From the NCBI GenBank assembly GCA_034231615.1, contig CM067317.1, positions 16,940,264 through 17,004,263 of the forward strand: DNA of 64,000 nucleotides. Reading direction: 5' to 3'. Under the pieces are notes generated by a model. That model worked only from the letters and a program-made list of their open reading frames with translations. It had not been told where the DNA came from and searched no databases. The position numbers and the translations under genes are program-made. Source of the DNA: Meghimatium bilineatum (lineage: Eukaryota > Mollusca > Gastropoda > Stylommatophora > Philomycidae). Positions 1 through 64,000 of the stretch are shown piece by piece. Positions within the stretch are counted from its first letter, which is position 1. Each line of letters begins with the position of its first letter.

Positions 1-618
1 TCTTCCTCTCCGTATTTTTGCATTCATGTCTCCCATGACTATTAAAATGTCTGTTGATTTTACTGGTTTGAGTAGTTGTTGTAGATCTTCGTAGTACTGT
101 TCTATTTCTTCTTCAGTGTAATCTGTAGTTGGTGTATAAGTTTGTATAATGGCCAGATCAAACGGTTTTGCTTTGATCTTTAGCAACATCATTCTGTCAT
201 TATATGTCAAGTACCCGCTGATATATTTTTCTATTTCTTTCCTGATCAGTATTCCTACCCCTCGTTCATGGTACTCTCCTCCTGAATGTATAAAACTAAA
301 ATTTTCTGTTCTTGTGTACCCGGCATCTTTCCATTTTGTCTCTGCTATTCCTAGAATATCTACATCTAATGCTTCTGCCTCTAATATTAAATTGTCTAGC
401 TTTCCTGACTGGTGTAGTGTTCTAACATTCCATGTTCCTATTCTAATATGTTGTTTCCTAAACTTTAGATGTTGTTTATCCGTTGCTTGACTTTGGGGTG
501 TACGTGGTAAGGTCCCAGTCTTTTCAACGGTGGCCAGCCAATATTCATTATTATGCCCAGAACTTGCCTCTTGTGCGCCACACACTTTGCTGTTTCGCCG
601 TTTGAGCCGTTGATCCAT
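1..618 (-). CDS. Non-LTR retrotransposon ORF2, apurinic-type endonuclease domain (partial)
   Basis: The minus frame is open from ATG at 618 to the window edge, 206 codons with no stop. It carries the signature of the AP-like endonuclease of non-LTR elements: IGTWNVRTL (N64), ILGIAETKW (E93), and VMGDMNAKI (D197, N199), the catalytic and metal-binding set. The domain nicks target DNA for reverse transcription. The remainder (reverse transcriptase) would lie to the left. An uninterrupted frame suggests a younger copy than the other fragments here. Confidence 0.85.
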   Translation of the reverse strand, partial: MDQRLKRRNSKVCGAQEASSGHNNEYWLATVEKTGTLPRTPQSQATDKQHLKFRKQHIRIGTWNVRTLHQSGKLDNLILEAEALDVDILGIAETKWKDAGYTRTENFSFIHSGGEYHERGVGILIRKEIEKYISGYLTYNDRMMLLKIKAKPFDLAIIQTYTPTTDYTEEEIEQYYEDLQQLLKPVKSTDILIVMGDMNAKIRRGR

Positions 619-689
619 TTGGATTTCTCCGCCTCGCGTGCCGTCACAGACTTTTTGTCTATGGATGGACATTCCCTATAATACTTTTA

Positions 690-1082
690 ATTCCACTATA
701 ATACTATAATACCCTTTAATAGCTTTAATACTAATGACTGTTGTTAGTGAAGTAATAATGTTAGCTTTAATATTATTGGCTGCTGTTAGTGAAGTTATCA
801 TGTTAGCTTTAATATTATTGGCTGATGTAATGACGTTATGTTAGCTTTTATATTACTGGCTGCTGTTAGTGAAGTTATCATATTAGCTTTCATATTATTG
901 GCTGCTGTAATGAAGCTATGTTAGCTTTAATACTAATGACTGTTGTTAGTGAAGTTACAATGTTAACTTTAATATTACTGGCTGCTGTTAGTGAAGCTAT
1001 CATATGTTAGCTTTAATATTGTTGGCTGCTGTAATGAAGTTCTGTAAGCTTTAATATTAATGACTGTTATTAGTGAAGTTAT
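690..1082. repeat. Minisatellite, unit about 42 bp, left half
   Basis: Imperfect tandem copies of a unit like GTTAGCTTTAATATTACTGG followed by CTGCTGTTAGTGAAGTTATC run from about 690. Some units are shortened (GCTGTAATGAAGTTATG). The array resumes at 1373 after a SINE-like insertion. Confidence 0.85.
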
Positions 1083-1361
1083 TCGCCCGTGTGTTGCCGG
1101 GGCCCGAAAGGAAAGCAAAGAATAGCAACAGTTTACCTTCCATGCATGTTGTAAGAGGTGACTAAGGAGGTTGGGGAATGGAGTTGGCTGTCCCATCCCT
1201 ATATAGGGTCAGTGACCCAAAGCCGTGCTGAAGTCGGATGTGTCCAGCCGAAAGGCGCAGATATCGCAGCAATGCTGTAAACCATGACACAACGCATTCC
1301 GTTCTCCGGACTACATCCTGCTGATCTGCAGGAGTTTGAGAACGTACGCAGAAGAAGAAGA
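1083..1361 (+). mobile_element. SINE-like family A, full-length copy
   Basis: This copy starts TTCGCCCGTGTGTTGCCGGG and ends in (GAA)n at about 1361. It is about 280 bp and matches the copies at 47766-48041 and 52377-52649 over its whole length. AGTGAAGTTAT flanks it at 1072-1082 and 1362-1372. This looks like a target duplication, but the word is also part of the host minisatellite unit. No tRNA-type A or B box is evident, so the origin of the 5' part is unknown. Confidence 0.85.
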
Positions 1362-1372
1362 AGTGAAGTTAT

Positions 1373-1620
1373 CATGTTAGCTTTAATATTACTTGCCATT
1401 GTTAGTGAAATTATCAAGCTAGCTTTAATATTACTAGCTGTTATTAGTGAAGTTATGTTAGCTTTAATATTAATGGCTGTTCTTAGTGAAGTTATCATGT
1501 TAGCTTTAATATTAATGGCTGTTATTAGTGAAGTTATCATGTTAGCTTTAATATTAAAATATTACTGACTGTTGTTAGTGCAGTTATTATAGCTATAAAC
1601 ACAACTAATTTGTGTTAGTG
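1373..1620. repeat. Minisatellite, unit about 42 bp, right half
   Basis: This continues the array at 690-1082, with the same GTTAGCTTTAATATTA and GTTAGTGAAGTTATCAT words, and degrades toward 1620. The open frame through it is a by-product of the repeat. Confidence 0.8.
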
Positions 1621-2126
1621 AAGTTGATATGTTAACTGTAATATAACTAGATGATGTTAATGGAGAATTAGCTTTGACAATATTCGTGATTTTTCTAGTC
1701 AAGAAGAGACGGTTTTATGTTAGCAATTTAGGGAAATTTCTAAAACATTTATTTCACCATAGAAATTGAGTATATTTAGGTTTACGGGATTTCGCTGTTC
1801 TTTGTTGTCTTTTTTTCTATTGTTTTTTTTTTCTCTATTGTCTTTATTATCTTTTCTCTGCTTTTGTTTTGTGGATTGAATGATGATCGGTTTTTGGGTT
1901 ATGACATGTTCCGTCGCTTGATATGCATTAATATTGTGACGCTTAAGAACGTTGAAAATTTTTTCAATCCACCTTCTGTCTCGGTGTATTCATTCTCATA
2001 TTGTACGCTCCTGCTGCTGGCCAATTTGGGTTCATCCTCATTAAGTGACCAAACCATTTCAGACTCTATTTTTCAATATATTTGACCACAGACTGTCAAA
2101 CTGTCCAAAAAAACTGTAAATCTGTC
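1621..2126. other. No recognisable gene or repeat
   Basis: AT-rich sequence with T-runs (1800-1850). The longest open frame is 73 codons without recognisable motifs. Confidence 0.5.
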
Positions 2127-2335
2127 AATACTGCATTTTACCAGTTCAGGCGTTGCAGGGAGGGGATTGAATAGCTGTGTGATAAAGGATGCTTGCTCTT
2201 GCTGTCGCCACGTCATGTACAGGGTGAGTTTTTTTTAATTTACCCTCCGACAAAAAAAAATAAAGTCCTTACCGGGGTTCGAACTCTAGACCTCATTCGT
2301 GTGAGACTAGCGTTCTAACCTCTCGGCCATGCGTC
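2127..2335 (-). mobile_element. tRNA-headed SINE, family B, copy 1
   Basis: Read on the minus strand it begins GACGCATGGCCGAGAGGTTA (A-box-like), then GAGTTCGAACCCC (B-box) at about 2273-2286. A non-tRNA body follows, containing CTCACCCTGTACATGACGTG. A second copy lies at 5223-5440. The tRNA-like part resembles a Leu/Ser-type head but is not an intact tRNA, so this is a pol III-derived SINE rather than a tRNA gene. Confidence 0.75.
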
Positions 2336-3526
2336 ACACATGTTTCACCAACAGTTCTTGTAAATCTCTTTATTCCTCACATGATCTCTTATTATTCTGT
2401 GTGTTGCTTTATTTCGACATCTCATTTCACAGTTGTAAGCTTTCTTTTTACTTCTTTAGTTAGTGTTGACATCTGACATTGATAACACAATGTTCTCATG
2501 AAGATTGAATTTATGATTTGCCTTGTAGTTTCTGTTGGAATAGATGGGGTGCAACAGGATCCACTTTGCTCTCGTGCGAACCCAAGGTTAGCAGATAACC
2601 AAGATCTTAAAAGTACCTCCTCGTGGTGCTACCTGGAAACAGAAACACAGCGGCTGGTGCTTCGTTCCTAGTCAACACTTTTGAGGATCGTGTCTGTTGA
2701 TGTGGAGGCTGTAGCCTGTACATGAAATTAAAACTGTCTGCAAAGAGACAAGCAATATCTCCAACACCTCTACACCAACACATCGAGCAGCACTGTCGGC
2801 GCAGATTGACGTACGGCATCTGCGCGATTTGTTTCGGTCAACTGAAATGCAGAAACATTGGAGAACGGTCAATGTGCAGACATAGGTAGATTTCGCTATG
2901 ATATGGTGATGCTTAATGGACGATGTGGGCAAGGTAGACGGGGGTATGTATTGTCTTTGAGAGCATAACAAACCTAATCTAATTCGACTGTCGCTGTTGT
3001 CCAACACGGCTCATACTGAGAGAACGTGGTTCATTACATAAGGGCACGAAGGAAATGATGGCTTTCTTACACGATATTTTTTCTCCGACTGCGAAGCTCT
3101 TCATCCGAAATAGGCACAATCTACCTACTTCTTTGGATGATTACCGCAATGGTGAAGAGTCAAGACACAGGCCGCGCTTGGCGATAGATTTAGAGACCAT
3201 CACAAGCGACGAGGCGAGTGATGAAAAATACACAGGTCAAATTTAAGACCAACGACATGTTTAGAGAAGCAGCACCTCGCCTAGGATGATGCATCAATCC
3301 TGAGTCTAATTCGACTGTCGCCGTTGCCCAACACGGCTCATACAAAAGAAAGTAGGTCTGGGACTTGGGAACACAAAGTGTTGCAATGTGATAACATGGA
3401 ATGGTCTTCCTACACGAAAAACAGTTCGCTGGCTGTGAAGCGCCTCGTCGAAGGAAAGATACACGGCAGGTGACCCAGGCAATGTATAAGCTCGACCAGT
3501 TACATGTACCCTCCCTTCTAGTAGAA
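2336..3526. other. Unassigned region with a local 40-bp duplication
   Basis: No convincing gene. A block beginning TCTAATTCGACTGTCGC and ending CCAACACGGCTCATAC occurs at about 2978-3015 and again at 3305-3342, pointing to an old duplication or two copies of one dispersed repeat. The open frames here (up to 154 codons) show no known motif. Confidence 0.4.
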
Positions 3527-3660
3527 GCCTTCTTCAATAAGCATTGCACTAAGACGAAAGAGGACGTCTCTTGGGTATAAAAGAAAGATCCGAAAAACAC
3601 ATCCCACTGCACATAGGAAGTAAGCAATTTTCTCGCAATTCCCGTGAATAGCAAAGAAAC
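3527..3660. repeat. Dispersed repeat family D, copy 1
   Basis: TCTTCAATAAGCATTGCACT, then CTCTTGGGTATAAAAGAAAG and TTTTCTCGCAATTCCCGTG, are shared with 45290-45422 and more weakly with 53755-53885. The family is unknown to me. Confidence 0.6.
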
Positions 3661-3980
3661 ATTCGAATAGATATGTGTCTCAAGTTTGCTGTAAGTACAG
3701 AATAGATATGTGTCTCAAGTTTGCTGTAAGTACAGAATAGATATGTGTCTCAAGTTTGCTGTAATTACAGAATAGATATGTGTCTCAAGTTTGCTGTAAG
3801 TACGGAATAGATATGTGTCTCAAGTTTGCTGTAAGTACAGAATAGATGTGTCTCAAGTTTGCTGTAAGTACAGAATAGATATGTGTCTCAAGTTTGCTGT
3901 AAGTACAGAATAGATATGTGTCTCAGTTTGCTGTAAGTACAGAATAGATATGCGTCTCAAGTTTGCTGTAAGTACAGAAA
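3661..3980. repeat. Minisatellite, unit 35 bp, about nine copies
   Basis: The tandem unit is GAATAGATATGTGTCTCAAG followed by TTTGCTGTAAGTACA. Copies are nearly identical, with single-base differences and one or two short deletions (near 3845 and 3923). Confidence 0.93.
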
Positions 3981-4343
3981 TTATGTAGTCGGTTTTTGAC
4001 GTATTCGGCTTTTTGATGAATTCTTGTCTCGTTCTCTCTGTCCATTCTTCCGCCATCTGTAAAAAAATATTTCCATATTTAAATTCCTGAGCTTGTTTCA
4101 TTAGTTGACCACGTATGTTTATGTTGACTGCATTGGGATCTCTGCCTATAGACATTAATTATTTTTGTATGTATGGATTTTCGTGTTGTAATTGAAGCAG
4201 CTTTTGTGGAGCAGGCTTATGTGACCTTGTAGGTCTTCACTTGAACTGTGGATTAGGCATTGATCGTCAGCAAATAGATGTTCTGTTAAATCATTTGATG
4301 GGACAGAGTCTGGTGGTATTTTCATTGTTTTTTTTTTGTAATT

Positions 4344-5222
4344 TTATCCAAGTAAATAATTAACAATATTGGTGATCGAACACACCCCTGCTCTTACTGA
4401 AAACCACTTTGTAAGTCCTGCTCTTGCTGTAATTCCACTGTCACTATCTTTGTATATTGATCTTACAAGGTCTTCTTCTTCTTCTTCAGCGTTCATTCTC
4501 AAACTCCCACTGGATATCTCTTGTATCAGGACCATGGTCCTATTAGATTTCCAGAAGGATGTAGTCCAGAGAATGGAAATGCGTTGGGTCGCAGTTTTAT
4601 TTGCGCCAATGGTCCGACACATCCGTCTTCGGCGGAAGAATTACAAGGTCTAATAAAGGTTCTTTTGTTCCATAATTTTCATGAATACTTCAGAATAGTT
4701 CTCTATTTAATCGGAAAGCGTTCTCTTGATCTATAAAAATAATGTTCATTTGGTGTCTTTTCACCAATTTGTGGTACAGAAAATAGTGTATCTGTACACA
4801 TTTTTCTAAACCCGAACTGAAATCGTTGGTGGATGTAAACCCGAACTGTTCCGGATTAAGCACTGTTCAACAATATGTCTTATCTGTTTTTTCCAGAATC
4901 TTAGCGAATATTTTACTGACCTGACTAGGTAGTGAAATACCTCTATATGGTCACTATCTTGCGTGCTTTCTTTTTTCTTCCATATTCGTATTATGATGGT
5001 TCTTTGTCATTCTATTGGGAAAGATCTCTCTCTCCAGACTTTTGTAAGATATGAAGTAACCCGGTTACTCCCCTTTCTTCACATTTCTGTATTACTTCGA
5101 TTGTTATTCCATTAATCTCAGCTGATTTAATCTTTGGGTTGTTCTTGATAACTTCCCTGACTTCTTGTTGCACAATTTCAAGTTCTTCTTCGTTTGTTTG
5201 CCTTTTTTTAAAAAATGTATTC
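4344..5222 (-). pseudogene. Non-LTR reverse transcriptase fragment, interrupted
   Basis: Minus-strand frames with stops and shifts read in order: a KNNPKIKSAEINGITIEVI stretch (5070-5150), which aligns with the KAPGxDGIT motif region of reverse transcriptases; YRGISLPSQVSKIFAKIL (about 4890-4945); EQFGF and a degraded FIDFEKAFDSV-like stretch (FIDQENAF, about 4725-4750); and LVRSIYKDSDSGITARAGL (4380-4470). A family A SINE-like copy (4474-4640) splits the last part. The polymerase is inactive. The YADD-bearing segment is not seen to the left of 4344. Confidence 0.75.
4474..4640 (-). mobile_element. SINE-like family A, subfamily 2, 5'-truncated copy
   Basis: It is flanked by a perfect 11-bp duplication, TTACAAGGTCT, at 4463-4473 and 4641-4651. 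On the minus strand it ends in (GAA)n next to the left duplication. It shares with 30284-30470 a variant internal segment (CTCTTGTATCAGGA and TAGATTTCCAG) absent from other copies. Confidence 0.88.
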
Positions 5223-5440
5223 AAATACTGCATGTTTCCCGTTAATGAGTTGAGGGAGGGCTTTTGTAGCTGTTTGATAACGGCCGCATGCTCTTGCTGT
5301 CGCCACGTCATGTACAGGGTGAGTTTTCTAATTTACCCTCTGACAGAAAAAAAAACCAGTCTACACAGGGGATCTAGGTACTCTATAAACTCTAGACCTC
5401 ACTAGTATGAGACCAACGCTCTAACCTCTCGACCATGCGT
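5223..5440 (-). mobile_element. tRNA-headed SINE, family B, copy 2
   Basis: Same order as copy 1: the minus strand starts ACGCATGGTCGAGAGGTTAG, followed by a decayed B-box (GAGTTTATAGAG) and then the shared body with TGTACATGACGTGGCGACAG. It abuts the upstream end of the reverse transcriptase fragment at 5222. Confidence 0.72.
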
Positions 5441-6640
5441 TTATATGCTTATCTTGGCTTAAATGTGACTTATGTATTTTTGGATGATGAAAATAATTAT
5501 AATGAAATAATCCCATTAGCTTTGAGTATGTAGATATGGATATCCCATAGTATTTCAGACACAAGCACGGGTTCTTTTCAGTTGTATTACTAAAGTGACA
5601 CACGAACTCGTTTAAGGGAGTCTCAGAGTCACTGTTATGTGAGGGAGGTTTATGAATGCATGCTGAGTCCCTGAAGAAATACATTACAGTGCAGCGGTAT
5701 CTCGAGAATACCCTATCCTGCCAGGAACACAGCGCACATTTCCGGGTTAACTATCTCATCATCCTTCTGTCAGATTTGTTGACACGTCCGCAGTGATGTA
5801 CCAACAAGCATTCCCCGTCACCTAAGAGTCTGCTACAAGAGAATAAGTTGCAATGTCCGCTAGCCTGAAGCTCTTCGTCATCCGTGGGCATTATTCAATA
5901 GAAGACAAAATTAAAATATAGTAAAACAATATGTGATTGCTTTTCGCAGGTGACAGTCTATCCCTCAACTTCCCTTAATCGCATCCTACGACATGCTTGG
6001 AAAGAAGACAGTAACCCTATTCTTTGTACCCTACCCGAACTAGACGTCAGGGTCTCGGTTGCCATACGGGCTCTATTTTCGGGTGCCTTCGTGGCTTTTA
6101 AAAATATTCTCACATTTTTTGATCTTATATTCCTCAAATATGGGTATGTCTGGTCTATCATTTATATATTCTGTTGGTTGAAAAGGTTCAACTTGTATTC
6201 TAAATCTTGCTATTGCTTTATAAAACCGTCTGCAGGACTCTACACAAAATCTACTAATGTTTTCTCCTTACATGATCCAAGACTTTTCCTGTTCTTATTT
6301 TAACACTTAAGCATCTCGTCTTGCTAATCTTTACCTTATATAATCCGTCTTCTGTTCGTGGTCTCGGCAAACGTTTTATACTATTTCTTGTTAGTTTTCC
6401 CAACTTTTTAAAACTTCATTACAGCAGATAAGAATTAAAATGTTTGCTTTAAATTTATGTTATGAACAACTTAATGATGATTAACTAATCTGATCACATG
6501 ATTCATATAAACATCACATATAATATTTATTTTATATCACATAATTAAAGGTGAGGATGGAGATGACCTGAGTTTCAATGTCAGGATTAAACTTAATACT
6601 GAGGAGCAATATCAGTGTTAGAGTGAAGATTTAAATCATA
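5441..6640. other. Unassigned AT-rich stretch with a family A fragment
   Basis: Bases 5958-6035 (CTATCCCTCAAC..., then ATGCTTGGAAAGAAGACAGT, then TATTCTTTGT) are a decayed piece of family A on the minus strand. I recognise no gene in the rest. Confidence 0.45.
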
Positions 6641-6770
6641 GCTTCCCAGAGGGGCGGTACCCCCACCCCCAGTGGGCGGTACACCCACCCACAGTGGGCG
6701 GTGCCCCCACCCCCAGTGGGCGCTGAAGCCTTTAAAGAGAAGATAAATGGTTCCGAAGCAATTAAGCACT
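6641..6770. repeat. GC-rich imperfect repeats, possibly a DNA-transposon end
   Basis: Three near-copies of a CAGTGGGCGGTACCCCCACC-like unit lie within AT-rich flanks. GTGGGCGGTGGTTCGAAGAA recurs at 7541-7560, so 6641-7565 could be the two ends of one decayed element. The base composition is strikingly unlike the neighbourhood. Confidence 0.4.
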
Positions 6771-7680
6771 TGTGGGTGTGGGGAGAGGCTTACTTTCCAT
6801 GGCTCCTTGTAGAAGAATTAATAATATATATTTAAAAATTAATTAATCGTGATTTTGGAATTGGGTAATCGATAATTAAAATTTCAATTCTGCATTTTAA
6901 TTCATGTTTTACCCATCATACACAATCAATTATTTTCATTATTTTTTCCATTTTAATTATTTAATCACTTGAATTTGACCATATCTGACAGAAACATATG
7001 TCAATTTTCTTTTTCAGTAAGAAAATAAAGCATGTATAACTATGTACAATAGGTTTTGTTTACAATTGCAAATATATTCGTTAAATTTCATTCCAAAAAG
7101 TATATAAATTATATAAACATTACTTTTTTAATTGATTTGTTCGAAAATAAACTCTATTTTATATACTTTAATATTACGATATTACGAGTAAAAATAATAA
7201 TGGCAAAACAGAACTAAAATCATAAACTTTAGTTAGCCTAGTTAGTACCAACTGATATTGCTAAACTAGAGGGAAAATACAAAGCAAATATTATTTGAAA
7301 TGTATTATGGTGTTTTCTGTGGTTATATTTCGTAGGTTTGGTGTTTATATCTTATATTTATAATTTTGTTCAAGATTAAGGACATGTTAATCACTACTTT
7401 TTAAATAATTTAATATAATGTAATAATACAGTAATACAGTAATATATCATTAGTTCATTAGTTGATATTTACGTTGAAAATATCAAAGGCTTGAATATGG
7501 AAAATACTTATACTTAATTGCGATATATATGTCTTGCAAAGTGGGCGGTGGTTCGAAGAATTGTGCCAACCTATGATCTACATGTATGTAATATGTATCA
7601 TTACTAGTTTTATTACATTGAATAGTACGCCTATGACAAATGTGTACGTAAGAAATTCGATAGAGATGTAAGAATCATTA
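6771..7680. other. Very AT-rich stretch, no gene seen
   Basis: A+T-dominated sequence without long frames or clear repeats, apart from the possible element end near 7541. Confidence 0.5.
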
Positions 7681-7688
7681 CTTTCAAT

Positions 7689-7855
7689 CAGTGCAGGGTT
7701 TACGTATAAGCTACACAAGTTATAGCTTAGGGCCCCCACTTACAGGTTTATTATTTCACTATATATATACTTCTTAATTGTATATATAATCTGGACTTAT
7801 AAAGGGCCCCATATCGCAAATAGCTTAGGGCCTTTATCGTCTAAATCCGGCCCTG
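7689..7855. mobile_element. Short hAT-type MITE with 8-bp target duplication
   Basis: A perfect CTTTCAAT is found at 7681-7688 and 7856-7863. The ends are CAGTGCAGGGTTTACG and, reversed, CAGGGCCGGATTTAGACG, an imperfect inverted pair. The inside has AGCTTAGGGCC in two places. The 8-bp duplication and CAG...CTG ends fit the hAT superfamily. At 167 bp it has no coding capacity. Confidence 0.75.
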
Positions 7856-8299
7856 CTTTCAATATAATAAAATTTCAGATGAACATTAGCATAGTCTGAA
7901 TATATAAGTTGACATGATTCAATCTCGAGAACGATCCAGTAGGGAACAAATGAGCCTGGGTGGTGCAGATGAGGACAAAGAAAATCATGGATAGATACAT
8001 CACAAAATGGGTCAAAATTTTCTATTCGCATCGCTGAAGATATAAATTGTTGGAGGACTCTTAGAGAATATTTAGAGAATCGTTGGAGAATACTTAGTGT
8101 GTTTATGCATCATTTGTAGTTGTCTCTACGAACATGGATGTTTATGAATTTTATGATTACTATTATCATTTTATTTGATATGTAAGTTGCAGAAGCTAAT
8201 TTTCATAGCTGCTGCTACCTGGTCAGTGTGTGCACTCTCCAAATTGCTAGACCACCAGATAAAAATATTTTGACAGAAAAAGTAAGAAAAAAACTACAT

Positions 8300-8490
8300 G
8301 ATTTGTTTCCCATTGTTATAAAACATTTTCTAATCTACACAATGTAATTGGTGTATAATAAAACCAGCATTATTGACATCAACTTTTGTCAATCCCCTCT
8401 CCTCCTTGTCAACAACTGTCAAACATTTTCAGATACCCCCTCACCTCATAATGTTTGACGTATTTTATGGACATCTCCCTAACGGATGTG
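8300..8490 (-). mobile_element. Fragment of inverted-repeat element family M
   Basis: The right end TTGACGTATTTTATGGACAT matches the terminal repeats of the elements at 33850-34417 and 43866-44441. The inside (TTGGTGTATAATAAAACC, TTGTCAACAACTGTCAAA) matches their inner part in reverse. The other end is missing. Confidence 0.6.
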
Positions 8491-9090
8491 AACACCTAAT
8501 AAAGTGAACCCCTTAAACGGATAATATGTTTCAAATTCCGAAAGATGCAGGTTTGGTGTGAACTAGTCTCCTTCAGCTGGCACTTACTCGTCTCGTAGTT
8601 TAAGTCAATACGTTTTCAGAATTCGATCAAACCCATCTCCACCAAAAAAATATGGAATTTTATTCGCGACTTCCAATGTGTTATTCAAGTTACTATGAAT
8701 ATGTATCGGTTAATTGACACAAAGACAATGTGACACAAGTGTCTACTGCACGTACGTAAATTCGTAGAAAAGCAAACATTTAACACTAGTATATGCCATT
8801 AGGCATTAGTACTACAAGAACAGTGAGATCTACCAGAAAACATTTTTTTTTAATTTGAATGTATTAAATCCAGTCTCCTGTCTATTCCCTAGCAAGAACA
8901 AGTGCTAAGATCATAAGTTCCATACCAGCAAACCCACCTAACTGCTACAATAAACATAATAAAGATAACTTTGTAACGGTATACAATATTAATAAGCACT
9001 GTTACATATACACTGTATCACTTACCACCAGCACGAGAAACGAATGTCACATAGCTGTTGTTGACATTGACCTTTATGGCACTATGAACT
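8491..9090. other. No recognisable gene
   Basis: AT-rich flank of the large minisatellite, without homology I can name. Confidence 0.5.
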
Positions 9091-9097
9091 AAAATAT

Positions 9098-11745
9098 ATG
9101 CAATTTTCTTACTGTCGCTGTCAACAACCAAAGTTTCTTACTGTCGCTGTCAACAACCAAAGTTTCTTACTGTCGCTGTCAACAACCAAAGTTTCTTACT
9201 GTCACTGTCAACAACCAAAGTTTCTTACTGTCGCTGTCAACAACCAAAGTTTCTTACTGTCACTGTCAACAACCAAAGTTTCTTACTGTCGCTGTCAACA
9301 ACCAAAGTTTCTTACTGTCGCTGTCAACAACCACAATTTCTTACTGTCGCTGTCAACAACCAAAGTTTCTTACTGCCACTGTCAACAACCAAAGTTTATT
9401 ACTGTCGCTGTCAACAACCACAATTTCTTACTGTCGCTGTCAACAACCAAAGTTTTTACTGTCGCTGTCATCAACAAAAAGTTTCTTACTGTCACTGTCA
9501 ACAACCAAAGTTTCTTACTGTCGCTGTCAACAACCACAGTTTCTTACTGTCACTGTCATCAATCAAAGTTTCTTACTGTCGCTGTCAACAACCAAAGTTT
9601 CTTACTGTCACTGTCATCAACCAAAGTTTCTTGCTGTCACTGTCAACAACCAAAGTTTCTTACTGTCGCTGTTAACAACCACAGTTTCTTACTGTCACTG
9701 TCATCAATAAAAGTTTCTTACTGTCGCTGTCAACAAACAAAGTTTCTTACTGTCACTGTCATCAATCAAAGTTTCTTACTGTCACTGTCAACAACCAAAG
9801 TTTCTTACTGTCGCTGTCATCAACCAAAGTTTCTTGCTGTCGCTGCCATCAATCAAAGTTTCTTACTGTCGCTGTAAACAACCAAAGTTTCTTACTGTCA
9901 CTGTCATCAATCAAAGTTTCTTACTGTCACTGTCATCAATCAAAGTTTCTTACTGTCGCTGTCAACAACCAAAGTTTCTTACTGTCACTGTCAACAACCA
10001 AAGTTTCTTACTGTCACTGCCATCAATCAAAGTTTCTTACTGTCGCTGTCAACAACCAAAGTTTCTTACTATCGCTGTCATCAACCAAAGTTTCTTACTG
10101 TCGCTGTCATCAACCAACGTTTCTTACTGTCGCTTTCAACAACCAAAGTTTCTTACTGTCGCTGTCATCAACCAAAGTTTCTTACTGTCACTGTCATCAA
10201 CCAAAGTTTCTTACTGTCGCTGGCATCAACCAAAGTTTCTTACTGTCGCTATCATCAACCAACGTTTCTTACTGTCACTGTCATCAACCAAAGTTTCTTA
10301 CTGTCACTGTCATCAACCAAAGTTTCTTACTGTCGCTGGCATCAACCAACGTTTCTTACTGTCGCTGGCATCAACCAACGTTTCTTACTGTCGCTGGCAT
10401 CAACCAAAGTTTCTTACTGTCGCTATCATCAACCAACGTTTCTTACTGTCACTGTCATCAACCAAAGTTTCTTACTGTCACTGTCATCAACCAAAGTTTC
10501 TTACTGTCACTGTCAACAACCAAAGTTTCTTACTGTCACTGTCATCAACCAAAGTTTCTTACTGTCACTGTCATCAATCAAAGTTTCTTACTGTCGCTGT
10601 CAACAACCAAAGTTTCTTACTGTCACTGTCAACAACCAAAGTTTCTTACTGTCACTGCCATCAATCAAAGTTTCTTACTGTCGCTGTCAACAACCAAAGT
10701 TTCTTACTATCGCTGTCATCAACCAAAGTTTCTTACTGTCGCTGTCATCAACCAACGTTTCTTACTGTCGCTTTCAACAACCAAAGTTTCTTACTGTCGC
10801 TGTCATCAACCAAAGTTTCTTACTGTCACTGTCATCAACCAAAGTTTCTTACTGTCGCTGGCATCAACCAAAGTTTCTTACTGTCGCTATCATCAACCAA
10901 CGTTTCTTACTGTCACTGTCATCAACCAAAGTTTCTTACCGTCACTGTCATCAACCAAAGTTTCTTACTGTCGCTGGCATCAACCAACGTTTCTTACTGT
11001 CGCTGGCATCAACCAACGTTTCTTACTGTCGCTGGCATCAACCAAAGTTTCTTACTGTCGCTATCATCAACCAACGTTTCTTACTGTCACTGTCATCAAC
11101 CAAAGTTTCTTACTGTCACTGTCATCAACCAAAGTTTCTTACTGTCACTGTCAACAACCAAAGTTTCTTACTGTCACTGTCATCAACCAAAGTTTCTTAC
11201 TGTCGCTGGCATCAACCAAAGTTTCTTACTGTCGCTATCATCAACCAACGTTTCTTACTGTCACTGTCATCAACCAAAGTTTCTTACTGTCACTGTCATC
11301 AACCAAAGTTTCTTACTGTCACTGTCATCAACCAAAGTTTCTTACTGTCGCTGGCAACAACCAAAGTTTCTTACTGTCACTGTCATCAACCAAAGTTTCT
11401 TACTGTCGCTGGCAACAACCAAAGTTTCTTACTGTCGCTGGCATCAACCAAAGTTTCTTACTGTCGCTATCATCAACCAACGTTTCTTACTGTCACTGTC
11501 ATCAACCAAAGTTTCTTACTGTCACTGTCATCAACCAAAGTTTCTTACTGTCACTGTCATCAACCAAAGTTTCTTACTGTCACTGTCAACAACCAAAGTT
11601 TCTTACTGTCACTGTCATCAACCAAAGTTTCTTACTGTCACTGTCATCAACCAACGTTTCTTACTGTCGCTGGCATCAACCAACGTTTCTTACTGTCGCT
11701 GGCATCAACCAAAGTTTCTTACTGTCACTGTCATCAACCAAAGTA
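9098..11745. repeat. Large minisatellite, unit 29 bp, about 91 copies, with 638-bp higher-order period
   Basis: The unit is TTTCTTACTGTCGCTGTCAA followed by CAACCAAAG, with recurrent variants: CAC for CGC, CATCAACC for CAACAACC, GGCATC, TATCATC and CCAACG. Because 29 is not a multiple of three and no plus frame contains a stop, the array reads as long open frames with a 29-residue period made of all three frames. Variant markers repeat 638 bp apart (22 units): TATCGCTGTC at 10070 and 10708, and CGCTTTCAAC at 10131 and 10769. This shows block duplication after the array formed. A protein product is unlikely. Confidence 0.95.
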
Positions 11746-12480
11746 AGGTTTTGAAGATAAAAAATGTACCAATCTGTTTATTTTATAAAGAAAATATGAG
11801 ACGTCAATATATAAGCCATATTATAATTGAGAAGAAACTGTGTCGCTCACTGAAACTATATAGATGAAAAGTTAAAATACCTTTTTTCTTGTAAAAGTAC
11901 AAATACATCTCGTATAGTGAAGTATGCTCCTTTCAGTCGCGGACCATAGTCAGATTTGGTTATATTATAGCTTTTAACCATGAGATAATGGTAGATGACA
12001 CGGCTCTGGTAATACAGTCACCCCACCACGCACTGATACTCAAAATACAATTTACCTTTTCGGATGAGAGATATATCTATATATTTATTGGTAAGATTCA
12101 CAAGGCTTGAAAGGGTAACTTTGTAGCTTGAGATGCAATCAACAAGGCACTATGAAATGTATATATTTGATAATCAGACAGCAAGGTCAAATTTTATACA
12201 TGGCTGTTGTTTTCTGATTCTAAGAGTATGATTGAAAAGATTCATTATATGCGTATTATATTTCTGCGGTCGGTGACGAAGTCTACACTGAAGAGAGCAT
12301 TAATTGCCATTATCATATTCGTCATCAGTTGAGTTTTAGAGTAGTTAGTGGGCACACTGCATAGAAACAATACAATCGAACTTGATCGTGGCTCGATAAC
12401 CAATCGTCAACAATGTATCTGTGATACAATTTGATGTATGAATGCCGCCTTCATATTCAATAACAGTTCAAAATAAGCAG
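11746..12480. other. No recognisable gene
   Basis: Mixed sequence between the minisatellite and the retroelement. No motif seen. Confidence 0.45.
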
Positions 12481-12879
12481 CGTCCTATACTAGTTGGGAC
12501 ATCACTGCGGATGGGTCAACAAATCTGACAGAAGAATGATGAGACTCGTAGTTGACCCGCAAGTGTGTGCTGTGTTCCTAGCAGTATGCGGTATTCTTGG
12601 GATACTGCTGCATTGTAAGCCGCCAGGTTTAGCAAAAAAACATCAAGACAGAAGCAGAAACAAACAACAGCCTCTTAAATTTAGCACATGGAATGTTAGA
12701 ACTTACAGACCTCACAGCAACTGATATCCGAAAGCATCACTCATTGATAAATAACTCATGAGGCTGACATTCGACTTCGCTGTCCTACAGGAAACTCGTT
12801 TTCCTGATCAAGGATCAAATACAGAAAGGAACTACATATTCTTCTGGCAGGGTTTAAACAAAGATCAGCCTAGACTGTG

Positions 12880-13215
12880 ATGATGGTGTTCGTCGTCGTA
12901 ATCGACGATGACCAAAAACTCAACCATAATAATAGTCATAATAAGTAATAGAACATAATAAAGTTAATAGTGCGTTTTTAAATGACTAACAGGCCCAATG
13001 CGCGCACAAATGTTCTTGTACAGAATTGACAACCTTAGAGGGTGTCTATGGGACGTTGAGATGTTTTTTCTTTTCGACGTGCCCGCTTCTGTCTTGCAGT
13101 ATCTAGTCTGGTCTCTTCTACCGCTAGTGCTCCCATTCTAAGGCTGTAACGACATGCTGTTCTATCCTTAGCGAGGCTCTCCCTACCTAGACTGTACGGA
13201 GTCGGTCTCACCGTT
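12880..13215. other. Insertion of unknown type inside the endonuclease pseudogene
   Basis: Endonuclease homology stops after DQPRL and resumes with VQNSLINFITSP. The 335 bases between contain TTCGTCGTCGTAATCGACGA and TCCCTACCTAGACTGTACGG and do not resemble the host element. Boundaries are approximate and no target duplication was recognised. Confidence 0.45.
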
Positions 13216-14619
13216 CAAAATAGTCTTATAAATTTCATAACTTCACCACCAACAGTGTCCGAGCGAATAATATCACTACAGCTAAGTGCAAACCGGCCAC
13301 ATCAATATCATCAGTGCCTGTGCACTGACTCTTGCCGCCACTGCAGAAGACAAAGATAAATTCTATGACTCTCTACAGAACATCGTGAATTCGATCTCAG
13401 AAAAAGGAAAATTGTTTATACTTGGCAATCTAAACGATAAATTGGGTACTGACCATCGCGCATGCTCGGTCTGCTTAGGTCATCATGGTACTGGTAGAAT
13501 AAACGAAAATGGGCAGAGACTACTCGAACTCTGCACCTCAAACTCCTTTGCATAACAAACAGTTTCGTTTCTTTGCCACCAAAACCAATCACGTCGCATG
13601 GCGTCATCTCAGATCAGAAAATTGGCACCAGCTGGACCTAATTCTCACTCGATGAAAAGATCTTAACTCCGTAAGAATTACACGAACTCTGTATAGTGTA
13701 AACTAATACAGACCATGCACTAGTCATCAGCAATTTAAAAATAAAACCAAAGACATTCCACGCACCACGTCAACCAGTAAAACTCAAAATAAACGCTTCA
13801 CGGGTACAAAACTCAGAAATGAAGTAACTATTTTGTAAAGAATTCAATACGCGGAAGGACATAGAAAAAGAAAAATGCACAGAGAATGAGGTAAACCTAG
13901 ATAACATCTGGATCAACCTGAAAACACAAATATGACAGCGCCGTATCGTCGTACGGAACAAACTAGCTAACTAAATAAACTAGCAAGCAGCAAGGCAACA
14001 GAAGCTGACAACATTTCCACTAAAATCCTACCAAAACATATTTACTCGTCCCCCACTTGCATCTACTACCTATAACGTGCTAGAGGGAAGGCAAAATCCC
14101 CCAAGATATGCTGGACGCAAAGATAGTAACTCTCTACAAGAGCAAGAGTGACTGCAACAATTTGCACGTATCCATCCAAAGCGACTCCAACGGCTTGCCG
14201 AACGTGTCCTGCCAGAGTCACAGCGTGGTTTCAGTCAAAAGATCCGCTACCGACATGATCTTTACCCTTCGTAAACTACAGGAAATGTGTCCTGAACGGG
14301 GGAAACGACTCTTTATGGCTTTTGTGGATATAACTAAGGATTTTGACACTGTTAGCAGAACAATTCTATATAAGATTCTAAAATGCACTGGTTGTCCACC
14401 AAAACTACTGGACTTCATTATTTCCTTTCATGAAGACAGGCGCGCAAATGTATCATTCGAGGGCAATACTTCAGATAGCTTTGCAGTAAAACTTAAATAA
14501 AGCAGTGGTGGCTCTAACCCCCACCCTCTTCTTCGCAGCGCTTCTGAAACATGCTCTTGCAGATGCAGCAGGTAACGTTTTCATCCGCACCAGTTACGAT
14601 GGAACACTTTAACTTAGAG

Positions 14620-14894
14620 TAAAGTAAAGTAACCCATAGCATTTATTAATGCCGTAGGGGTGTGAGATGTTAGCGATCTCACATTTCAGAGGCTCTGCAA
14701 ATGAGGGCGGTAGCCATCTCCTCTCCCTCGCAGTCTTTACTTTCCAGATTAATCCGGTACCCATTTAAGGCTTGGTCGACCTGGAACCCTTTGCGATCTG
14801 AAAAATATTTCCGCCACAACTGAGGAATGAACCCAGGACCACTCACATTCGAAGCCAGTGCGCTAACCACTGCGCTACGCGGCTTCCAGAGTGT
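14620..14894 (-). mobile_element. tRNA-headed SINE, family C, copy 1
   Basis: On the minus strand the head reads GCGTAGCGCAGTGGTTAGCG (A box) and then GTCCTGGGTTCATTCC (B box), followed by a body of about 200 bp and a (TTTAC)n tail. CTTAGAG at 14613-14619 and 14895-14901 fits a short target duplication, and the reverse transcriptase pseudogene continues on both sides. A second copy is at 24428-24690. Confidence 0.82.
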
Positions 14895-15894
14895 CTTAGA
14901 GCGAGACGAAAACATCAGAAATCAGAAAACGTCTCCTCGCCGATGATGCTGCACTAGTGGCACACAGTGAGTCCACCTTGCAGTCCTAAACTGACAACAT
15001 AGCAAAGGCCTGCGAGCTGGTCTCTATGACAATAAGCATTACTAAAACGTTGGCAATGTGTCAGGGATATACAGTACCAACTCATATCACCTTAAACAAC
15101 GCCCACATAATGCAAGTCGACATGTGATATCTAAGATCCACAATTACATCCACCCTTTCCCTGAAGACTGAAACAAATGTACGTATATGAAAAGTGGCTA
15201 CCATTTTTGGTGGACTGTCAAAGCGAGCTTGGAAAAACCATAAGTTAAAAGTGAAAACAAAAATACAGATCTACAAAACATGCGTGCTGAGTACACTATA
15301 CTACGGATCTGAAACATAAGACTACCTACACCAAACAAGAGAGGAGACTTAACATCTATCATCTAAGATGTCTCCGCAAGATATTAAACATCAAATGACA
15401 CGACAAAATCACGAACATGGAAGTGTTGCTCTGCACTCAGCTACCATCTGTCAAGGAAACACTTAATATAAATAGATTGCGTTGGCTGGGTCACGTCCAC
15501 AGAATGCCAAGCTGCCGCATTCCAAAACAAGTACTACTCGGGGAATGTCACCAAGCCTGCGGTAGACGAGTGCTGAAGAATAAATACATCTGTAAATCCT
15601 CAATGAAAGGCTTCCACATAGAATCCAAAAACGAAAACATGGCTGAAACTCGGGATGTCTGGAGGCAGAACCTTCGTGCGGGAGCATCATGTTCAGAAAA
15701 AAATATGTTTAAAGATATGGAAGAAAAACAAAGAGAGAAAGACGCAAACAAAAATCTACCGTTTCTGTGATATGATGGCTTGTGTTGCTTCTTTGTATTG
15801 CTAAATGACGCAAAAAACAATACATACATACTAGATATGCTTCACTTATTATGATCCCACTCATCGGATATTTTTAAAACTTAAATTGGTTTTC

Positions 15895-15970
15895 AATATA
15901 TAATATTTAATATTTAATATATAATATTTAATATATAATATTTAATATATAATATTTAATATATAATATT
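15895..15970. repeat. AT-rich short tandem repeat
   Basis: Repeats of TATTTAATATATAATA, unit about 16 bp. Confidence 0.85.
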
Positions 15971-16014
15971 AATATTTGCGAATGTTCATTTATAATCATC
16001 ATTTTAATATAAGA

Positions 16015-16150
16015 GATATCACCGAGGGTACTCAAAAATATCTCCGAGGGTACTCAAAAATATCACCGAGGGTACTCAAAAATATCACCGAGGGTACTCA
16101 AAAATATCTCCGAGGGCACTCAAAAATATCACCGAGGGTACTCAGAAATT
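16015..16150. repeat. Minisatellite, unit 22 bp, six copies
   Basis: The unit is ATATCACCGAGGGTACTCAA plus AA, with TCTCC and GGCACT variants. Confidence 0.9.
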
Positions 16151-17735
16151 ATAGTATAAAGTCAATGGTTTAGTGTATTTAGAAATACTACTTACCTACA
16201 AGGTAAATATAATTCATGTAACGTAATTAGCATTCATCGATGGCGTTTTATATTCTTGTCACACTGCAACGTTATCAACAGTACTCTATAAAACTTCGAT
16301 TCAAAATTCTATTTTTAAAAAAGATGCTGAACAGATCTGATTTGTGAAGCCGAACCTTGCTTTAGCTCTTGTCGAACGCTCACTGAAGATTCAATCGTTA
16401 CATGCGAGCATACGGTTACACGCAACCAATCGCGTCCGATAAAATAATGCGCTGTTGATTCATGCAAGAGAAGGCACAATGTTTCTCGCAAGCTCTTTTT
16501 TTTGTGTGATGTGATATATCAGTTTACAGATTCTTCATTCACAAATCGCGATATAATAATGAAGCGAATGTTGAGCAATAATTTTAAAATATCAACATAG
16601 CACAATTCGTAAAGAAAAAATTGTACTTTAATGTGACAGTTTTTTTAGATTATTTGTTCCGTGGCAGTAAGATAGAACCAGAAAATGTTCCACTTCTATA
16701 TTTGATATAACAATATAACAGATAGAATTAAGGAAAAACTATGATAAGGCAGTAGTTATTTAATTACCGGTATTTTTTTATATTTTTATTTATTTATTTA
16801 TTTTTTCATTATTTTATATATATTATTTTTTTTTGGGGGGGTGGGACTCAACAGGCAAATTTTTAATGTGCTAAAGCGTTACAATTTCAATCTATTTTGT
16901 CGCACGTTAAATTTATATTGAATAATATTGTAGTGAAAAAAAAATAATTCGAAAAAATTAATTTTATTTTACATTATTGATAATGAATTTTTTTTAAACA
17001 TATCGGGGTCACTTTGTTTCTGTAAAGTGTGGGTGAGGGTCACCTTGCGTTTTATAACACGGACTCATGAATCCAACAAAGTTGGGAATCTGTGAGCCAG
17101 AATTTGATCTGTAACAAAAAATTGCTAGATTTTACATTCTGTCCTGACCTTATAAAATAGAAATAATCTTATTGTACCTCTTGTTTAGTATTTCCTACAG
17201 TTTTATCGCCCACTTCACTCCCCCCCCCACTCCCCCCCCCCGTACTATTTCTCATTAACCTTTTTCCATGCACTGTAAGTGTCAAACCCAGCACTCGATA
17301 TGCTCCTGAGAAAATGTACATTCTCCAATATGGCACACTAGCAAGAGCCCTGTGTGATTAACATCCGCCATTCATATGTGTAGATATCATGTTATATTGT
17401 CATTGTTCTATTTGTTTGTTTTGTCAATATTCCGTGATCAACTTTCAACTATCAACTTTCTTTCTTTTTTGTTGTTGTTGTTTTCATCTTTGTCCTTGTT
17501 TTTCATCATTCATACTCTACCGGACATCCGGATTTTTTTTGTCTAGCAATTAATATATTAACATGGACAGTATTGTTTCTTACTCGTCGTGTGCTATGTT
17601 ATGTTTCTTCTGCTTTTCTTCCTTATTTTTCTTTCTACGGGAATGACAAGTGAATTCCATGTTCATCCATTCAAAGACGCTTCTTACTTGGCAAGTCCCA
17701 ATGTTGTCGGTGTTGTTTTTCATCTTCTTTTTCTG
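16151..17735. other. No gene recognised; homopolymer-rich
   Basis: AT-rich, with a T-run meeting a G-run near 16828-16841 and C-runs at 17219-17241. Confidence 0.5.
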
Positions 17736-17744
17736 TGTTTGTTC

Positions 17745-17880
17745 TCAAACTCCTGCAGATAACAGGATGTAGTCCAGAGAACGGAATGTGTTGTGTCATG
17801 GTTTACAGATATATATATATATATATGAGATATCGACCTGACACGTCCGACTTCAGTATGGCTTCTGATCACTATTACCC
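17745..17880 (-). mobile_element. SINE-like family A, partial copy
   Basis: TCTCAAACTCCTGCAGATAA and GATGTAGTCCAGAGAACGGA match family A. An (AT)n run at about 17809-17826 replaces the GCTGCGATATCTGCGCC segment. Confidence 0.65.
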
Positions 17881-17939
17881 TCTGTAGGATGGTAAAGCCT
17901 ACTCCAATTCAAAAAATCATCCTTAGTCTTCTTTGACGA

Positions 17940-18395
17940 CATGCATAAGATTCTATAGTGTTGTTATTGTTTGCATGAAATTCCATAGTGTTGTTATTGT
18001 TTGCATGAAATTCCATAGTATTGTTATTGTTTGTATGAGATTCCATAGTGTTGTTATTGTTTGTATGAGATTCCATAGTGTTGTTATTGTTTGCATGAAA
18101 TTCCATAGTATTGTTATTGTTTGTATGAGATTCCATAGTGTTGTTATTGTTTGTATGAAATTCTATAGTGTTGTTATTGTTTGCATGAGATTCCATAGTA
18201 TTGTTATTGTTTGTATGAGATTCCATAGTATTGTTATTGTCTGTATGAGATCCCATAGTGTTGTTATTGTTTGCATGAGATTTCATAGTATTGTTATTGT
18301 TTGCATGAGATTCCATAGTATTGTTATTGTTTGTATGAGATTCCATAGTGTTGTTATTGTTTGTATGAGATTCCATAATATTGTTATTGTTTGTT
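17940..18395. repeat. Minisatellite, unit 30 bp, about 15 copies
   Basis: The unit is TTCCATAGTGTTGTTATTGT followed by TTGCATGAGA. The length is a multiple of three, so the array is open on both strands: a CMRFHSVVIV repeat on plus and a THTNNNNTMES-like repeat on minus. Both are by-products of the repeat. Confidence 0.95.
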
Positions 18396-19600
18396 CCCCA
18401 TATTTCAAAGCTGAATTTCACACGAACGTTAATCACACTATCAGTTGTGATTACACATTGCCTCAAAAATGTATACAAATTAGTCTTCCTCCTATCAGTG
18501 CCTTTTGCGCGTACGCTATTTCCTCCTTATTTCTCTGCAAACTGTACTTTCAACTTTTGTGTTAGATATAAAGTTTGATATGTGATTGTAGAGCTCCTCC
18601 TTTAGCTTCCTCATTCATTTTTATTTCTTCAGTTATATAATATGCTGCATTCTTTTTGCTGTTCTGTCGATAACATGCCATTTGTTATGCAAAATATTTA
18701 GTTGAATGGGATTTTCATGTTTGGGCGTTACTAAATTGAACATGTTTTACATCAATATGGATTTAGGAATAGGACAGTATGATTTACAACTTTGAAATAA
18801 GGTCCCGTAGAAGATCACAGTGTTCTGACAGCAGTATTCTCTGGATTTTCTTTAATAACTGTTGTGAAATTAAACAAACTGCTTATTGTTTATTCCTCAT
18901 GATTACGGTAGCGATGAATAATGTTCTTGTATCATGTAGACACAACCAGTTATTATTTTCATTAACTTATCTTTTGAAATATTCCAAGTGTACTTCTTTA
19001 TGTTAACGTAAATTCACAATGTTTTAATCACACGCAGTCTGACCTTTCAAATATCAGAAGTGTGTATGTGAATAGTGGCTGCTCTGTAGGAGTTTAAACA
19101 TTTTCTGAATCACTCTCAAACATCTTTGTGCACCTAACAGTTCCATTGAAATTGGATATAGAGTTTCTTAGTGATTTTGAAAATTGGAAGCTAAACAAAC
19201 ATATATATAGTGACACATGTTTTTGAGATCCTTCATATACAAGAACCAACTCCTGTTTCAGAATATTGTATATTATAATTATCAATGATAAAACGATTCA
19301 TATAACGTTATACACAAACTATGTGATCTATGTATATATGGGGTCACAACGAAGAGCAAATACTAGCGATACTTTGACCTGTTATGTATGTATTAAGATG
19401 TAGTTGCAGGGGTATTTTGTGGGAGGCAGAGTTTTACTACACCATTCTACAGAGGTTAATGTGATCGAGAAGTGCTGCTTACGTTGGATGTGTCAGGCCA
19501 TATAGTGCAACTATCACAACCAAGTTCTAAACCGTGACACATTCAATTAACCCGATCACAACCTTCTTATCTGTAGAACTTTAGCAATGAATGAAGAAGA
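18396..19600. other. No gene recognised; weak family A trace
   Basis: Bases 19478-19545 (GTTGGATGTGTCAGGCCATA, then AAACCGTGACACA) look like a decayed family A piece on plus. The rest is unassigned. Confidence 0.4.
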
Positions 19601-19624
19601 AGACGAAAAGGAAGAAGAGGACTA

Positions 19625-19805
19625 ATGTGTAGAAGTAGAAGGAAAAGTGGACAGAGAAGTACACGGAGAAGTGGGCGGAGAAATACAAGGAAAAGTGGAC
19701 AGAGAAGTACAAGGAGAAGTGGGCGGAGAAATACAAGGAAAGACGGGCGGAGAAGTAGAAGGGGAAAAGGACGGAGCAGTAGGAGGAAAAGGGGACGGGG
19801 AAGTA
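19625..19805. repeat. GA-rich minisatellite, unit 24 bp in a 48-bp alternation
   Basis: AAGTGGACAGAGAAGTACAA and AAGTGGGCGGAGAAATACAA alternate, then decay into GAAGGGGAAAAGGACGG. The arginine-serine-rich frame it creates is not considered a gene. Confidence 0.8.
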
Positions 19806-19934
19806 GCAGTTGCACATTTAATCTAGTTTTTCGCTACTTATAGTTGAAAATGTGCTCAACTACATCTAGAAATCATAACTTGCCCATGGGCATCGATTTT
19901 GTAAAACGAAGTATCCTATAATATAAACTCATCT

Positions 19935-20266
19935 TAGTTAGTTACTTAGTTGTTGGATCATCGTCATTGCACTCCGGACAAGTCCATAGGTGCTCAGATC
20001 TTTCCTTGAGTGTGTCTGCCATTACACGTTGACTGACGGTTCTAGTACATCGTTGATTGACCATCATTCTTTCTCGGCCACGAAAACTCTCCTTTCTTCA
20101 CACTAAGCTCCTTTATTCTAATAATGAACAAGAGTTATCGTCACTTATACAGTCATTTGTTCGTTCGTTTTCCCGTAGGGCATTCAAAATGTCTGCCCGA
20201 TTCATCGCTCTACCAACAACCGTAGTAGCAGCGTGGTCGGCCACGCTATCTGCTCTCTCATTACCC
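19935..20266 (-). mobile_element. 5'-truncated RNase H-bearing retroelement end with 23-bp target duplication
   Basis: Identical 23-bp direct repeats lie at 19912-19934 and 20267-20289 (starting TATCCTATAATATAAACT). Between them the minus strand reads GNERADSVADHAATTVVG, the GNExAD motif near the end of RNase H, and later EHLWTCPECND, then a stop and a (TAAC)n-like 3' tail. A 3'-terminal piece between long duplications is the signature of target-primed reverse transcription with 5' truncation. Confidence 0.82.
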
Positions 20267-20443
20267 TATCCTATAATATAAACTCATCTATAGAGCTAAA
20301 GTGCTGGTAAAACAACAATGAAGTACTATTATAACTTGTCTATAGAGTTAAAGTGATGTATATATAACTAGTCATGATAATTGCTGTCCAAAATTTATAT
20401 CGATCTAGTATTGATGCAATAGCTTTCCAATGATAGTTTAGAG

Positions 20444-20987
20444 CAGTGGTCGGAAACCTTTTGCTAACTGTGTGCCAACTTAAGGTTTCAAATTATTCAG
20501 AGTGCCAACAGCACATATCATTTTATACAAGTCGAGATCAATATTCCTATTTTACCATATATTTTATTTTTATATCTTAATTAATTAATGTATAGTGATA
20601 TTCAATAATATGTAAAGTTATAAACAACATTAAAATAAATAGAGTTTCTTGAAAGATTTTTTAAAACCTTTTTTTATTATTAATGGGAGCCTTGCTCTTG
20701 CATGGTCTAGGCCAGTTGCTCAATATCGACAACATACTTTGTCACTTTGAGTTTGGCACAATTTTTTGAATGTTCAGGCGTTAGGCGACTACACTGTGGA
20801 TTTAGCACTGCTTTCGTGTGAGAGAAAATTTGCTCACAGGAATAGGTTGATCCAAAAACTGAAAGAACAGTAAAAGCAATTTTCTTCAAACAGATGTAAT
20901 AATTTGGAAACGTGAAGAGTCTGCATGCCATTTGAAATTGCTTGGCGTGCCAAGTGTGGCACGCGTGCCATATGTTGCCGACCCCTA
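20444..20987 (-). mobile_element. hAT transposon relic with C-terminal transposase piece
   Basis: The ends are CAGTGGTCGGAAACC and TGTTGCCGACCCCTA, an inverted pair. The flanks GTTTAGAG and GTTAGAGA fit an 8-bp duplication with one small change. On the minus strand 20931-20710 reads VLSVFGSTYSCEQIFSHTK and SRLTPEHSKNCAKL, the hAT C-terminal dimerisation region. It is internally deleted and not autonomous. Confidence 0.85.
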
Positions 20988-21167
20988 GTTAGAGATTGAC
21001 CCAATGGGAGTGTGCAACATTTATAAAACTACAATTTTACGTTGTATATCGTGTGTCCGGAATAACGCATTTCGTTCCAGCGTGAAACATATTATATGCG
21101 ATGGGTTGTGGGTGTTCTATCCCCTAGATAATGGGGTTTTTTATTATGGGGGGGGGGGGGGGGGTTA

Positions 21168-21845
21168 ATATGTAGAAACTGAAACAGATCAACGTCATGA
21201 CTACATTCTTAGAAAATGTTCGCATATATTCTATTTTTATTTTTTTTCTTGTTTTATTCTCGACCGGGAAACGCCGTGTTTACCTATATGTATATATACG
21301 CCCTTGGAGTTGCTTATTCTAGTTGTAATTGTGCTAGCTGTCTAAGGAACCAGTTTGTCAAGTTTTCACCAGTATAGTTCAATCACATGTTATAACAAAT
21401 ACTCATGATAGTGTAAGGAACACACAGCAGTATTTGTTTATAGCCACCTGTTATTGTGAGGTAGAAATTCCATAGCATTTTCTTGTATCTAGTGTCTTTG
21501 GATATATGTTTGGATATTGGTTATTATTTTACTACACTGCGATCATGATGTTGCCAAAGTAAACTGTATATGCTTGTAAACGTTGGACAACGCACGAGAA
21601 TGATATACGGTTCTTAAAATCGCAATTATTAAGAGTGAAATGATGGAATAGATGAAAAAACTGGTAGTCTAGGTCAGCGGTTCTTAAACTTTTGTCTGCG
21701 GTCTGTGTATTCTACATATTTTTGAATATGTAGAAACTGAAACAGATCAACGTCATCACTACATTCTTAGAAAATTGTTCGCATATATTCTATTTTGATT
21801 TTTTTTAGTTAGCGGTTCTTAAACTGTTGTCTGCGGTCCTGTGTG
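21168..21845. repeat. Pair of about 80-bp direct repeats plus a second short pair
   Basis: ATATGTAGAAACTGAAACAG and the next 60 bases occur at about 21168-21248 and 21726-21806 with very few changes. CGGTTCTTAAACT and GTCTGCGGTC occur at about 21680-21702 and 21817-21839. This is either a local duplication or two copies of one decayed hAT-like repeat, since GCGGTTCTTAAACT resembles hAT ends. Confidence 0.65.
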
Positions 21846-21908
21846 ATCGATAGTTCCTGAGAGGTCCAATCGATAATAAGTGAGGCTGTTGTAAAACTGT
21901 ATAACAAT

Positions 21909-22110
21909 CTATCTATCTATAAACCCGTGACCCGTCAGGGTCGTAAGGGTACCATATTGGATGCATTAACACACAGAGTCCTCCAATATATATTTCCGGA
22001 TGCGGACGAGTGAGGAAAAATATTATCCTATCCATTACATGATGTTGTCTGTCCATGCTGTTATTTGACTTCCTTTGCTTCTTCCACCTTTGACGGTTCC
22101 CTACAGTATT
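21909..22110 (-). mobile_element. Dispersed repeat family F, copy 1
   Basis: ATCTATCTATAAACCC, then GTCAGGGTCGTAAGGGTACC, CACAGAGTCCTCCA and GATGTTGTCTGTCCATG. These match 48421-48590. The (ATCT)n edge would be a (GATA)n tail on the minus strand, as in a retroposed element. Confidence 0.65.
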
Positions 22111-23205
22111 ATTTTTGATGGGGAACTATTTCGGCATACATGTCAAAACCATGTAAGTTTTCGTCGTTTACTATTGAAATCTATGGTTCTTGTGAACATG
22201 TATGCATCTATATTATATTCTTACGAACATAGTTGTCTTACCCTCTCTATATGAGATTCGTAAAATTTGTCCAACGGAATCAAACCAAAATATAGCAATT
22301 TCAACGGGCGTACCTGTCTCTATCGTCTGTGGTGCACGATTTTATGGTACTGATCTGAATGTTACGGGCACCACGATGACCCGCACCATTGAAATGTATC
22401 GCGTTCAAAAACAAGAGTAGGCGTTCTGTGATTAATGACATGAGGATGTTGGAAAAAGTGGTCACTTTGTCTTAATACAGATCGCTCATTTATTTAAATT
22501 CGGGTAGTGCGGCCTTTGTTGTAATGTCGTTTATTTTGGTTTCAGACATAATTGTTTATTTCGTTCTCATTCCCCATATTTTTTAATACACGTATCTATG
22601 ACAATACTTGTGTAAACGTTCGTCATTGTTACCTTTTATGTCTCTGCTGTTAATTGTCTGCTGTTTAATGATGTTGTGATAGTGCCTTATTCAACGTGTT
22701 ATAATTTTTTCACTGTCCTGTATTTTCTTGAAAAAGACATTAAGGTTAAAAAGCTGTACCGTACAGTTATAAGTATTTTTTCATACCCGTACCCTATAGT
22801 ATGATAGCCTCTACTTTCAGTGTAAAGCTGATTGGCCCTGTGTTTTACGTAATACTATTGAGTAGTACAAGGGATCCTCTCATGGGGTCCTTGTATTTAC
22901 TATTGAGTAGTTCAATGGATCCTCTCATGGGGGTCCACAATGACTTGAATAAATAGTATGAGCCTTTAAATTAATAATTAAAAACAGCAATTGACAGATA
23001 TAAAATAGAAAGACGAAAACGAGAATAAATACGGAACAAGTTCTTTATTTTAGATAGCCTTCAGACAGATAAATGCTGAAATCACATAGGCACTGGTGAA
23101 TATTAAAGTAGGTAACGTTGGTGCGTGACATCAAGGTAGGGGATTCGTGACTGAACAAAATATTTAAACACGTTAGAGAAAACAAACAGTTTAGGAATCG
23201 TTGGT
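22111..23205. other. No gene recognised
   Basis: A 25-base block around GATCCTCTCATGGGG is repeated at 22866-22890 and 22915-22940. Otherwise unassigned. Confidence 0.45.
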
Positions 23206-23211
23206 CAATAT

Positions 23212-24193
23212 CATTGGTTCTCAAAACGATTTCTCTGGGGCCCATTTTCACACGGAATTTTTGTGTGTCCAAGCCCCAAGGACATAAAAGAGTTCTTCAA
23301 GTTTTTTCCCGAGGACCTTCTTTATTATTTGAAATGTTGTCTAACGCATTTGTATATTTGTGGTAAAGCGCATTTGTCAGTAACATTAATCTTATTACAG
23401 ACCAACATTGAATAATTACAGATAGCGACCTTTCTGTAGCTCTCTCCGGAAATCAAGCGAGTCCGTGTCCCAGTCTCATTTATCAATGGGTTTTTTTCGG
23501 TGTGACCACCAGCAAGATAGGTTGGACCACCATGAAGACCATATGGTTTGTATTGCGAATCATGCAAATAAAGTTACAACATTTGCATTCATACTGAATC
23601 TGGATTTTTCAGTGGACGAAAATGTAGGGTCGTGGGAAGATGGTGGGAGCGAGAAACATTTTCAGGAATACTGAACACATCAAATTGCACAGAAATATTT
23701 AAAGTAAATACTAATTACTTTAGTTAACAATAAGACAAGATGTACCTGAAATTTAAGGTACAATTATATTGATATTAATAGAACTCAGAAATTTAAGGTA
23801 CAATTATGTTGATATTAATAGAACTCAGAAATTTAAGGTACAATTATGTTGATATTAATAGAACTATATCTTAAGTTTAACGGAACTAGGATCTAAATTT
23901 TAAATATAGATCTATTCCCATCTAAATTTTCGTAATATTTTTGGTGACCTTTAATTTTGGTTAACCATTAATGTTTTATACCCGAAATGTTGCTTACCTT
24001 CTAATACTTATATCGTGCTCTCATTTCATAGAAAGGGTATTAACCTTCTCTATGAGCTTACGAAGAAATGAACCTTTTAGGTAAACATTCCCCTCTTTTA
24101 CCGAAGATGTATTACGGCCCTGGTTGTCGGTTTGGTCTATAAAATCTTAACCAAAGGAATCAGTGGCAGGATATAGTTTGAGAAACGCTATAC
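23212..24193. mobile_element. Possible decayed hAT-like element
   Basis: CATTGGTTCTCAAAACG at the left and GTTTGAGAAACGCTATA at the right form an imperfect inverted pair, and GGGGCCCATTTTC inside is typical of such elements. There is no clear target duplication and no transposase. Confidence 0.3.
23740..23875. repeat. Minisatellite, unit about 40 bp, three copies
   Basis: The unit starts AGAAATTTAAGGTACAATTA and ends GATATTAATAGAACTC. Confidence 0.9.
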
Positions 24194-24427
24194 TAAATGA
24201 AGATACATTTATTCAGATTGATAATATAATGAGAAATGTCTACAGATTCTAATTATTAGCAGATAATGTAGAAATTAAGGTCATGGAAAGACAGAGCTCG
24301 AAGTTAAATATATAACAGTTGACAGTTCCAAGGGTGATGCTGCTGTGCTGGGTATGTGCTTCGTAGTGCAAGGTGATGAGAAGAGGCTAGGCTTAATTAA
24401 TTAGAGCAGTCATGGATATACTAGTAC

Positions 24428-24690
24428 AGTAAAGTTAACCCATAGCATTTATTAACGCCGTAGGGGTGTGAGATGTTAGCGAACTCACATCTCAGTGGCT
24501 TTGCTATATGAGGGCGGTAGCCATCTCCTCTCCCTCAGTTTTTATGTCCCAAATTAATCCGGTAACAATAAACTCTGGGTGGATCCGGGAGATGTTGCAA
24601 TCTGAAATACATTTCCGCCTCAACTGGGGAATTAACGCAAGACCACACATATGCAAAGCCAGTGCGCTAACCTCTGCGCTACGCTGCCTC
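24428..24690 (-). mobile_element. tRNA-headed SINE, family C, copy 2
   Basis: It matches 14620-14894 throughout (AACCCATAGCATTTATTAA, GAGGGCGGTAGCCATCTCCT). The minus-strand head GCGTAGCGCAGAGGTTAGCG is intact; the B box is weaker. Confidence 0.8.
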
Positions 24691-26990
24691 GAATACAAAA
24701 CGATGAAAAGGATGCTGAAAATACAATGTACATGTTCAAAGAATGCTAGAAATAACCAGGGGGAAAGGGGAGAAAGTGCGTCTTCACTGGAAAGACCAGA
24801 AGAAATAGTTAACAACTGACTGGGACACTGAACGTATATAGTTTTAAATGACTGAAGAAATGGAAAGAAAAGATTTTATGGGAATGCCCCTTGTGCAGAA
24901 TGCTGCTGATTCCTAATCAAGAATTAAATCGTGGTATTTAATTTTGCCAAGAGTTAGATTATGTGAAGTCATGGGTGGTTATAGAACACTTACGAGTACT
25001 TTAAGTATCAGAATGGGGAAGGAGGCCACTGCTGCCACTTCCAGTAGTTCTATCAGACTCCACTTATAATATCAAGCGTCATTACAAACTCGAATTACTA
25101 TGTTACAGGTGTTTGACTCTTAATTGTTCTTTGAGATTCCACATACTGGTCAAGCGTGGTTAAATATCAGCGGTTCTTTGAGAATCCACTTATTAGATCA
25201 AGTATGTTTGGCTCTTGGTGGTTCTTTGAGAACTTAATTTCTAAGGAACGTGCGTTTGACTCTCAGTCCATGAATCAAAAGTCAAAATGATCTGGCTTTT
25301 TAATATGAGTAGATGAACGTTAAAATTGCCTCCTGTCTTTTTGGGGCTGACAAATACGCCGCGTACATGCTGGTGTATGGTATAATGAAAGAGCATAATG
25401 AAGGGTGTAAGTGGTGCCTAAAAATTCAACCATAGCTGAAAAGCGACATCCTTCACACTTTAATGGTTCTATTTCTTGTTACATTACGAGCAATATATCC
25501 AGACTAAGATATGAAACGTAAAACAGTATTGGATACAATTCCATAAGTGATATTTACTGTAAAAATTGCTTGCCTAATATAATACAAAATTATTACTTGT
25601 ACAGTTGCACATTATATGTACAAGTAGTGATGTGTTACAAGTATAAGTACTCATAAAATATTAATAAGATAATAGAAAAAATAAAAGTAATAAATAAAGG
25701 GAATAATTGACAAGCAATGTTTCTGTCCAGAGATGAATTTTCTCAGAAGCAAATACAATACAGAAGAAATATATAATAAATAAAATATACTAATAAGAAC
25801 ATGGAAACAGTTTAAACGAATTTCTTGTACAAATTAGTTTTAAAAAATTAAACGATGTGAAAACTTGTGATAAACGGGGATACTAATTATGTAAACAGCA
25901 TGACGAAATTAGAAAGTGTGTATCATAAAGAAATAATAACAGTAATTAATAGAAGAAAGCGCACATTTTTTAAAATAACAAAATGTACAAATTAAACGCA
26001 GCAACCACATAGGAATAAGTGACAGTAAATATGACAATTACAATAAACTAAACTCACAGTCCCAAATGAAAATACGTCCACATAAACATATAAATAATGA
26101 ACAAATATACAAATAAATAAACATATAACCTTGTATGATAGACGGTCTCATAGTATGACGCAGTGAAGAGCGTCCAACGATGAATTAGTGAATTAGATCA
26201 ATTTATTAATCGACCTTTGATGGACAGGCGATGTCGGTCACAAAAAGAACAAGGTACCAACCCAGTGATAGAAATGTCACTACAGCAAAGATATGTCAAC
26301 GAGAGAATCAACAAGATTAGAGATATAGCACAAAAATGTTCAGTAAACCTGTCAGCTAAGCTTCTATCGTTTTCATCAAATGTATTTTATATCAAATCGT
26401 TTACGTATAATGCATAAAATAATGCTACGGAATAGATAATGTCGCGAATCGTGTATATAAAATTGTGACTACGAACAATTTAACCCCTTGCAGACAAGTT
26501 ATACAATATTGAGTGCACGGAAAAGTGAGAGAAAGCCCACTAGTCATTTTTACATGGCGTGAAAGATAATAATTATGATTAGAAAGGTTTCCATCTCTGT
26601 GGAATGCAATTTGAGAGAAAAGGGAAAGACAGAAATGGTAAATACATCGTTTTGGGAAAAACTTAAAACATACACAAAAGTCAATTATCCGTATTCTATA
26701 TTATTTAAATTTCTTTTACTGTCTTTATTATAATATTATGATTATTTACTTGTAACTCATCACTACTCGTGCATAAAATAGTATTTTTCTTGTCTGTGTT
26801 ACTGTAGCTCATTTCTGATTGTCGTATCTCCTTTGGCATTCTGAAAATTATATCGCGTTTCACCTCCATCATCAAAGATATGAAAGTCGATTTTAACACA
26901 AGTAATAGCATGAAAGATCTAACAATGGTGTTTTGTCATTTACATAGCATGTTATTTTTTTTCAGCGACAGTTATGTTATGTTATTTTAA
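24691..26990. other. Intergenic, AT-rich; weak repeats at 25040-25270
   Basis: Bases 25040-25270 hold three or four decayed units around GGTTCTTTGAGAATCCACTT. GGGAATGCCCCTTGTGCAGA at 24879 matches a dispersed repeat seen at 36288 and 48131. The final part is the likely 3' UTR and downstream region of the LHFPL-like gene. Confidence 0.45.
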
Positions 26991-26998
26991 AGCCCATT

Positions 26999-27156
26999 TC
27001 AGAGTTGGAATCCAGTTCTTGACCTCGGCCTGTCTGATATTCTGTAGTAAGGTTCGTTATATCCATCTATGGCTCCATTGACAGGAACTGCTAGTATCTC
27101 TGGCTGAATAGGCATAGACTTCTTAGATATTGTCTCAGAGTAACCGTTGATCTCGG
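26999..27156 (-). CDS. LHFPL3/4-like: LHFPL-like gene, terminal coding exon 3
   Basis: A poly-pyrimidine tract and acceptor (TTTTTTTTTTACAG) end at 27157. The phase then demands that CC pair with the T left by exon 2, and the frame stays open for 51 codons to TGA at 27001-26999. It encodes a hydrophilic C-terminal tail (EINGYSETISKK... ending TGFQL) with several S, T and Y residues. The support is positional: right strand, perfect splice signal, right phase and a sensible stop. I recall no homologue for this tail. A possible AATAAA lies on the minus strand near 26725-26730. Confidence 0.75.
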
Positions 27157-29612
27157 CTGTAAAAAAAAAAGAAGAAAATTGTATTTATTAATTTATTGCT
27201 TATACATTTATATTTAAATTTAATAACACATAAATATTAAGAATTCTCATTATTTTGCACTGATTCTCACAGTGGAATTTTGCACTGATTCTCACATTGG
27301 AATTTTGCACTGATTCTCACAGTGGAATTTTGCACTGATTTTCAAACGCAGTTGCCCAGGTGAAAGTACATTATTTTTTAGGCACAAAATAACACAGACT
27401 AAATACAATTTCAGGATGTTCGTATACGAAATATGGGAAAGTAATGATAAATCTCACAGTGATGATACATTATTCTTATCGTGATGTTGATCATCGATAT
27501 AATCGCTTCCAAACGGGACGTCCGAGTCTGCCTAATGTCGCCGATACTTGTACCTAATTTGCAAGATCTTATGCTAGCAAATGTCAAAACCGCTTTAAGA
27601 TACTAGTACATATATCCCACTATGGAGGAACACAAAATACACGATTAGTGGACAATCTCAGAAATAATAGTAAAAATTCAAACAGATCTTCAAAAAAATT
27701 CCCTTGTGGACAAGCCATCTGTACATCGTGTTTGAACCCACAGCCTCACGAACACAGGCCTTTGCGTGACTTTACCTGTTGCTCTCGACTGTACACCCCT
27801 TCTAACTTATTTAATTAATTTGAGCCCCGTTCGTTAAGTTTTTGATTATTCTTGGACATTTAGTTGGTTGCTATTTACATACTTGGAGTCGCATGTCAAA
27901 AATAGAAAAGGCCAAATAGATGTCACGTAAATTGGAGACTAGTTTATGATTACGTTTTATCCAACAGGTCTCCTATACTGCCGAATTCGCGCTTCACTGC
28001 GGTAATCCTCTACTTTGATTCAATCACAATATAAATATACACTAAAATAAAACATCACTGGAGAATATATAACATCACTGGAGAATATATAACATCATTG
28101 GAGAATATATAACATCACTGGAGAATATATAACATCACTGGAGAATATATAACATCATTGGAGAATATATAACATCATTGGAGAATATATAACATCATTG
28201 GAGAATATATAATATTATTGGAGAAATACACAATAGATGTAGTAAAGCATATCAAGCCCTAGGAAAAATGACACCAATCTTCAGAAACAAAAATATAGAT
28301 TTAAACACCAAAATAACACTATTCAAAACGATTATTATGCCAGCCCTCTGCTACCAATGTCAAACATGGACAACGACAGCACAAGAAAAACGTAAACTTT
28401 TTACAGCTGAAATGGCATGCTTACGCAAAATAAGAGACGGGGTGAGGAATGAGGACATTAGACAAAAAACCGGCACCACCACAATCTTAGATTAAGAAAC
28501 AACAGATCAAATGGTTTGCACGCATCAGCAGACTACCATCAGACAGCATACCACAGCAAGCTATACTACACAGATACAGTGAAGTCAGACCTAGAGCCAG
28601 ACCACGAAAACGATGAACCACCGAGATAAAAGAGGCGACAAATTCTCAAATATACTCAGCACACAGGAGTGTCGCCCGACCACGAAAACGATGAACCACC
28701 GAAATAAAAGACGCGAAAAATTCTCAAATATACTCAGCACACATGAGTGTCGTCTCTAGAAAACTCTTCTACCCCTGAAACTGTAAGGCAACAAAAGTTT
28801 TAGCGATTAGATAGATAGATAGATAGATAGATAATACATGGATGTTAATCCGTCGTAAGTTGATAAAATCGAATTATTGCTTTCTATTTCCAGGAAACAA
28901 ATATGGCCTCAAGAGACAGATCTGAAGGTGAAGCTGTGGGGCAACCGTGAGGACCTCCTGCTGACGACTTAATTCATGGAGGCGGCTCACCTTCCTGTAT
29001 AGACTTATGAGCATAGGAAACTGATCGCAGAAGAAGAAGATTTCCAGGAATATCAGTGGGAGGACACAACATAAATAATTTGAGATATGCTGATGGCACT
29101 GTTTTAATTGCAAAAAGTGGGGAAGACCTTCAAGAATTAATTAATGTTGTAGTCACAGAAAGAAAGAGAAAGTCCTCTTCCTAAATATAAAGAAAACAGA
29201 AGTAATCGTTATTTCAAAGAAACAGAATACTACACCTTGCAAGATCAAAATGAATGATATAGTTTTAAATCAGGTCCACCTATTCAAATATTTAGGCACA
29301 ACGATTACAGCAGATGAAAAAAGTTCAACAGAAATAAGAAGCAGAATAGGGCAGGCAAAAACAACATTCAGAAAAAGGAAAAATATATTGTATAATAAGA
29401 CTTGGAGTTATGGCTTGGAAATTTGAAATATGGAGTGTTACTGGAGGGGATGATAGAAGGCAACAGGGGCAAAGGCCGACCAAGACGCCGTTGGACAAAA
29501 GACATTCAAGAATGTCTGCACATGTCACTTAAAATGAAGGGCAACTTGCTAAAGACCGCGGAGAATTCAAGAGATCAATAGGAAAGACTACGTTCTGAAA
29601 AGAATATGTCAC

Positions 29613-29658
<46 letters not shown>

Positions 29659-32600
29659 TAATATGACTTTGTCATTAGAGGTGAGAAAGAGAGTTCTGTA
29701 GTGCAATATTAACTCCTATATTAATGTATGGGTGTGAATCTTGGACAATAAACAAACTGGAAAGTTAGAAATTAGAGGCAATAGAGTTGTGGTTCTATAG
29801 AAGAATGCTGAGAATACCATGGACTGCCAGAAAAAAACTAATGTGGAGGTGTTGAAGGAGTCAAATGCGAAACAGACCTTAATCAATAATATAAGAAAAA
29901 GACAATCTTCAATTTTTAGCCACTTCATGAGACAGGAAGGCTTGGAGAACATAGTCACAACAAGCAAGATTGAAGGCAACAGAGACAGAGGGCGACAACG
30001 TGAGAAAATATTAGACAGTTTGTCAACCTGGCAGGGCAGGGAAACAACAGCGAGCATGATACATAATACTGGAGACAGAGAGCTGTGGTGAGCAATGATC
30101 GCCTACTCCAGCCGGCATGGCACCTGATGATGATGATTTCCAGATGCTTATTAGGTGGTTAAATGTACTGGACGCGAAATCAATTCTAGTAGAAATATAT
30201 TTTATTGTATCTCCATATTGTGTAAAAAATTTTAATTATTTTTTTTGGGGGGGGGGGGGGGGTCTAGGTAGGACAAGTTATCAACACTTCTTCTTCTTCT
30301 TCTTCTTTAGTGTTCATTCTCACACTCCTACTAGAACTCTCTTGTATCAGGATAATGGTCTTGCTAGATTTCCAGCAGGCTGTAGTCCAGAGAACAGAAA
30401 CGCTTTGTGTCGTTGTTGTATGTGCGCCAATTGGAACATATCCGTCTTCGGCAGGATCAATTTTTTTTTAATTTCTTCTCTAATGCGAGTGACATTAAAA
30501 AAATTTTCATTGAATAATATATACTGTATTGTAGAATATATAATAAAGCATAATCGTCTGTGTCCTACCGACCGTCGCGAGCGTTAACTCTCAAGTACGC
30601 ATGTCTGGAGAATTCATTATTTCTGTAAAACAGACTACTTGTATTCACATAAGATGTCATATTCGATTATGTGTCTACTTTTAAACCGACTGAACCATGA
30701 TAACTCAGTAGTTAGAACACTGGTATTCTCAACCAGTTATCCTAGATTCCATTTCTATCATATGTGGAAACACTATTTGTTCACCAATATCTTCTACGAG
30801 GATTCTGCACTTGTATCCCTTATTGCTGTAGGGAGGTTTCATATTTAGAAAATTTAAACCTTTAGCAGTTTGCACTGGTTTGAGAATTGCCTCGTACTTA
30901 ATTAGAGTGATGATGAAATAAGAGAAATCCACTCAACCAATAGTTCCAATAACAATGAGAAAAAGAAGGTATTAATCTGATATATGTTCTGAAGGAACCA
31001 AAGAATTGCAAGACAGTTTCCAGATTGGAAGCAATAAGAAAAAGAATACGATGTCTATCAAACGACTGAAAATAACACATACAAGCCAAGTAAAATAAAA
31101 AAGGATCGATTGAACGGACCTAGTTCAGATCCCCTCTATTGTCATCTGATTTCTTTTCTACAATATATAGGATTTGATTATCTCGCTGAAATTAAGAAAA
31201 TTGCTGAAAACCGAGACTCATGCCGAGATACACTACAAACACTAAATGGTATATGAGAATAAATTAATGAAAGAATGGATAGATGGATTGGTGCGAAAAT
31301 AAAGTAACTCACATCTTGTGGCTGTGCTTCTTTGAGAACCGTTTCCAAACTTCGCTCGCTTTGCTGCCAAGAAAAAAGCAAGAACAGCCAAAAAAGTTGC
31401 GTCAAATATTCCTATAATTGCTAGAATATATGCCCAACGAATGCCACATTCTCCAAGTTTATACTGCCCCGCGTCGGTACCACAGATTGACACAATCTCT
31501 GGATCATCCCATCCTGCTGGGTATATTATACAGGCCAGAAGCATGAACACAGCTGGGGACGTGACAGAATACACAAAACAATTTAGTGCATGTACGATTT
31601 AGTTCTACTCTAATTAAAAACGTACATATTTGGTCCGTATAGTTTATATAGATATCATTAACTATATATGTATAATAAGAGGGATCACAGTTACACAACA
31701 TGAAACAATTAGACGTACACAAATTAAATGGTGTGATTTAGAGAATAAAAAGGTAGCTCTTATGGAGGAATGCTCCTATCAACCGTGGACACAATTCCAA
31801 TTGGTTATATCATAATAGTAAATAAAGATAGTGACATGTGAGATGAAATGCTTGAGGAAAGCCGCAGGAGTCAACAGGTTCGATAGATTATGAAATGAAG
31901 ATATCAGGGAAAGAATAGGTATAATACCTTGTACAGATTACATAGAGAGAGAACAGATCAAGTGGTTTGGCCACATTATGAGAATGCATCACGAAAAGTT
32001 GCCCGTACAGGAATATAACCAAATGAGATCAGGGTGCAAAACCAGAGGAAGACCACGGAAAAGATGGATATAAAACGTCAGGGATATCCTGAACAAATTC
32101 GGTCATAGCACAGCCGAGGTCACACATCTGGCTTTAGAACGCAAGCTCGAGCTCCAATCACTGCTACGCTTAACGGCAAGAGTGGATAACAAACCACCTG
32201 GGGAAAGACAATAGACAATAGTAACCATAAAAATAATGGAAGTCTTAGTTTGATCATGACCTCTGTGTATTATACAAAACATTGGTAGCTTATCATGTTC
32301 AGGATGTAGCTATCAGCCCAGCAATTTTTGGCCGTAGTGATTTTCTGGGCAATATAAATGTATCAGTAGTTTGTCATTGCTTTCCGTATACACAATTGCC
32401 TTCTGTGGAAATTGAACCCGGTACCGTCACAGACGTATGTACCACAACGTCACAGATCCAGATAATGGTATATAACCGAAGAAAATTAATGATAAATTGT
32501 TATTTCTAAACTGAACACAAAAAAGTAACACGACAGGACACAGACAAATCAAAGCAATATCTACAGAAAGGAATTGAAGCTAATAACTCCTAATTATCAT

Positions 32601-35600
32601 TATATATGCATGCGGCTGTGTATATAATAGCAATACTGTCAAGAGTTAGTCTACTAATAAATTTACAGAATACTGAATAAAGCGATGCGTGTCATTCCTG
32701 GACGTCTCAGATATACTGAATGATGCGATGCGTATCATTCTTGGATGCTCCAGAGATTTAGAAATAGTGGCAATACGCTCCTTTCTGCATTGTCATACCA
32801 TGATGCAAATAGCGGATAAGTGTTGACAGGAATCACCCACTAGAAACAGATTAAATAGGGAAACAGGAAACAGATTAAATAGGGAAACAGGAAACAGATT
32901 AAATAGGGAAACAGGAAATAGATTAAATAGGGAAACAGGAAACATATTAAATAGGGAAACAGGACACAGATTAAATAGGGAAACAGGAAACAGATTACAT
33001 AGGGGGAGTCATATGACAGGACAGGGGAGATTATTTAAGCAGCGTGCATATTAGATGACATAGAACCTGGAGAAGAGTTGGAAAGTAAACATATCAAGTT
33101 TACAACTTCCATTGCAGAGGTAATCACACTTTCCATGAACCATAACAGTGATATATTAGTTCATATAGATGCAGTAGTACAGGCTCTAATCAGTGAGAAT
33201 TCTTAAGATGGGAATAGTATTGTCTACAATGATGGATCTGTGGTTAGGAAAGTGCGTAGTGCTTGGGCATTCATGGCCTCAATGCAGGGGGAAATATATT
33301 GAAGAAGGTGTTTTCTATATAACCACTAGACAGTATGACAATGGGATTCATGCAATTACAAAGGTAATGATATTTCTGGAGTCCTAGAGTGCTACAGGTT
33401 TCTGTATTCTTAATGATTCTGTGGGCATGCTTCGAACGATTCAATCGGGCTATCTATGCCATCAGTGTTTTCAGTCGATAACAACATCTTTGCAGGAGTC
33501 ATCTTTATTTATTTTTTTCCCTGGATACGTGTGTGTTGAGGGATCTGAAATAGCAGATAAACTTCCTAGTGTGACCTCAGTGACTAGTCGCAGTTCATTG
33601 GACCGTGCCAGTGACTAGTGACTAGTGGCAGTTCATAGGACTGTGCTGATATTTTGAATTAAATTAATTGGAATTGGACAAGTTGTAAGATATGAGGTGT
33701 ATTACTTCTTCGGTATATGCGGCTAGAATACAAGACCTGAAAGTGAAGCGTGATGTTGAAAGACACAAGCGGCATAGTGGAGCCAAAATAGAATTATCAA
33801 CCAACACAGAACCGGAACAGTCAGTTAGCACTTGCTGAAGGACACGTGGTCTGTCCATAAATTACGCAAATAATTGTGGGGGAAGGAATATGAACATATT
33901 TGACAGTTGTTGACAAGGATATAATGGGATTTGAAAAAATTTGACGTCAAAAACGGTTGGTTTTTTATACACCAATTAAATAGTGCGAATTTGAAAAACA
34001 TTTTCAAAAAATCTGAAAGAATAATGGCCTTTTTTCGCAACTTTTCTGCACAAGCAACTTTTTATGGGAAGAGAAAGTAAATAAATGTTGATATAATTAA
34101 GCAGGGTGGTCCCTAAATTCTTGACAAGTTGTTGACATAATTAAGCAGGGAGGTCCCTAAATTCTTGACAAGTTGTTGACATAATTAAGCAGTGAGGTCC
34201 TTAAAGTCTTGAGACGTTGTAATATAATTAAGCAGGGAGGGCCCTAAATTTATTTGACACGTTGTTGACATAATAAAGCAGGGTAGTCTCTACATTGTTG
34301 ACAAGTTGTTGACATAATTAAGCAAGAAGATCCCTAAATTCTTGACAACTTGTTAACAAGGGGAAAGAGGGTTAAATATTGCATTAAAAAAAGAGTTTGA
34401 GTAATTTATGAACAGCTTTATACTGAATATGAGATACTGAAAACACTTATACTGAAAACACTTATACTGAAAACACTTATGAACTTGTCAGGGATGCTAT
34501 GATGATGATGATCTGTCGTCGACTAACTAACTAATTAGTCAATCAATGAGTCGGTCGATTGATTGGTGTGTTAGTTGGCTGGTTTACTGGTTTGTTTGCT
34601 TGTTAGCTGACTACTTTATTGTTAGGTTGATTTGTTTGCTTATTTATCCATTACTTTGTTCATTAGCATCTTTTTTTGTACATTTGTTTGCTGTTTTTTT
34701 TTAAGGTGGCCGGTCGATCGGTCATGATCATTGCATACAAGAAATGTCTTTCGATTCGACCTTGATCATATCCGCCATTGCACGGCTTCTGACAGTTCCA
34801 GATTTCTGTTGACGAAAACTTTTCTTCTTCTTCTTCTGCGTTCGTTCTCAAACTCCTGCAACTTAGCAGGATGTAGTTTGGAGAATGGAATGCGTTGTGT
34901 CATGGTTTACAGCATTGCTGCGATATATGCGCCTTTCGACCTGACACATCCTATTTCAGTATGGCTTTGGGTCACTGATCCTATATGGAATGGGACAGCC
35001 AACTCCATCCTATAACCTCTTTAGTCGCCTTTTACGTCATGCATGGAAGGTAAAGAGTGTTGCTATTCTTTGCTCCCCTTTCGGGTCCCGAAAACACACT
35101 GGCGCTAAGAGCATAATGATGCTCAATGTTTTCCAAACCCCATTTCAAACTCATCTTCTTTATTCACTTCGTTCTTCGAATGATATCCTGCTAACCAACA
35201 GTAATTTGGGAACGATTGAAGAAGAATACATAAAATATAAGTCAATAATATATGTCAGAACAAGATGTCAAAATTAGAGAACAAACGTAAAAACATAACT
35301 AATAATATAAAACAAGTAGACGGATAGAGTAAATGAGAAAAACACACATTATTGTTAAAAAGCACAAGCATACTTACCGGTAATTATTTCTAAGATCCCA
35401 CAAAACACAAACACGGCTGTTTTCTTGAAACAGAAGAACAACAACAGTGCCGCAACACAAATGAGCATGATAAGGGCTGCTACTCCACAGAAGAATGTAC
35501 TGGTTTTGAACGGATCATTCAAAATAGTATCAAAGTTCCCAAATGTCCCTGTGCACGTATATCGTGTAAATGTTGGCGGCTCAAGGTAGCAGTGGGCGTA

Positions 35601-35789
35601 CACTCCAGCATGTCCATAACCTTGGGATTCTTCTGTGTCTCCTATCCACTGAGGCTGAATAAAACAAACTACGTTGAGAATGCACCAGATGATTGTGAGT
35701 AGACCCCATAATACAGCCACGCCTAAGTATTCTCGCCTGTACTTGTAGTAATATATTTCCACACCCTGTTGGGTGAACTTCACATCCAT
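26999..35789 (-). CDS. LHFPL3/4-like: LHFPL-family tetraspan membrane protein (three coding exons, complete)
   Basis: The coding exons are 35789-35378, 31552-31313 and 27156-26999 (stop TGA at 27001-26999). Both introns are phase 1, and the split codons read GCT (Ala138) and TCC (Ser218). The predicted protein is about 269 residues, close to the 220-250 usual for the family. Four hydrophobic segments are visible near residues 22-45, 97-121, 124-148 and 177-201. LHFPL hallmarks include NVVCFIQPQWIGD after helix 1, the cysteines of the first extracellular loop, YPAGWD after helix 3, two cysteines in loop 2 (C161, C173), and GIRWAYILAIIGIFDA leading into helix 4. Known vertebrate relatives are auxiliary plasma-membrane subunits: LHFPL4 with GABA-A receptors and LHFPL5 with hair-cell mechanotransduction channels. 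The exact paralogue is not decided here. The 50-residue C-terminal exon is hydrophilic and I do not recognise it. The introns (3.8 and 4.2 kb) are full of retroelement debris. Confidence 0.93.
27248..27345. repeat. Minisatellite, unit 25 bp, four copies
   Basis: The unit is TTTTGCACTGATTCTCACAG followed by TGGAA, inside LHFPL-like intron 2. Confidence 0.93.
27480..27760 (+). pseudogene. Possible retroelement C-terminal remnant
   Basis: A broken plus frame reads SKKFPCGQAICTSC, then FTCCSRLYTPSNL. This cysteine pattern precedes the GIY-YIG domain in some retroelements. It is weak, and no GIY-YIG core follows. Confidence 0.3.
28035..28225. repeat. Minisatellite, unit 20 bp, about nine copies
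   Basis: The unit is AACATCACTGGAGAATATAT, with ATCATT and AATATTATT variants. It stops where the reverse transcriptase fragment begins. Confidence 0.95.
28226..28800 (+). pseudogene. Non-LTR reverse transcriptase, C-terminal fragment
   Basis: KITLFKTIIMPALCYQCQTW (28306-28360) and then MACLRKIRDGVRNEDIRQKT are the usual thumb and post-thumb motifs. Bases 28595-28677 are tandemly duplicated at about 28678-28757 (CCACGAAAACGATGAACCAC). The tail reaches a (GATA)n run at 28806-28832, which may be the 3' tail. Confidence 0.75.
29030..30110 (+). pseudogene. Non-LTR reverse transcriptase remnant(s), nested
   Basis: NINNLRYADGTVLIAKSGED (29068-29130) carries the polymerase YADD box changed to YADG. 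VHLFKYLGTTITADEKSS follows (29277-29330). At about 29460 a different element end appears (GKGRPRRRWTKDIQ), ending in (GAT)n at 29612-29659. From 29690 a reverse transcriptase end resumes, with RKRQSSIFSHFMRQEGLEN and GRQREKILDSL, then DRELW near 30090. Many stops; not functional. Confidence 0.75.
29612..29659. repeat. (GAT)n microsatellite
   Basis: A GATGAT run following the CDS-like end of an inserted retroelement piece; perhaps its 3' tail. Confidence 0.95.
30284..30470 (-). mobile_element. SINE-like family A, subfamily 2, 5'-truncated
   Basis: (CTT)n, then TGTTCATTCTCACACTCCTA, CTCTTGTATCAGGATAATGG and TAGATTTCCAGCAGG. It has the same variant inner segment and the same truncation zone as 4474-4640. 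Confidence 0.8.
30471..31312. other. LHFPL-like intron 2, nothing recognised
   Basis: AT-rich sequence. A 17-base G-run preceded by T-runs lies just upstream at 30245-30262. Confidence 0.45.
31313..31552 (-). CDS. LHFPL3/4-like: LHFPL-like gene, coding exon 2
   Basis: The acceptor is CGTCCCCAG ending at 31553 and the donor is AAGAT|GTGAGT with last exon base 31313. The exon is 240 nt, taken as 2 + 79 codons + 1, which fits both neighbours. It encodes the rest of helix 3, the second extracellular loop (YPAGWDDPEIVSICG, then LGECGIRWAY) and helix 4. Downstream of the donor the frame runs on without homology, as expected for intron. Confidence 0.93.
31840..32215 (+). pseudogene. Non-LTR reverse transcriptase, C-terminal fragment
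   Basis: MKCLRKAAGVNRFDRL, REQIKWFGHIMRM and TRGRPRKRWI are spread over 31846-32075, with one stop inside. It resembles 51465-51885. It lies in LHFPL-like intron 1, opposite to the gene. Confidence 0.75.
32640..33610 (+). pseudogene. Reverse transcriptase end plus RNase H pseudogene, interrupted by a minisatellite
   Basis: ILNDAMRIILGCSRDLEI (about 32715-32765) is the end of a reverse transcriptase region. The RNase H part shows YNDGSVVRKV (33222-33250; first Asp present but T lost), a decayed middle, LNDSVGMLRTIQSG (33409-33450) with the third-position Asp, and GYVCVEGSEIADKL (33525-33566), corresponding to GHVGVEGNEIAD. A 24-bp minisatellite (32838-32998) sits between the halves. Frameshifts throughout. 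Confidence 0.65.
32838..32998. repeat. Minisatellite, unit 24 bp, about six and a half copies
   Basis: The unit is AACAGATTAAATAGGGAAAC followed by AGGA. Confidence 0.95.
33850..34417. mobile_element. Inverted-repeat element family M, full-length, with internal tandem expansion
   Basis: CTGTCCATAAATTACGCAAA at the left and TTTGAGTAATTTATGAACAG at the right are inverted repeats (18 of 20 match). The family is shared with 43866-44441, 48670-49015 and 8300-8490. Inside, 34085-34350 consists of about six units of roughly 44 bp around TTGACATAATTAAGCAGGGA and GGTCCCTAAATTCTTGACAA. No transposase is present, so it is a MITE-like non-autonomous DNA element. The superfamily is not established. Confidence 0.78.
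34085..34350. repeat. Tandem repeat of about 44 bp inside element M
   Basis: Six imperfect copies of GTTGTTGACATAATTAAGCA, GGGAGGTCCCTAAATTCTTG and ACAA. Other family copies contain only one or two, so this is local expansion. Confidence 0.88.
34826..35110 (-). mobile_element. SINE-like family A, near full-length
   Basis: (TTC)n, then TGCGTTCGTTCTCAAACTCC through to TTTCGGGTCCCGAAAACACA. It lies in LHFPL-like intron 1, 270 bp from coding exon 1, on the same strand as the gene. No target duplication found. Confidence 0.85.
35378..35789 (-). CDS. LHFPL3/4-like: LHFPL-like gene, coding exon 1
   Basis: This exon runs from ATG at 35789-35787 to a donor reading ACCG|GTAAGTA, whose last exon base is 35378 (phase 1). 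It encodes residues 1-137: a cytoplasmic N-terminus, transmembrane helix 1, the first extracellular loop with its conserved cysteines, helix 2 and most of helix 3. A good acceptor (TTTTACAG, ending at 35802) lies 12 bases upstream of the ATG, so a non-coding 5' exon further right is likely. I infer that 5' UTR exon and cannot locate it. Confidence 0.93.
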
Positions 35790-35801
35790 TGTAGTAAAAC
35801 T

Positions 35802-36504
35802 CTGTAAAATTATATGAATAACGTTGTAGTTTTACAAAGTTTAACATGGTATGTATTTGTTATGTTTATTTTGCAAAATGTTCTCGAAGCAGACAACTGT
35901 ATTTAGTTAACTCCCTTTATCTCCGCACGGGTTGTCATGCCCTGCCGTGATATATTTAGACAGCTTTAAAAAAAAATAAAGAACCTATCGACTTACAGGT
36001 ATATCCAGTGGATTTAATTAACAACCTACTGGTGCAGAGAGTTGATCTAGTTCACAGTTTAGCCGGATTATCGAAGAAACAGATTTAAAGCTTGATAACC
36101 GTGCCAATGTTTACGACAGGCCCATGTTGTGCTTGAACTAGTTACGGGCACGGCGTGGGTGGGCGGAACTACAAAGAAACCTGTCGCAAGGGTCAGAGTT
36201 GTGCCCTGATGTCGACGTCTGTTTCGGCGGCATTGGGTTTGAAACACCATCGAGTCGAATGGCTGCTGGAACAGAGGACGGAGCACTTATGGGAATGCCC
36301 CACGTGCTGTGAGGCCAGTTTTTTAATCAAGAATAAAGAAGAATCAAGCCAATGTTTACATCTAAAAACATCAAATACAATCATTCGGATATATTAGTAT
36401 GTGGCCATCTGCAAGCCTACAAGCGCACATAACAAAACAAAGGCCGTATAGATACGTCTTCGGTAATGGGGGGGGGGAGGATGTGTTAAACTTTCCAAGA
36501 AACA

Positions 36505-36508
<4 letters not shown>
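35802..36508. other. Upstream of LHFPL-like coding exon; dispersed repeat pieces
   Basis: The promoter or 5' UTR exon is not located. Bases 36240-36345 (GGAGCACTTATGGGAATGCC) match 48123-48180 and 24874-24920. On plus this reads EHLWECPTC, reminiscent of the EHLWTCPEC at the end of the retroelement at 19935-20266, so it may be a retroelement 3' end. Confidence 0.4.

Positions 36509-36545
<37 letters not shown>
36509..36545. repeat. (TA)n microsatellite
   Basis: A pure TA run of about 36 bases. Confidence 0.95.
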
Positions 36546-36549
<4 letters not shown>

Positions 36550-36650
36550 AACAACAGACTTAAACAAGTGACAGAATTCACATATCTAGGAAGCAATATA
36601 ACAACAGATGTAGTCAAGCATACATATAAAATATATGAGTTCTGACTGCA
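36546..36650 (+). pseudogene. Small reverse transcriptase fragment
   Basis: RLKQVTEFTYLGSNITTDVV matches the FKYLGSxI motif after the YADD box. It is about 30 codons only. Confidence 0.55.
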
Positions 36651-36974
36651 TGCTATAATCAGCGTTCTCCGTACAAGTCTGTAGGTGCTTCGATCTCTAT
36701 CTCAATCAATCAGATTGAGATCATTCTGCGACACTAATCACGTGTATTGATGGTATCCCCCCCCCCTTTCCGTATTATGTTCGTGTGTTTTACTCTCTTG
36801 TATGGTTTTTAAATATAATTTATTCGTGCTCTCGTATTCTGTGAGAGCATATGGTCGTAGACAGTCTCTGCTGGGAGGGAAGGAAAAATTATTTTTTTTA
36901 CATTCCTGTTACTTCACTTTTTGGGGGAGGGTCTGGGTTATTTGTTGTACGCTCTATTTCATTTTACGTGTTTC

Positions 36975-37062
36975 TTACTAACATGTTATATTTTCTTACT
37001 AACATGTTATATTTTCTTACTAACATGTTATATTTTCTTACTAACATGTTATATTTTCTTGG
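36975..37062. repeat. Minisatellite, unit 22 bp, four copies
   Basis: The unit is TTCTTACTAACATGTTATAT followed by TT. Confidence 0.95.
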
Positions 37063-37511
37063 GGAGGAAAGAGATGTTAAACATAACTACACCCCCCCCC
37101 CAACATTTACAGGTTTGGACCCAAATAATTTTTATTATTATTATTATTATAATTTATAATTACCAAAAAATAATGTGCTAATAATAACAACGAAAAATAG
37201 TCCAAGAACAGTACACAAGAGATTTATTTTCTGTTGTGTAATATTAATGAACCGTGCAGTAACTCGTGATTAACTGCGTATGAATCTGAGCACAAAAGAA
37301 ATGTTAGCTGTTGTTTGGCCCACAGTAATTATTACCTGTGATCATTATTTTCTGTTTGATGTTTCTTGGGTCCCTGTGGTGTTGGGGTTCGTCAATAACC
37401 CTTGAGGAGGAAGAAATATTGTTGAATCTTTATGCGACATAGACAGACAAGAAGGAACAGACGAGGATGTTGATGTTATCATGCACAAGACAGCTATCTT
37501 GATTGCTTTGA

Positions 37512-37985
37512 CAGCTGTGTGTGGAGCAAGCCAGCAGGCAGTCAGTCATACACGCATGACTTGATAAGTGAGTGGATGTGTGGAGCAAGCCAGCAGGCAG
37601 TCAGTCATACACGCATGACTTGATAAGTGAGTGGATGTGTGGAGCAAGCCAGCAGGCAGCCAGTCATACACGCATGACTTGATGAGTGAGTGGATGTGTG
37701 GAGCAAGCCAGCAGGCAGCCAGTCATACACGCATGACTTGAGAGTGGATGTGTGGAGCAAGCCAACAGGCATCCAGTCATACACGCATGACTTGATAAGT
37801 GAGTGGATGTGTGGAGCAAGCCAGCAGGCAGCCAGTCATACACGCATGACTTGATAAGTGAGTGGATGTGTGGAGCAAGCCAGCAGGCAGCCAGTCATAC
37901 ACGCATGACTTGAGAGTGGATGTGTGGAGCAAGCCAACAGGCATCCAGTCATACACGCATGACTTGATGAGTGAGTGGATGTGTG
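37512..37985. repeat. Minisatellite, unit 59 bp, about eight copies with 54-bp variants
   Basis: The unit contains GTGTGGAGCAAGCCAGCAGG, CAGTCATACACGCATGACTT and GATAAGTGAGTGGAT. The start word recurs at 37521, 37580 and 37639. Two shortened units lack TAAGT and are each flanked by the same neighbours, which suggests block duplication. Confidence 0.93.
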
Positions 37986-38510
37986 GATGGATAGGTGGGT
38001 TTCTGGATGGATGGGTGGATTAATGGGTGGGCTTTTGGTAGATGGGCTGATGGATGGATGGATGAATGAGTGGCTGTGTGGGTGGATGTGTGGGTGGAGA
38101 GGTAGATTGGTGGGTGGATGGGTGGGTGGGTGGATGGGTGGGTAAATTGGTGGATTGGTGGGTGCGCGGATGTGTGACTTAATGGATGAATGCATGTATG
38201 GGTGGATTGATAGATTGGTGGGCGTGTGGATGGATGTGTGGGTGAATTGGTGGGTCGATGAATGTACTGGTTGATAGATAGATAGGTTTATGGATAAGTG
38301 GGTGGGAAGATGTGTGTGGGTGGATGCATTGGAAGATGGATGGGTGGATGGATGTGTGAGTGGATAATGTGTGAGTGGGTGAATGGGAGAGTGGATGAAT
38401 GGGAGAGTGAATTGGTGGATTTGTGGGTGGGTTAATGGATAGTTATGTTTTGGGTGGATAGATGAAAGGATGGAATGCATGGATATGCGGATGGATGAGA
38501 GTGTAGGTGG
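37986..38510. repeat. Degenerate GGAT/GGTG-rich simple repeat
   Basis: Continuous GGATGG, GGTGGG and TGGATG words with drift, directly abutting the 59-bp array. The His/Pro-rich minus frame is a by-product. Confidence 0.88.
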
Positions 38511-38932
38511 AAGTCTTACTAATATAATAAATTAAAGAAGCGGGTAGTCAGACATACAGACGATCACATAGACAGAAATATGGAAAGATTAGGAATCACA
38601 TTCCCATATGATTGACTTTTATCCATATCTACCAATGTATTGTGTTGATTTTTAGTTAGTGACATTTAAAATATGTCGTACTATTCAAGTAGAATAAATG
38701 TTTCTCAACAGTCATTTGGGGGGGGAGGGCGTATCTCGAACGATGCACGCATCATACTTTACGTAATGATTATCACAGAAAAATATGTACACTACACTAC
38801 ATTTCCCTTACCTGTGTGAAACGTATCATTTTATCAACCCACCTGTACACAACAAATAATGCAGCAAAAATGTTGTTTTCTCGTGTCAGTCTTTGATCAT
38901 TAGATAACGACTAAGTTAACCTTACACTAGAT
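38511..38932. other. No gene recognised
   Basis: AT-rich linker with a G-run near 38718. Confidence 0.4.
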
Positions 38933-39276
38933 CAGTAAATCCCAAACTTGTTTACCCACTAGACCACTTGTCGACTTTTTTGTTTTTCATAGACCAAATA
39001 CACAAACAATGCTGCCTGTATAATGTTGAATTTTCCTAAACATATTCACTTCAAGTGTGTTTTTGATAGCTGACATTGAGCTGCTCACTTTGATCGGGGT
39101 TTTTGTTGTGGACAACTGGAAAAAAAAAGAACATGTACAATTTGTATTCATACCTTTATTAAAAGGAGCAGGCCACATCTCGTGCACTTGTAATTTTTAT
39201 TCCCGCTAACATGGACCCCCCCCCTACAAGTCGAAATCGACTCTTGGAGGTCTATATAGACCACTTTGGGAACCTA
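38933..39276. mobile_element. Possible hAT-type MITE
   Basis: CAGTAAATCCCAAACTTG and, reversed from the right end, TAGGTTCCCAAAGTGG resemble hAT inverted repeats, and AGACCACTT occurs inside both ends. The flanks show no convincing 8-bp duplication. Confidence 0.4.
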
Positions 39277-39384
39277 CGCACCTGACCATTGTTGAGAAAA
39301 ATACTTCCCGGGAGCAGGCACACCAAACCAATTTTAACGGCCCGTCAGACTGATTGAAAACTAGTATAAGTTTCAACCTGAGTT

Positions 39385-39585
39385 TACATTATATAAGTAT
39401 CGGCCCCTGAGTATATTAGTATCACATCCCTGAGCTTAAGTGATATAAGTATCAGGTCTGAGTTTAAATTATATAAGTCTCGATCCTGAGATAAAATAAT
39501 ATGAGTATCGGTCCTGAGCTTAAATGATATAAGCATTGGCCCTGAGCTTAGATGATATAAGTATCGGCCTCTTAGCTTAGGAGAT
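39385..39585. repeat. Minisatellite, unit about 29 bp, six to seven copies
   Basis: Unit words are CCTGAGCTTAAATGATATAA and GTATCGGCC, moderately diverged. Confidence 0.85.
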
Positions 39586-40100
39586 ATTACTTGGTACTTC
39601 GAAGGACCAAAATAACTTGCTGGACCTCTCCAACACTGAAAATGCTGGATAAGGCTTGCCAACCCAACAAGTTTATCCGCCACTGCTCAAGGCATAATCT
39701 TCACGTCTGTTGACCGCCATAAGAGACCATATAAATTTCATCCTTTGATATTGGTTATTACCCACGAAACAATTAACTCCTCCCATAGCTCTCTCAGTTA
39801 TGTGAGTGTGGCTATAAAATAAGCCAAATCCATTGTGATTTTAAAACTTCTCAATCTTTATTTCTTTCTATTAAAGCTAGAATTTCTGACTTTGTTATGT
39901 TTCCTGTTATTCATGAGTTGATCACATTTTCATCTAGTGTTTATGACTGTTGATATCAGTTGATTGTAATAATTATTTGCCCAATATTTTTTCTTGGATT
40001 TATCGTAATCATATTTTTAAGACAAGCGGGCAATTGTCCTTATCACTTTGTATTGTGAAAACTAATAGTAGTATTGTTGATAGCAAGTATTAGGTATATA
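39586..40100. other. No gene recognised
   Basis: Unassigned sequence without repeats I can identify. Confidence 0.4.
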
Positions 40101-40104
40101 TATC

Positions 40105-40455
40105 TAGTAGCTGACAGCTACTAACAGCAGCAGTAGTAGTAGTATTAAGAGTAGTAGTGCTATAGTAGTAACAGCATCAGTAGTAGTAGTAGTACTAGTA
40201 GTAGTAGTAGTGCCAGTAGTAATAACATCATTACTGTATCAGCAATACCAGTTGTAGTAGTAGCAATAGCAACAATACTAGTATTAGCAGTAATCGCAAT
40301 AGTAGTAGTAATAGTAGTAGTAGCAACAGTAGTAGCAATAGTAGTAGTAGTAGTAATGATAGTAGCAATAGCAATAGTAGTAATATTAGTAGCAATAGTA
40401 GTAGTAGTAGTAATAGTAGTAGTAGCAATAGTAGTAGTAATAGTTGTGGCAGTAT
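40105..40455. repeat. Long imperfect (AGT)n / (AGTAGCAAT)n trinucleotide tract
   Basis: About 350 bases of AGT, AGC and AAT triplets. The poly-Leu, poly-Val and poly-Thr frames are by-products. Confidence 0.95.
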
Positions 40456-41069
40456 ATCTATTTGTTTTCCAGTTTCCTGTAGACCATATGGCTGCAACTG
40501 TCGCTATCAAACAATTTCTGTGCTTCGCTGTTCTCCTGTTCCCACAATGCCCCAATTGATTTGGTTTCTTCCTATACTGTTCCTCTCTATGTGTTCCTCT
40601 CTTTTCAAATTCTCCTATTTCCCTGTTGGTTCCAATCTAGAAGCTGTCTGGTTATGTTGTCAGGCTTTTTGTAGTAGCATTGGTTGTATGTTTATTGTTC
40701 CTACTGTTGCAACAACATAATTTAAAAGCTTAAATATAATATTTGATGGTAGACGTGGTAATATTTATAACAGACAATACTCAAACTGATGTTACCCTTA
40801 CTAACTTTTAGACAAAAATACATCAACTCTCAGTCTAACTCCATTATTAACACGAAAAATACCAATAATAGATCATGATAACTACATCTTCAGCGTAAAC
40901 CTTTAAGGAATTTGATTTGTTCATTTTTATATTCCAAACTTTTAAAGGATTAGCTTTTTTTATATGTATATTCTAATCGTTTAAATGATTAGCTTTTTTT
41001 CTTATGTATATTCTAAACATTTAAATGAACAGTTTTTGTCAACTATATTATTGGCAGGATTGTTTGAAC
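40456..41069. other. No gene recognised
   Basis: Short pieces such as GTTTTCCAGTTTCC and a TTTAAATGATTAGCTTTTTT word repeated near 40945 and 40980. Confidence 0.4.
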
Positions 41070-41080
41070 AGGAGGTTCCT

Positions 41081-42500
41081 TCTTCTTCTTCTTCTTTCGT
41101 TCACTTGAAACATGTCTATATCTGTAATTCTGTCTCCTTAATAAAACTCACTGTCTTTTGTAGTTCATACAGTGTCCCATAGAGTTTTGATTCCAGTGTT
41201 GTTTCCTCTGGCCAATATGTCTGCCTCAGCGTTTCATGCTCAGAACACTCTTGAAGTATATGTTTGGCACTCTGTGCTGCCTGTCCACATGTACACATGG
41301 CCGTGTTGCCAATCTTGAACTTTGTATACATGTGACTGCGGAGTCGGTTGTGTCCTGTTCTGAGACGTAGAATTATAACTTGTTCTGATCTGTTCATATT
41401 GTGATAGTCATCTTGTGTTGGTGTTTGTGGCTTTCTTATTGACTTTATCATCTGTTTTTTCTGATGGTAGGTGATTGGTATATCTGGTTGGTCTTCGGCA
41501 GCACCTTCCTTAGCCAGTTGGTCTGCTTTTTCATTTCCTGGTATTCCACAGTGAGAGGGTATCCACTGCATGGTTACCCTATACTGGTAAGACAATTCGC
41601 TAAGTAGTTTTTTTAAGTCTGTTAGTTTTCCAGACTGGAGAGCTTGAAGCACTGACCTTGCATCTGTCAGGAATACCACAGGCTGTAGGTCAGAGTTGGA
41701 GTTCAGCAGTTTTTTAGCTGCCACACTAATTGCCTGGATTTCTGCATCATAATTATTGCAGAATTTTCCTGTCGGTGTTCTGATTGTATCTCTAGGCTTG
41801 TGTGGATATTCTATATATACACCTGCACCTCCATTCCTCACAGCATTCTGTGCTGACCCATCTGTGTACACTCTGACCCATATATCTTGTGGATATTCCT
41901 CATCCAGGAAACTGAGGGTGATTGTCATTCGCTGCACACTGTTCTGTTCGTCCTCGCTTAGTATTCCTTTCACATGGGTCTGAATGTATATTGGCATTCC
42001 ATGGCTTTCACTCCACGGGGTTTGCTCTGGTACAGACCTTAAGGGGCTGCCAACTTCAGGTAGGTCTGTAAGTTGTCTACGGAGTCGTTTAGCTTGATGG
42101 ATAAAGCTGCTCCTTTTCAGTCGTCCCATTGCTAGATTTTGGAATCTTTCCTTCATTGGATGACTTGGCATACACTGAAACTTTTCTGCTTGAATTAGTA
42201 CTTTTGTGTCTCTGCGTTCGCCAAGTGTTTGCATTCTTCCCATTTTCTGCATCTCTGCTATGGGTGTTGATTTCATTGCTCCCAACATTATTCTAAGTGC
42301 CTGGTTTTGCACTTTATCTAGATCTTGTAATGTGGTGTTTGATGCAGGACACCACGCAGCTGAACCGTATTCCAGGTGTGGTCTTATGCCTTGCTGGTAA
42401 ACTTTACTGAGTATATTTCCACTGGCTCCCCATGTGGTTCCACTTAGTTTTCTCAGGATAGCTAGCTTCCTCCTGGCTTTTGTTGTTGCTTTGTTTATGT
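41081..42500 (-). mobile_element. 5'-truncated non-LTR retrotransposon with RNase H, intact 3' part
   Basis: Perfect 11-bp duplications (AGGAGGTTCCT) lie at 41070-41080 and 42501-42511. The minus frame is open across the element and ends at about 41116. It encodes the tail of the reverse transcriptase region (RRKLAILRKLSGTTWG, RPHLEYGSAAW, ALRIMLGAMKSTP) and a full RNase H: VYTDGS (D), DAEIQAIS (E), FLTDARS (D) and WIPSHCGIPGNEKADQLA (H, D). A C-rich CTCGQAAQSAKHILQEC end follows. The 3' end is GTGAACGAAAGAAGAAGAAG, a (GAA)n tail. Truncation plus duplications show target-primed insertion. The undisturbed frame suggests it is recent. The catalytic polymerase palm is absent. Confidence 0.93.
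41116..42500 (-). CDS. Retrotransposon reverse transcriptase C-terminus plus RNase H (partial ORF)
   Basis: About 460 codons are open inside the truncated element. The frame continues by chance to a methionine at 42549 in flanking DNA, so the first 16 or so residues of that longer frame are not part of the element. All four classical RNase H catalytic positions are visible (Asp in YTDGS, Glu in DAEIQA, Asp in LTDARS, Asp in GNEKAD). In the complete element this domain would remove the RNA template after first-strand synthesis. Without the polymerase palm this copy cannot move by itself. Confidence 0.9.
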
Positions 42501-42511
42501 AGGAGGTTCCT

Positions 42512-43865
42512 AAATTATTTTTGATGGATATAATTAATGATATTACCAAATTGGACTCATTCTAGGTTGATAGGATGTTCTTCAAAATAAGAGGACACTT
42601 TGTATTTCTTCAACAAAAAAACATGCTGATTTGATTAGATCACTTATCAAACCTGATCAAATAATGTCGACTTGATAGTTCTGACTACCTGACCGCTTCA
42701 ATCTAACAACAATAACTTGGTAGATAATATACTTCATATCTCATCAAAAGAGAATAATACATTTTATAACGATAAAACTAATTGCATTTTATAATCAAAT
42801 ATATTGATAGTAGAACGTGAGTCGACATGCGAAACTTACCTTCTGTACTTTGAATTGTATCGCCAAATTATCGTCTTTTATTGAGGTTTTTTTTAATAAT
42901 TGCCGTGTATTAATCGATGTCAGGTACTTAAAGATTGTTTTATCAGTACGGTGAAATCTGTAACAGGACTAATACTTCTCAATCTATGTGGACTACACAG
43001 TTTCTCTGGGGTAGTCTCAAATTGTTCATTACGATTCACACAGTCCCATCAAGGTGTGTTACCTGGATAAAACAACTACTGAAACCTGTCCGGCAGGTTC
43101 CTGGGTTTCGCTCGAACACAGACATGTCCATTATTCTACGTGCTGTATATCGATCAAGACATTTTTACAAACTCCTACACTGTTCAACAAATGCGTAATA
43201 CTTTAAAAATAACCGTGCGCTTAACATACAAGTATTTTGAAATTATTATGAATGTTGTTATTATTTTCATTATGAATGTTATTATTATCATTATGATGTT
43301 GTTATTTTTGTCATTAATGTTATTATTAATGTCATTATTCGTCCAATTTGTCAGAGTTTTGCAAACTTTATTTTTCTGGTGTTTACTTGTCTATCAGGTT
43401 GCTAATTATTTTGTTAAATTTTATTACGCCCAATTTTGCTCATATTGTGATGGTATTTTCGTTTATGTTATTTTGCTTGTCAGTGGTGAAGCCGTTCGCC
43501 TGTTTTCAAGAAGTTATGGGCTCGAAATCCGGCTAGTAACGTCTTATTTAAAAAGTTAATTTTTTTAGTGGTCCGTGTGGATAATGACTTGAAGCTAAGG
43601 AGTTACGTGATATGAGAGGCATTCTGACATGTGCCGTGTCACTTCGTTCAGTGGGAGAAAGTACATATAGGGGAAACCCGAGTACAATGAAGTTTAAATA
43701 TTATAACAATAGGTACAGTATGTCATGTTCATCGACAACGCCTTTCGAACATTGTTTTATACAAGTTCTATTTATGGTTCTACTTGTTCTGTTTGTGTTA
43801 TCAAATAATCTGCACAAATATTCGTGTGACTAGTCTCTCGTGCTGGAGAAAGTTAAAAACATAGA
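42512..43865. other. No gene recognised
   Basis: AT-rich. Bases 43235-43345 are an imperfect ATT/GTT triplet tract. Confidence 0.45.
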
Positions 43866-44441
43866 GGCTATCCATACATTTCGTCAACAATTTAAGACTT
43901 GGGTGTCTAAAAAAGCTTGACAGTTGTTGAGAAGGTTGATAAATGTTGACTTCACCAATAATGTTTTTTTCTTCTTCTTCTGCGTTCGATCTCAAACTCC
44001 TGCAGATTGGCAGGGTGTATTCAGGAGAACGGAATGCTTTGTGTCTGCGCTTTTCGGTCTGATGCATTTGACTTCATCATGGCTTTGGATCACGTTGACA
44101 CTATATGGGATGGGACAGCCAACTGCACACCATAACCTCCTTAGTCACCTCTTACGATGTGCACGGAAGGTAAACAGTGTTCTTTGCTCCCCTCTCAAGT
44201 CCCGGCACTACACGGCTGAATAGTATTTTTAATACTATATTTAAATTTTCTTTTCATATTTGTAAAACTTTGCAGGAAAAACAATTGGTGTTTTTTTGTG
44301 GGTTTTTTTTTGGGGGGGGGGGTTCTGCTTAAATTGTTGGAGGTGTGGTAAAATATTGACATAATAAAGCCTGAATTCTTGACAAGGGGAAGATCAAAAA
44401 ATGGTCTTTAAAAAAATGTTGACGTAATTTATGGACAGTCC
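43866..44441. mobile_element. Inverted-repeat element family M carrying a nested SINE-like copy
   Basis: GGCTATCCATACATTTCGTC at the left and GACGTAATTTATGGACAGTC at the right are inverted. Inner words (TTGACAGTTGTTGAGAAGG, ATTGACATAATAAAGCC, TTCTTGACAAGGGG) match 33850-34417. A family A copy occupies 43969-44218, so the DNA element is older than that insertion. Confidence 0.82.
43969..44218 (-). mobile_element. SINE-like family A, nested in element M
   Basis: (TTC)n, then TGCGTTCGATCTCAAACTCC through to CACTACACGG. The flanks AATAATGTTTTT (43957-43968) and AATAGTATTTTT (44219-44230) match at 10 of 12, a decayed target duplication. The uninterrupted family M copy at 48670-49015 has AATAATGTTTTAATA at this place, which confirms the insertion point. 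Confidence 0.88.
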
Positions 44442-45289
44442 GTTATATTCTGCATTTAATATTTTGCTTTTTTTTTTCTTTATCAAGAACCTGATATGCA
44501 CTGGTAACAATATATGTTTTTCCATGGAAATATGTGTACTTAAAAGAAGTATGTTGCTAATTGTGAGATTGGCCCATGGCAACATTTTCATATTTATTCC
44601 CCATTTCTGTGTCTTCCAATTTATGATTGCATATTATTTTCATATTTCTCTCTTTGGTGAGCAAATGCTATAATTTTATAGTTTATTACGTCCAATCTCC
44701 GGGGTTGCATTTTTAATATGATTGCTGGTCTGAAATGGTGGGTGTCATTTTGATTGCAGATATTTGACATGCAACACGAAATCCATTTTAACGTAGTGGC
44801 AACAAGGGTGTTGTACAAATAATACGATACCGGAAACAACGATTATTTGTGGATATTATGGCGGGAATATCCGCGTTGTACCAAAGAGAATAGTGCAGAT
44901 ATGCCATGTTGGCGTTTTGATGCCAAATTTAACAAAAATACGACGTTTTTAGTTTTTGGGTTACTTTTCTTGAAGTGGCTCGTAGAATCTGCGGTGGTTT
45001 GACAAAATTACAAACACCCACATGTGAGAAAGACAGAACCCTAAGTCAACAGTCCATCACAGCACAATCCTGACCCAATCCAACTGCAACAAAGCAGCAT
45101 TACCAAATGTCATCCAGCTAGTGAAGCTCTCATTTATGAACACAACATTACAACCCCAATCCGCGTATTAGTTCCATGGTTGACTTTCAACTGCCTCCAT
45201 GTAAAATCATACATTAGTAACATTTCTCTATTTTACTCTCTTTCTCTCTCACTCACTCACTCGCTTATTGCACTAAATCTCCGAGTAGA
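44442..45289. other. No gene recognised
   Basis: AT-rich with a T-run/G-run junction just to the left (44305-44322). No motifs. Confidence 0.4.
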
Positions 45290-45422
45290 CTGCTTCTTCA
45301 ACGGGCATTGCAATAAGCCGAAGTCTTAAAGTCTCCTGGGTATGAAAGAAAGCTCAAAAAAACCAACGCACTGACATAGAAAGTAAGAGAAAGTTTCTCG
45401 CAATTCCTGTGGATTCGTGACA
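45290..45422. repeat. Dispersed repeat family D, copy 2
   Basis: TGCTTCTTCAACGGGCATTG, CTCCTGGGTATGAAAGAAAG and TTTCTCGCAATTCCTGTGG correspond in order to 3527-3660. Confidence 0.65.
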
Positions 45423-47120
45423 AATAAACAAATTTCGTAATATTGCTAATAAAAGTTGACTGGTTTTTTTCTATGGTGTTTAGGCTACTAATATTTTATG
45501 TGGATCTTCCTCGGTACCCAAAAATATATTTCCATCTGTTATTATCAACATTCTTATGCAGAACCACATCTCTAGCTTCTATTTTAATACTCATTTTATT
45601 TATTTACATGAATCATTCCGTATGACATGAATCATTTTCATTTTCTACATCTGCTTACAACTTTTTACACAAGAAGAACCCATCGGAAGTTCGCGAATTA
45701 CTAAAAACCAATTCACTCAGTTATGTCAATCAATCTTGTGTGACTATTTTCTTAAACTGACATAGTGTGAACTGATCTGCTTTTCGAACAGTCTATATAT
45801 CATTGTGTGTGTTTGGTTATGGGGCCTATGGTACTGAAAGTGATTATGTATTATAAGTAAACAAACTAGATTCGAAAAATGCAAACGGTCATGATAAAAG
45901 AAAGTCTTGAACTCGCAATGGAAACTAACAAATGCAGCGGCAGCTGAGACAGATGACAACGGAGAAAGAAAGTACACGCAGCCGTGCATCAAGGAGCGGG
46001 ACGATGTTAATACAAGAACTGATAATAAATGAGACCTGTTTGCAGAAATAATTTTTAAAAAGTCAACAGATGTAAAGAATTGGATACATAGTACGCGAAT
46101 TTTCGATATGTAATCAATCCTTCTCACAGAACATGTACTACACTGTCTGCCGAGAGTTTCCCACAAACACTGAACTGGCTAGTTCAAACAATAATCCATA
46201 TGGATAATAAACGTGTTTTTCGTTCATCACATAATGATGATGATGATGATCATTTGTTGCATCCACTTTATGTTATTCAGTTAGAGTTATGTCCTTAATT
46301 ATATGTTCGTATATAATAAGCCTTATTCTGGTCTCAGCAGTCCTTGGACAATTCAGACATGGTATGACCACTATAAATGGTGTATGATCTACCCGTGAGT
46401 TTCTAGTTACTCTCCGCTGTTTCACCGCTACATGTCCCCTCTTTTCACAAGATGTTGCTCCTTTTTTTACTGTATATCGCCATGTAACTCTATTTCATAC
46501 AGTGTCTTCGCAACTGCCATGTTTTGTTTCAAAGGCTTTATGATATCTTTAACGAGTTCTTGTGGCCACCTTGGGAACGTTTGTCCTTCTGCATTTCACC
46601 ATAGAGATCTTTGGTTGACGATAAAAGAAACATAACACTTGTGAGTCCTAGTCCTACCCCTAACTCCGAAAGGCAACAAAGGGTTTCAGTGAATAGATAG
46701 ATAGATATATTCAACACCTGTGAGGTAGACCCTAATGTTCGTTTCTGAATATGCAATCATTTACATCACAATATATGCAATCAACTTCTCACTCTTTGTC
46801 TGCTGTTATCATTACTTACATGTTATTTTATATGTCTTAACTGAAACATAAATTGTATTGTTGAGTTATTAAGCACGTTACCTTGACAATATACTTTTTT
46901 ATTTTGGGGAAATTTTATAAAAGTTGTTAACAATGTGATTTGAAGTTGATCTGCCCACAGTTAATGGGGCAAACATGCGCGGCGGACTCACTGCGCACAT
47001 TTGCCCCAGTCGTTGTCCCTTAATGTTGCATAATATTTAAACTAATATTTTATTGTCACATTATGTTTCTTTTCAGGAATTACAAACGGAAAAATGAGAA
47101 AATGAAGTCGTTGACTACAA
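45423..47120. other. Unassigned; retroelement tail at 46655-46710
   Basis: CTCCGAAAGGCAACAAAGGG followed by (ATAG)n at 46663-46709 resembles the end at 28784-28832 (GTAAGGCAACAAAAG, then GATAGATA), which I read as a retroelement 3' end. (GAT)n lies at 46231-46249. No gene seen. Confidence 0.45.
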
Positions 47121-47124
47121 TTGA

Positions 47125-47665
47125 ATCCGTCGCTGTCATAAATGCACGATCTCCGCCGGTCATATATGCACGATCTTCGCTATTCATAGATACACGATCT
47201 CCGCTATTCATAGATGCAGTCTCCGCTATTCATAGATGCACAATCTCCGCTATTCATATATGCACAATCTCCGTCGGTCATAAATGCACAATCTCTGCTG
47301 GTCATAAGTGCACAATCTCCGCTATTCATAGATGCACGATCTCCGCTATTCATAGATGCAGTCTCCGCTATTCATAGATGCACAATCTCCGCTATTCATA
47401 TATGCACAATCTCCGTCGGTCATAAATGCACAATCTCTGCCGGTCATAAGTGCACAATCTCTGCTATTCATAGATGCACGATCTCCGACAATCATAGATG
47501 CACGATCTCCGCTATTCATAGATGTAGTCTCCGCTATTCATAGATGCACAATCTCCGCTATTCATATATGCCCAATCTCCGTCGGTCATAAATGCACAAT
47601 CTCTGCCGGTCATAAGTGCACAATCTCCGCTATTCATAGATCCACGATCTCCGCCATTAATAAAT
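47125..47665. repeat. Minisatellite, unit 24 bp, about 22 copies, with longer block repeats
   Basis: The unit is like GCACAATCTCCGCTATTCAT plus AGAT, with CGTCGGTCATAAAT and CTGCCGGTCATAAGT variants in fixed order. A block of six units starting GCAGTCTCCGC repeats at about 47217 and 47359 (142 bp), and a related block starts near 47524. The three similar open frames over it are by-products. Confidence 0.93.
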
Positions 47666-47765
47666 GCATGAAAGTCGAAATTATAGCCGAACACTTTATA
47701 AAGCACACCACCACATTGTTATAGTTTCAAAGTAGATCGAAGCATCTCTTTTTATATTAATGCTT

Positions 47766-48041
47766 CACCCGTGTGTTGCCGGGGCCCAAAAGGGGAGCAA
47801 AGAATAGCAACACTGTTTACCTTCCACGCATGTCGTAAAAGGCGACTAAGGAGGTTATAGGATGGAGTTGGCTGTCCCATCCCATATAGGGTCAGTGGCC
47901 CAAAGCCACGCTGAAGTCGGATGTGTCAGGCCGAAAGATATCGCAGCAATGCTGTAAACCATGACACAACGCATTCCGTTCTCCGGACTACATCCTGCTA
48001 ATCTGCAGGAGTTTGAGAATTAACGAAGAAGAAGAAGAAGA
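47766..48041 (+). mobile_element. SINE-like family A, full-length with perfect 12-bp target duplication
   Basis: ATATTAATGCTT lies at 47754-47765 and 48042-48053. The copy runs from CACCCGTGTGTTGCCGGGGC to a GAAGAAGAAGAAGA tail, 276 bp. It is the best reference copy for the family. Confidence 0.93.
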
Positions 48042-48114
48042 ATATTAATGCTTTTATTCATATTTGCTTTTTTAATTTAATTTTTTCGTATTAGAGTTAC
48101 ATAAAGCTACATTA

Positions 48115-48300
48115 GCTTAATGGAGCACTTATGGGAATGCCCCACATTTTGTAAAGCCTGTTTCTAATCAAGAATCCATGCTGAAATCGACTGTGCTGAA
48201 CCTACAAGGCGCACAACGTAACTATGCTCCCTGCGGAAATCACACTAATATCCGTGCTGATTACAATGGAGCGAACTCAAAACAAATAAACAATCAAGAA
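48115..48300. repeat. Dispersed repeat family G
   Basis: GGAGCACTTATGGGAATGCC and TCTAATCAAGAATCCATGCT match 36282-36345 and 24874-24920. The latter half (ATGCTCCCTGCGGAAATCAC) has a distant counterpart at 52085-52130 (TGCGCTCTCCTCGGCAGAAA). Confidence 0.5.
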
Positions 48301-48420
48301 TTAAGTCTATTTGTCAGAATACACTAATAAGTGAAAAGAGCGCATTTTTGCACCCAGCTACCTATGTCAAACATCAATTTTACATTGAACAGTGCAAATT
48401 AAATACAATGATATGTGTCA

Positions 48421-48590
48421 ATCAATCAATAAACCCATAACCCTTCAGGGTCGTAGGGGTACCACATTGGATGCTTCAGCACACAGAGTCCTCCAGCGAA
48501 TTCTATCGTCAGCGATGCGGATGATTGTGGAAATGTCCATTCCTTGATGTTGTCTGTCCATGTCTTTATTTGCTTCTAGTTTAATTTGCT
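48421..48590 (-). mobile_element. Dispersed repeat family F, copy 2
   Basis: ATCAATCAATAAACCCATAA, CAGGGTCGTAGGGGTACCAC, CACAGAGTCCTCCAGCG and GATGTTGTCTGTCCATG match 21909-22110. Confidence 0.65.
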
Positions 48591-48669
48591 TCTTAATGAT
48601 ATGTGTATTGTTCAAAGTAAAACTAAGGTCTAGTCCTTTTTATGTATCTGTTTTAAATATTTACTTAGG

Positions 48670-49015
48670 GTTTAAATCTTTTTATACATTACGTCAAGGA
48701 TTGGGGAGGGGGTCGGAAAAAGTTCGACATAGGGAAGGGAGAGAGATTGACAAAATTTGACGCCAGCAATAATGTTTTAATATTCCAATTAAATTGTTTC
48801 AATTTGAAGGAAAATAAATTATAAACATTTTAAAACAAATGTATTTCTTAGTGATTTTTATGCTTTAAAAAAATGGGGGAGATTTTGTCACAATTAATGA
48901 TGGAAAGGGTGGGGTGTGGTTTCTGAACTCTTGACAGTTATTGACAAGAGGGAGGGGAGAGTTTACACAATTTTAAGGGAAAACAGTTACGTACTTTATG
49001 GGGATAGTCATTTAC
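48670..49015. mobile_element. Inverted-repeat element family M, copy without nested insert
   Basis: TTGACAAAATTTGACGCCAG, ATTCCAATTAAATTG and CTCTTGACAGTTATTGACAA match the other copies. The ends (CATTACGTCAAGG and TTACGTACTTTATGGGGATA) are more worn. Confidence 0.65.
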
Positions 49016-49233
49016 CTAATAAAAGTTGAATTTGTACCCTTGAACCAATCCCCAAAAGTAGGCATATGCTTCAGCACTGATAATCATAAGCTACTATAAT
49101 TATTAGTATTCCCATACGTGCAGGAAGACACTAGGCTAATCTATCAGATGTGTTAACAAGAAGATAATCACATTCCTCAGATATTGGATATTAGTTCTGA
49201 AACCATGAAGTGTTGACTGTAATGTGACAGATG

Positions 49234-49316
49234 TGTTCTTCTTCTTCTTCTGCGTTCGTTCTCAAACTCCTGCAGATTAGCAGGATGTAGTCCGGAAAAC
49301 GGAATGCGTTGTGTCA
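49234..49316 (-). mobile_element. SINE-like family A, strongly 5'-truncated
   Basis: Only the (CTT)n-proximal 80 bases remain, up to GCGTTGTGTCA. Loss from the end opposite the tail is the usual truncation pattern. Confidence 0.82.
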
Positions 49317-50084
49317 AGATGTGTTCTGAAACGCATAAATTTAATTAAACATGGTTTTTGTTTGACATGTTTTCTAAACTTTATCTGGCGTTCTCCACGA
49401 GAGTTATCTCATCTTGTGTTGTGTGTAGGTAGTGTTACCCCAACCCGCTACTTTGCGAATCATGTTCTCTTGGATATCTCACACTTTAACGTGCAGTTTT
49501 ATTTAAGAACAGTTTTATTTAATACTAGGCGCAGTTTTTTGTAAGAAATAATGGTAAGCCGAAATAATAAAATATAAGACTGTTTAAGATATTTGTATTG
49601 TTATTCGCGCAATTTATGTAACGAATAATAAATTAAGTAAATTGTAATCGATCGTGATTTATCAATTTATCTAGGACTAGGACCCTAAAAATTAAATAAA
49701 AGTGAATACTTTACATAGTCTTTAGTGCCCTATCCTGTTGTGGTGCTACAAGAACATGAACGCATAGGACGACTTGTAAGGGTCCTAGCTAGGATATTCA
49801 TCCAGGATCTTTAACCCTGGACAGCAAACTTGAAGTTGAGTACACCTCACTAAAACTAGTAAAACACTAACAACAACAGTAAAAACATTTGCATAAAAGT
49901 AAAAATAGTTACTTGTTAGATTTATTTAGCACTAGAAAAATATTTCATTAATCAACAATGTGCGCTTAGCATTATTAGTTCAATAGCATTTCTTATTACT
50001 TAGGCCTACTTATAACTTAGGCAATTCAGAAGATCCCTGAGGGGATCTACTAGTCTTGAGTAACCTCCAATTGATATTCATAAT
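49317..50084. other. No gene recognised
   Basis: AT-rich, no repeats identified. Confidence 0.4.
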
Positions 50085-50345
50085 CATTTCTCAGCAGCAT
50101 CCGCTGCAAATGCAAAACCTGTGCCTATGAGACCCAGTCTGTCACATTTCCTAAAGCCACCTTCACCATTGAGGAGAGCTTCAGGTGTGTGTCTCGTATG
50201 TCGTCTATGCCATCATATGCAAACGCTGCGCATGGCATATATAAATGAAACTGAAAGGAGGCTCGCAGACCGATTCTGTGAACATCTGCAGTATAGCTTA
50301 AAAAAGTTATCCTGTAGACATCCACTTCAATGGCATGGGCCATTT
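50085..50345 (+). pseudogene. GIY-YIG domain remnant of a retroelement
   Basis: Across two frames one reads CKTCAYETQSVTFPK, then FTIEESFRCVS, then MAYINETERRLADRFCEHLQ (50235-50295). The last corresponds to the LYIGETxRRLxDRFxEHL signature found after a cysteine cluster in GIY-YIG-ending retroelements such as Penelope-like ones. Frameshifts make it non-functional. Confidence 0.65.
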
Positions 50346-50589
50346 TGATCGAAACATCGATTTGTATGTATTTAGTGATTAGCAAAACTCCATTACCCTG
50401 TTCCTGGATTTACTTTATATATGCAGGCGTATAAGAATCATTGCTTTCAATAGTGAAATGATGAAAACTAGCATGGTTTGGACAAGATTCCTAGTAAAAA
50501 ATATACTGAAGGGAATCACAGGAGGAGAGAAGCAAATAGAGAAATGGACAGGACAAGATTTGATACTGTTTCCGTTTTATATTGTTGCT

Positions 50590-50835
50590 AGCAGTTACTT
50601 CAAGTTTTGGCCAGCTGATTTGCTATCTCATTTCCATCCATTTCTGAATGAGCTGGAAGCCATTGGATAATTACTTCTTTTGCTTTGTTATTTTGTAGAA
50701 ATAGAAGTGATTTCAGTGCATTCATGTAGAATATGTTTGGGTTCTGGAGCGCTTGCAAAGCAGATTTGCTTCAGTCAGAGTCACTATCTTGGCTTCCTCC
50801 AGATGGGTTAATCCAAGCAACAAAATTATATAAAG
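50590..50835 (-). pseudogene. RNase H fragment of an I-like retroelement
   Basis: On the minus strand an IQWLPAHSEMDGNEIADQLA-like frame (50595-50670) matches the WIPSHCGIPGNEKADQLA region at 41510-41580. The sequence to 50830 follows the same order as that element (SVLQALQNP, then a LTEANL-like stretch). Confidence 0.7.
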
Positions 50836-50854
50836 CTTGATAGTGAGTCTTCGT

Positions 50855-51105
50855 ATGAGTTTATTCTCAAGCTTCTGCTGGTTACCAAATTGTAATCTGG
50901 AGAATGTAATATGCTATGTGATGCTTACAGCTTGGCTATGATGTCTCTTCTTTTCAGTAAAACGACTTTATGACTCACAGACATCATGACATTTTTTGTC
51001 ACTTTAATGTTTTGGATGGGACAACCAATTCCATCCCCAACCCTACCTAGGTGCCATTTATAATATGCATAGCAGATCACAGTGGCTATTCTTTGCTTCA
51101 TTTTC
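50855..51105 (-). mobile_element. Old SINE-like family A copy just upstream of ORC5
   Basis: TTTATTCTCAAGCTTCTGCT, AATCTGGAGAATGTAATATG and GGATGGGACAACCAATTCCA follow the family order with many changes. It ends about 175 bases before the ORC5 start codon, so it lies in the region expected to hold the promoter. Confidence 0.75.
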
Positions 51106-51279
51106 CACATGGGTGAGTGATGAATGATTTATGTTTGCTATTCTATACATTTTCGATGACCTAGTAGTAAATATGTTTTATTATTTTTATTTTTGCTATT
51201 GTAAAACTGCTTTTTATACATATTTCTGTAGTTGCACCATTGACCTGCAGTGAAAGTTAATTTTCAAGAGGCAGTAAAA

Positions 51280-51372
51280 ATGGCTGAGTTACAGGAAGAA
51301 GACTACACATTGTGCTCACAAGTCTTATGCAGACAAGAACAGATTAAAACATTATTGTCTTTATTCGGTCAT
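51280..51372 (+). CDS. ORC5: ORC5 exon 1 (start codon)
   Basis: ATG is at 51280-51282, and the exon ends TTCGGTCAT before the donor GTATGT. Its 31 codons ([10 protein letters not shown]... LLSLFGH) match the start of ORC5 proteins, where a short acidic leader is followed by a CRE/QxQ..LxSLFG pattern. No other ATG in this frame fits better. The upstream 180 bases hold no clear core promoter motif. Confidence 0.93.
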
Positions 51373-54300
51373 GTATGTAGCTGTTTAAAATTTCTATTTT
51401 TATCTTGTTGGTTTATTAATGTTGATCAAAATACTATAAATGACAACAAAAAAACATCTCCAACCCTGTGCTACCAATGTCATACATGGTCCTTAACAAC
51501 AAAACATTAGAGACAACTGGTTACAACAGAGATGAGATGTCTGAGAAAAGCCACAGGAGTGATCAGAAGACACAGAATTAGAAACGAGGTCATAAGAGAA
51601 AGAGTGGGTGTCATATCAATTCTACAATACATACAAAACCAACAGATACAATGGTTTGGTCATCTGGAAAGAATGCCGTGTGATTCATTAGTTTATAAAG
51701 CATGTATGAAGAGAGGAGAAGCAGAAAGAAGAGCCAGGGGTAGACCTAGAGTACGCTGGATCGACAACATCAAAGAGACATTACACGAACACCAAATAAC
51801 ATTATCTGAAGCTGCCAGAAAAGCGAGAACAAGAACATTGTATCTCCCTCGACACCCGTAAAGGGTAAAAGAGGAAGGAAAGAAGAAGGTTTATATTACT
51901 TTGGATGTGTTTTGTTTGAATCATCAGAACTAGTCTTGTTTTAATAGTTTGTTATGTATTTTCTACTATTGATCATGCACTCAGAGTACAGGTTAACTTG
52001 AATGTTGATAATTAAATATGGTAATGCATGCTGAAAATGGATGTGCTGGGCTGGAAGGACCAACATAACCTAGCTCTGCTGTGAAACTGGCAGCACAACA
52101 TACTTTGCGCTCTCCTCGGCAGAAAATCACACAAACTCTCGTGTTGGTTAGCAGAGAGCGAACGTAGATGAAAGGAAAAATAATCTTGCAGAATAGGGTT
52201 AAAATCAGCATCTTTGCTCTTGGGGTGTCCATGTGTGCTCAGTCCTTTTAGGTTACATGAGTGACTATTTCAGTATACTTTTACAGTAGCTTCAGCCATG
52301 TTTCTGAATTTTCCACCAACAGTAAAATAGAAAAATAGTTATAGCTAACACATAACATACACAGATAAGCAGTTCTTCTTCTGCGTTCGTTCTCAAACTC
52401 CTGCATATTAGCAGGAAGTAGTCCGGAGAATGGAATGCGTTGTGTCATGGTTTACAGCATTGCTGTGATATCTGCGCCTTTCGGCCTGACACATCCGACT
52501 TCAGCATGGCTTTGGGTCACTGACCCTATATGGGATGGGACAGCCAACTCCATCCCATAACGTCCTTAGTCGTCTTTTACGACATGTGTGGAAGGTAAAC
52601 AGTGTTGCTATTCTTTTCTCCCCTTTCAGGCCCTGGCAACTCACGGGCGAAGCAGTTCTAGTTCATTATATTTGAAATTGTAAATACAAGAAAACAGCGT
52701 GTTACTTTCTGCAAGGCACCTCTTGAAAGAACCAGCACATTTAAATATTTGGGAGTGCTTTTTGAAAGAAATATGGGTTTCAAAGAAAATGTTGATCACA
52801 GTTTAAGGGCAAGAAAGAAGAAACATGATGTATGTGTCATGCTGAAAGGCATAGATATAGAAGCCAAAATGTAAATCATGACATGAAGCAAAGCATTCTG
52901 CTCTATGGACTACACCCTGCTAACCTGCAGGAGTTTGACAACCAAAGCAGGAGAGGGTAAGAAAATATCTAACAGCAATGAAAGTTATGACTCCTGGCCA
53001 GTGCGAACAGATGCTATTTCTTGTCTACCAAGACTTGTTTCTCTATTAGAGTATCCACTGACAATGATGGTTAAAATCTAGATATTTCTTCTGTTTTCTC
53101 TCTAATAATCAACACAGATTTTATTATAATTTCGGCTGTAGAGCATAAGTCATTGTGCTACCATTTGTTTTGTGTCATGTAGGACTAGAACATTTGATTT
53201 CAGCATGCTTTTAATTTTGGTGAGCTTCCCTAGCCTGTTACAGCCTATCTGTCAGCAGGTGTAAAATGTATATACTTTACTCCATGACAGTTTATCCCCC
53301 ACTGTGTCCTTGGACTTTACAAGCCAACATATGTCTCTGGGTAGCAGTCTCCAAAGAGGCTGTAGGCAGGGATTTGGATTTTGATACTTCTCCAGAAACT
53401 TTCTCAGTACTCTTGCTTTTGTGAGCTTTTCGCCATGACAATCTGGCAGCCCAGGCCAGCAGTAGGCTTACACTGTGCTGTTACAGTGTTCTATCTGCAG
53501 GAACTGAAAGGTGCTATTCACAGGTATTGTTTCTCTTATGCAGTCGTCATTCCATCTCAATCCCCACTACCTAGATACAATCCATAAAGAGTTAGTCTGA
53601 TTGTTTCCATGGTTCACCAGGAAGTGCTTTTAGAATTTTTGGTTATCTGCTAACCCTGAAATTGCATGAGAGCAATGCAAATCCCTTTGCACCCCAAATT
53701 TAGAATGAGGCGGCATACATAATGGTATATTTCTTCTAAATACACACAAAAAACCTCTTAAAGCATTGCATACAGTTGAGATTTGAAGTTTTCTGGGTAT
53801 GAAACAAAAGCTCTGGAGACCACAAAAACATTCTTCCTTTGTATATAAATATGAGCTTCGTCACTTGAAATTCCTTTAGGTTAAAACAGATCGTGTAAAC
53901 TTTATTAATTAATTACATGCTAACATAACACTGAACTTGACAGATTGTTATGAATTTTTTTTTAAAATAGAAGCAAAACATGACTCCGGGTTCTTTATTT
54001 ATATATGGACATACTGGTACTGGGAAATCACTTGTACTACAGACAGTACTGACACACCACAAGGTTTGTATTATTTTATGTTGTTGCTTTTCACTATTTT
54101 CTTTCTTGGGACATCTTGTGCTGCATATATTTTGTAGTTATTTTGTCATTGTGTTTTTGAAAATATCCTATTCTTTTTTTTGATGTTCTAAATTTCTTTT
54201 GGTAGTCTTTGAAAAATTTGAGTCATTTCTTTATATAGTTTATAATTTTTGTTGATTTTGTCTAGAGCTTTCAAGTTTAGAAACTTTTTATCTACCATTA

Positions 54301-57300
54301 TATTGTTTCTACTTAATACAATTTTACTTACCAGTCAATGCTCATGAATAATATTCCTCCACACAATCTGCTCACAAACATAACTATACATATCACTATG
54401 CATATAATTCATGAAAGTTTGGTCTCATTTTAAGCGCAAAAATATTTTTTCATAAATAACTAAGGTATATATAACAATCATATTCATATATTAAACCATT
54501 TTGAACAATAATTAAATTTAATTGCATCTGAAAATTAGCTCAATGTAATCAACAGATTCATCTTAACTTTCTGAACACAAAAATATATAGTTTGTTGCCT
54601 ACTTTATCATTAATAGCTGAAATATTTAATAATTAGACTATTCAATTCAATGTTAATTGTACAAATTAGCCGTCATTTTGAATTTTATTTAACACAAATT
54701 TCATCTGAACATTTGCACTATGTCAAATCAACAGATGCATCTTGCCTTTGCGAACATAAAAATATATATTTTATGTGGTATTTTATTATATTTAATAGCT
54801 ATATAATTTATTTTTTAAATATGCTAATTAGCTGTGCATTCTACTGAAAATTACGAACTGGGATCAACAGATGCATTGTGTCTTCACGAACTCAAAAATG
54901 TACAGTTTGCGTGTTGTATTATTGAAAATAACACAGATAATTCAGAAATTATCAACTCGACACTGTTTTGTGGTCACAGCTGTCATTTATATTTTCCTAT
55001 ATTTTTCATGTAAATTATTTTTATGTTTAATTAATTTGAAAAAATTCAAAACATTTTTCAGGATTGACAGTCAGACTTGATTGAGGTATCATTGAATTGC
55101 AATTTTGAAGAACTATCTAACTATAATATTTGTAATTATGTAGCATCATTTTGAAATTTTGTCCGAGTACCTACATTCTTACCTGCTGGTATAGTGTGGA
55201 AACTGATTGCCTCTTGTTCTTGTTTCGATTCTTCTTGTTTCTGGGATATCGAAAGACAGCAAACCAGGTGGTTTAGCCATGTCATGGGAATGGAACCAAC
55301 GCAAGACAAATATTTTAAGATTGTACTATCCATGACATGTTACATTTCTTCTATCCAATGTTGCAACTTCTCACTCATTGGCAGCACATGCCAGTCTGTA
55401 AAATTAACATGTTTTCTGTAGTTTGAATAGACTTGCATAATTAATTTTTGAATATATGAACTTATAGTAGGAGTAGTTCTAAACGTAATTGCAAAGATTA
55501 AGTTTTATGGAGCTTCCAAAAGAGAAAACCCTAACAATATGTGTGTTATGTACTGGGATTGTGCTGTTGCATGATAGTTGCTTTGGTGTGCCATTGGTAA
55601 GACCTTAAATCTTACTATTTGTCTTGGAAAATTCATTTTAGGCATATTTACCTTATTAAACTAAAATATCAAAATTTATGTTGTCTAATATAAACTTAAA
55701 TTTTCCTCTCTGTGTTCCAGTTGCCACATATTTATATGAACTGTATTGAGTGTTCAAACCCTCGATTTCTGTTTGAACACATCCTCAACAATATTTCATT
55801 GCAAGAAGTCAACAAGTGTGAGAGTGAAGCCAGTAGTATCCCAATGGAGATTGAGAGTGATGTTGATGATTATATCCAATGTGACAACATGACCGACTTT
55901 GTTCGACAACTGGTCAGTCTGGTATCCAACAGTGCATTAAAGGACGAAACTTTATACTTGGTAAGCATTTGTACTCTGATAACATTTTCCATTCACAAAT
56001 CTTATTTTTAAGATTATTAATCTTAATATTATTGTTTCTCTGTTATCATCATCGTCTGCCGTCTCCGCAACAAAGGTTGGCTGCAACAGACCTCCAACAT
56101 CCCCTGTCTCTTCTTTTAATAGTACACTCTGCTAGACTGTAATGTGATGTTGCGCTCCCACTTGTATCTCTGCCTACCTTTTATTCGCTCCCTTCGACAT
56201 TATCCTCAAGTAAGGACTTCAAAAAGTTGTCATCTTTTAATGTGTCCAAAATATTTTATTTGCTTCATTGTGTCTATTAATCATTTTTTCTTCCTATTAA
56301 GTTTTGTTAGAAACTCTTTGTTTCCTTCCACTTTCCATGATTTTCTCCCTATTCTTCTATATACCCACATCACCTGGGAGAGGGGGGGGGCAACCATGCA
56401 GATAGTGGAACAGCATCCTGATACGGAGGGTAGCTACACTTCATATCTTGTGGTTGCCTATGATATAAGCCAGATCTCAGGACGAAAAAGCAGTTGCAGA
56501 CAAACTGGCAATGTTGCCCACCAGAACAGGGTGGGATATCAGGTGGCACTGATATCTCCACTAAAATACACCATATGTCTCGTGATGGGCAGCATCAAGC
56601 GAGTATGAGCCACTGTAAGCTCAAGCCAACAGCTGGGGTTATTGACCCTAGCCTGACGCATCCCCAGAGTGGGGGGGTGCCTTTAAATGGGGAAACATAG
56701 GAAATAGCTTTCTAAATACACAAAGGGAGAAGTCAGCAAAATTCCCCTTAGGCCCTATTCTGTAAGGGGAAAGAGGCAGGAAAAACATAGAAAACTCCTA
56801 ACTACGCTGTGTAGGTGCTGCTCAAGAGTCCAGAAAGACATGCCACCTAGGAGATGGAAAACTCTACACAAAGTCTGGGCATATGTATATGGTGCTCATG
56901 AGCCCAAGAGGGCAGACGTCTAAGAACAGTAAACCTAAAAAAAATAGCTGCTGGAAATTGGATGCACTTTTTTATCTCATAAAATAGTAAGAACGGTTAT
57001 GAACCAGCTGGGGGATAGTGATCACAAACTTATCAAACTCACTATCAACCTCAACTACGCACTGGAAGAGCAAAAGCCTCTTCCCTGCTGGAACTATAAG
57101 AGAGAAGACTGGGAAAAATGTGCAAAGCTCACACATATAGTGAGCCTATCAATACCCATCAAAAGAAAATAAAGAACACAACAGAAAAGCTAACTGAGGC
57201 AATCCTTAGAGCAGTAAAAGAATCAATACCAAGAGGAACAAGGAAAAAATTACAAACTGTACTGGTCCAAAGAAGTACAAAAGCTTGAAGAAGACCTGAA

Positions 57301-60300
57301 TATGGTCAGAGGATTAGCAGAAACAGAGCAGGGTACAGAAAGCAATATAGCTCTCAGTGCAGTTTCTGCTAGATACAAGAGAGAGGTAAAAACATCGGCA
57401 AGGAAGCGCTGGATAGGAAAACAACTGAGAGCCTTAACATGGACAAAGATGAAAACAAACTCTGGAAACTTGCCACGGCATTAAGGATGAAAACAATAGC
57501 CAACCACCAATAACAATTGAATATGATTTTTTTTAAATGTACACTGGAAAAGCATCAGCAAACATTATCATAAAAATTATGTAACTGTGAGCCAGATAAA
57601 CATACCAAAAGAAGAAAAAAAGTAGTTAAGAATGAAATCCATGGACTAAAGGATATGCCCATGGTGATAGAAGAACAACAAAAAAAGGAAGATCAAGAAC
57701 TAGATGGGTGGAGACAATCAAAGAAAAATTAAAGAGAAGTGAGGACCAAATATAGACAATTCCAACTTTCTCCCCTCCTCCTCAACCCCCCAAAAAAGTG
57801 ATACTTAACGACAAACGTGAAAATGACAATAGATAGATAATAGTTTACCTTCTTTGTCACTGGAGCCACCTTAATGCAATATTTCTTGCTTCCACATATT
57901 TGCTGTAAGATATTGAGATAAGATATGTGTTCTGTGAATCTGGCAGACTTTTCTGCCATGTTTTCCTGGAAGTTTATCTAGTCTGTTCTGATTCTTCTGT
58001 GCAATAATTTAAGTCATAATATTGTCTATGTAATATTTTCATTTAACTCTTTAGGTGCTAGATAAAGCAGAAAGACTGAGAGATAGCAGTGCAAATATTT
58101 TACCAGTTTTTCTAAGGCTTCAAGAATTGGTGAGTTTAGAAATGTTGCTAGTTTATGAAATATGCCTATAGCCCTTTTTTTTAATCATACTTATTAGGAA
58201 ATGAAGTTCAGCACAGTCTCTTCACTCTAAATTTCGTAAATGTGTTTCATTTGCAAGGTGAACAGAAAGAACATTTAAAGTGACCACTGACTGCAAGTAG
58301 TCAAGGGCCCAGTTTTATTGGAGACAAATGATAAGCAGCTCTGAGATCCTGTGTGGAAGTTGTGCATGTTAATAAAACTAGTCAGTTCAGACACAAATAA
58401 GTCTAGACTAAAAATCTACCATAGATACAAAAATATTCGGAAATTGTACCAGGATCTACACTGGTGCTGCATTTTATGTGTACGGTTTATACTTTTTTCC
58501 TATGTAAGACAGATATGAACTCAAAAGTTCATTGATGCTGGTGGTTAATTTTCACCTGCTATCGGCTGTAATTTTTTTTTTAAAGAATCAGCGTAAAAAA
58601 TAAAATCATGACATGTGGTTTATCTGGATGATGACAGCTGGAGAACATTCAAATTACATAGAAGCAATATTGCCAACTTGTGTTTATTAACATACCCCAT
58701 TCTTTGGATCATTTGTTTAGATTGTCCAGGGTATCCTGTAGACGAATTGTGATGTGCTTGCATATTCTTTACTTATCTGTGCAATGTCATCAACATACAG
58801 CAACATACATACTAGCCCGTAATTTTCTGGCTAGGGTTTGCTTTAGATCATTGATCACAAATAGAATTGAAGATAGGACCCTCAATGTGGAACCATTTCA
58901 TCATTTGCACCATGTTACTTTGCCTTGTAAAACTACTGCCTTTCTCCCTGTTTTGTACTCTTTTTTTTTCAAGGATATCATTCTGTGGGAGATGCCATTC
59001 CTGCAGTAGTTTGACAACTAGAACTTGATTCCAGACTTTATCAAAGGTTGTTTCTATATCAACCCAAACTACTACAGTGTGCCCTTTTTATTGAAACTCA
59101 CCCTCGATTTTCTTGGTGATGAAGTTGACTTGGTCCTCATTTGATCTCAACTTGTAGAAACCTGCTTGCTCAGGCTTGTTAGGTTGTTTAGTTATAAGAA
59201 CCATGTGAGCCTGGAGTTTATGATTCTTTCCATTATTTTGCAGACACAGCTGGTGAGAATTAATTGATGGTAGCTGTCAGCATGTAGATTTTCTGGCTAA
59301 TATGTATGGATGCTGGCGACATTGAACAGCTAAGTACAGAATAATATGTAGGCACATCACAATTTCATCTAAAGGATACCCTGGAAAACCTAGATAAATG
59401 GTCTTTAATAAAAATGGGTATGTCAATAAACTGGAAGAATAAAACATACACCATATCTTCACTATCAACAAAACCCCAAAAGACGAAACTCATCATAAAT
59501 CACACAGTGGGTAGTGAAAGAAGACTCACGATCTTATCTTGTAGTAGTCACATTTGACACATGCAGGACTTAGAAAAACCAGATTGAACAAAAAATCAAA
59601 AGAGAGGCATGAAACAATTGAACCTAGTGAAGAAATTGGCTGGAACAGTCTGTGGGGCTAATTCCTTGGTTCTGAAGAAAACTTACACAAACAATGTTAG
59701 AAGTACCTTGGAATATGATAGTGGATCATGGGGATCAACAGCAAGAAGCAATCTTCAAAAAGTAGAAAATATAAAACATTTAAGAATGTGATTGATGACA
59801 AATGCATGAGACATATCCCAATAATAACAATGTAGAGTTTGGTCTGCTTACATTCCCAACAAGAAAGAATAGATGCTAAAAATTTGACTCAATCTGCCAG
59901 ATATTAATCTCTGGAAAACCACTCTCTAAGCTACAGAGTAAATAATTTCTGCTGAAAAATCAGACTAAAAAGAGCCAGTTTTTGTGATTGAGGCTCACAG
60001 AGGAAAACTACAGCTAATAGATTTCTCCCTGCAAAAAGATAACCAATATAGCTCATGTCCCCGTTGGGCCCAAAAATCCTTACCAAGAATAGAAGATTAT
60101 ACATGATTTAAAGATAAAATCTCATCAAGATCTAAGTGCCCTAAAACAAATAGTGTTGAAGATGCTCCAAAATGACTATCCAAAATTCGTTTGGACAAGA
60201 GTATATAAAGGCTGCACAGTGGAGGAAGCCGTGTGGAATGATGGTGGAGGCATCTATATAGAATGGCCCAGTAGAAACACTTGGAAAGTCAGTAGCCAGT

Positions 60301-63300
60301 GGTGTTCATTCTACAAATTTCAAGGCAGAGTGTGAAGCATTCAAAGAAGCAACTCTTTTGCTGCTGGAAACATCCAAGGAAGGACACACACCTGAAGGAA
60401 GTGGATAGTGATCCTGACTAATGTCAAATCTGCTTTGCAGGTCTTCCATACCCCAAACATATTCCACATGATGACCTAAAATCACTACTATCTCACCTAA
60501 ACAATGACTATTATCTCACCTAAACAATCAAGAAAAAGAAGTTTCCATGCCACTCACAAATCAGGGAAATGAGATAAGTAAATACGCTTGAAAAAAAACA
60601 AAACAAAAATTGGAAGTAACTGACAACAACAAATAAAAGATTTAGTATCATTTCCAGAAATTAGTCCATTATTAAAAACTCCATTAACATGGAATGGAAC
60701 TCAACAAACCCTTGCAGCCAAAAAGACAGTGCGGAACTCTCCTTGAATGCGTGTCTACCTTTTTATTTTGATTATTTCCCTCGATTATGTTTATAAATTT
60801 GTTTGTCTGTATTTATTAATTTAAATATTTATTTATTTAAGAAGGTTGTGTGAGTTAGGGTTTGGGTGAATTAATAAATATTTGTTATCTGACAAACATA
60901 TCCAAGGAAAGCACACATTCGAGGAGAGTTCTGACAATGTTATCTACATACTTGGAAGAAAGGAGCAAAATGTGGATTTTTAGATTGAGAACAGGTCGCA
61001 ACAGACTCAACACATGTACTGGAAGTTTAGAGTTGATGACATTGATATATGTCCCTGTGGACAATCTCCAGAAAACAACATATTTTATAGAACTGCCCAC
61101 TGTATGACACCACAAGAAGAAAATTATGGCCATCTCTCAGATGGACATGCTTATGATTCTGTCTCTTTGCTGGTGGCCACAGTACAGCTCAATGATAAAT
61201 TTCTATCAGCATCTGGCTATCCTGGAGAACAAGGATGAAGAGAAAAAAGAAGCTAACTTGCGTGAGTGATGCTGTGTTTTAAATTTCCATTGTAAATTTA
61301 AGATATTCATTTAAAATTTAATACATATATACGTATACATACATTTTATTTCAGTCTGGTCTCAACATATGCACAATTTTAATATCAGAAATCGTGTGGG
61401 AAAAGTTTCGATATGGAACTGGATTCTATGAACCATACTGTCTGCATTTTCCTGACTACAGTCGACGTAAGTCACTTTTGACTGGCATACATTTTGTGAA
61501 TAGTTTTCACTGTCAAATGTTGTCACACTGTTTAAAATTTGTCTCTTATTATTAGTAGCTTTACATGTCCATTTTGGTGAAAACAAGTACTGAATCAAGT
61601 ACAAAAATGCCCAAATCACGGGTTTGGGTCTGAAATTCGTACTAGTTGACACCTATGCCTTCTCTATCCAATCTTGAATATAAGAATTTCGCTAAAATAG
61701 CTTCCATTTCAACTAGATCTAGAGGATCATAGGACAATTGGTAACTTTAAAAACAGCTAACATTCTGCTGGTCTTGTTCAAACCAATTTTACTGAAAATG
61801 AGGCTATATAATTGCTACAGTGTTGTCAAATTTTTCACAGAACAAAAAAAAACAAATTTAAACTTTTTATCGTAGTTACAAAATTGCTTAGCGGTGGTCA
61901 CAATTCTGCTTCCACATTGTTAGCGGAGTACAACCAGAAATGAGTTTGTATTCGTGGAGAAGGTTAAATAGTCTAATTGAAATACAACTTAAAGGAAGAG
62001 TCTAGAAAAAGCACCTTTTGCTGGATTCACTGTATTTAAACCACTTACTAAAACTTGAATGGATCTAATTTCTGTGACTGAAAGTAAATTGGAAAAGGGG
62101 CAAATGTTCATGCTCTTATCAGTTCACTTTGATATTCTATTTGACCTAATAACCATCTCACATGGATAGCAAAGGATTTTAAGTTATGGTCCTCACCAGT
62201 TAAGATGAATAACAATGCAACCAGTCTGTCAGTAGTATAGAACAGTGGTTCTCAATATGCAGCCCTCCATTGAGCCTCAGAGATAAAATTTTAATTGAAC
62301 GGCCATATAAAAGTAACTTTAAATTATAAACAAACAAAATTTATATAAATGAATCTTAAAAAGCCTTAGTAACATTTTTATGACACCATAGTGACCACTG
62401 AGGAAAATTTGTTCCAAAAGGGAGTCACTTGTAAATAAAAGTTGAGAACCACTAGTCTAGAATATGTTTACAAAATATTTTGTACATTTTTTCTCATTTT
62501 TAAGGGTTTTTTTGTTGAATATCTGACACTATTTCTTAGAGGAGCTGACAGAGATTATGTACTTGGATGCCCCAACATCAAATGAGAAAGATTTGTACAT
62601 TTTGTACATCAACATTGTCCTATCTGTCTTTCATATGGTGTGCCGTGATCTAAGGGAGCTCCGTCACATTGTAAGTGTTAGCAGTTGATTATGGATTTGT
62701 TGTGTCTTTAACATAAATATTTCTTGCCATAGATTTGTTACGTCTGAATTATAAATATCTCCCAACATAATTTTATTGTATCTGTCATAGAAATATCTAC
62801 TGACATAATGTATATTTCCAAGTAGAGATTCTTTGTCACTATTGATGTTTGGGTTTATGTTTATACGTATATGTATATGCATATATATTATTTCACCCAA
62901 AGGGGATTCTGTTAATTGGGATTTGGGTAATTGGATTTCTACTGTATGTATGTATATATGTGTGTGTGCATGCGTGCACACAATAAACATATTTCTAAAT
63001 TACCAGTATTAACATAAATGATAATACAGAATACCACCAAATTAGAAAGATTAATCATGGAGGGAAAAGTTCTAGGAAAGAGAACAAGGGACAGACCAAC
63101 ACTACAATGGATAGAGGATATCAAAGACCATCTAAACATAACTCTTGAAGGGGCTGGACAGCTTGCACAGAACCGAGAAGCTTACAGAGTGGCTGTGAGG
63201 ACAATGTTCTGTAAAAGGATACATCACATAGATAGATTTGTTGCTCCTGTCACACTACACATTCTTTACTTGGATGTATATTTAGACATAAATTTGTTTC

Positions 63301-63383
63301 TTTAACCTATTTTTTTTTTACAATTTATTTTCAGGCGAGGTTGAATTATCCTTACTTCATTGAGCCTATTGAGAAAAATAAAG
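51280..63383 (+). CDS. ORC5: Origin recognition complex subunit 5, exons 1-7 (3' part outside window)
   Basis: The coding exons are 51280-51372, 53971-54063, 55721-55960, 58055-58129, 61355-61466, 62540-62670 and 63335-63383. All splice sites are GT-AG. Introns 1-4 are phase 0, intron 5 phase 1 (codon CAG across it), intron 6 phase 0, and exon 7 ends in phase 1. The joined frame gives about 264 residues of a protein that is about 435 in human. ORC5 is an AAA+ subunit of the nuclear complex that binds replication origins and helps load the MCM helicase. Visible motifs are Walker A GHTGTGKS (residues 44-51), a Walker B-like [10 protein letters not shown] (143-152), the strongly conserved SEIVWEKFR (about 178-186) and FPDYS, and CRDLRELRH near residue 240. 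The introns carry retroelement fragments. The winged-helix C-terminus must lie beyond 64000. Confidence 0.96.
51465..51885 (+). pseudogene. Non-LTR reverse transcriptase, C-terminal fragment in ORC5 intron 1
   Basis: [13 protein letters not shown], a stop, then [31 protein letters not shown] and [16 protein letters not shown]. There is only one stop in about 130 codons, so it is fairly young. It carries no YADD box. Confidence 0.8.
52377..52649 (-). mobile_element. SINE-like family A, full-length, perfect 10-bp duplication
   Basis: AAGCAGTTCT lies at 52367-52376 and 52650-52659. The copy runs from the TTC-rich tail to CAACTCACGGGCG and sits in ORC5 intron 1, opposite to the gene. Confidence 0.93.
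52672..52960 (+). pseudogene. Retroelement reverse transcriptase fragment followed by a family A piece
   Basis: [20 protein letters not shown] (52712-52770) is the motif after the YADD box. From 52862 to 52950 the plus strand turns into family A sequence (GTAAATCATGACATGAAGCA, then CCTGCTAACCTGCAGGAGTT). Confidence 0.65.
53755..53885. repeat. Dispersed repeat family D, weak copy
   Basis: AAGTTTTCTGGGTATGAAAC and TTGAAATTCCTTTAGGTT recall copies 1 and 2. It is strongly diverged. Confidence 0.35.
53971..54063 (+). CDS. ORC5: ORC5 exon 2 (Walker A)
   Basis: The acceptor TTTAAAATAG ends at 53970 and the donor CACAAG|GTTTGT follows 54063. The exon has 31 codons in phase 0, including [18 protein letters not shown]: the ATP-binding P-loop of an AAA+ protein, with the IYGHT form typical of ORC5. 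Confidence 0.96.
54064..55720. other. ORC5: ORC5 intron 2
   Basis: Very AT-rich, with three loosely similar stretches containing CAACAGATGCAT (near 54550, 54729 and 54864) that look like an old roughly 150-bp repeat. Bases 55225-55320 read [20 protein letters not shown], a small reverse transcriptase C-terminal scrap. Confidence 0.5.
55721..55960 (+). CDS. ORC5: ORC5 exon 3
   Basis: The acceptor CTGTGTTCCAG ends at 55720 and the donor TACTTG|GTAAGC follows 55960. There are 80 codons in phase 0. [19 protein letters not shown] aligns with the segment after Walker A in ORC5. The middle (residues about 90-115) is an acidic, variable insert, and the end TDFVRQLV...LKDETLYL leads into the Walker B strand. 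Confidence 0.95.
55961..58054 (+). pseudogene. ORC5 intron 3 with an I-like retroelement fragment (about 57000-57500)
   Basis: [14 protein letters not shown] (57011-57052) is the closing SDH motif of the AP-like endonuclease. [10 protein letters not shown], then [13 protein letters not shown] and [15 protein letters not shown] (57255-57390), are the linker before the reverse transcriptase. At 57660-57720 another scrap reads [20 protein letters not shown] cannot assign 56040-56990 securely; it has a 60-codon frame and a G-run near 56380. Confidence 0.65.
58055..58129 (+). CDS. ORC5: ORC5 exon 4 (Walker B region)
   Basis: The acceptor AACTCTTTAG ends at 58054 and the donor GAATTG|GTGAGT follows 58129. 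The 25 codons in phase 0 read [10 protein letters not shown] then [10 protein letters not shown]. This is the ORC5 form of the Walker B region, with DKAE in place of the usual DExx, followed by the helix after it. Confidence 0.95.
58660..59284 (-). pseudogene. I-like reverse transcriptase, inverted 5' arm
   Basis: The minus strand reads [20 protein letters not shown] (59125-59185) and [16 protein letters not shown] (59025-59080; motif A, F/VDxExAFDxVW). It then degrades into a YADDIA-like stretch near 58790 and [18 protein letters not shown] near 58690. It lies head to head with the plus-strand arm starting at 59285. The two share about 150 bases (58660-58830 reversed against 59285-59440). 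Confidence 0.72.
59285..61110 (+). pseudogene. I-like reverse transcriptase C-terminus and RNase H, decayed
   Basis: [20 protein letters not shown] and [16 protein letters not shown] (59618-59755) match RRKLAILRKLSGTTWG and HLEYGSAAW of the element at 41081-42500. [20 protein letters not shown] (60174-60232) matches the start of its RNase H, but the YTDGS Asp is lost (YKGC). [13 protein letters not shown] (60980-61017) matches RLRTGHNRLRS. It lies in ORC5 intron 4. Confidence 0.8.
61355..61466 (+). CDS. ORC5: ORC5 exon 5
   Basis: The acceptor TTTTATTTCAG ends at 61354 and the donor GTCGAC|GTAAGT follows 61466. It gives 37 codons plus one base. It contains [14 protein letters not shown] and HFPDYS, the best conserved stretch of ORC5, covering the sensor 1 area and the strand that follows. 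Confidence 0.96.
62243..62454. mobile_element. hAT-type MITE in ORC5 intron 5
   Basis: The ends are CAGTGGTTCTCAA and TTGAGAACCACTA, inverted. The flanks GTATAGAA (62235-62242) and GTCTAGAA (62455-62462) match at 7 of 8, the hAT duplication length. At 212 bp it has no coding capacity. It ends 85 bases before the exon 6 acceptor. Confidence 0.87.
62540..62670 (+). CDS. ORC5: ORC5 exon 6
   Basis: The acceptor TATTTCTTAG ends at 62539 and the donor CACATT|GTAAGT follows 62670. Its first two bases complete CAG with the C of exon 5. [19 protein letters not shown] and RELRH correspond to the helical lid part of the AAA+ module in ORC5. Confidence 0.95.
63018..63240 (+). pseudogene. Non-LTR reverse transcriptase, C-terminal scrap in ORC5 intron 6
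   Basis: [20 protein letters not shown], then [11 protein letters not shown] and AQNREAYR. This is the usual GRRxRGRPxxRWxDDIK ending of such elements. The frame is open over about 70 codons. Confidence 0.75.
63335..63383 (+). CDS. ORC5: ORC5 exon 7
   Basis: The acceptor ATTTTCAG ends at 63334 and the donor AAAG|GTATGT follows 63383. It encodes [16 protein letters not shown] plus one base. In ORC5 the CRDLxELRH motif is followed directly by an LNFPKYCEP-like stretch, which this matches. No further ORC5 exon can be recognised before 64000. Confidence 0.9.
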
Positions 63384-63669
63384 GTATGTCTTTTTTATAC
63401 TCTATAAGTTATAAAATATTGTGGTCATTACATCTGAGTTTTTTCATTTTATTACTGTGCTTCCACCATGGAATGTCGATGGACAGACACAGCATGCACA
63501 AATCACTCTTGGAGTGGTACTTAGCTGCCTTTTTTAAGTTTGCATGTTATGTGCACAATGTTAAATTCCATGCGCTGAATCTTCTGACAACATGTGCAGT
63601 TGTGCACCCACACAGCTCAGGTGGAGTATTGATATCAACTCCTAAATAAATGTAATAGCTGTTGTTCTT

Positions 63670-63930
63670 CCGGTCTTATTGCCATATAAGGGGCCCAAGA
63701 GGGGGGCAAAGTATAGTAACACTGTTACCTATCATGCATGTCATAGAACGCGGCTAAGGAGGTTTTGAGGTGGAGTTGGCTATCCCATCTAATAGAGGGT
63801 AAAGTGACCCAGAAGCTATGCTAAAAGTTGGATGTGTCAAGCCAAAATACGCAAATGGCTGCAACGTATCTCCAACATCTCATGTCCAACTACCCTTAGT
63901 CTATTCTTATAACATGCATAGCAAATTCAT
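63670..63930 (+). mobile_element. SINE-like family A, diverged copy in ORC5 intron 7
   Basis: AAGGGGCCCAAGAGGGGGGC, GTATAGTAACACTGTTACCT, CTAAGGAGGTTTTGAGGTGG and AGTTGGATGTGTCAAGCC follow the family order. The tail half is lost. Confidence 0.75.
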
Positions 63931-64000
63931 AGTTATATTCTTTAGGTCTAGGTAACTCAAAGATAATTGTTATTTATATATAATTGAGTTATACTTGACG

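Follow-up and report, generated by a model that had tools for sequence, protein, structure and literature searches.

In the 64,000-nt window of the Meghimatium bilineatum genome, an LHFPL gene on the minus strand and ORC5 on the plus strand are divergent neighbours, with 15,490 bp between the two ATG codons of the spliced models. We consider it probable (about 0.68) that they form an inherited neighbour pair, in which ORC5 lies divergent from a gene predating the LHFPL3/4/5 split, derived from a common ancestor with vertebrates, and that is probably not a co-regulated unit. Both splice models bear out the original prediction of an LHFPL-like gene transcribed leftward and ORC5 transcribed rightward, about 15.5 kb apart. 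Inheritance is the best reading because chance adjacency appears unlikely: by our own estimate, assuming about 25,000 genes, the odds of finding ORC5 as the head-to-head neighbour of LHFPL are ~2e-5, or ~1e-4 if any neighbour of the three human paralogues is allowed. The comparison of adjacency covers this window and human. In human, the order of the two genes is divergent, with a gap of roughly 100 kb. The adjacency of the human genes, the other part of the earlier claim, is supported by an excerpt of PMC10244266, in which a diabetes-associated variant is situated between ORC5 and LHFPL3.

The LHFPL gene comprises three coding exons (35789–26999, minus strand) separated by GT-AG introns and open from ATG to TGA, encoding 269 aa. 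The spliced protein belongs to the LHFPL tetraspan family, as it matches the entire Pfam profile PF10242 (positions 1-181 of 181; E 9.8e-49; 166.5 bits, cut-off 25.2), and its PDB matches were LHFPL4 (9faj, 2.8e-43) and LHFPL5 (6c14, 2.7e-40). Exon 1 (35378..35789) encodes residues 1-137, with the first part of the tetraspan domain, and exon 2 (31313..31552) contains GWD and RWAYILAIIGI; both are taken from the splice model and match PF10242 alone (3.2e-20 and 3.5e-24, respectively). Exon 3 (26999..27156), which carries the 52-aa C-terminal tail and the stop codon, was placed by frame and splice signals only, and yielded no Pfam match and no convincing match in the LHFPL family set.

Seven coding exons of ORC5 (51280–63383, plus strand) encode its first 264 aa; the six introns between them are all GT-AG, and exon 7 is followed by a GT donor. 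The gene extends past the end of the window, and the alignment with chain 5ujm, which is 435 residues long, extends as far as residue 243. The spliced part was identified as ORC5 by an AAA ATPase domain with a Walker A motif (AAA_16, 1.5e-22; 81.3 bits, cut-off 32.6) together with the ORC5 lid domain (ORC5_lid, PF21639, positions 4-41 of 60, 1.6e-10; 41.2 bits, cut-off 27.1). The best PDB matches were 5uj7 (1.5e-69, residues 13-263) and 4xgc (1.9e-37, residues 16-214), which we take to be the human and fly ORC5 chains. Exons 1 (51280..51372, with the start codon at 51280), 3 (55721..55960), 4 (58055..58129) and 5 (61355..61466, with SEIVWEKFR) are based on the splice model and the ORC5 chain match. 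The Walker A sequence GHTGTGKS lies in exon 2 (53971..54063), also from the splice model, and the lid domain begins in exon 6 (62540..62670); exon 7 (63335..63383), from the splice model, is the last before the window ends.

In the approximately unbiased (AU) test, the tree in which the window LHFPL branches outside LHFPL3/4/5 as a group received 0.992, and the five alternative trees 0.0015–0.032. These alternatives placed it outside that group, with LHFPL2 (0.0115) or LHFPL1/6 (0.0015), or within it, beside LHFPL3 (0.0053), LHFPL4 (0.032) or LHFPL5 (0.029). However, the SH test rejected none of the five (0.056-0.148; 0.064 with LHFPL2, 0.056 with LHFPL1/6 and 0.102-0.148 beside LHFPL3, 4 or 5), and c-ELW retained the tree pairing the gene with LHFPL4 (0.0217). 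The tree comprised seven sequences, four of which (LHFPL1, 2, 3 and 6) were provisional. Affiliation to the LHFPL3/4/5 class rather than to LHFPL2 or LHFPL1/6 is therefore supported by AU, and nesting inside the class, as LHFPL3, LHFPL4 or LHFPL5 proper, is not; SH leaves the alternatives standing in both cases. Strict orthology to LHFPL3 or LHFPL4 was accordingly discarded on the AU result, with SH rejecting neither and c-ELW keeping the LHFPL4 tree. The original prediction had described the gene as LHFPL3/4-like and had named a position outside the 3/4 clade as counting against it; AU favours that position. What survives of the description is that the gene sides with LHFPL3/4/5 and not with LHFPL2 or LHFPL1/6; what does not is a place among them, the gene branching outside all three together (AU).

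Since the window LHFPL falls outside LHFPL3, 4 and 5 together, it could be no more than a co-orthologue of all three, of a pre-duplication type. It is possible that it represents instead a lineage-specific sister class or paralogue, because its identity to LHFPL3/4/5 is only 35-39%, and its branch is long. The excerpts of PMC6974483 and PMC6031363 contain nothing on LHFPL3/4/5 in invertebrates. The low identity and the long branch would also suit a coincidence in which such a lineage-specific paralogue landed beside ORC5 independently, but the AU placement next to LHFPL3/4/5 and the low odds of this particular neighbour (our estimate) argue against it, and we judge it improbable.

The spacer between the start codons (35790..51279) contains a LINE remnant, tandem arrays and ~280-bp dispersed repeat copies, in agreement with the mobile DNA reported previously. 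The putative LINE ORF fragment (41119..42561, minus strand) carries an RNase H domain (PF00075, 3.9e-16). The claim that no host gene intervenes also stood: among the 46 of 67 spacer ORFs (stop-to-stop, at least 60 aa, wholly inside the spacer) scanned with Pfam, the RNase H ORF was the only one above the curated cut-off, a scan that exons shorter than 60 aa or undescribed families would escape. The other 21 ORFs overlap the tandem arrays or the LINE ORF. CTCF-like core sites (up to 2 mismatches) were not enriched (19 sites versus 16.4 expected; 28 of 100 shuffles reached 19). Rfam and ARAGORN returned one tRNA-like site. The viral_contigs and genome_contigs scans yielded no relatives, as expected for viral and prokaryotic collections.

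Intron CpG is depleted to different degrees in ORC5 and LHFPL: the observed/expected ratios are 0.28 and 0.67, respectively (Fisher 2.3e-11), with GpC near 1 in both. Coding CpG did not differ significantly between LHFPL and ORC5 (Fisher p 0.11), and was below the codon-shuffled expectation in each (LHFPL 23 vs 31.6, ORC5 12 vs 18.0; p 0.002 each). An approximate change-point at 49800 separates DNA with higher CpG (43.0-49.8 kb) from depleted DNA over ORC5 (CpG:GpC 193:241 on the left and 128:459 on the right; Fisher 1.5e-14), a post hoc result for a range (43,000-63,383) picked after the profile had been seen and omitting the 6 kb of arrays and LINE at 37.0-43.0 kb, which are likewise depleted (0.40). 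CpG depletion is an imperfect and indirect proxy; read as such, it suggests that ORC5 may be germline-methylated and broadly expressed. In an excerpt of PMC4378273, oyster CpG methylation is concentrated on housekeeping genes, including cell-cycle genes. ORC5 would act in the replication origin complex as a subunit with broad expression and germline methylation; LHFPL would be expressed differently and act as an auxiliary subunit in membrane complexes, probably neural or sensory.

The two genes look regulated independently. Shared bidirectional or domain-wide control, with both genes co-expressed, would fit their divergent order, and the conserved metazoan microsyntenies of Euprymna are described as significantly co-expressed in an excerpt of PMC9023564. 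However, the start codons are 15.5 kb apart, intron CpG depletion differs between the genes, and expression breadth differs in human, where excerpted data describe ORC5 as ubiquitous and LHFPL3 as brain-specific. Co-regulation was therefore rejected as the leading mechanism and appears highly improbable; a shared regulatory domain in this sense, as hinted at originally, is weakened because both CpG depletion and human expression breadth differ.

One form of the inheritance reading is a genomic regulatory block, in which the spacer or the ORC5 introns would house putative enhancers of LHFPL and so make ORC5 an immovable, unrelated bystander. The human expression contrast fits such a target and bystander, differing CpG depletion fits unrelated regulation, and the excerpt of PMC9023564 describes this model for metazoan and cephalopod microsynteny. 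Nevertheless, the spacer holds repetitive DNA of several kinds (the LINE fragment, the tandem arrays and the dispersed repeat copies), and we advance the block tentatively. Passive retention, in which no rearrangement has yet split the pair and selection plays no part, is a similarly tentative option: the pair consists of just two genes, and insertions are tolerated between them, but the survival of one adjacency for so long is, as a matter of general knowledge, uncommon in rearranged genomes. Within inheritance, in which the pair would have been kept together by descent from the ancestor common with vertebrates, we regard target-bystander constraint and passive retention as about equally likely. 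A fuller version, in which ORC5 would have been a bystander of the LHFPL3/4/5-ancestor regulatory domain since the bilaterian ancestor, with predicted enhancers across the spacer and ORC5 preserving the adjacency through mobile-DNA insertions and only the LHFPL3 copy keeping ORC5 after the vertebrate genome duplications, seems to us doubtful; an age reaching back to the bilaterian ancestor presupposes that the species is a protostome.

Among the literature matches that name both ORC5 and LHFPL3, the parts covered did not deal with gene order in invertebrates; by title, all were on human, cell or dog medicine. LHFPL with 'microsynten' gave no match, ORC5 with 'microsynten' led to a protein-domain topic by title, and the pair was not the topic of any title or abstract start among the matches listed. 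Neither ORC5 nor LHFP is mentioned in the main texts of three papers (PMC9023564, PMC6784235 and PMC12407938), and neither ORC5 nor LHFPL in that of PMC8851819; the pair may have been published before, for example in supplements outside the main-text search.

Our result would add one pair to a phenomenon known from hundreds of loci, and the intron CpG contrast suggests a sequence-only screen for co-regulation of ancient neighbours. Should the pair prove to be conserved in several phyla, it would point to an old regulatory neighbourhood around the class ancestral to LHFPL3, LHFPL4 and LHFPL5. LHFPL4 is a GABA-A receptor partner. LHFPL5 serves the mechanotransduction channel of hair cells as an auxiliary subunit (PMC6974483, excerpt). 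Such conservation would also matter for the interpretation of non-coding variants that lie between the two genes in human, the diabetes-associated variant being an example (PMC10244266, excerpt).

Conserved metazoan microsyntenic blocks, of which Euprymna scolopes has 275 and the scallop M. yessoensis 216, are defined over many genomes with at least three genes (PMC9023564, excerpt), whereas here there is one pair, in one window and human; the likeness is that unrelated genes stay adjacent over long evolutionary time. Genomic regulatory blocks include enhancers and conserved non-coding elements, whereas the present case is known from two genes alone, but both set a broadly expressed gene beside a restricted one, as judged here from human data. 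With respect to human 7q22, the window LHFPL branches before the LHFPL3/4/5 split and the gap is 15.5 kb here; nevertheless, at both loci ORC5 lies beside a gene of the LHFPL3/4/5 class (PMC10244266, excerpt).

The original prediction of two divergent protein-coding genes about 15.5 kb apart was borne out by exon models and by profile and structure matches. On the minus strand, a splice model with GT-AG introns joined three coding exons (35789–35378, 31552–31313 and 27156–26999) of an LHFPL gene encoding a complete 269-aa protein, which covered the whole of Pfam profile PF10242 (9.8e-49) and matched the solved structures of LHFPL4 (2.8e-43) and LHFPL5 (2.7e-40). Exon 3 had no recognisable relative, its support coming from splice signals and frame. 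The 52-aa tail from this C-terminal exon (26999–27156) gave no convincing match among the vertebrate tails tested, and its last residues, GFQL, resemble a class II PDZ ligand. On the plus strand, seven coding exons of ORC5 (51280 to 63383) encode 264 aa, and the remainder of the gene falls past the window end. The spliced part scored above the cut-off for both the AAA_16 and ORC5_lid profiles and matched the ORC5 chains of 5uj7 (human, 1.5e-69) and 4xgc (fly, 1.9e-37).

The start codons are separated by a spacer of 15,490 bp (35790–51279). ORFs of 60 aa or longer that fall entirely within it number 67; 46 of them were scanned against Pfam, the other 21 overlapping tandem arrays or a LINE ORF. 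Only this RNase H LINE ORF (41119–42561) passed the curated cut-off among the 46, several others giving weak matches below it, and none of ten of these 46 matched NCBIfam. No further host gene was therefore found between LHFPL and ORC5, as predicted; such a scan could overlook an undescribed gene whose exons are small. An acceptor-like sequence immediately 5' of the LHFPL start codon is a hint that a 5' UTR exon precedes it; transcription of this gene may therefore start deeper in the spacer.

A dispersed repeat of ~280 bp occurs in both orientations at nine places across the window, the spacer included (1082–1363, 17717–17974, 34820–35104, 43966–44222, 47761–48042, 49236–49316, 52373–52654, 52832–52968 and 63690–63856; partial at 49236, 52832 and 63690), the best pairs being ~90% identical. 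In the spacer, a tandem array with a 59-bp unit gives way to GTGGATGG-like repeats (37518–38365). Outside the spacer, a 2.6-kb tandem array of 91 copies of a 29-bp unit (9105–11744) has long stretches open in plus-strand frames. Two copies of another element (14618–14886 and 24423–24690, 83% identical), the first containing a tRNA-Ser-like sequence (14812–14883, minus strand), possibly represent a tRNA-derived SINE. Mobile-element fragments included an endonuclease domain (1–675, minus strand; PF03372, 7.2e-13), a hAT dimerisation domain (20710–20988, minus strand; 4.7e-06) and a weak reverse transcriptase match below cut-off (14084–14497, plus strand; 0.016).

A maximum-likelihood tree was built from seven sequences: the window LHFPL, LHFPL4 from PDB, LHFPL5 checked against PDB, and provisional sequences of LHFPL1, 2, 3 and 6. 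The window LHFPL branched between two groups, 3/4/5 (support 100) and 2 plus 1/6 (99). Among constrained trees, the one joining it to 3/4/5 as a whole was favoured (AU 0.992). The AU test rejected placement with LHFPL2 (0.0115) or LHFPL1/6 (0.0015), and beside LHFPL3 (0.0053), LHFPL4 (0.032) or LHFPL5 (0.029), but the more conservative SH test rejected none of these five alternatives (0.056–0.148), and c-ELW retained the tree with LHFPL4 (0.0217). By the AU test, the predicted "LHFPL3/4-like" identity holds for the 3/4/5 side, but not for a position beside 3 or 4. The best reading of these sequence comparisons is that the gene would be a pre-duplication co-orthologue of LHFPL3/4/5; possibly, it belongs instead to a sister class that only certain invertebrates have.

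Human ORC5 and LHFPL3 are likewise oriented head-to-head, and PMC10244266 describes a variant that lies between the two genes. With ~25,000 genes assumed, we estimate that chance alone would put ORC5 in the head-to-head position in ~1 of 50,000 cases, or in ~1 of 10,000 if a match to any neighbour of three human paralogues would have drawn notice. With two points of comparison, the adjacency is better read as descent than as chance. A date as early as the bilaterian ancestor would require the species to be a protostome. The conservation of gene neighbourhoods is itself familiar: PMC9023564 counts 275 of them in Euprymna and, in a scallop, 216. No literature on the pair outside human or medical contexts appeared among the matches listed, and the pair may already be recorded in published lists.

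CpG content differed between the genes, with an o/e of 0.28 in ORC5 introns (0.21–0.36 in six introns individually) versus 0.67 in LHFPL introns (0.69 and 0.65; Fisher 2.3e-11 on counts). The spacer stood at 0.62 and the DNA to the left of LHFPL at 0.77; across these pooled sets, GpC o/e was 0.93–1.04. The best change-point within 43,000–63,383 lay near 49.8 kb, ~1.5 kb ahead of the ORC5 start codon, with CpG:GpC counts of 193:241 on its left and 128:459 on its right (Fisher 1.5e-14, post hoc because the range was picked after seeing the profile). The lowest CpG/GpC in 11.3-kb windows of the first 50 kb (step 500) was 0.55, versus 0.27 in ORC5 introns. The depleted region 49800–63383 (o/e 0.30), including the ORC5 part in the window, is possibly a footprint of germline gene-body methylation. 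A second depleted stretch in the spacer (37.0–43.0 kb, o/e 0.40), array-rich and holding the LINE ORF, is followed by undepleted sequence (43.0–49.8 kb, 0.83); methylated repeats possibly account for 37001–43000. In 6-kb windows, CpG o/e was 0.23 to 0.37 across 49.8–64 kb, and the minimum among 220 such windows to the left came close, at 0.39. Coding-sequence CpG did not differ significantly between LHFPL and ORC5 (0.60 versus 0.41, p 0.11), and codon-shuffled versions held more CpG than either (p 0.002 each). Given this spacer stretch and the coding-sequence results, LHFPL too is somewhat depleted, and ORC5 is not the only depleted part of the window.

The intron difference (0.28 versus 0.67) nevertheless goes against the shared regulatory domain hinted at in the original prediction, in the sense of co-regulation, insofar as CpG content would reflect expression. 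Two near-equal candidates could explain the pairing: a target-bystander constraint, with LHFPL enhancers in the spacer or ORC5, and passive retention, the pair never having been separated, without selection. PMC4378273 describes oyster CpG methylation as concentrated on housekeeping genes, preferred classes including cell-cycle genes. ORC5 would be germline-methylated and broadly expressed, with the neighbouring LHFPL gene under different control. Such an arrangement would match that in human, in which, according to PMC10244266, ORC5 is ubiquitous and LHFPL3 brain-specific.
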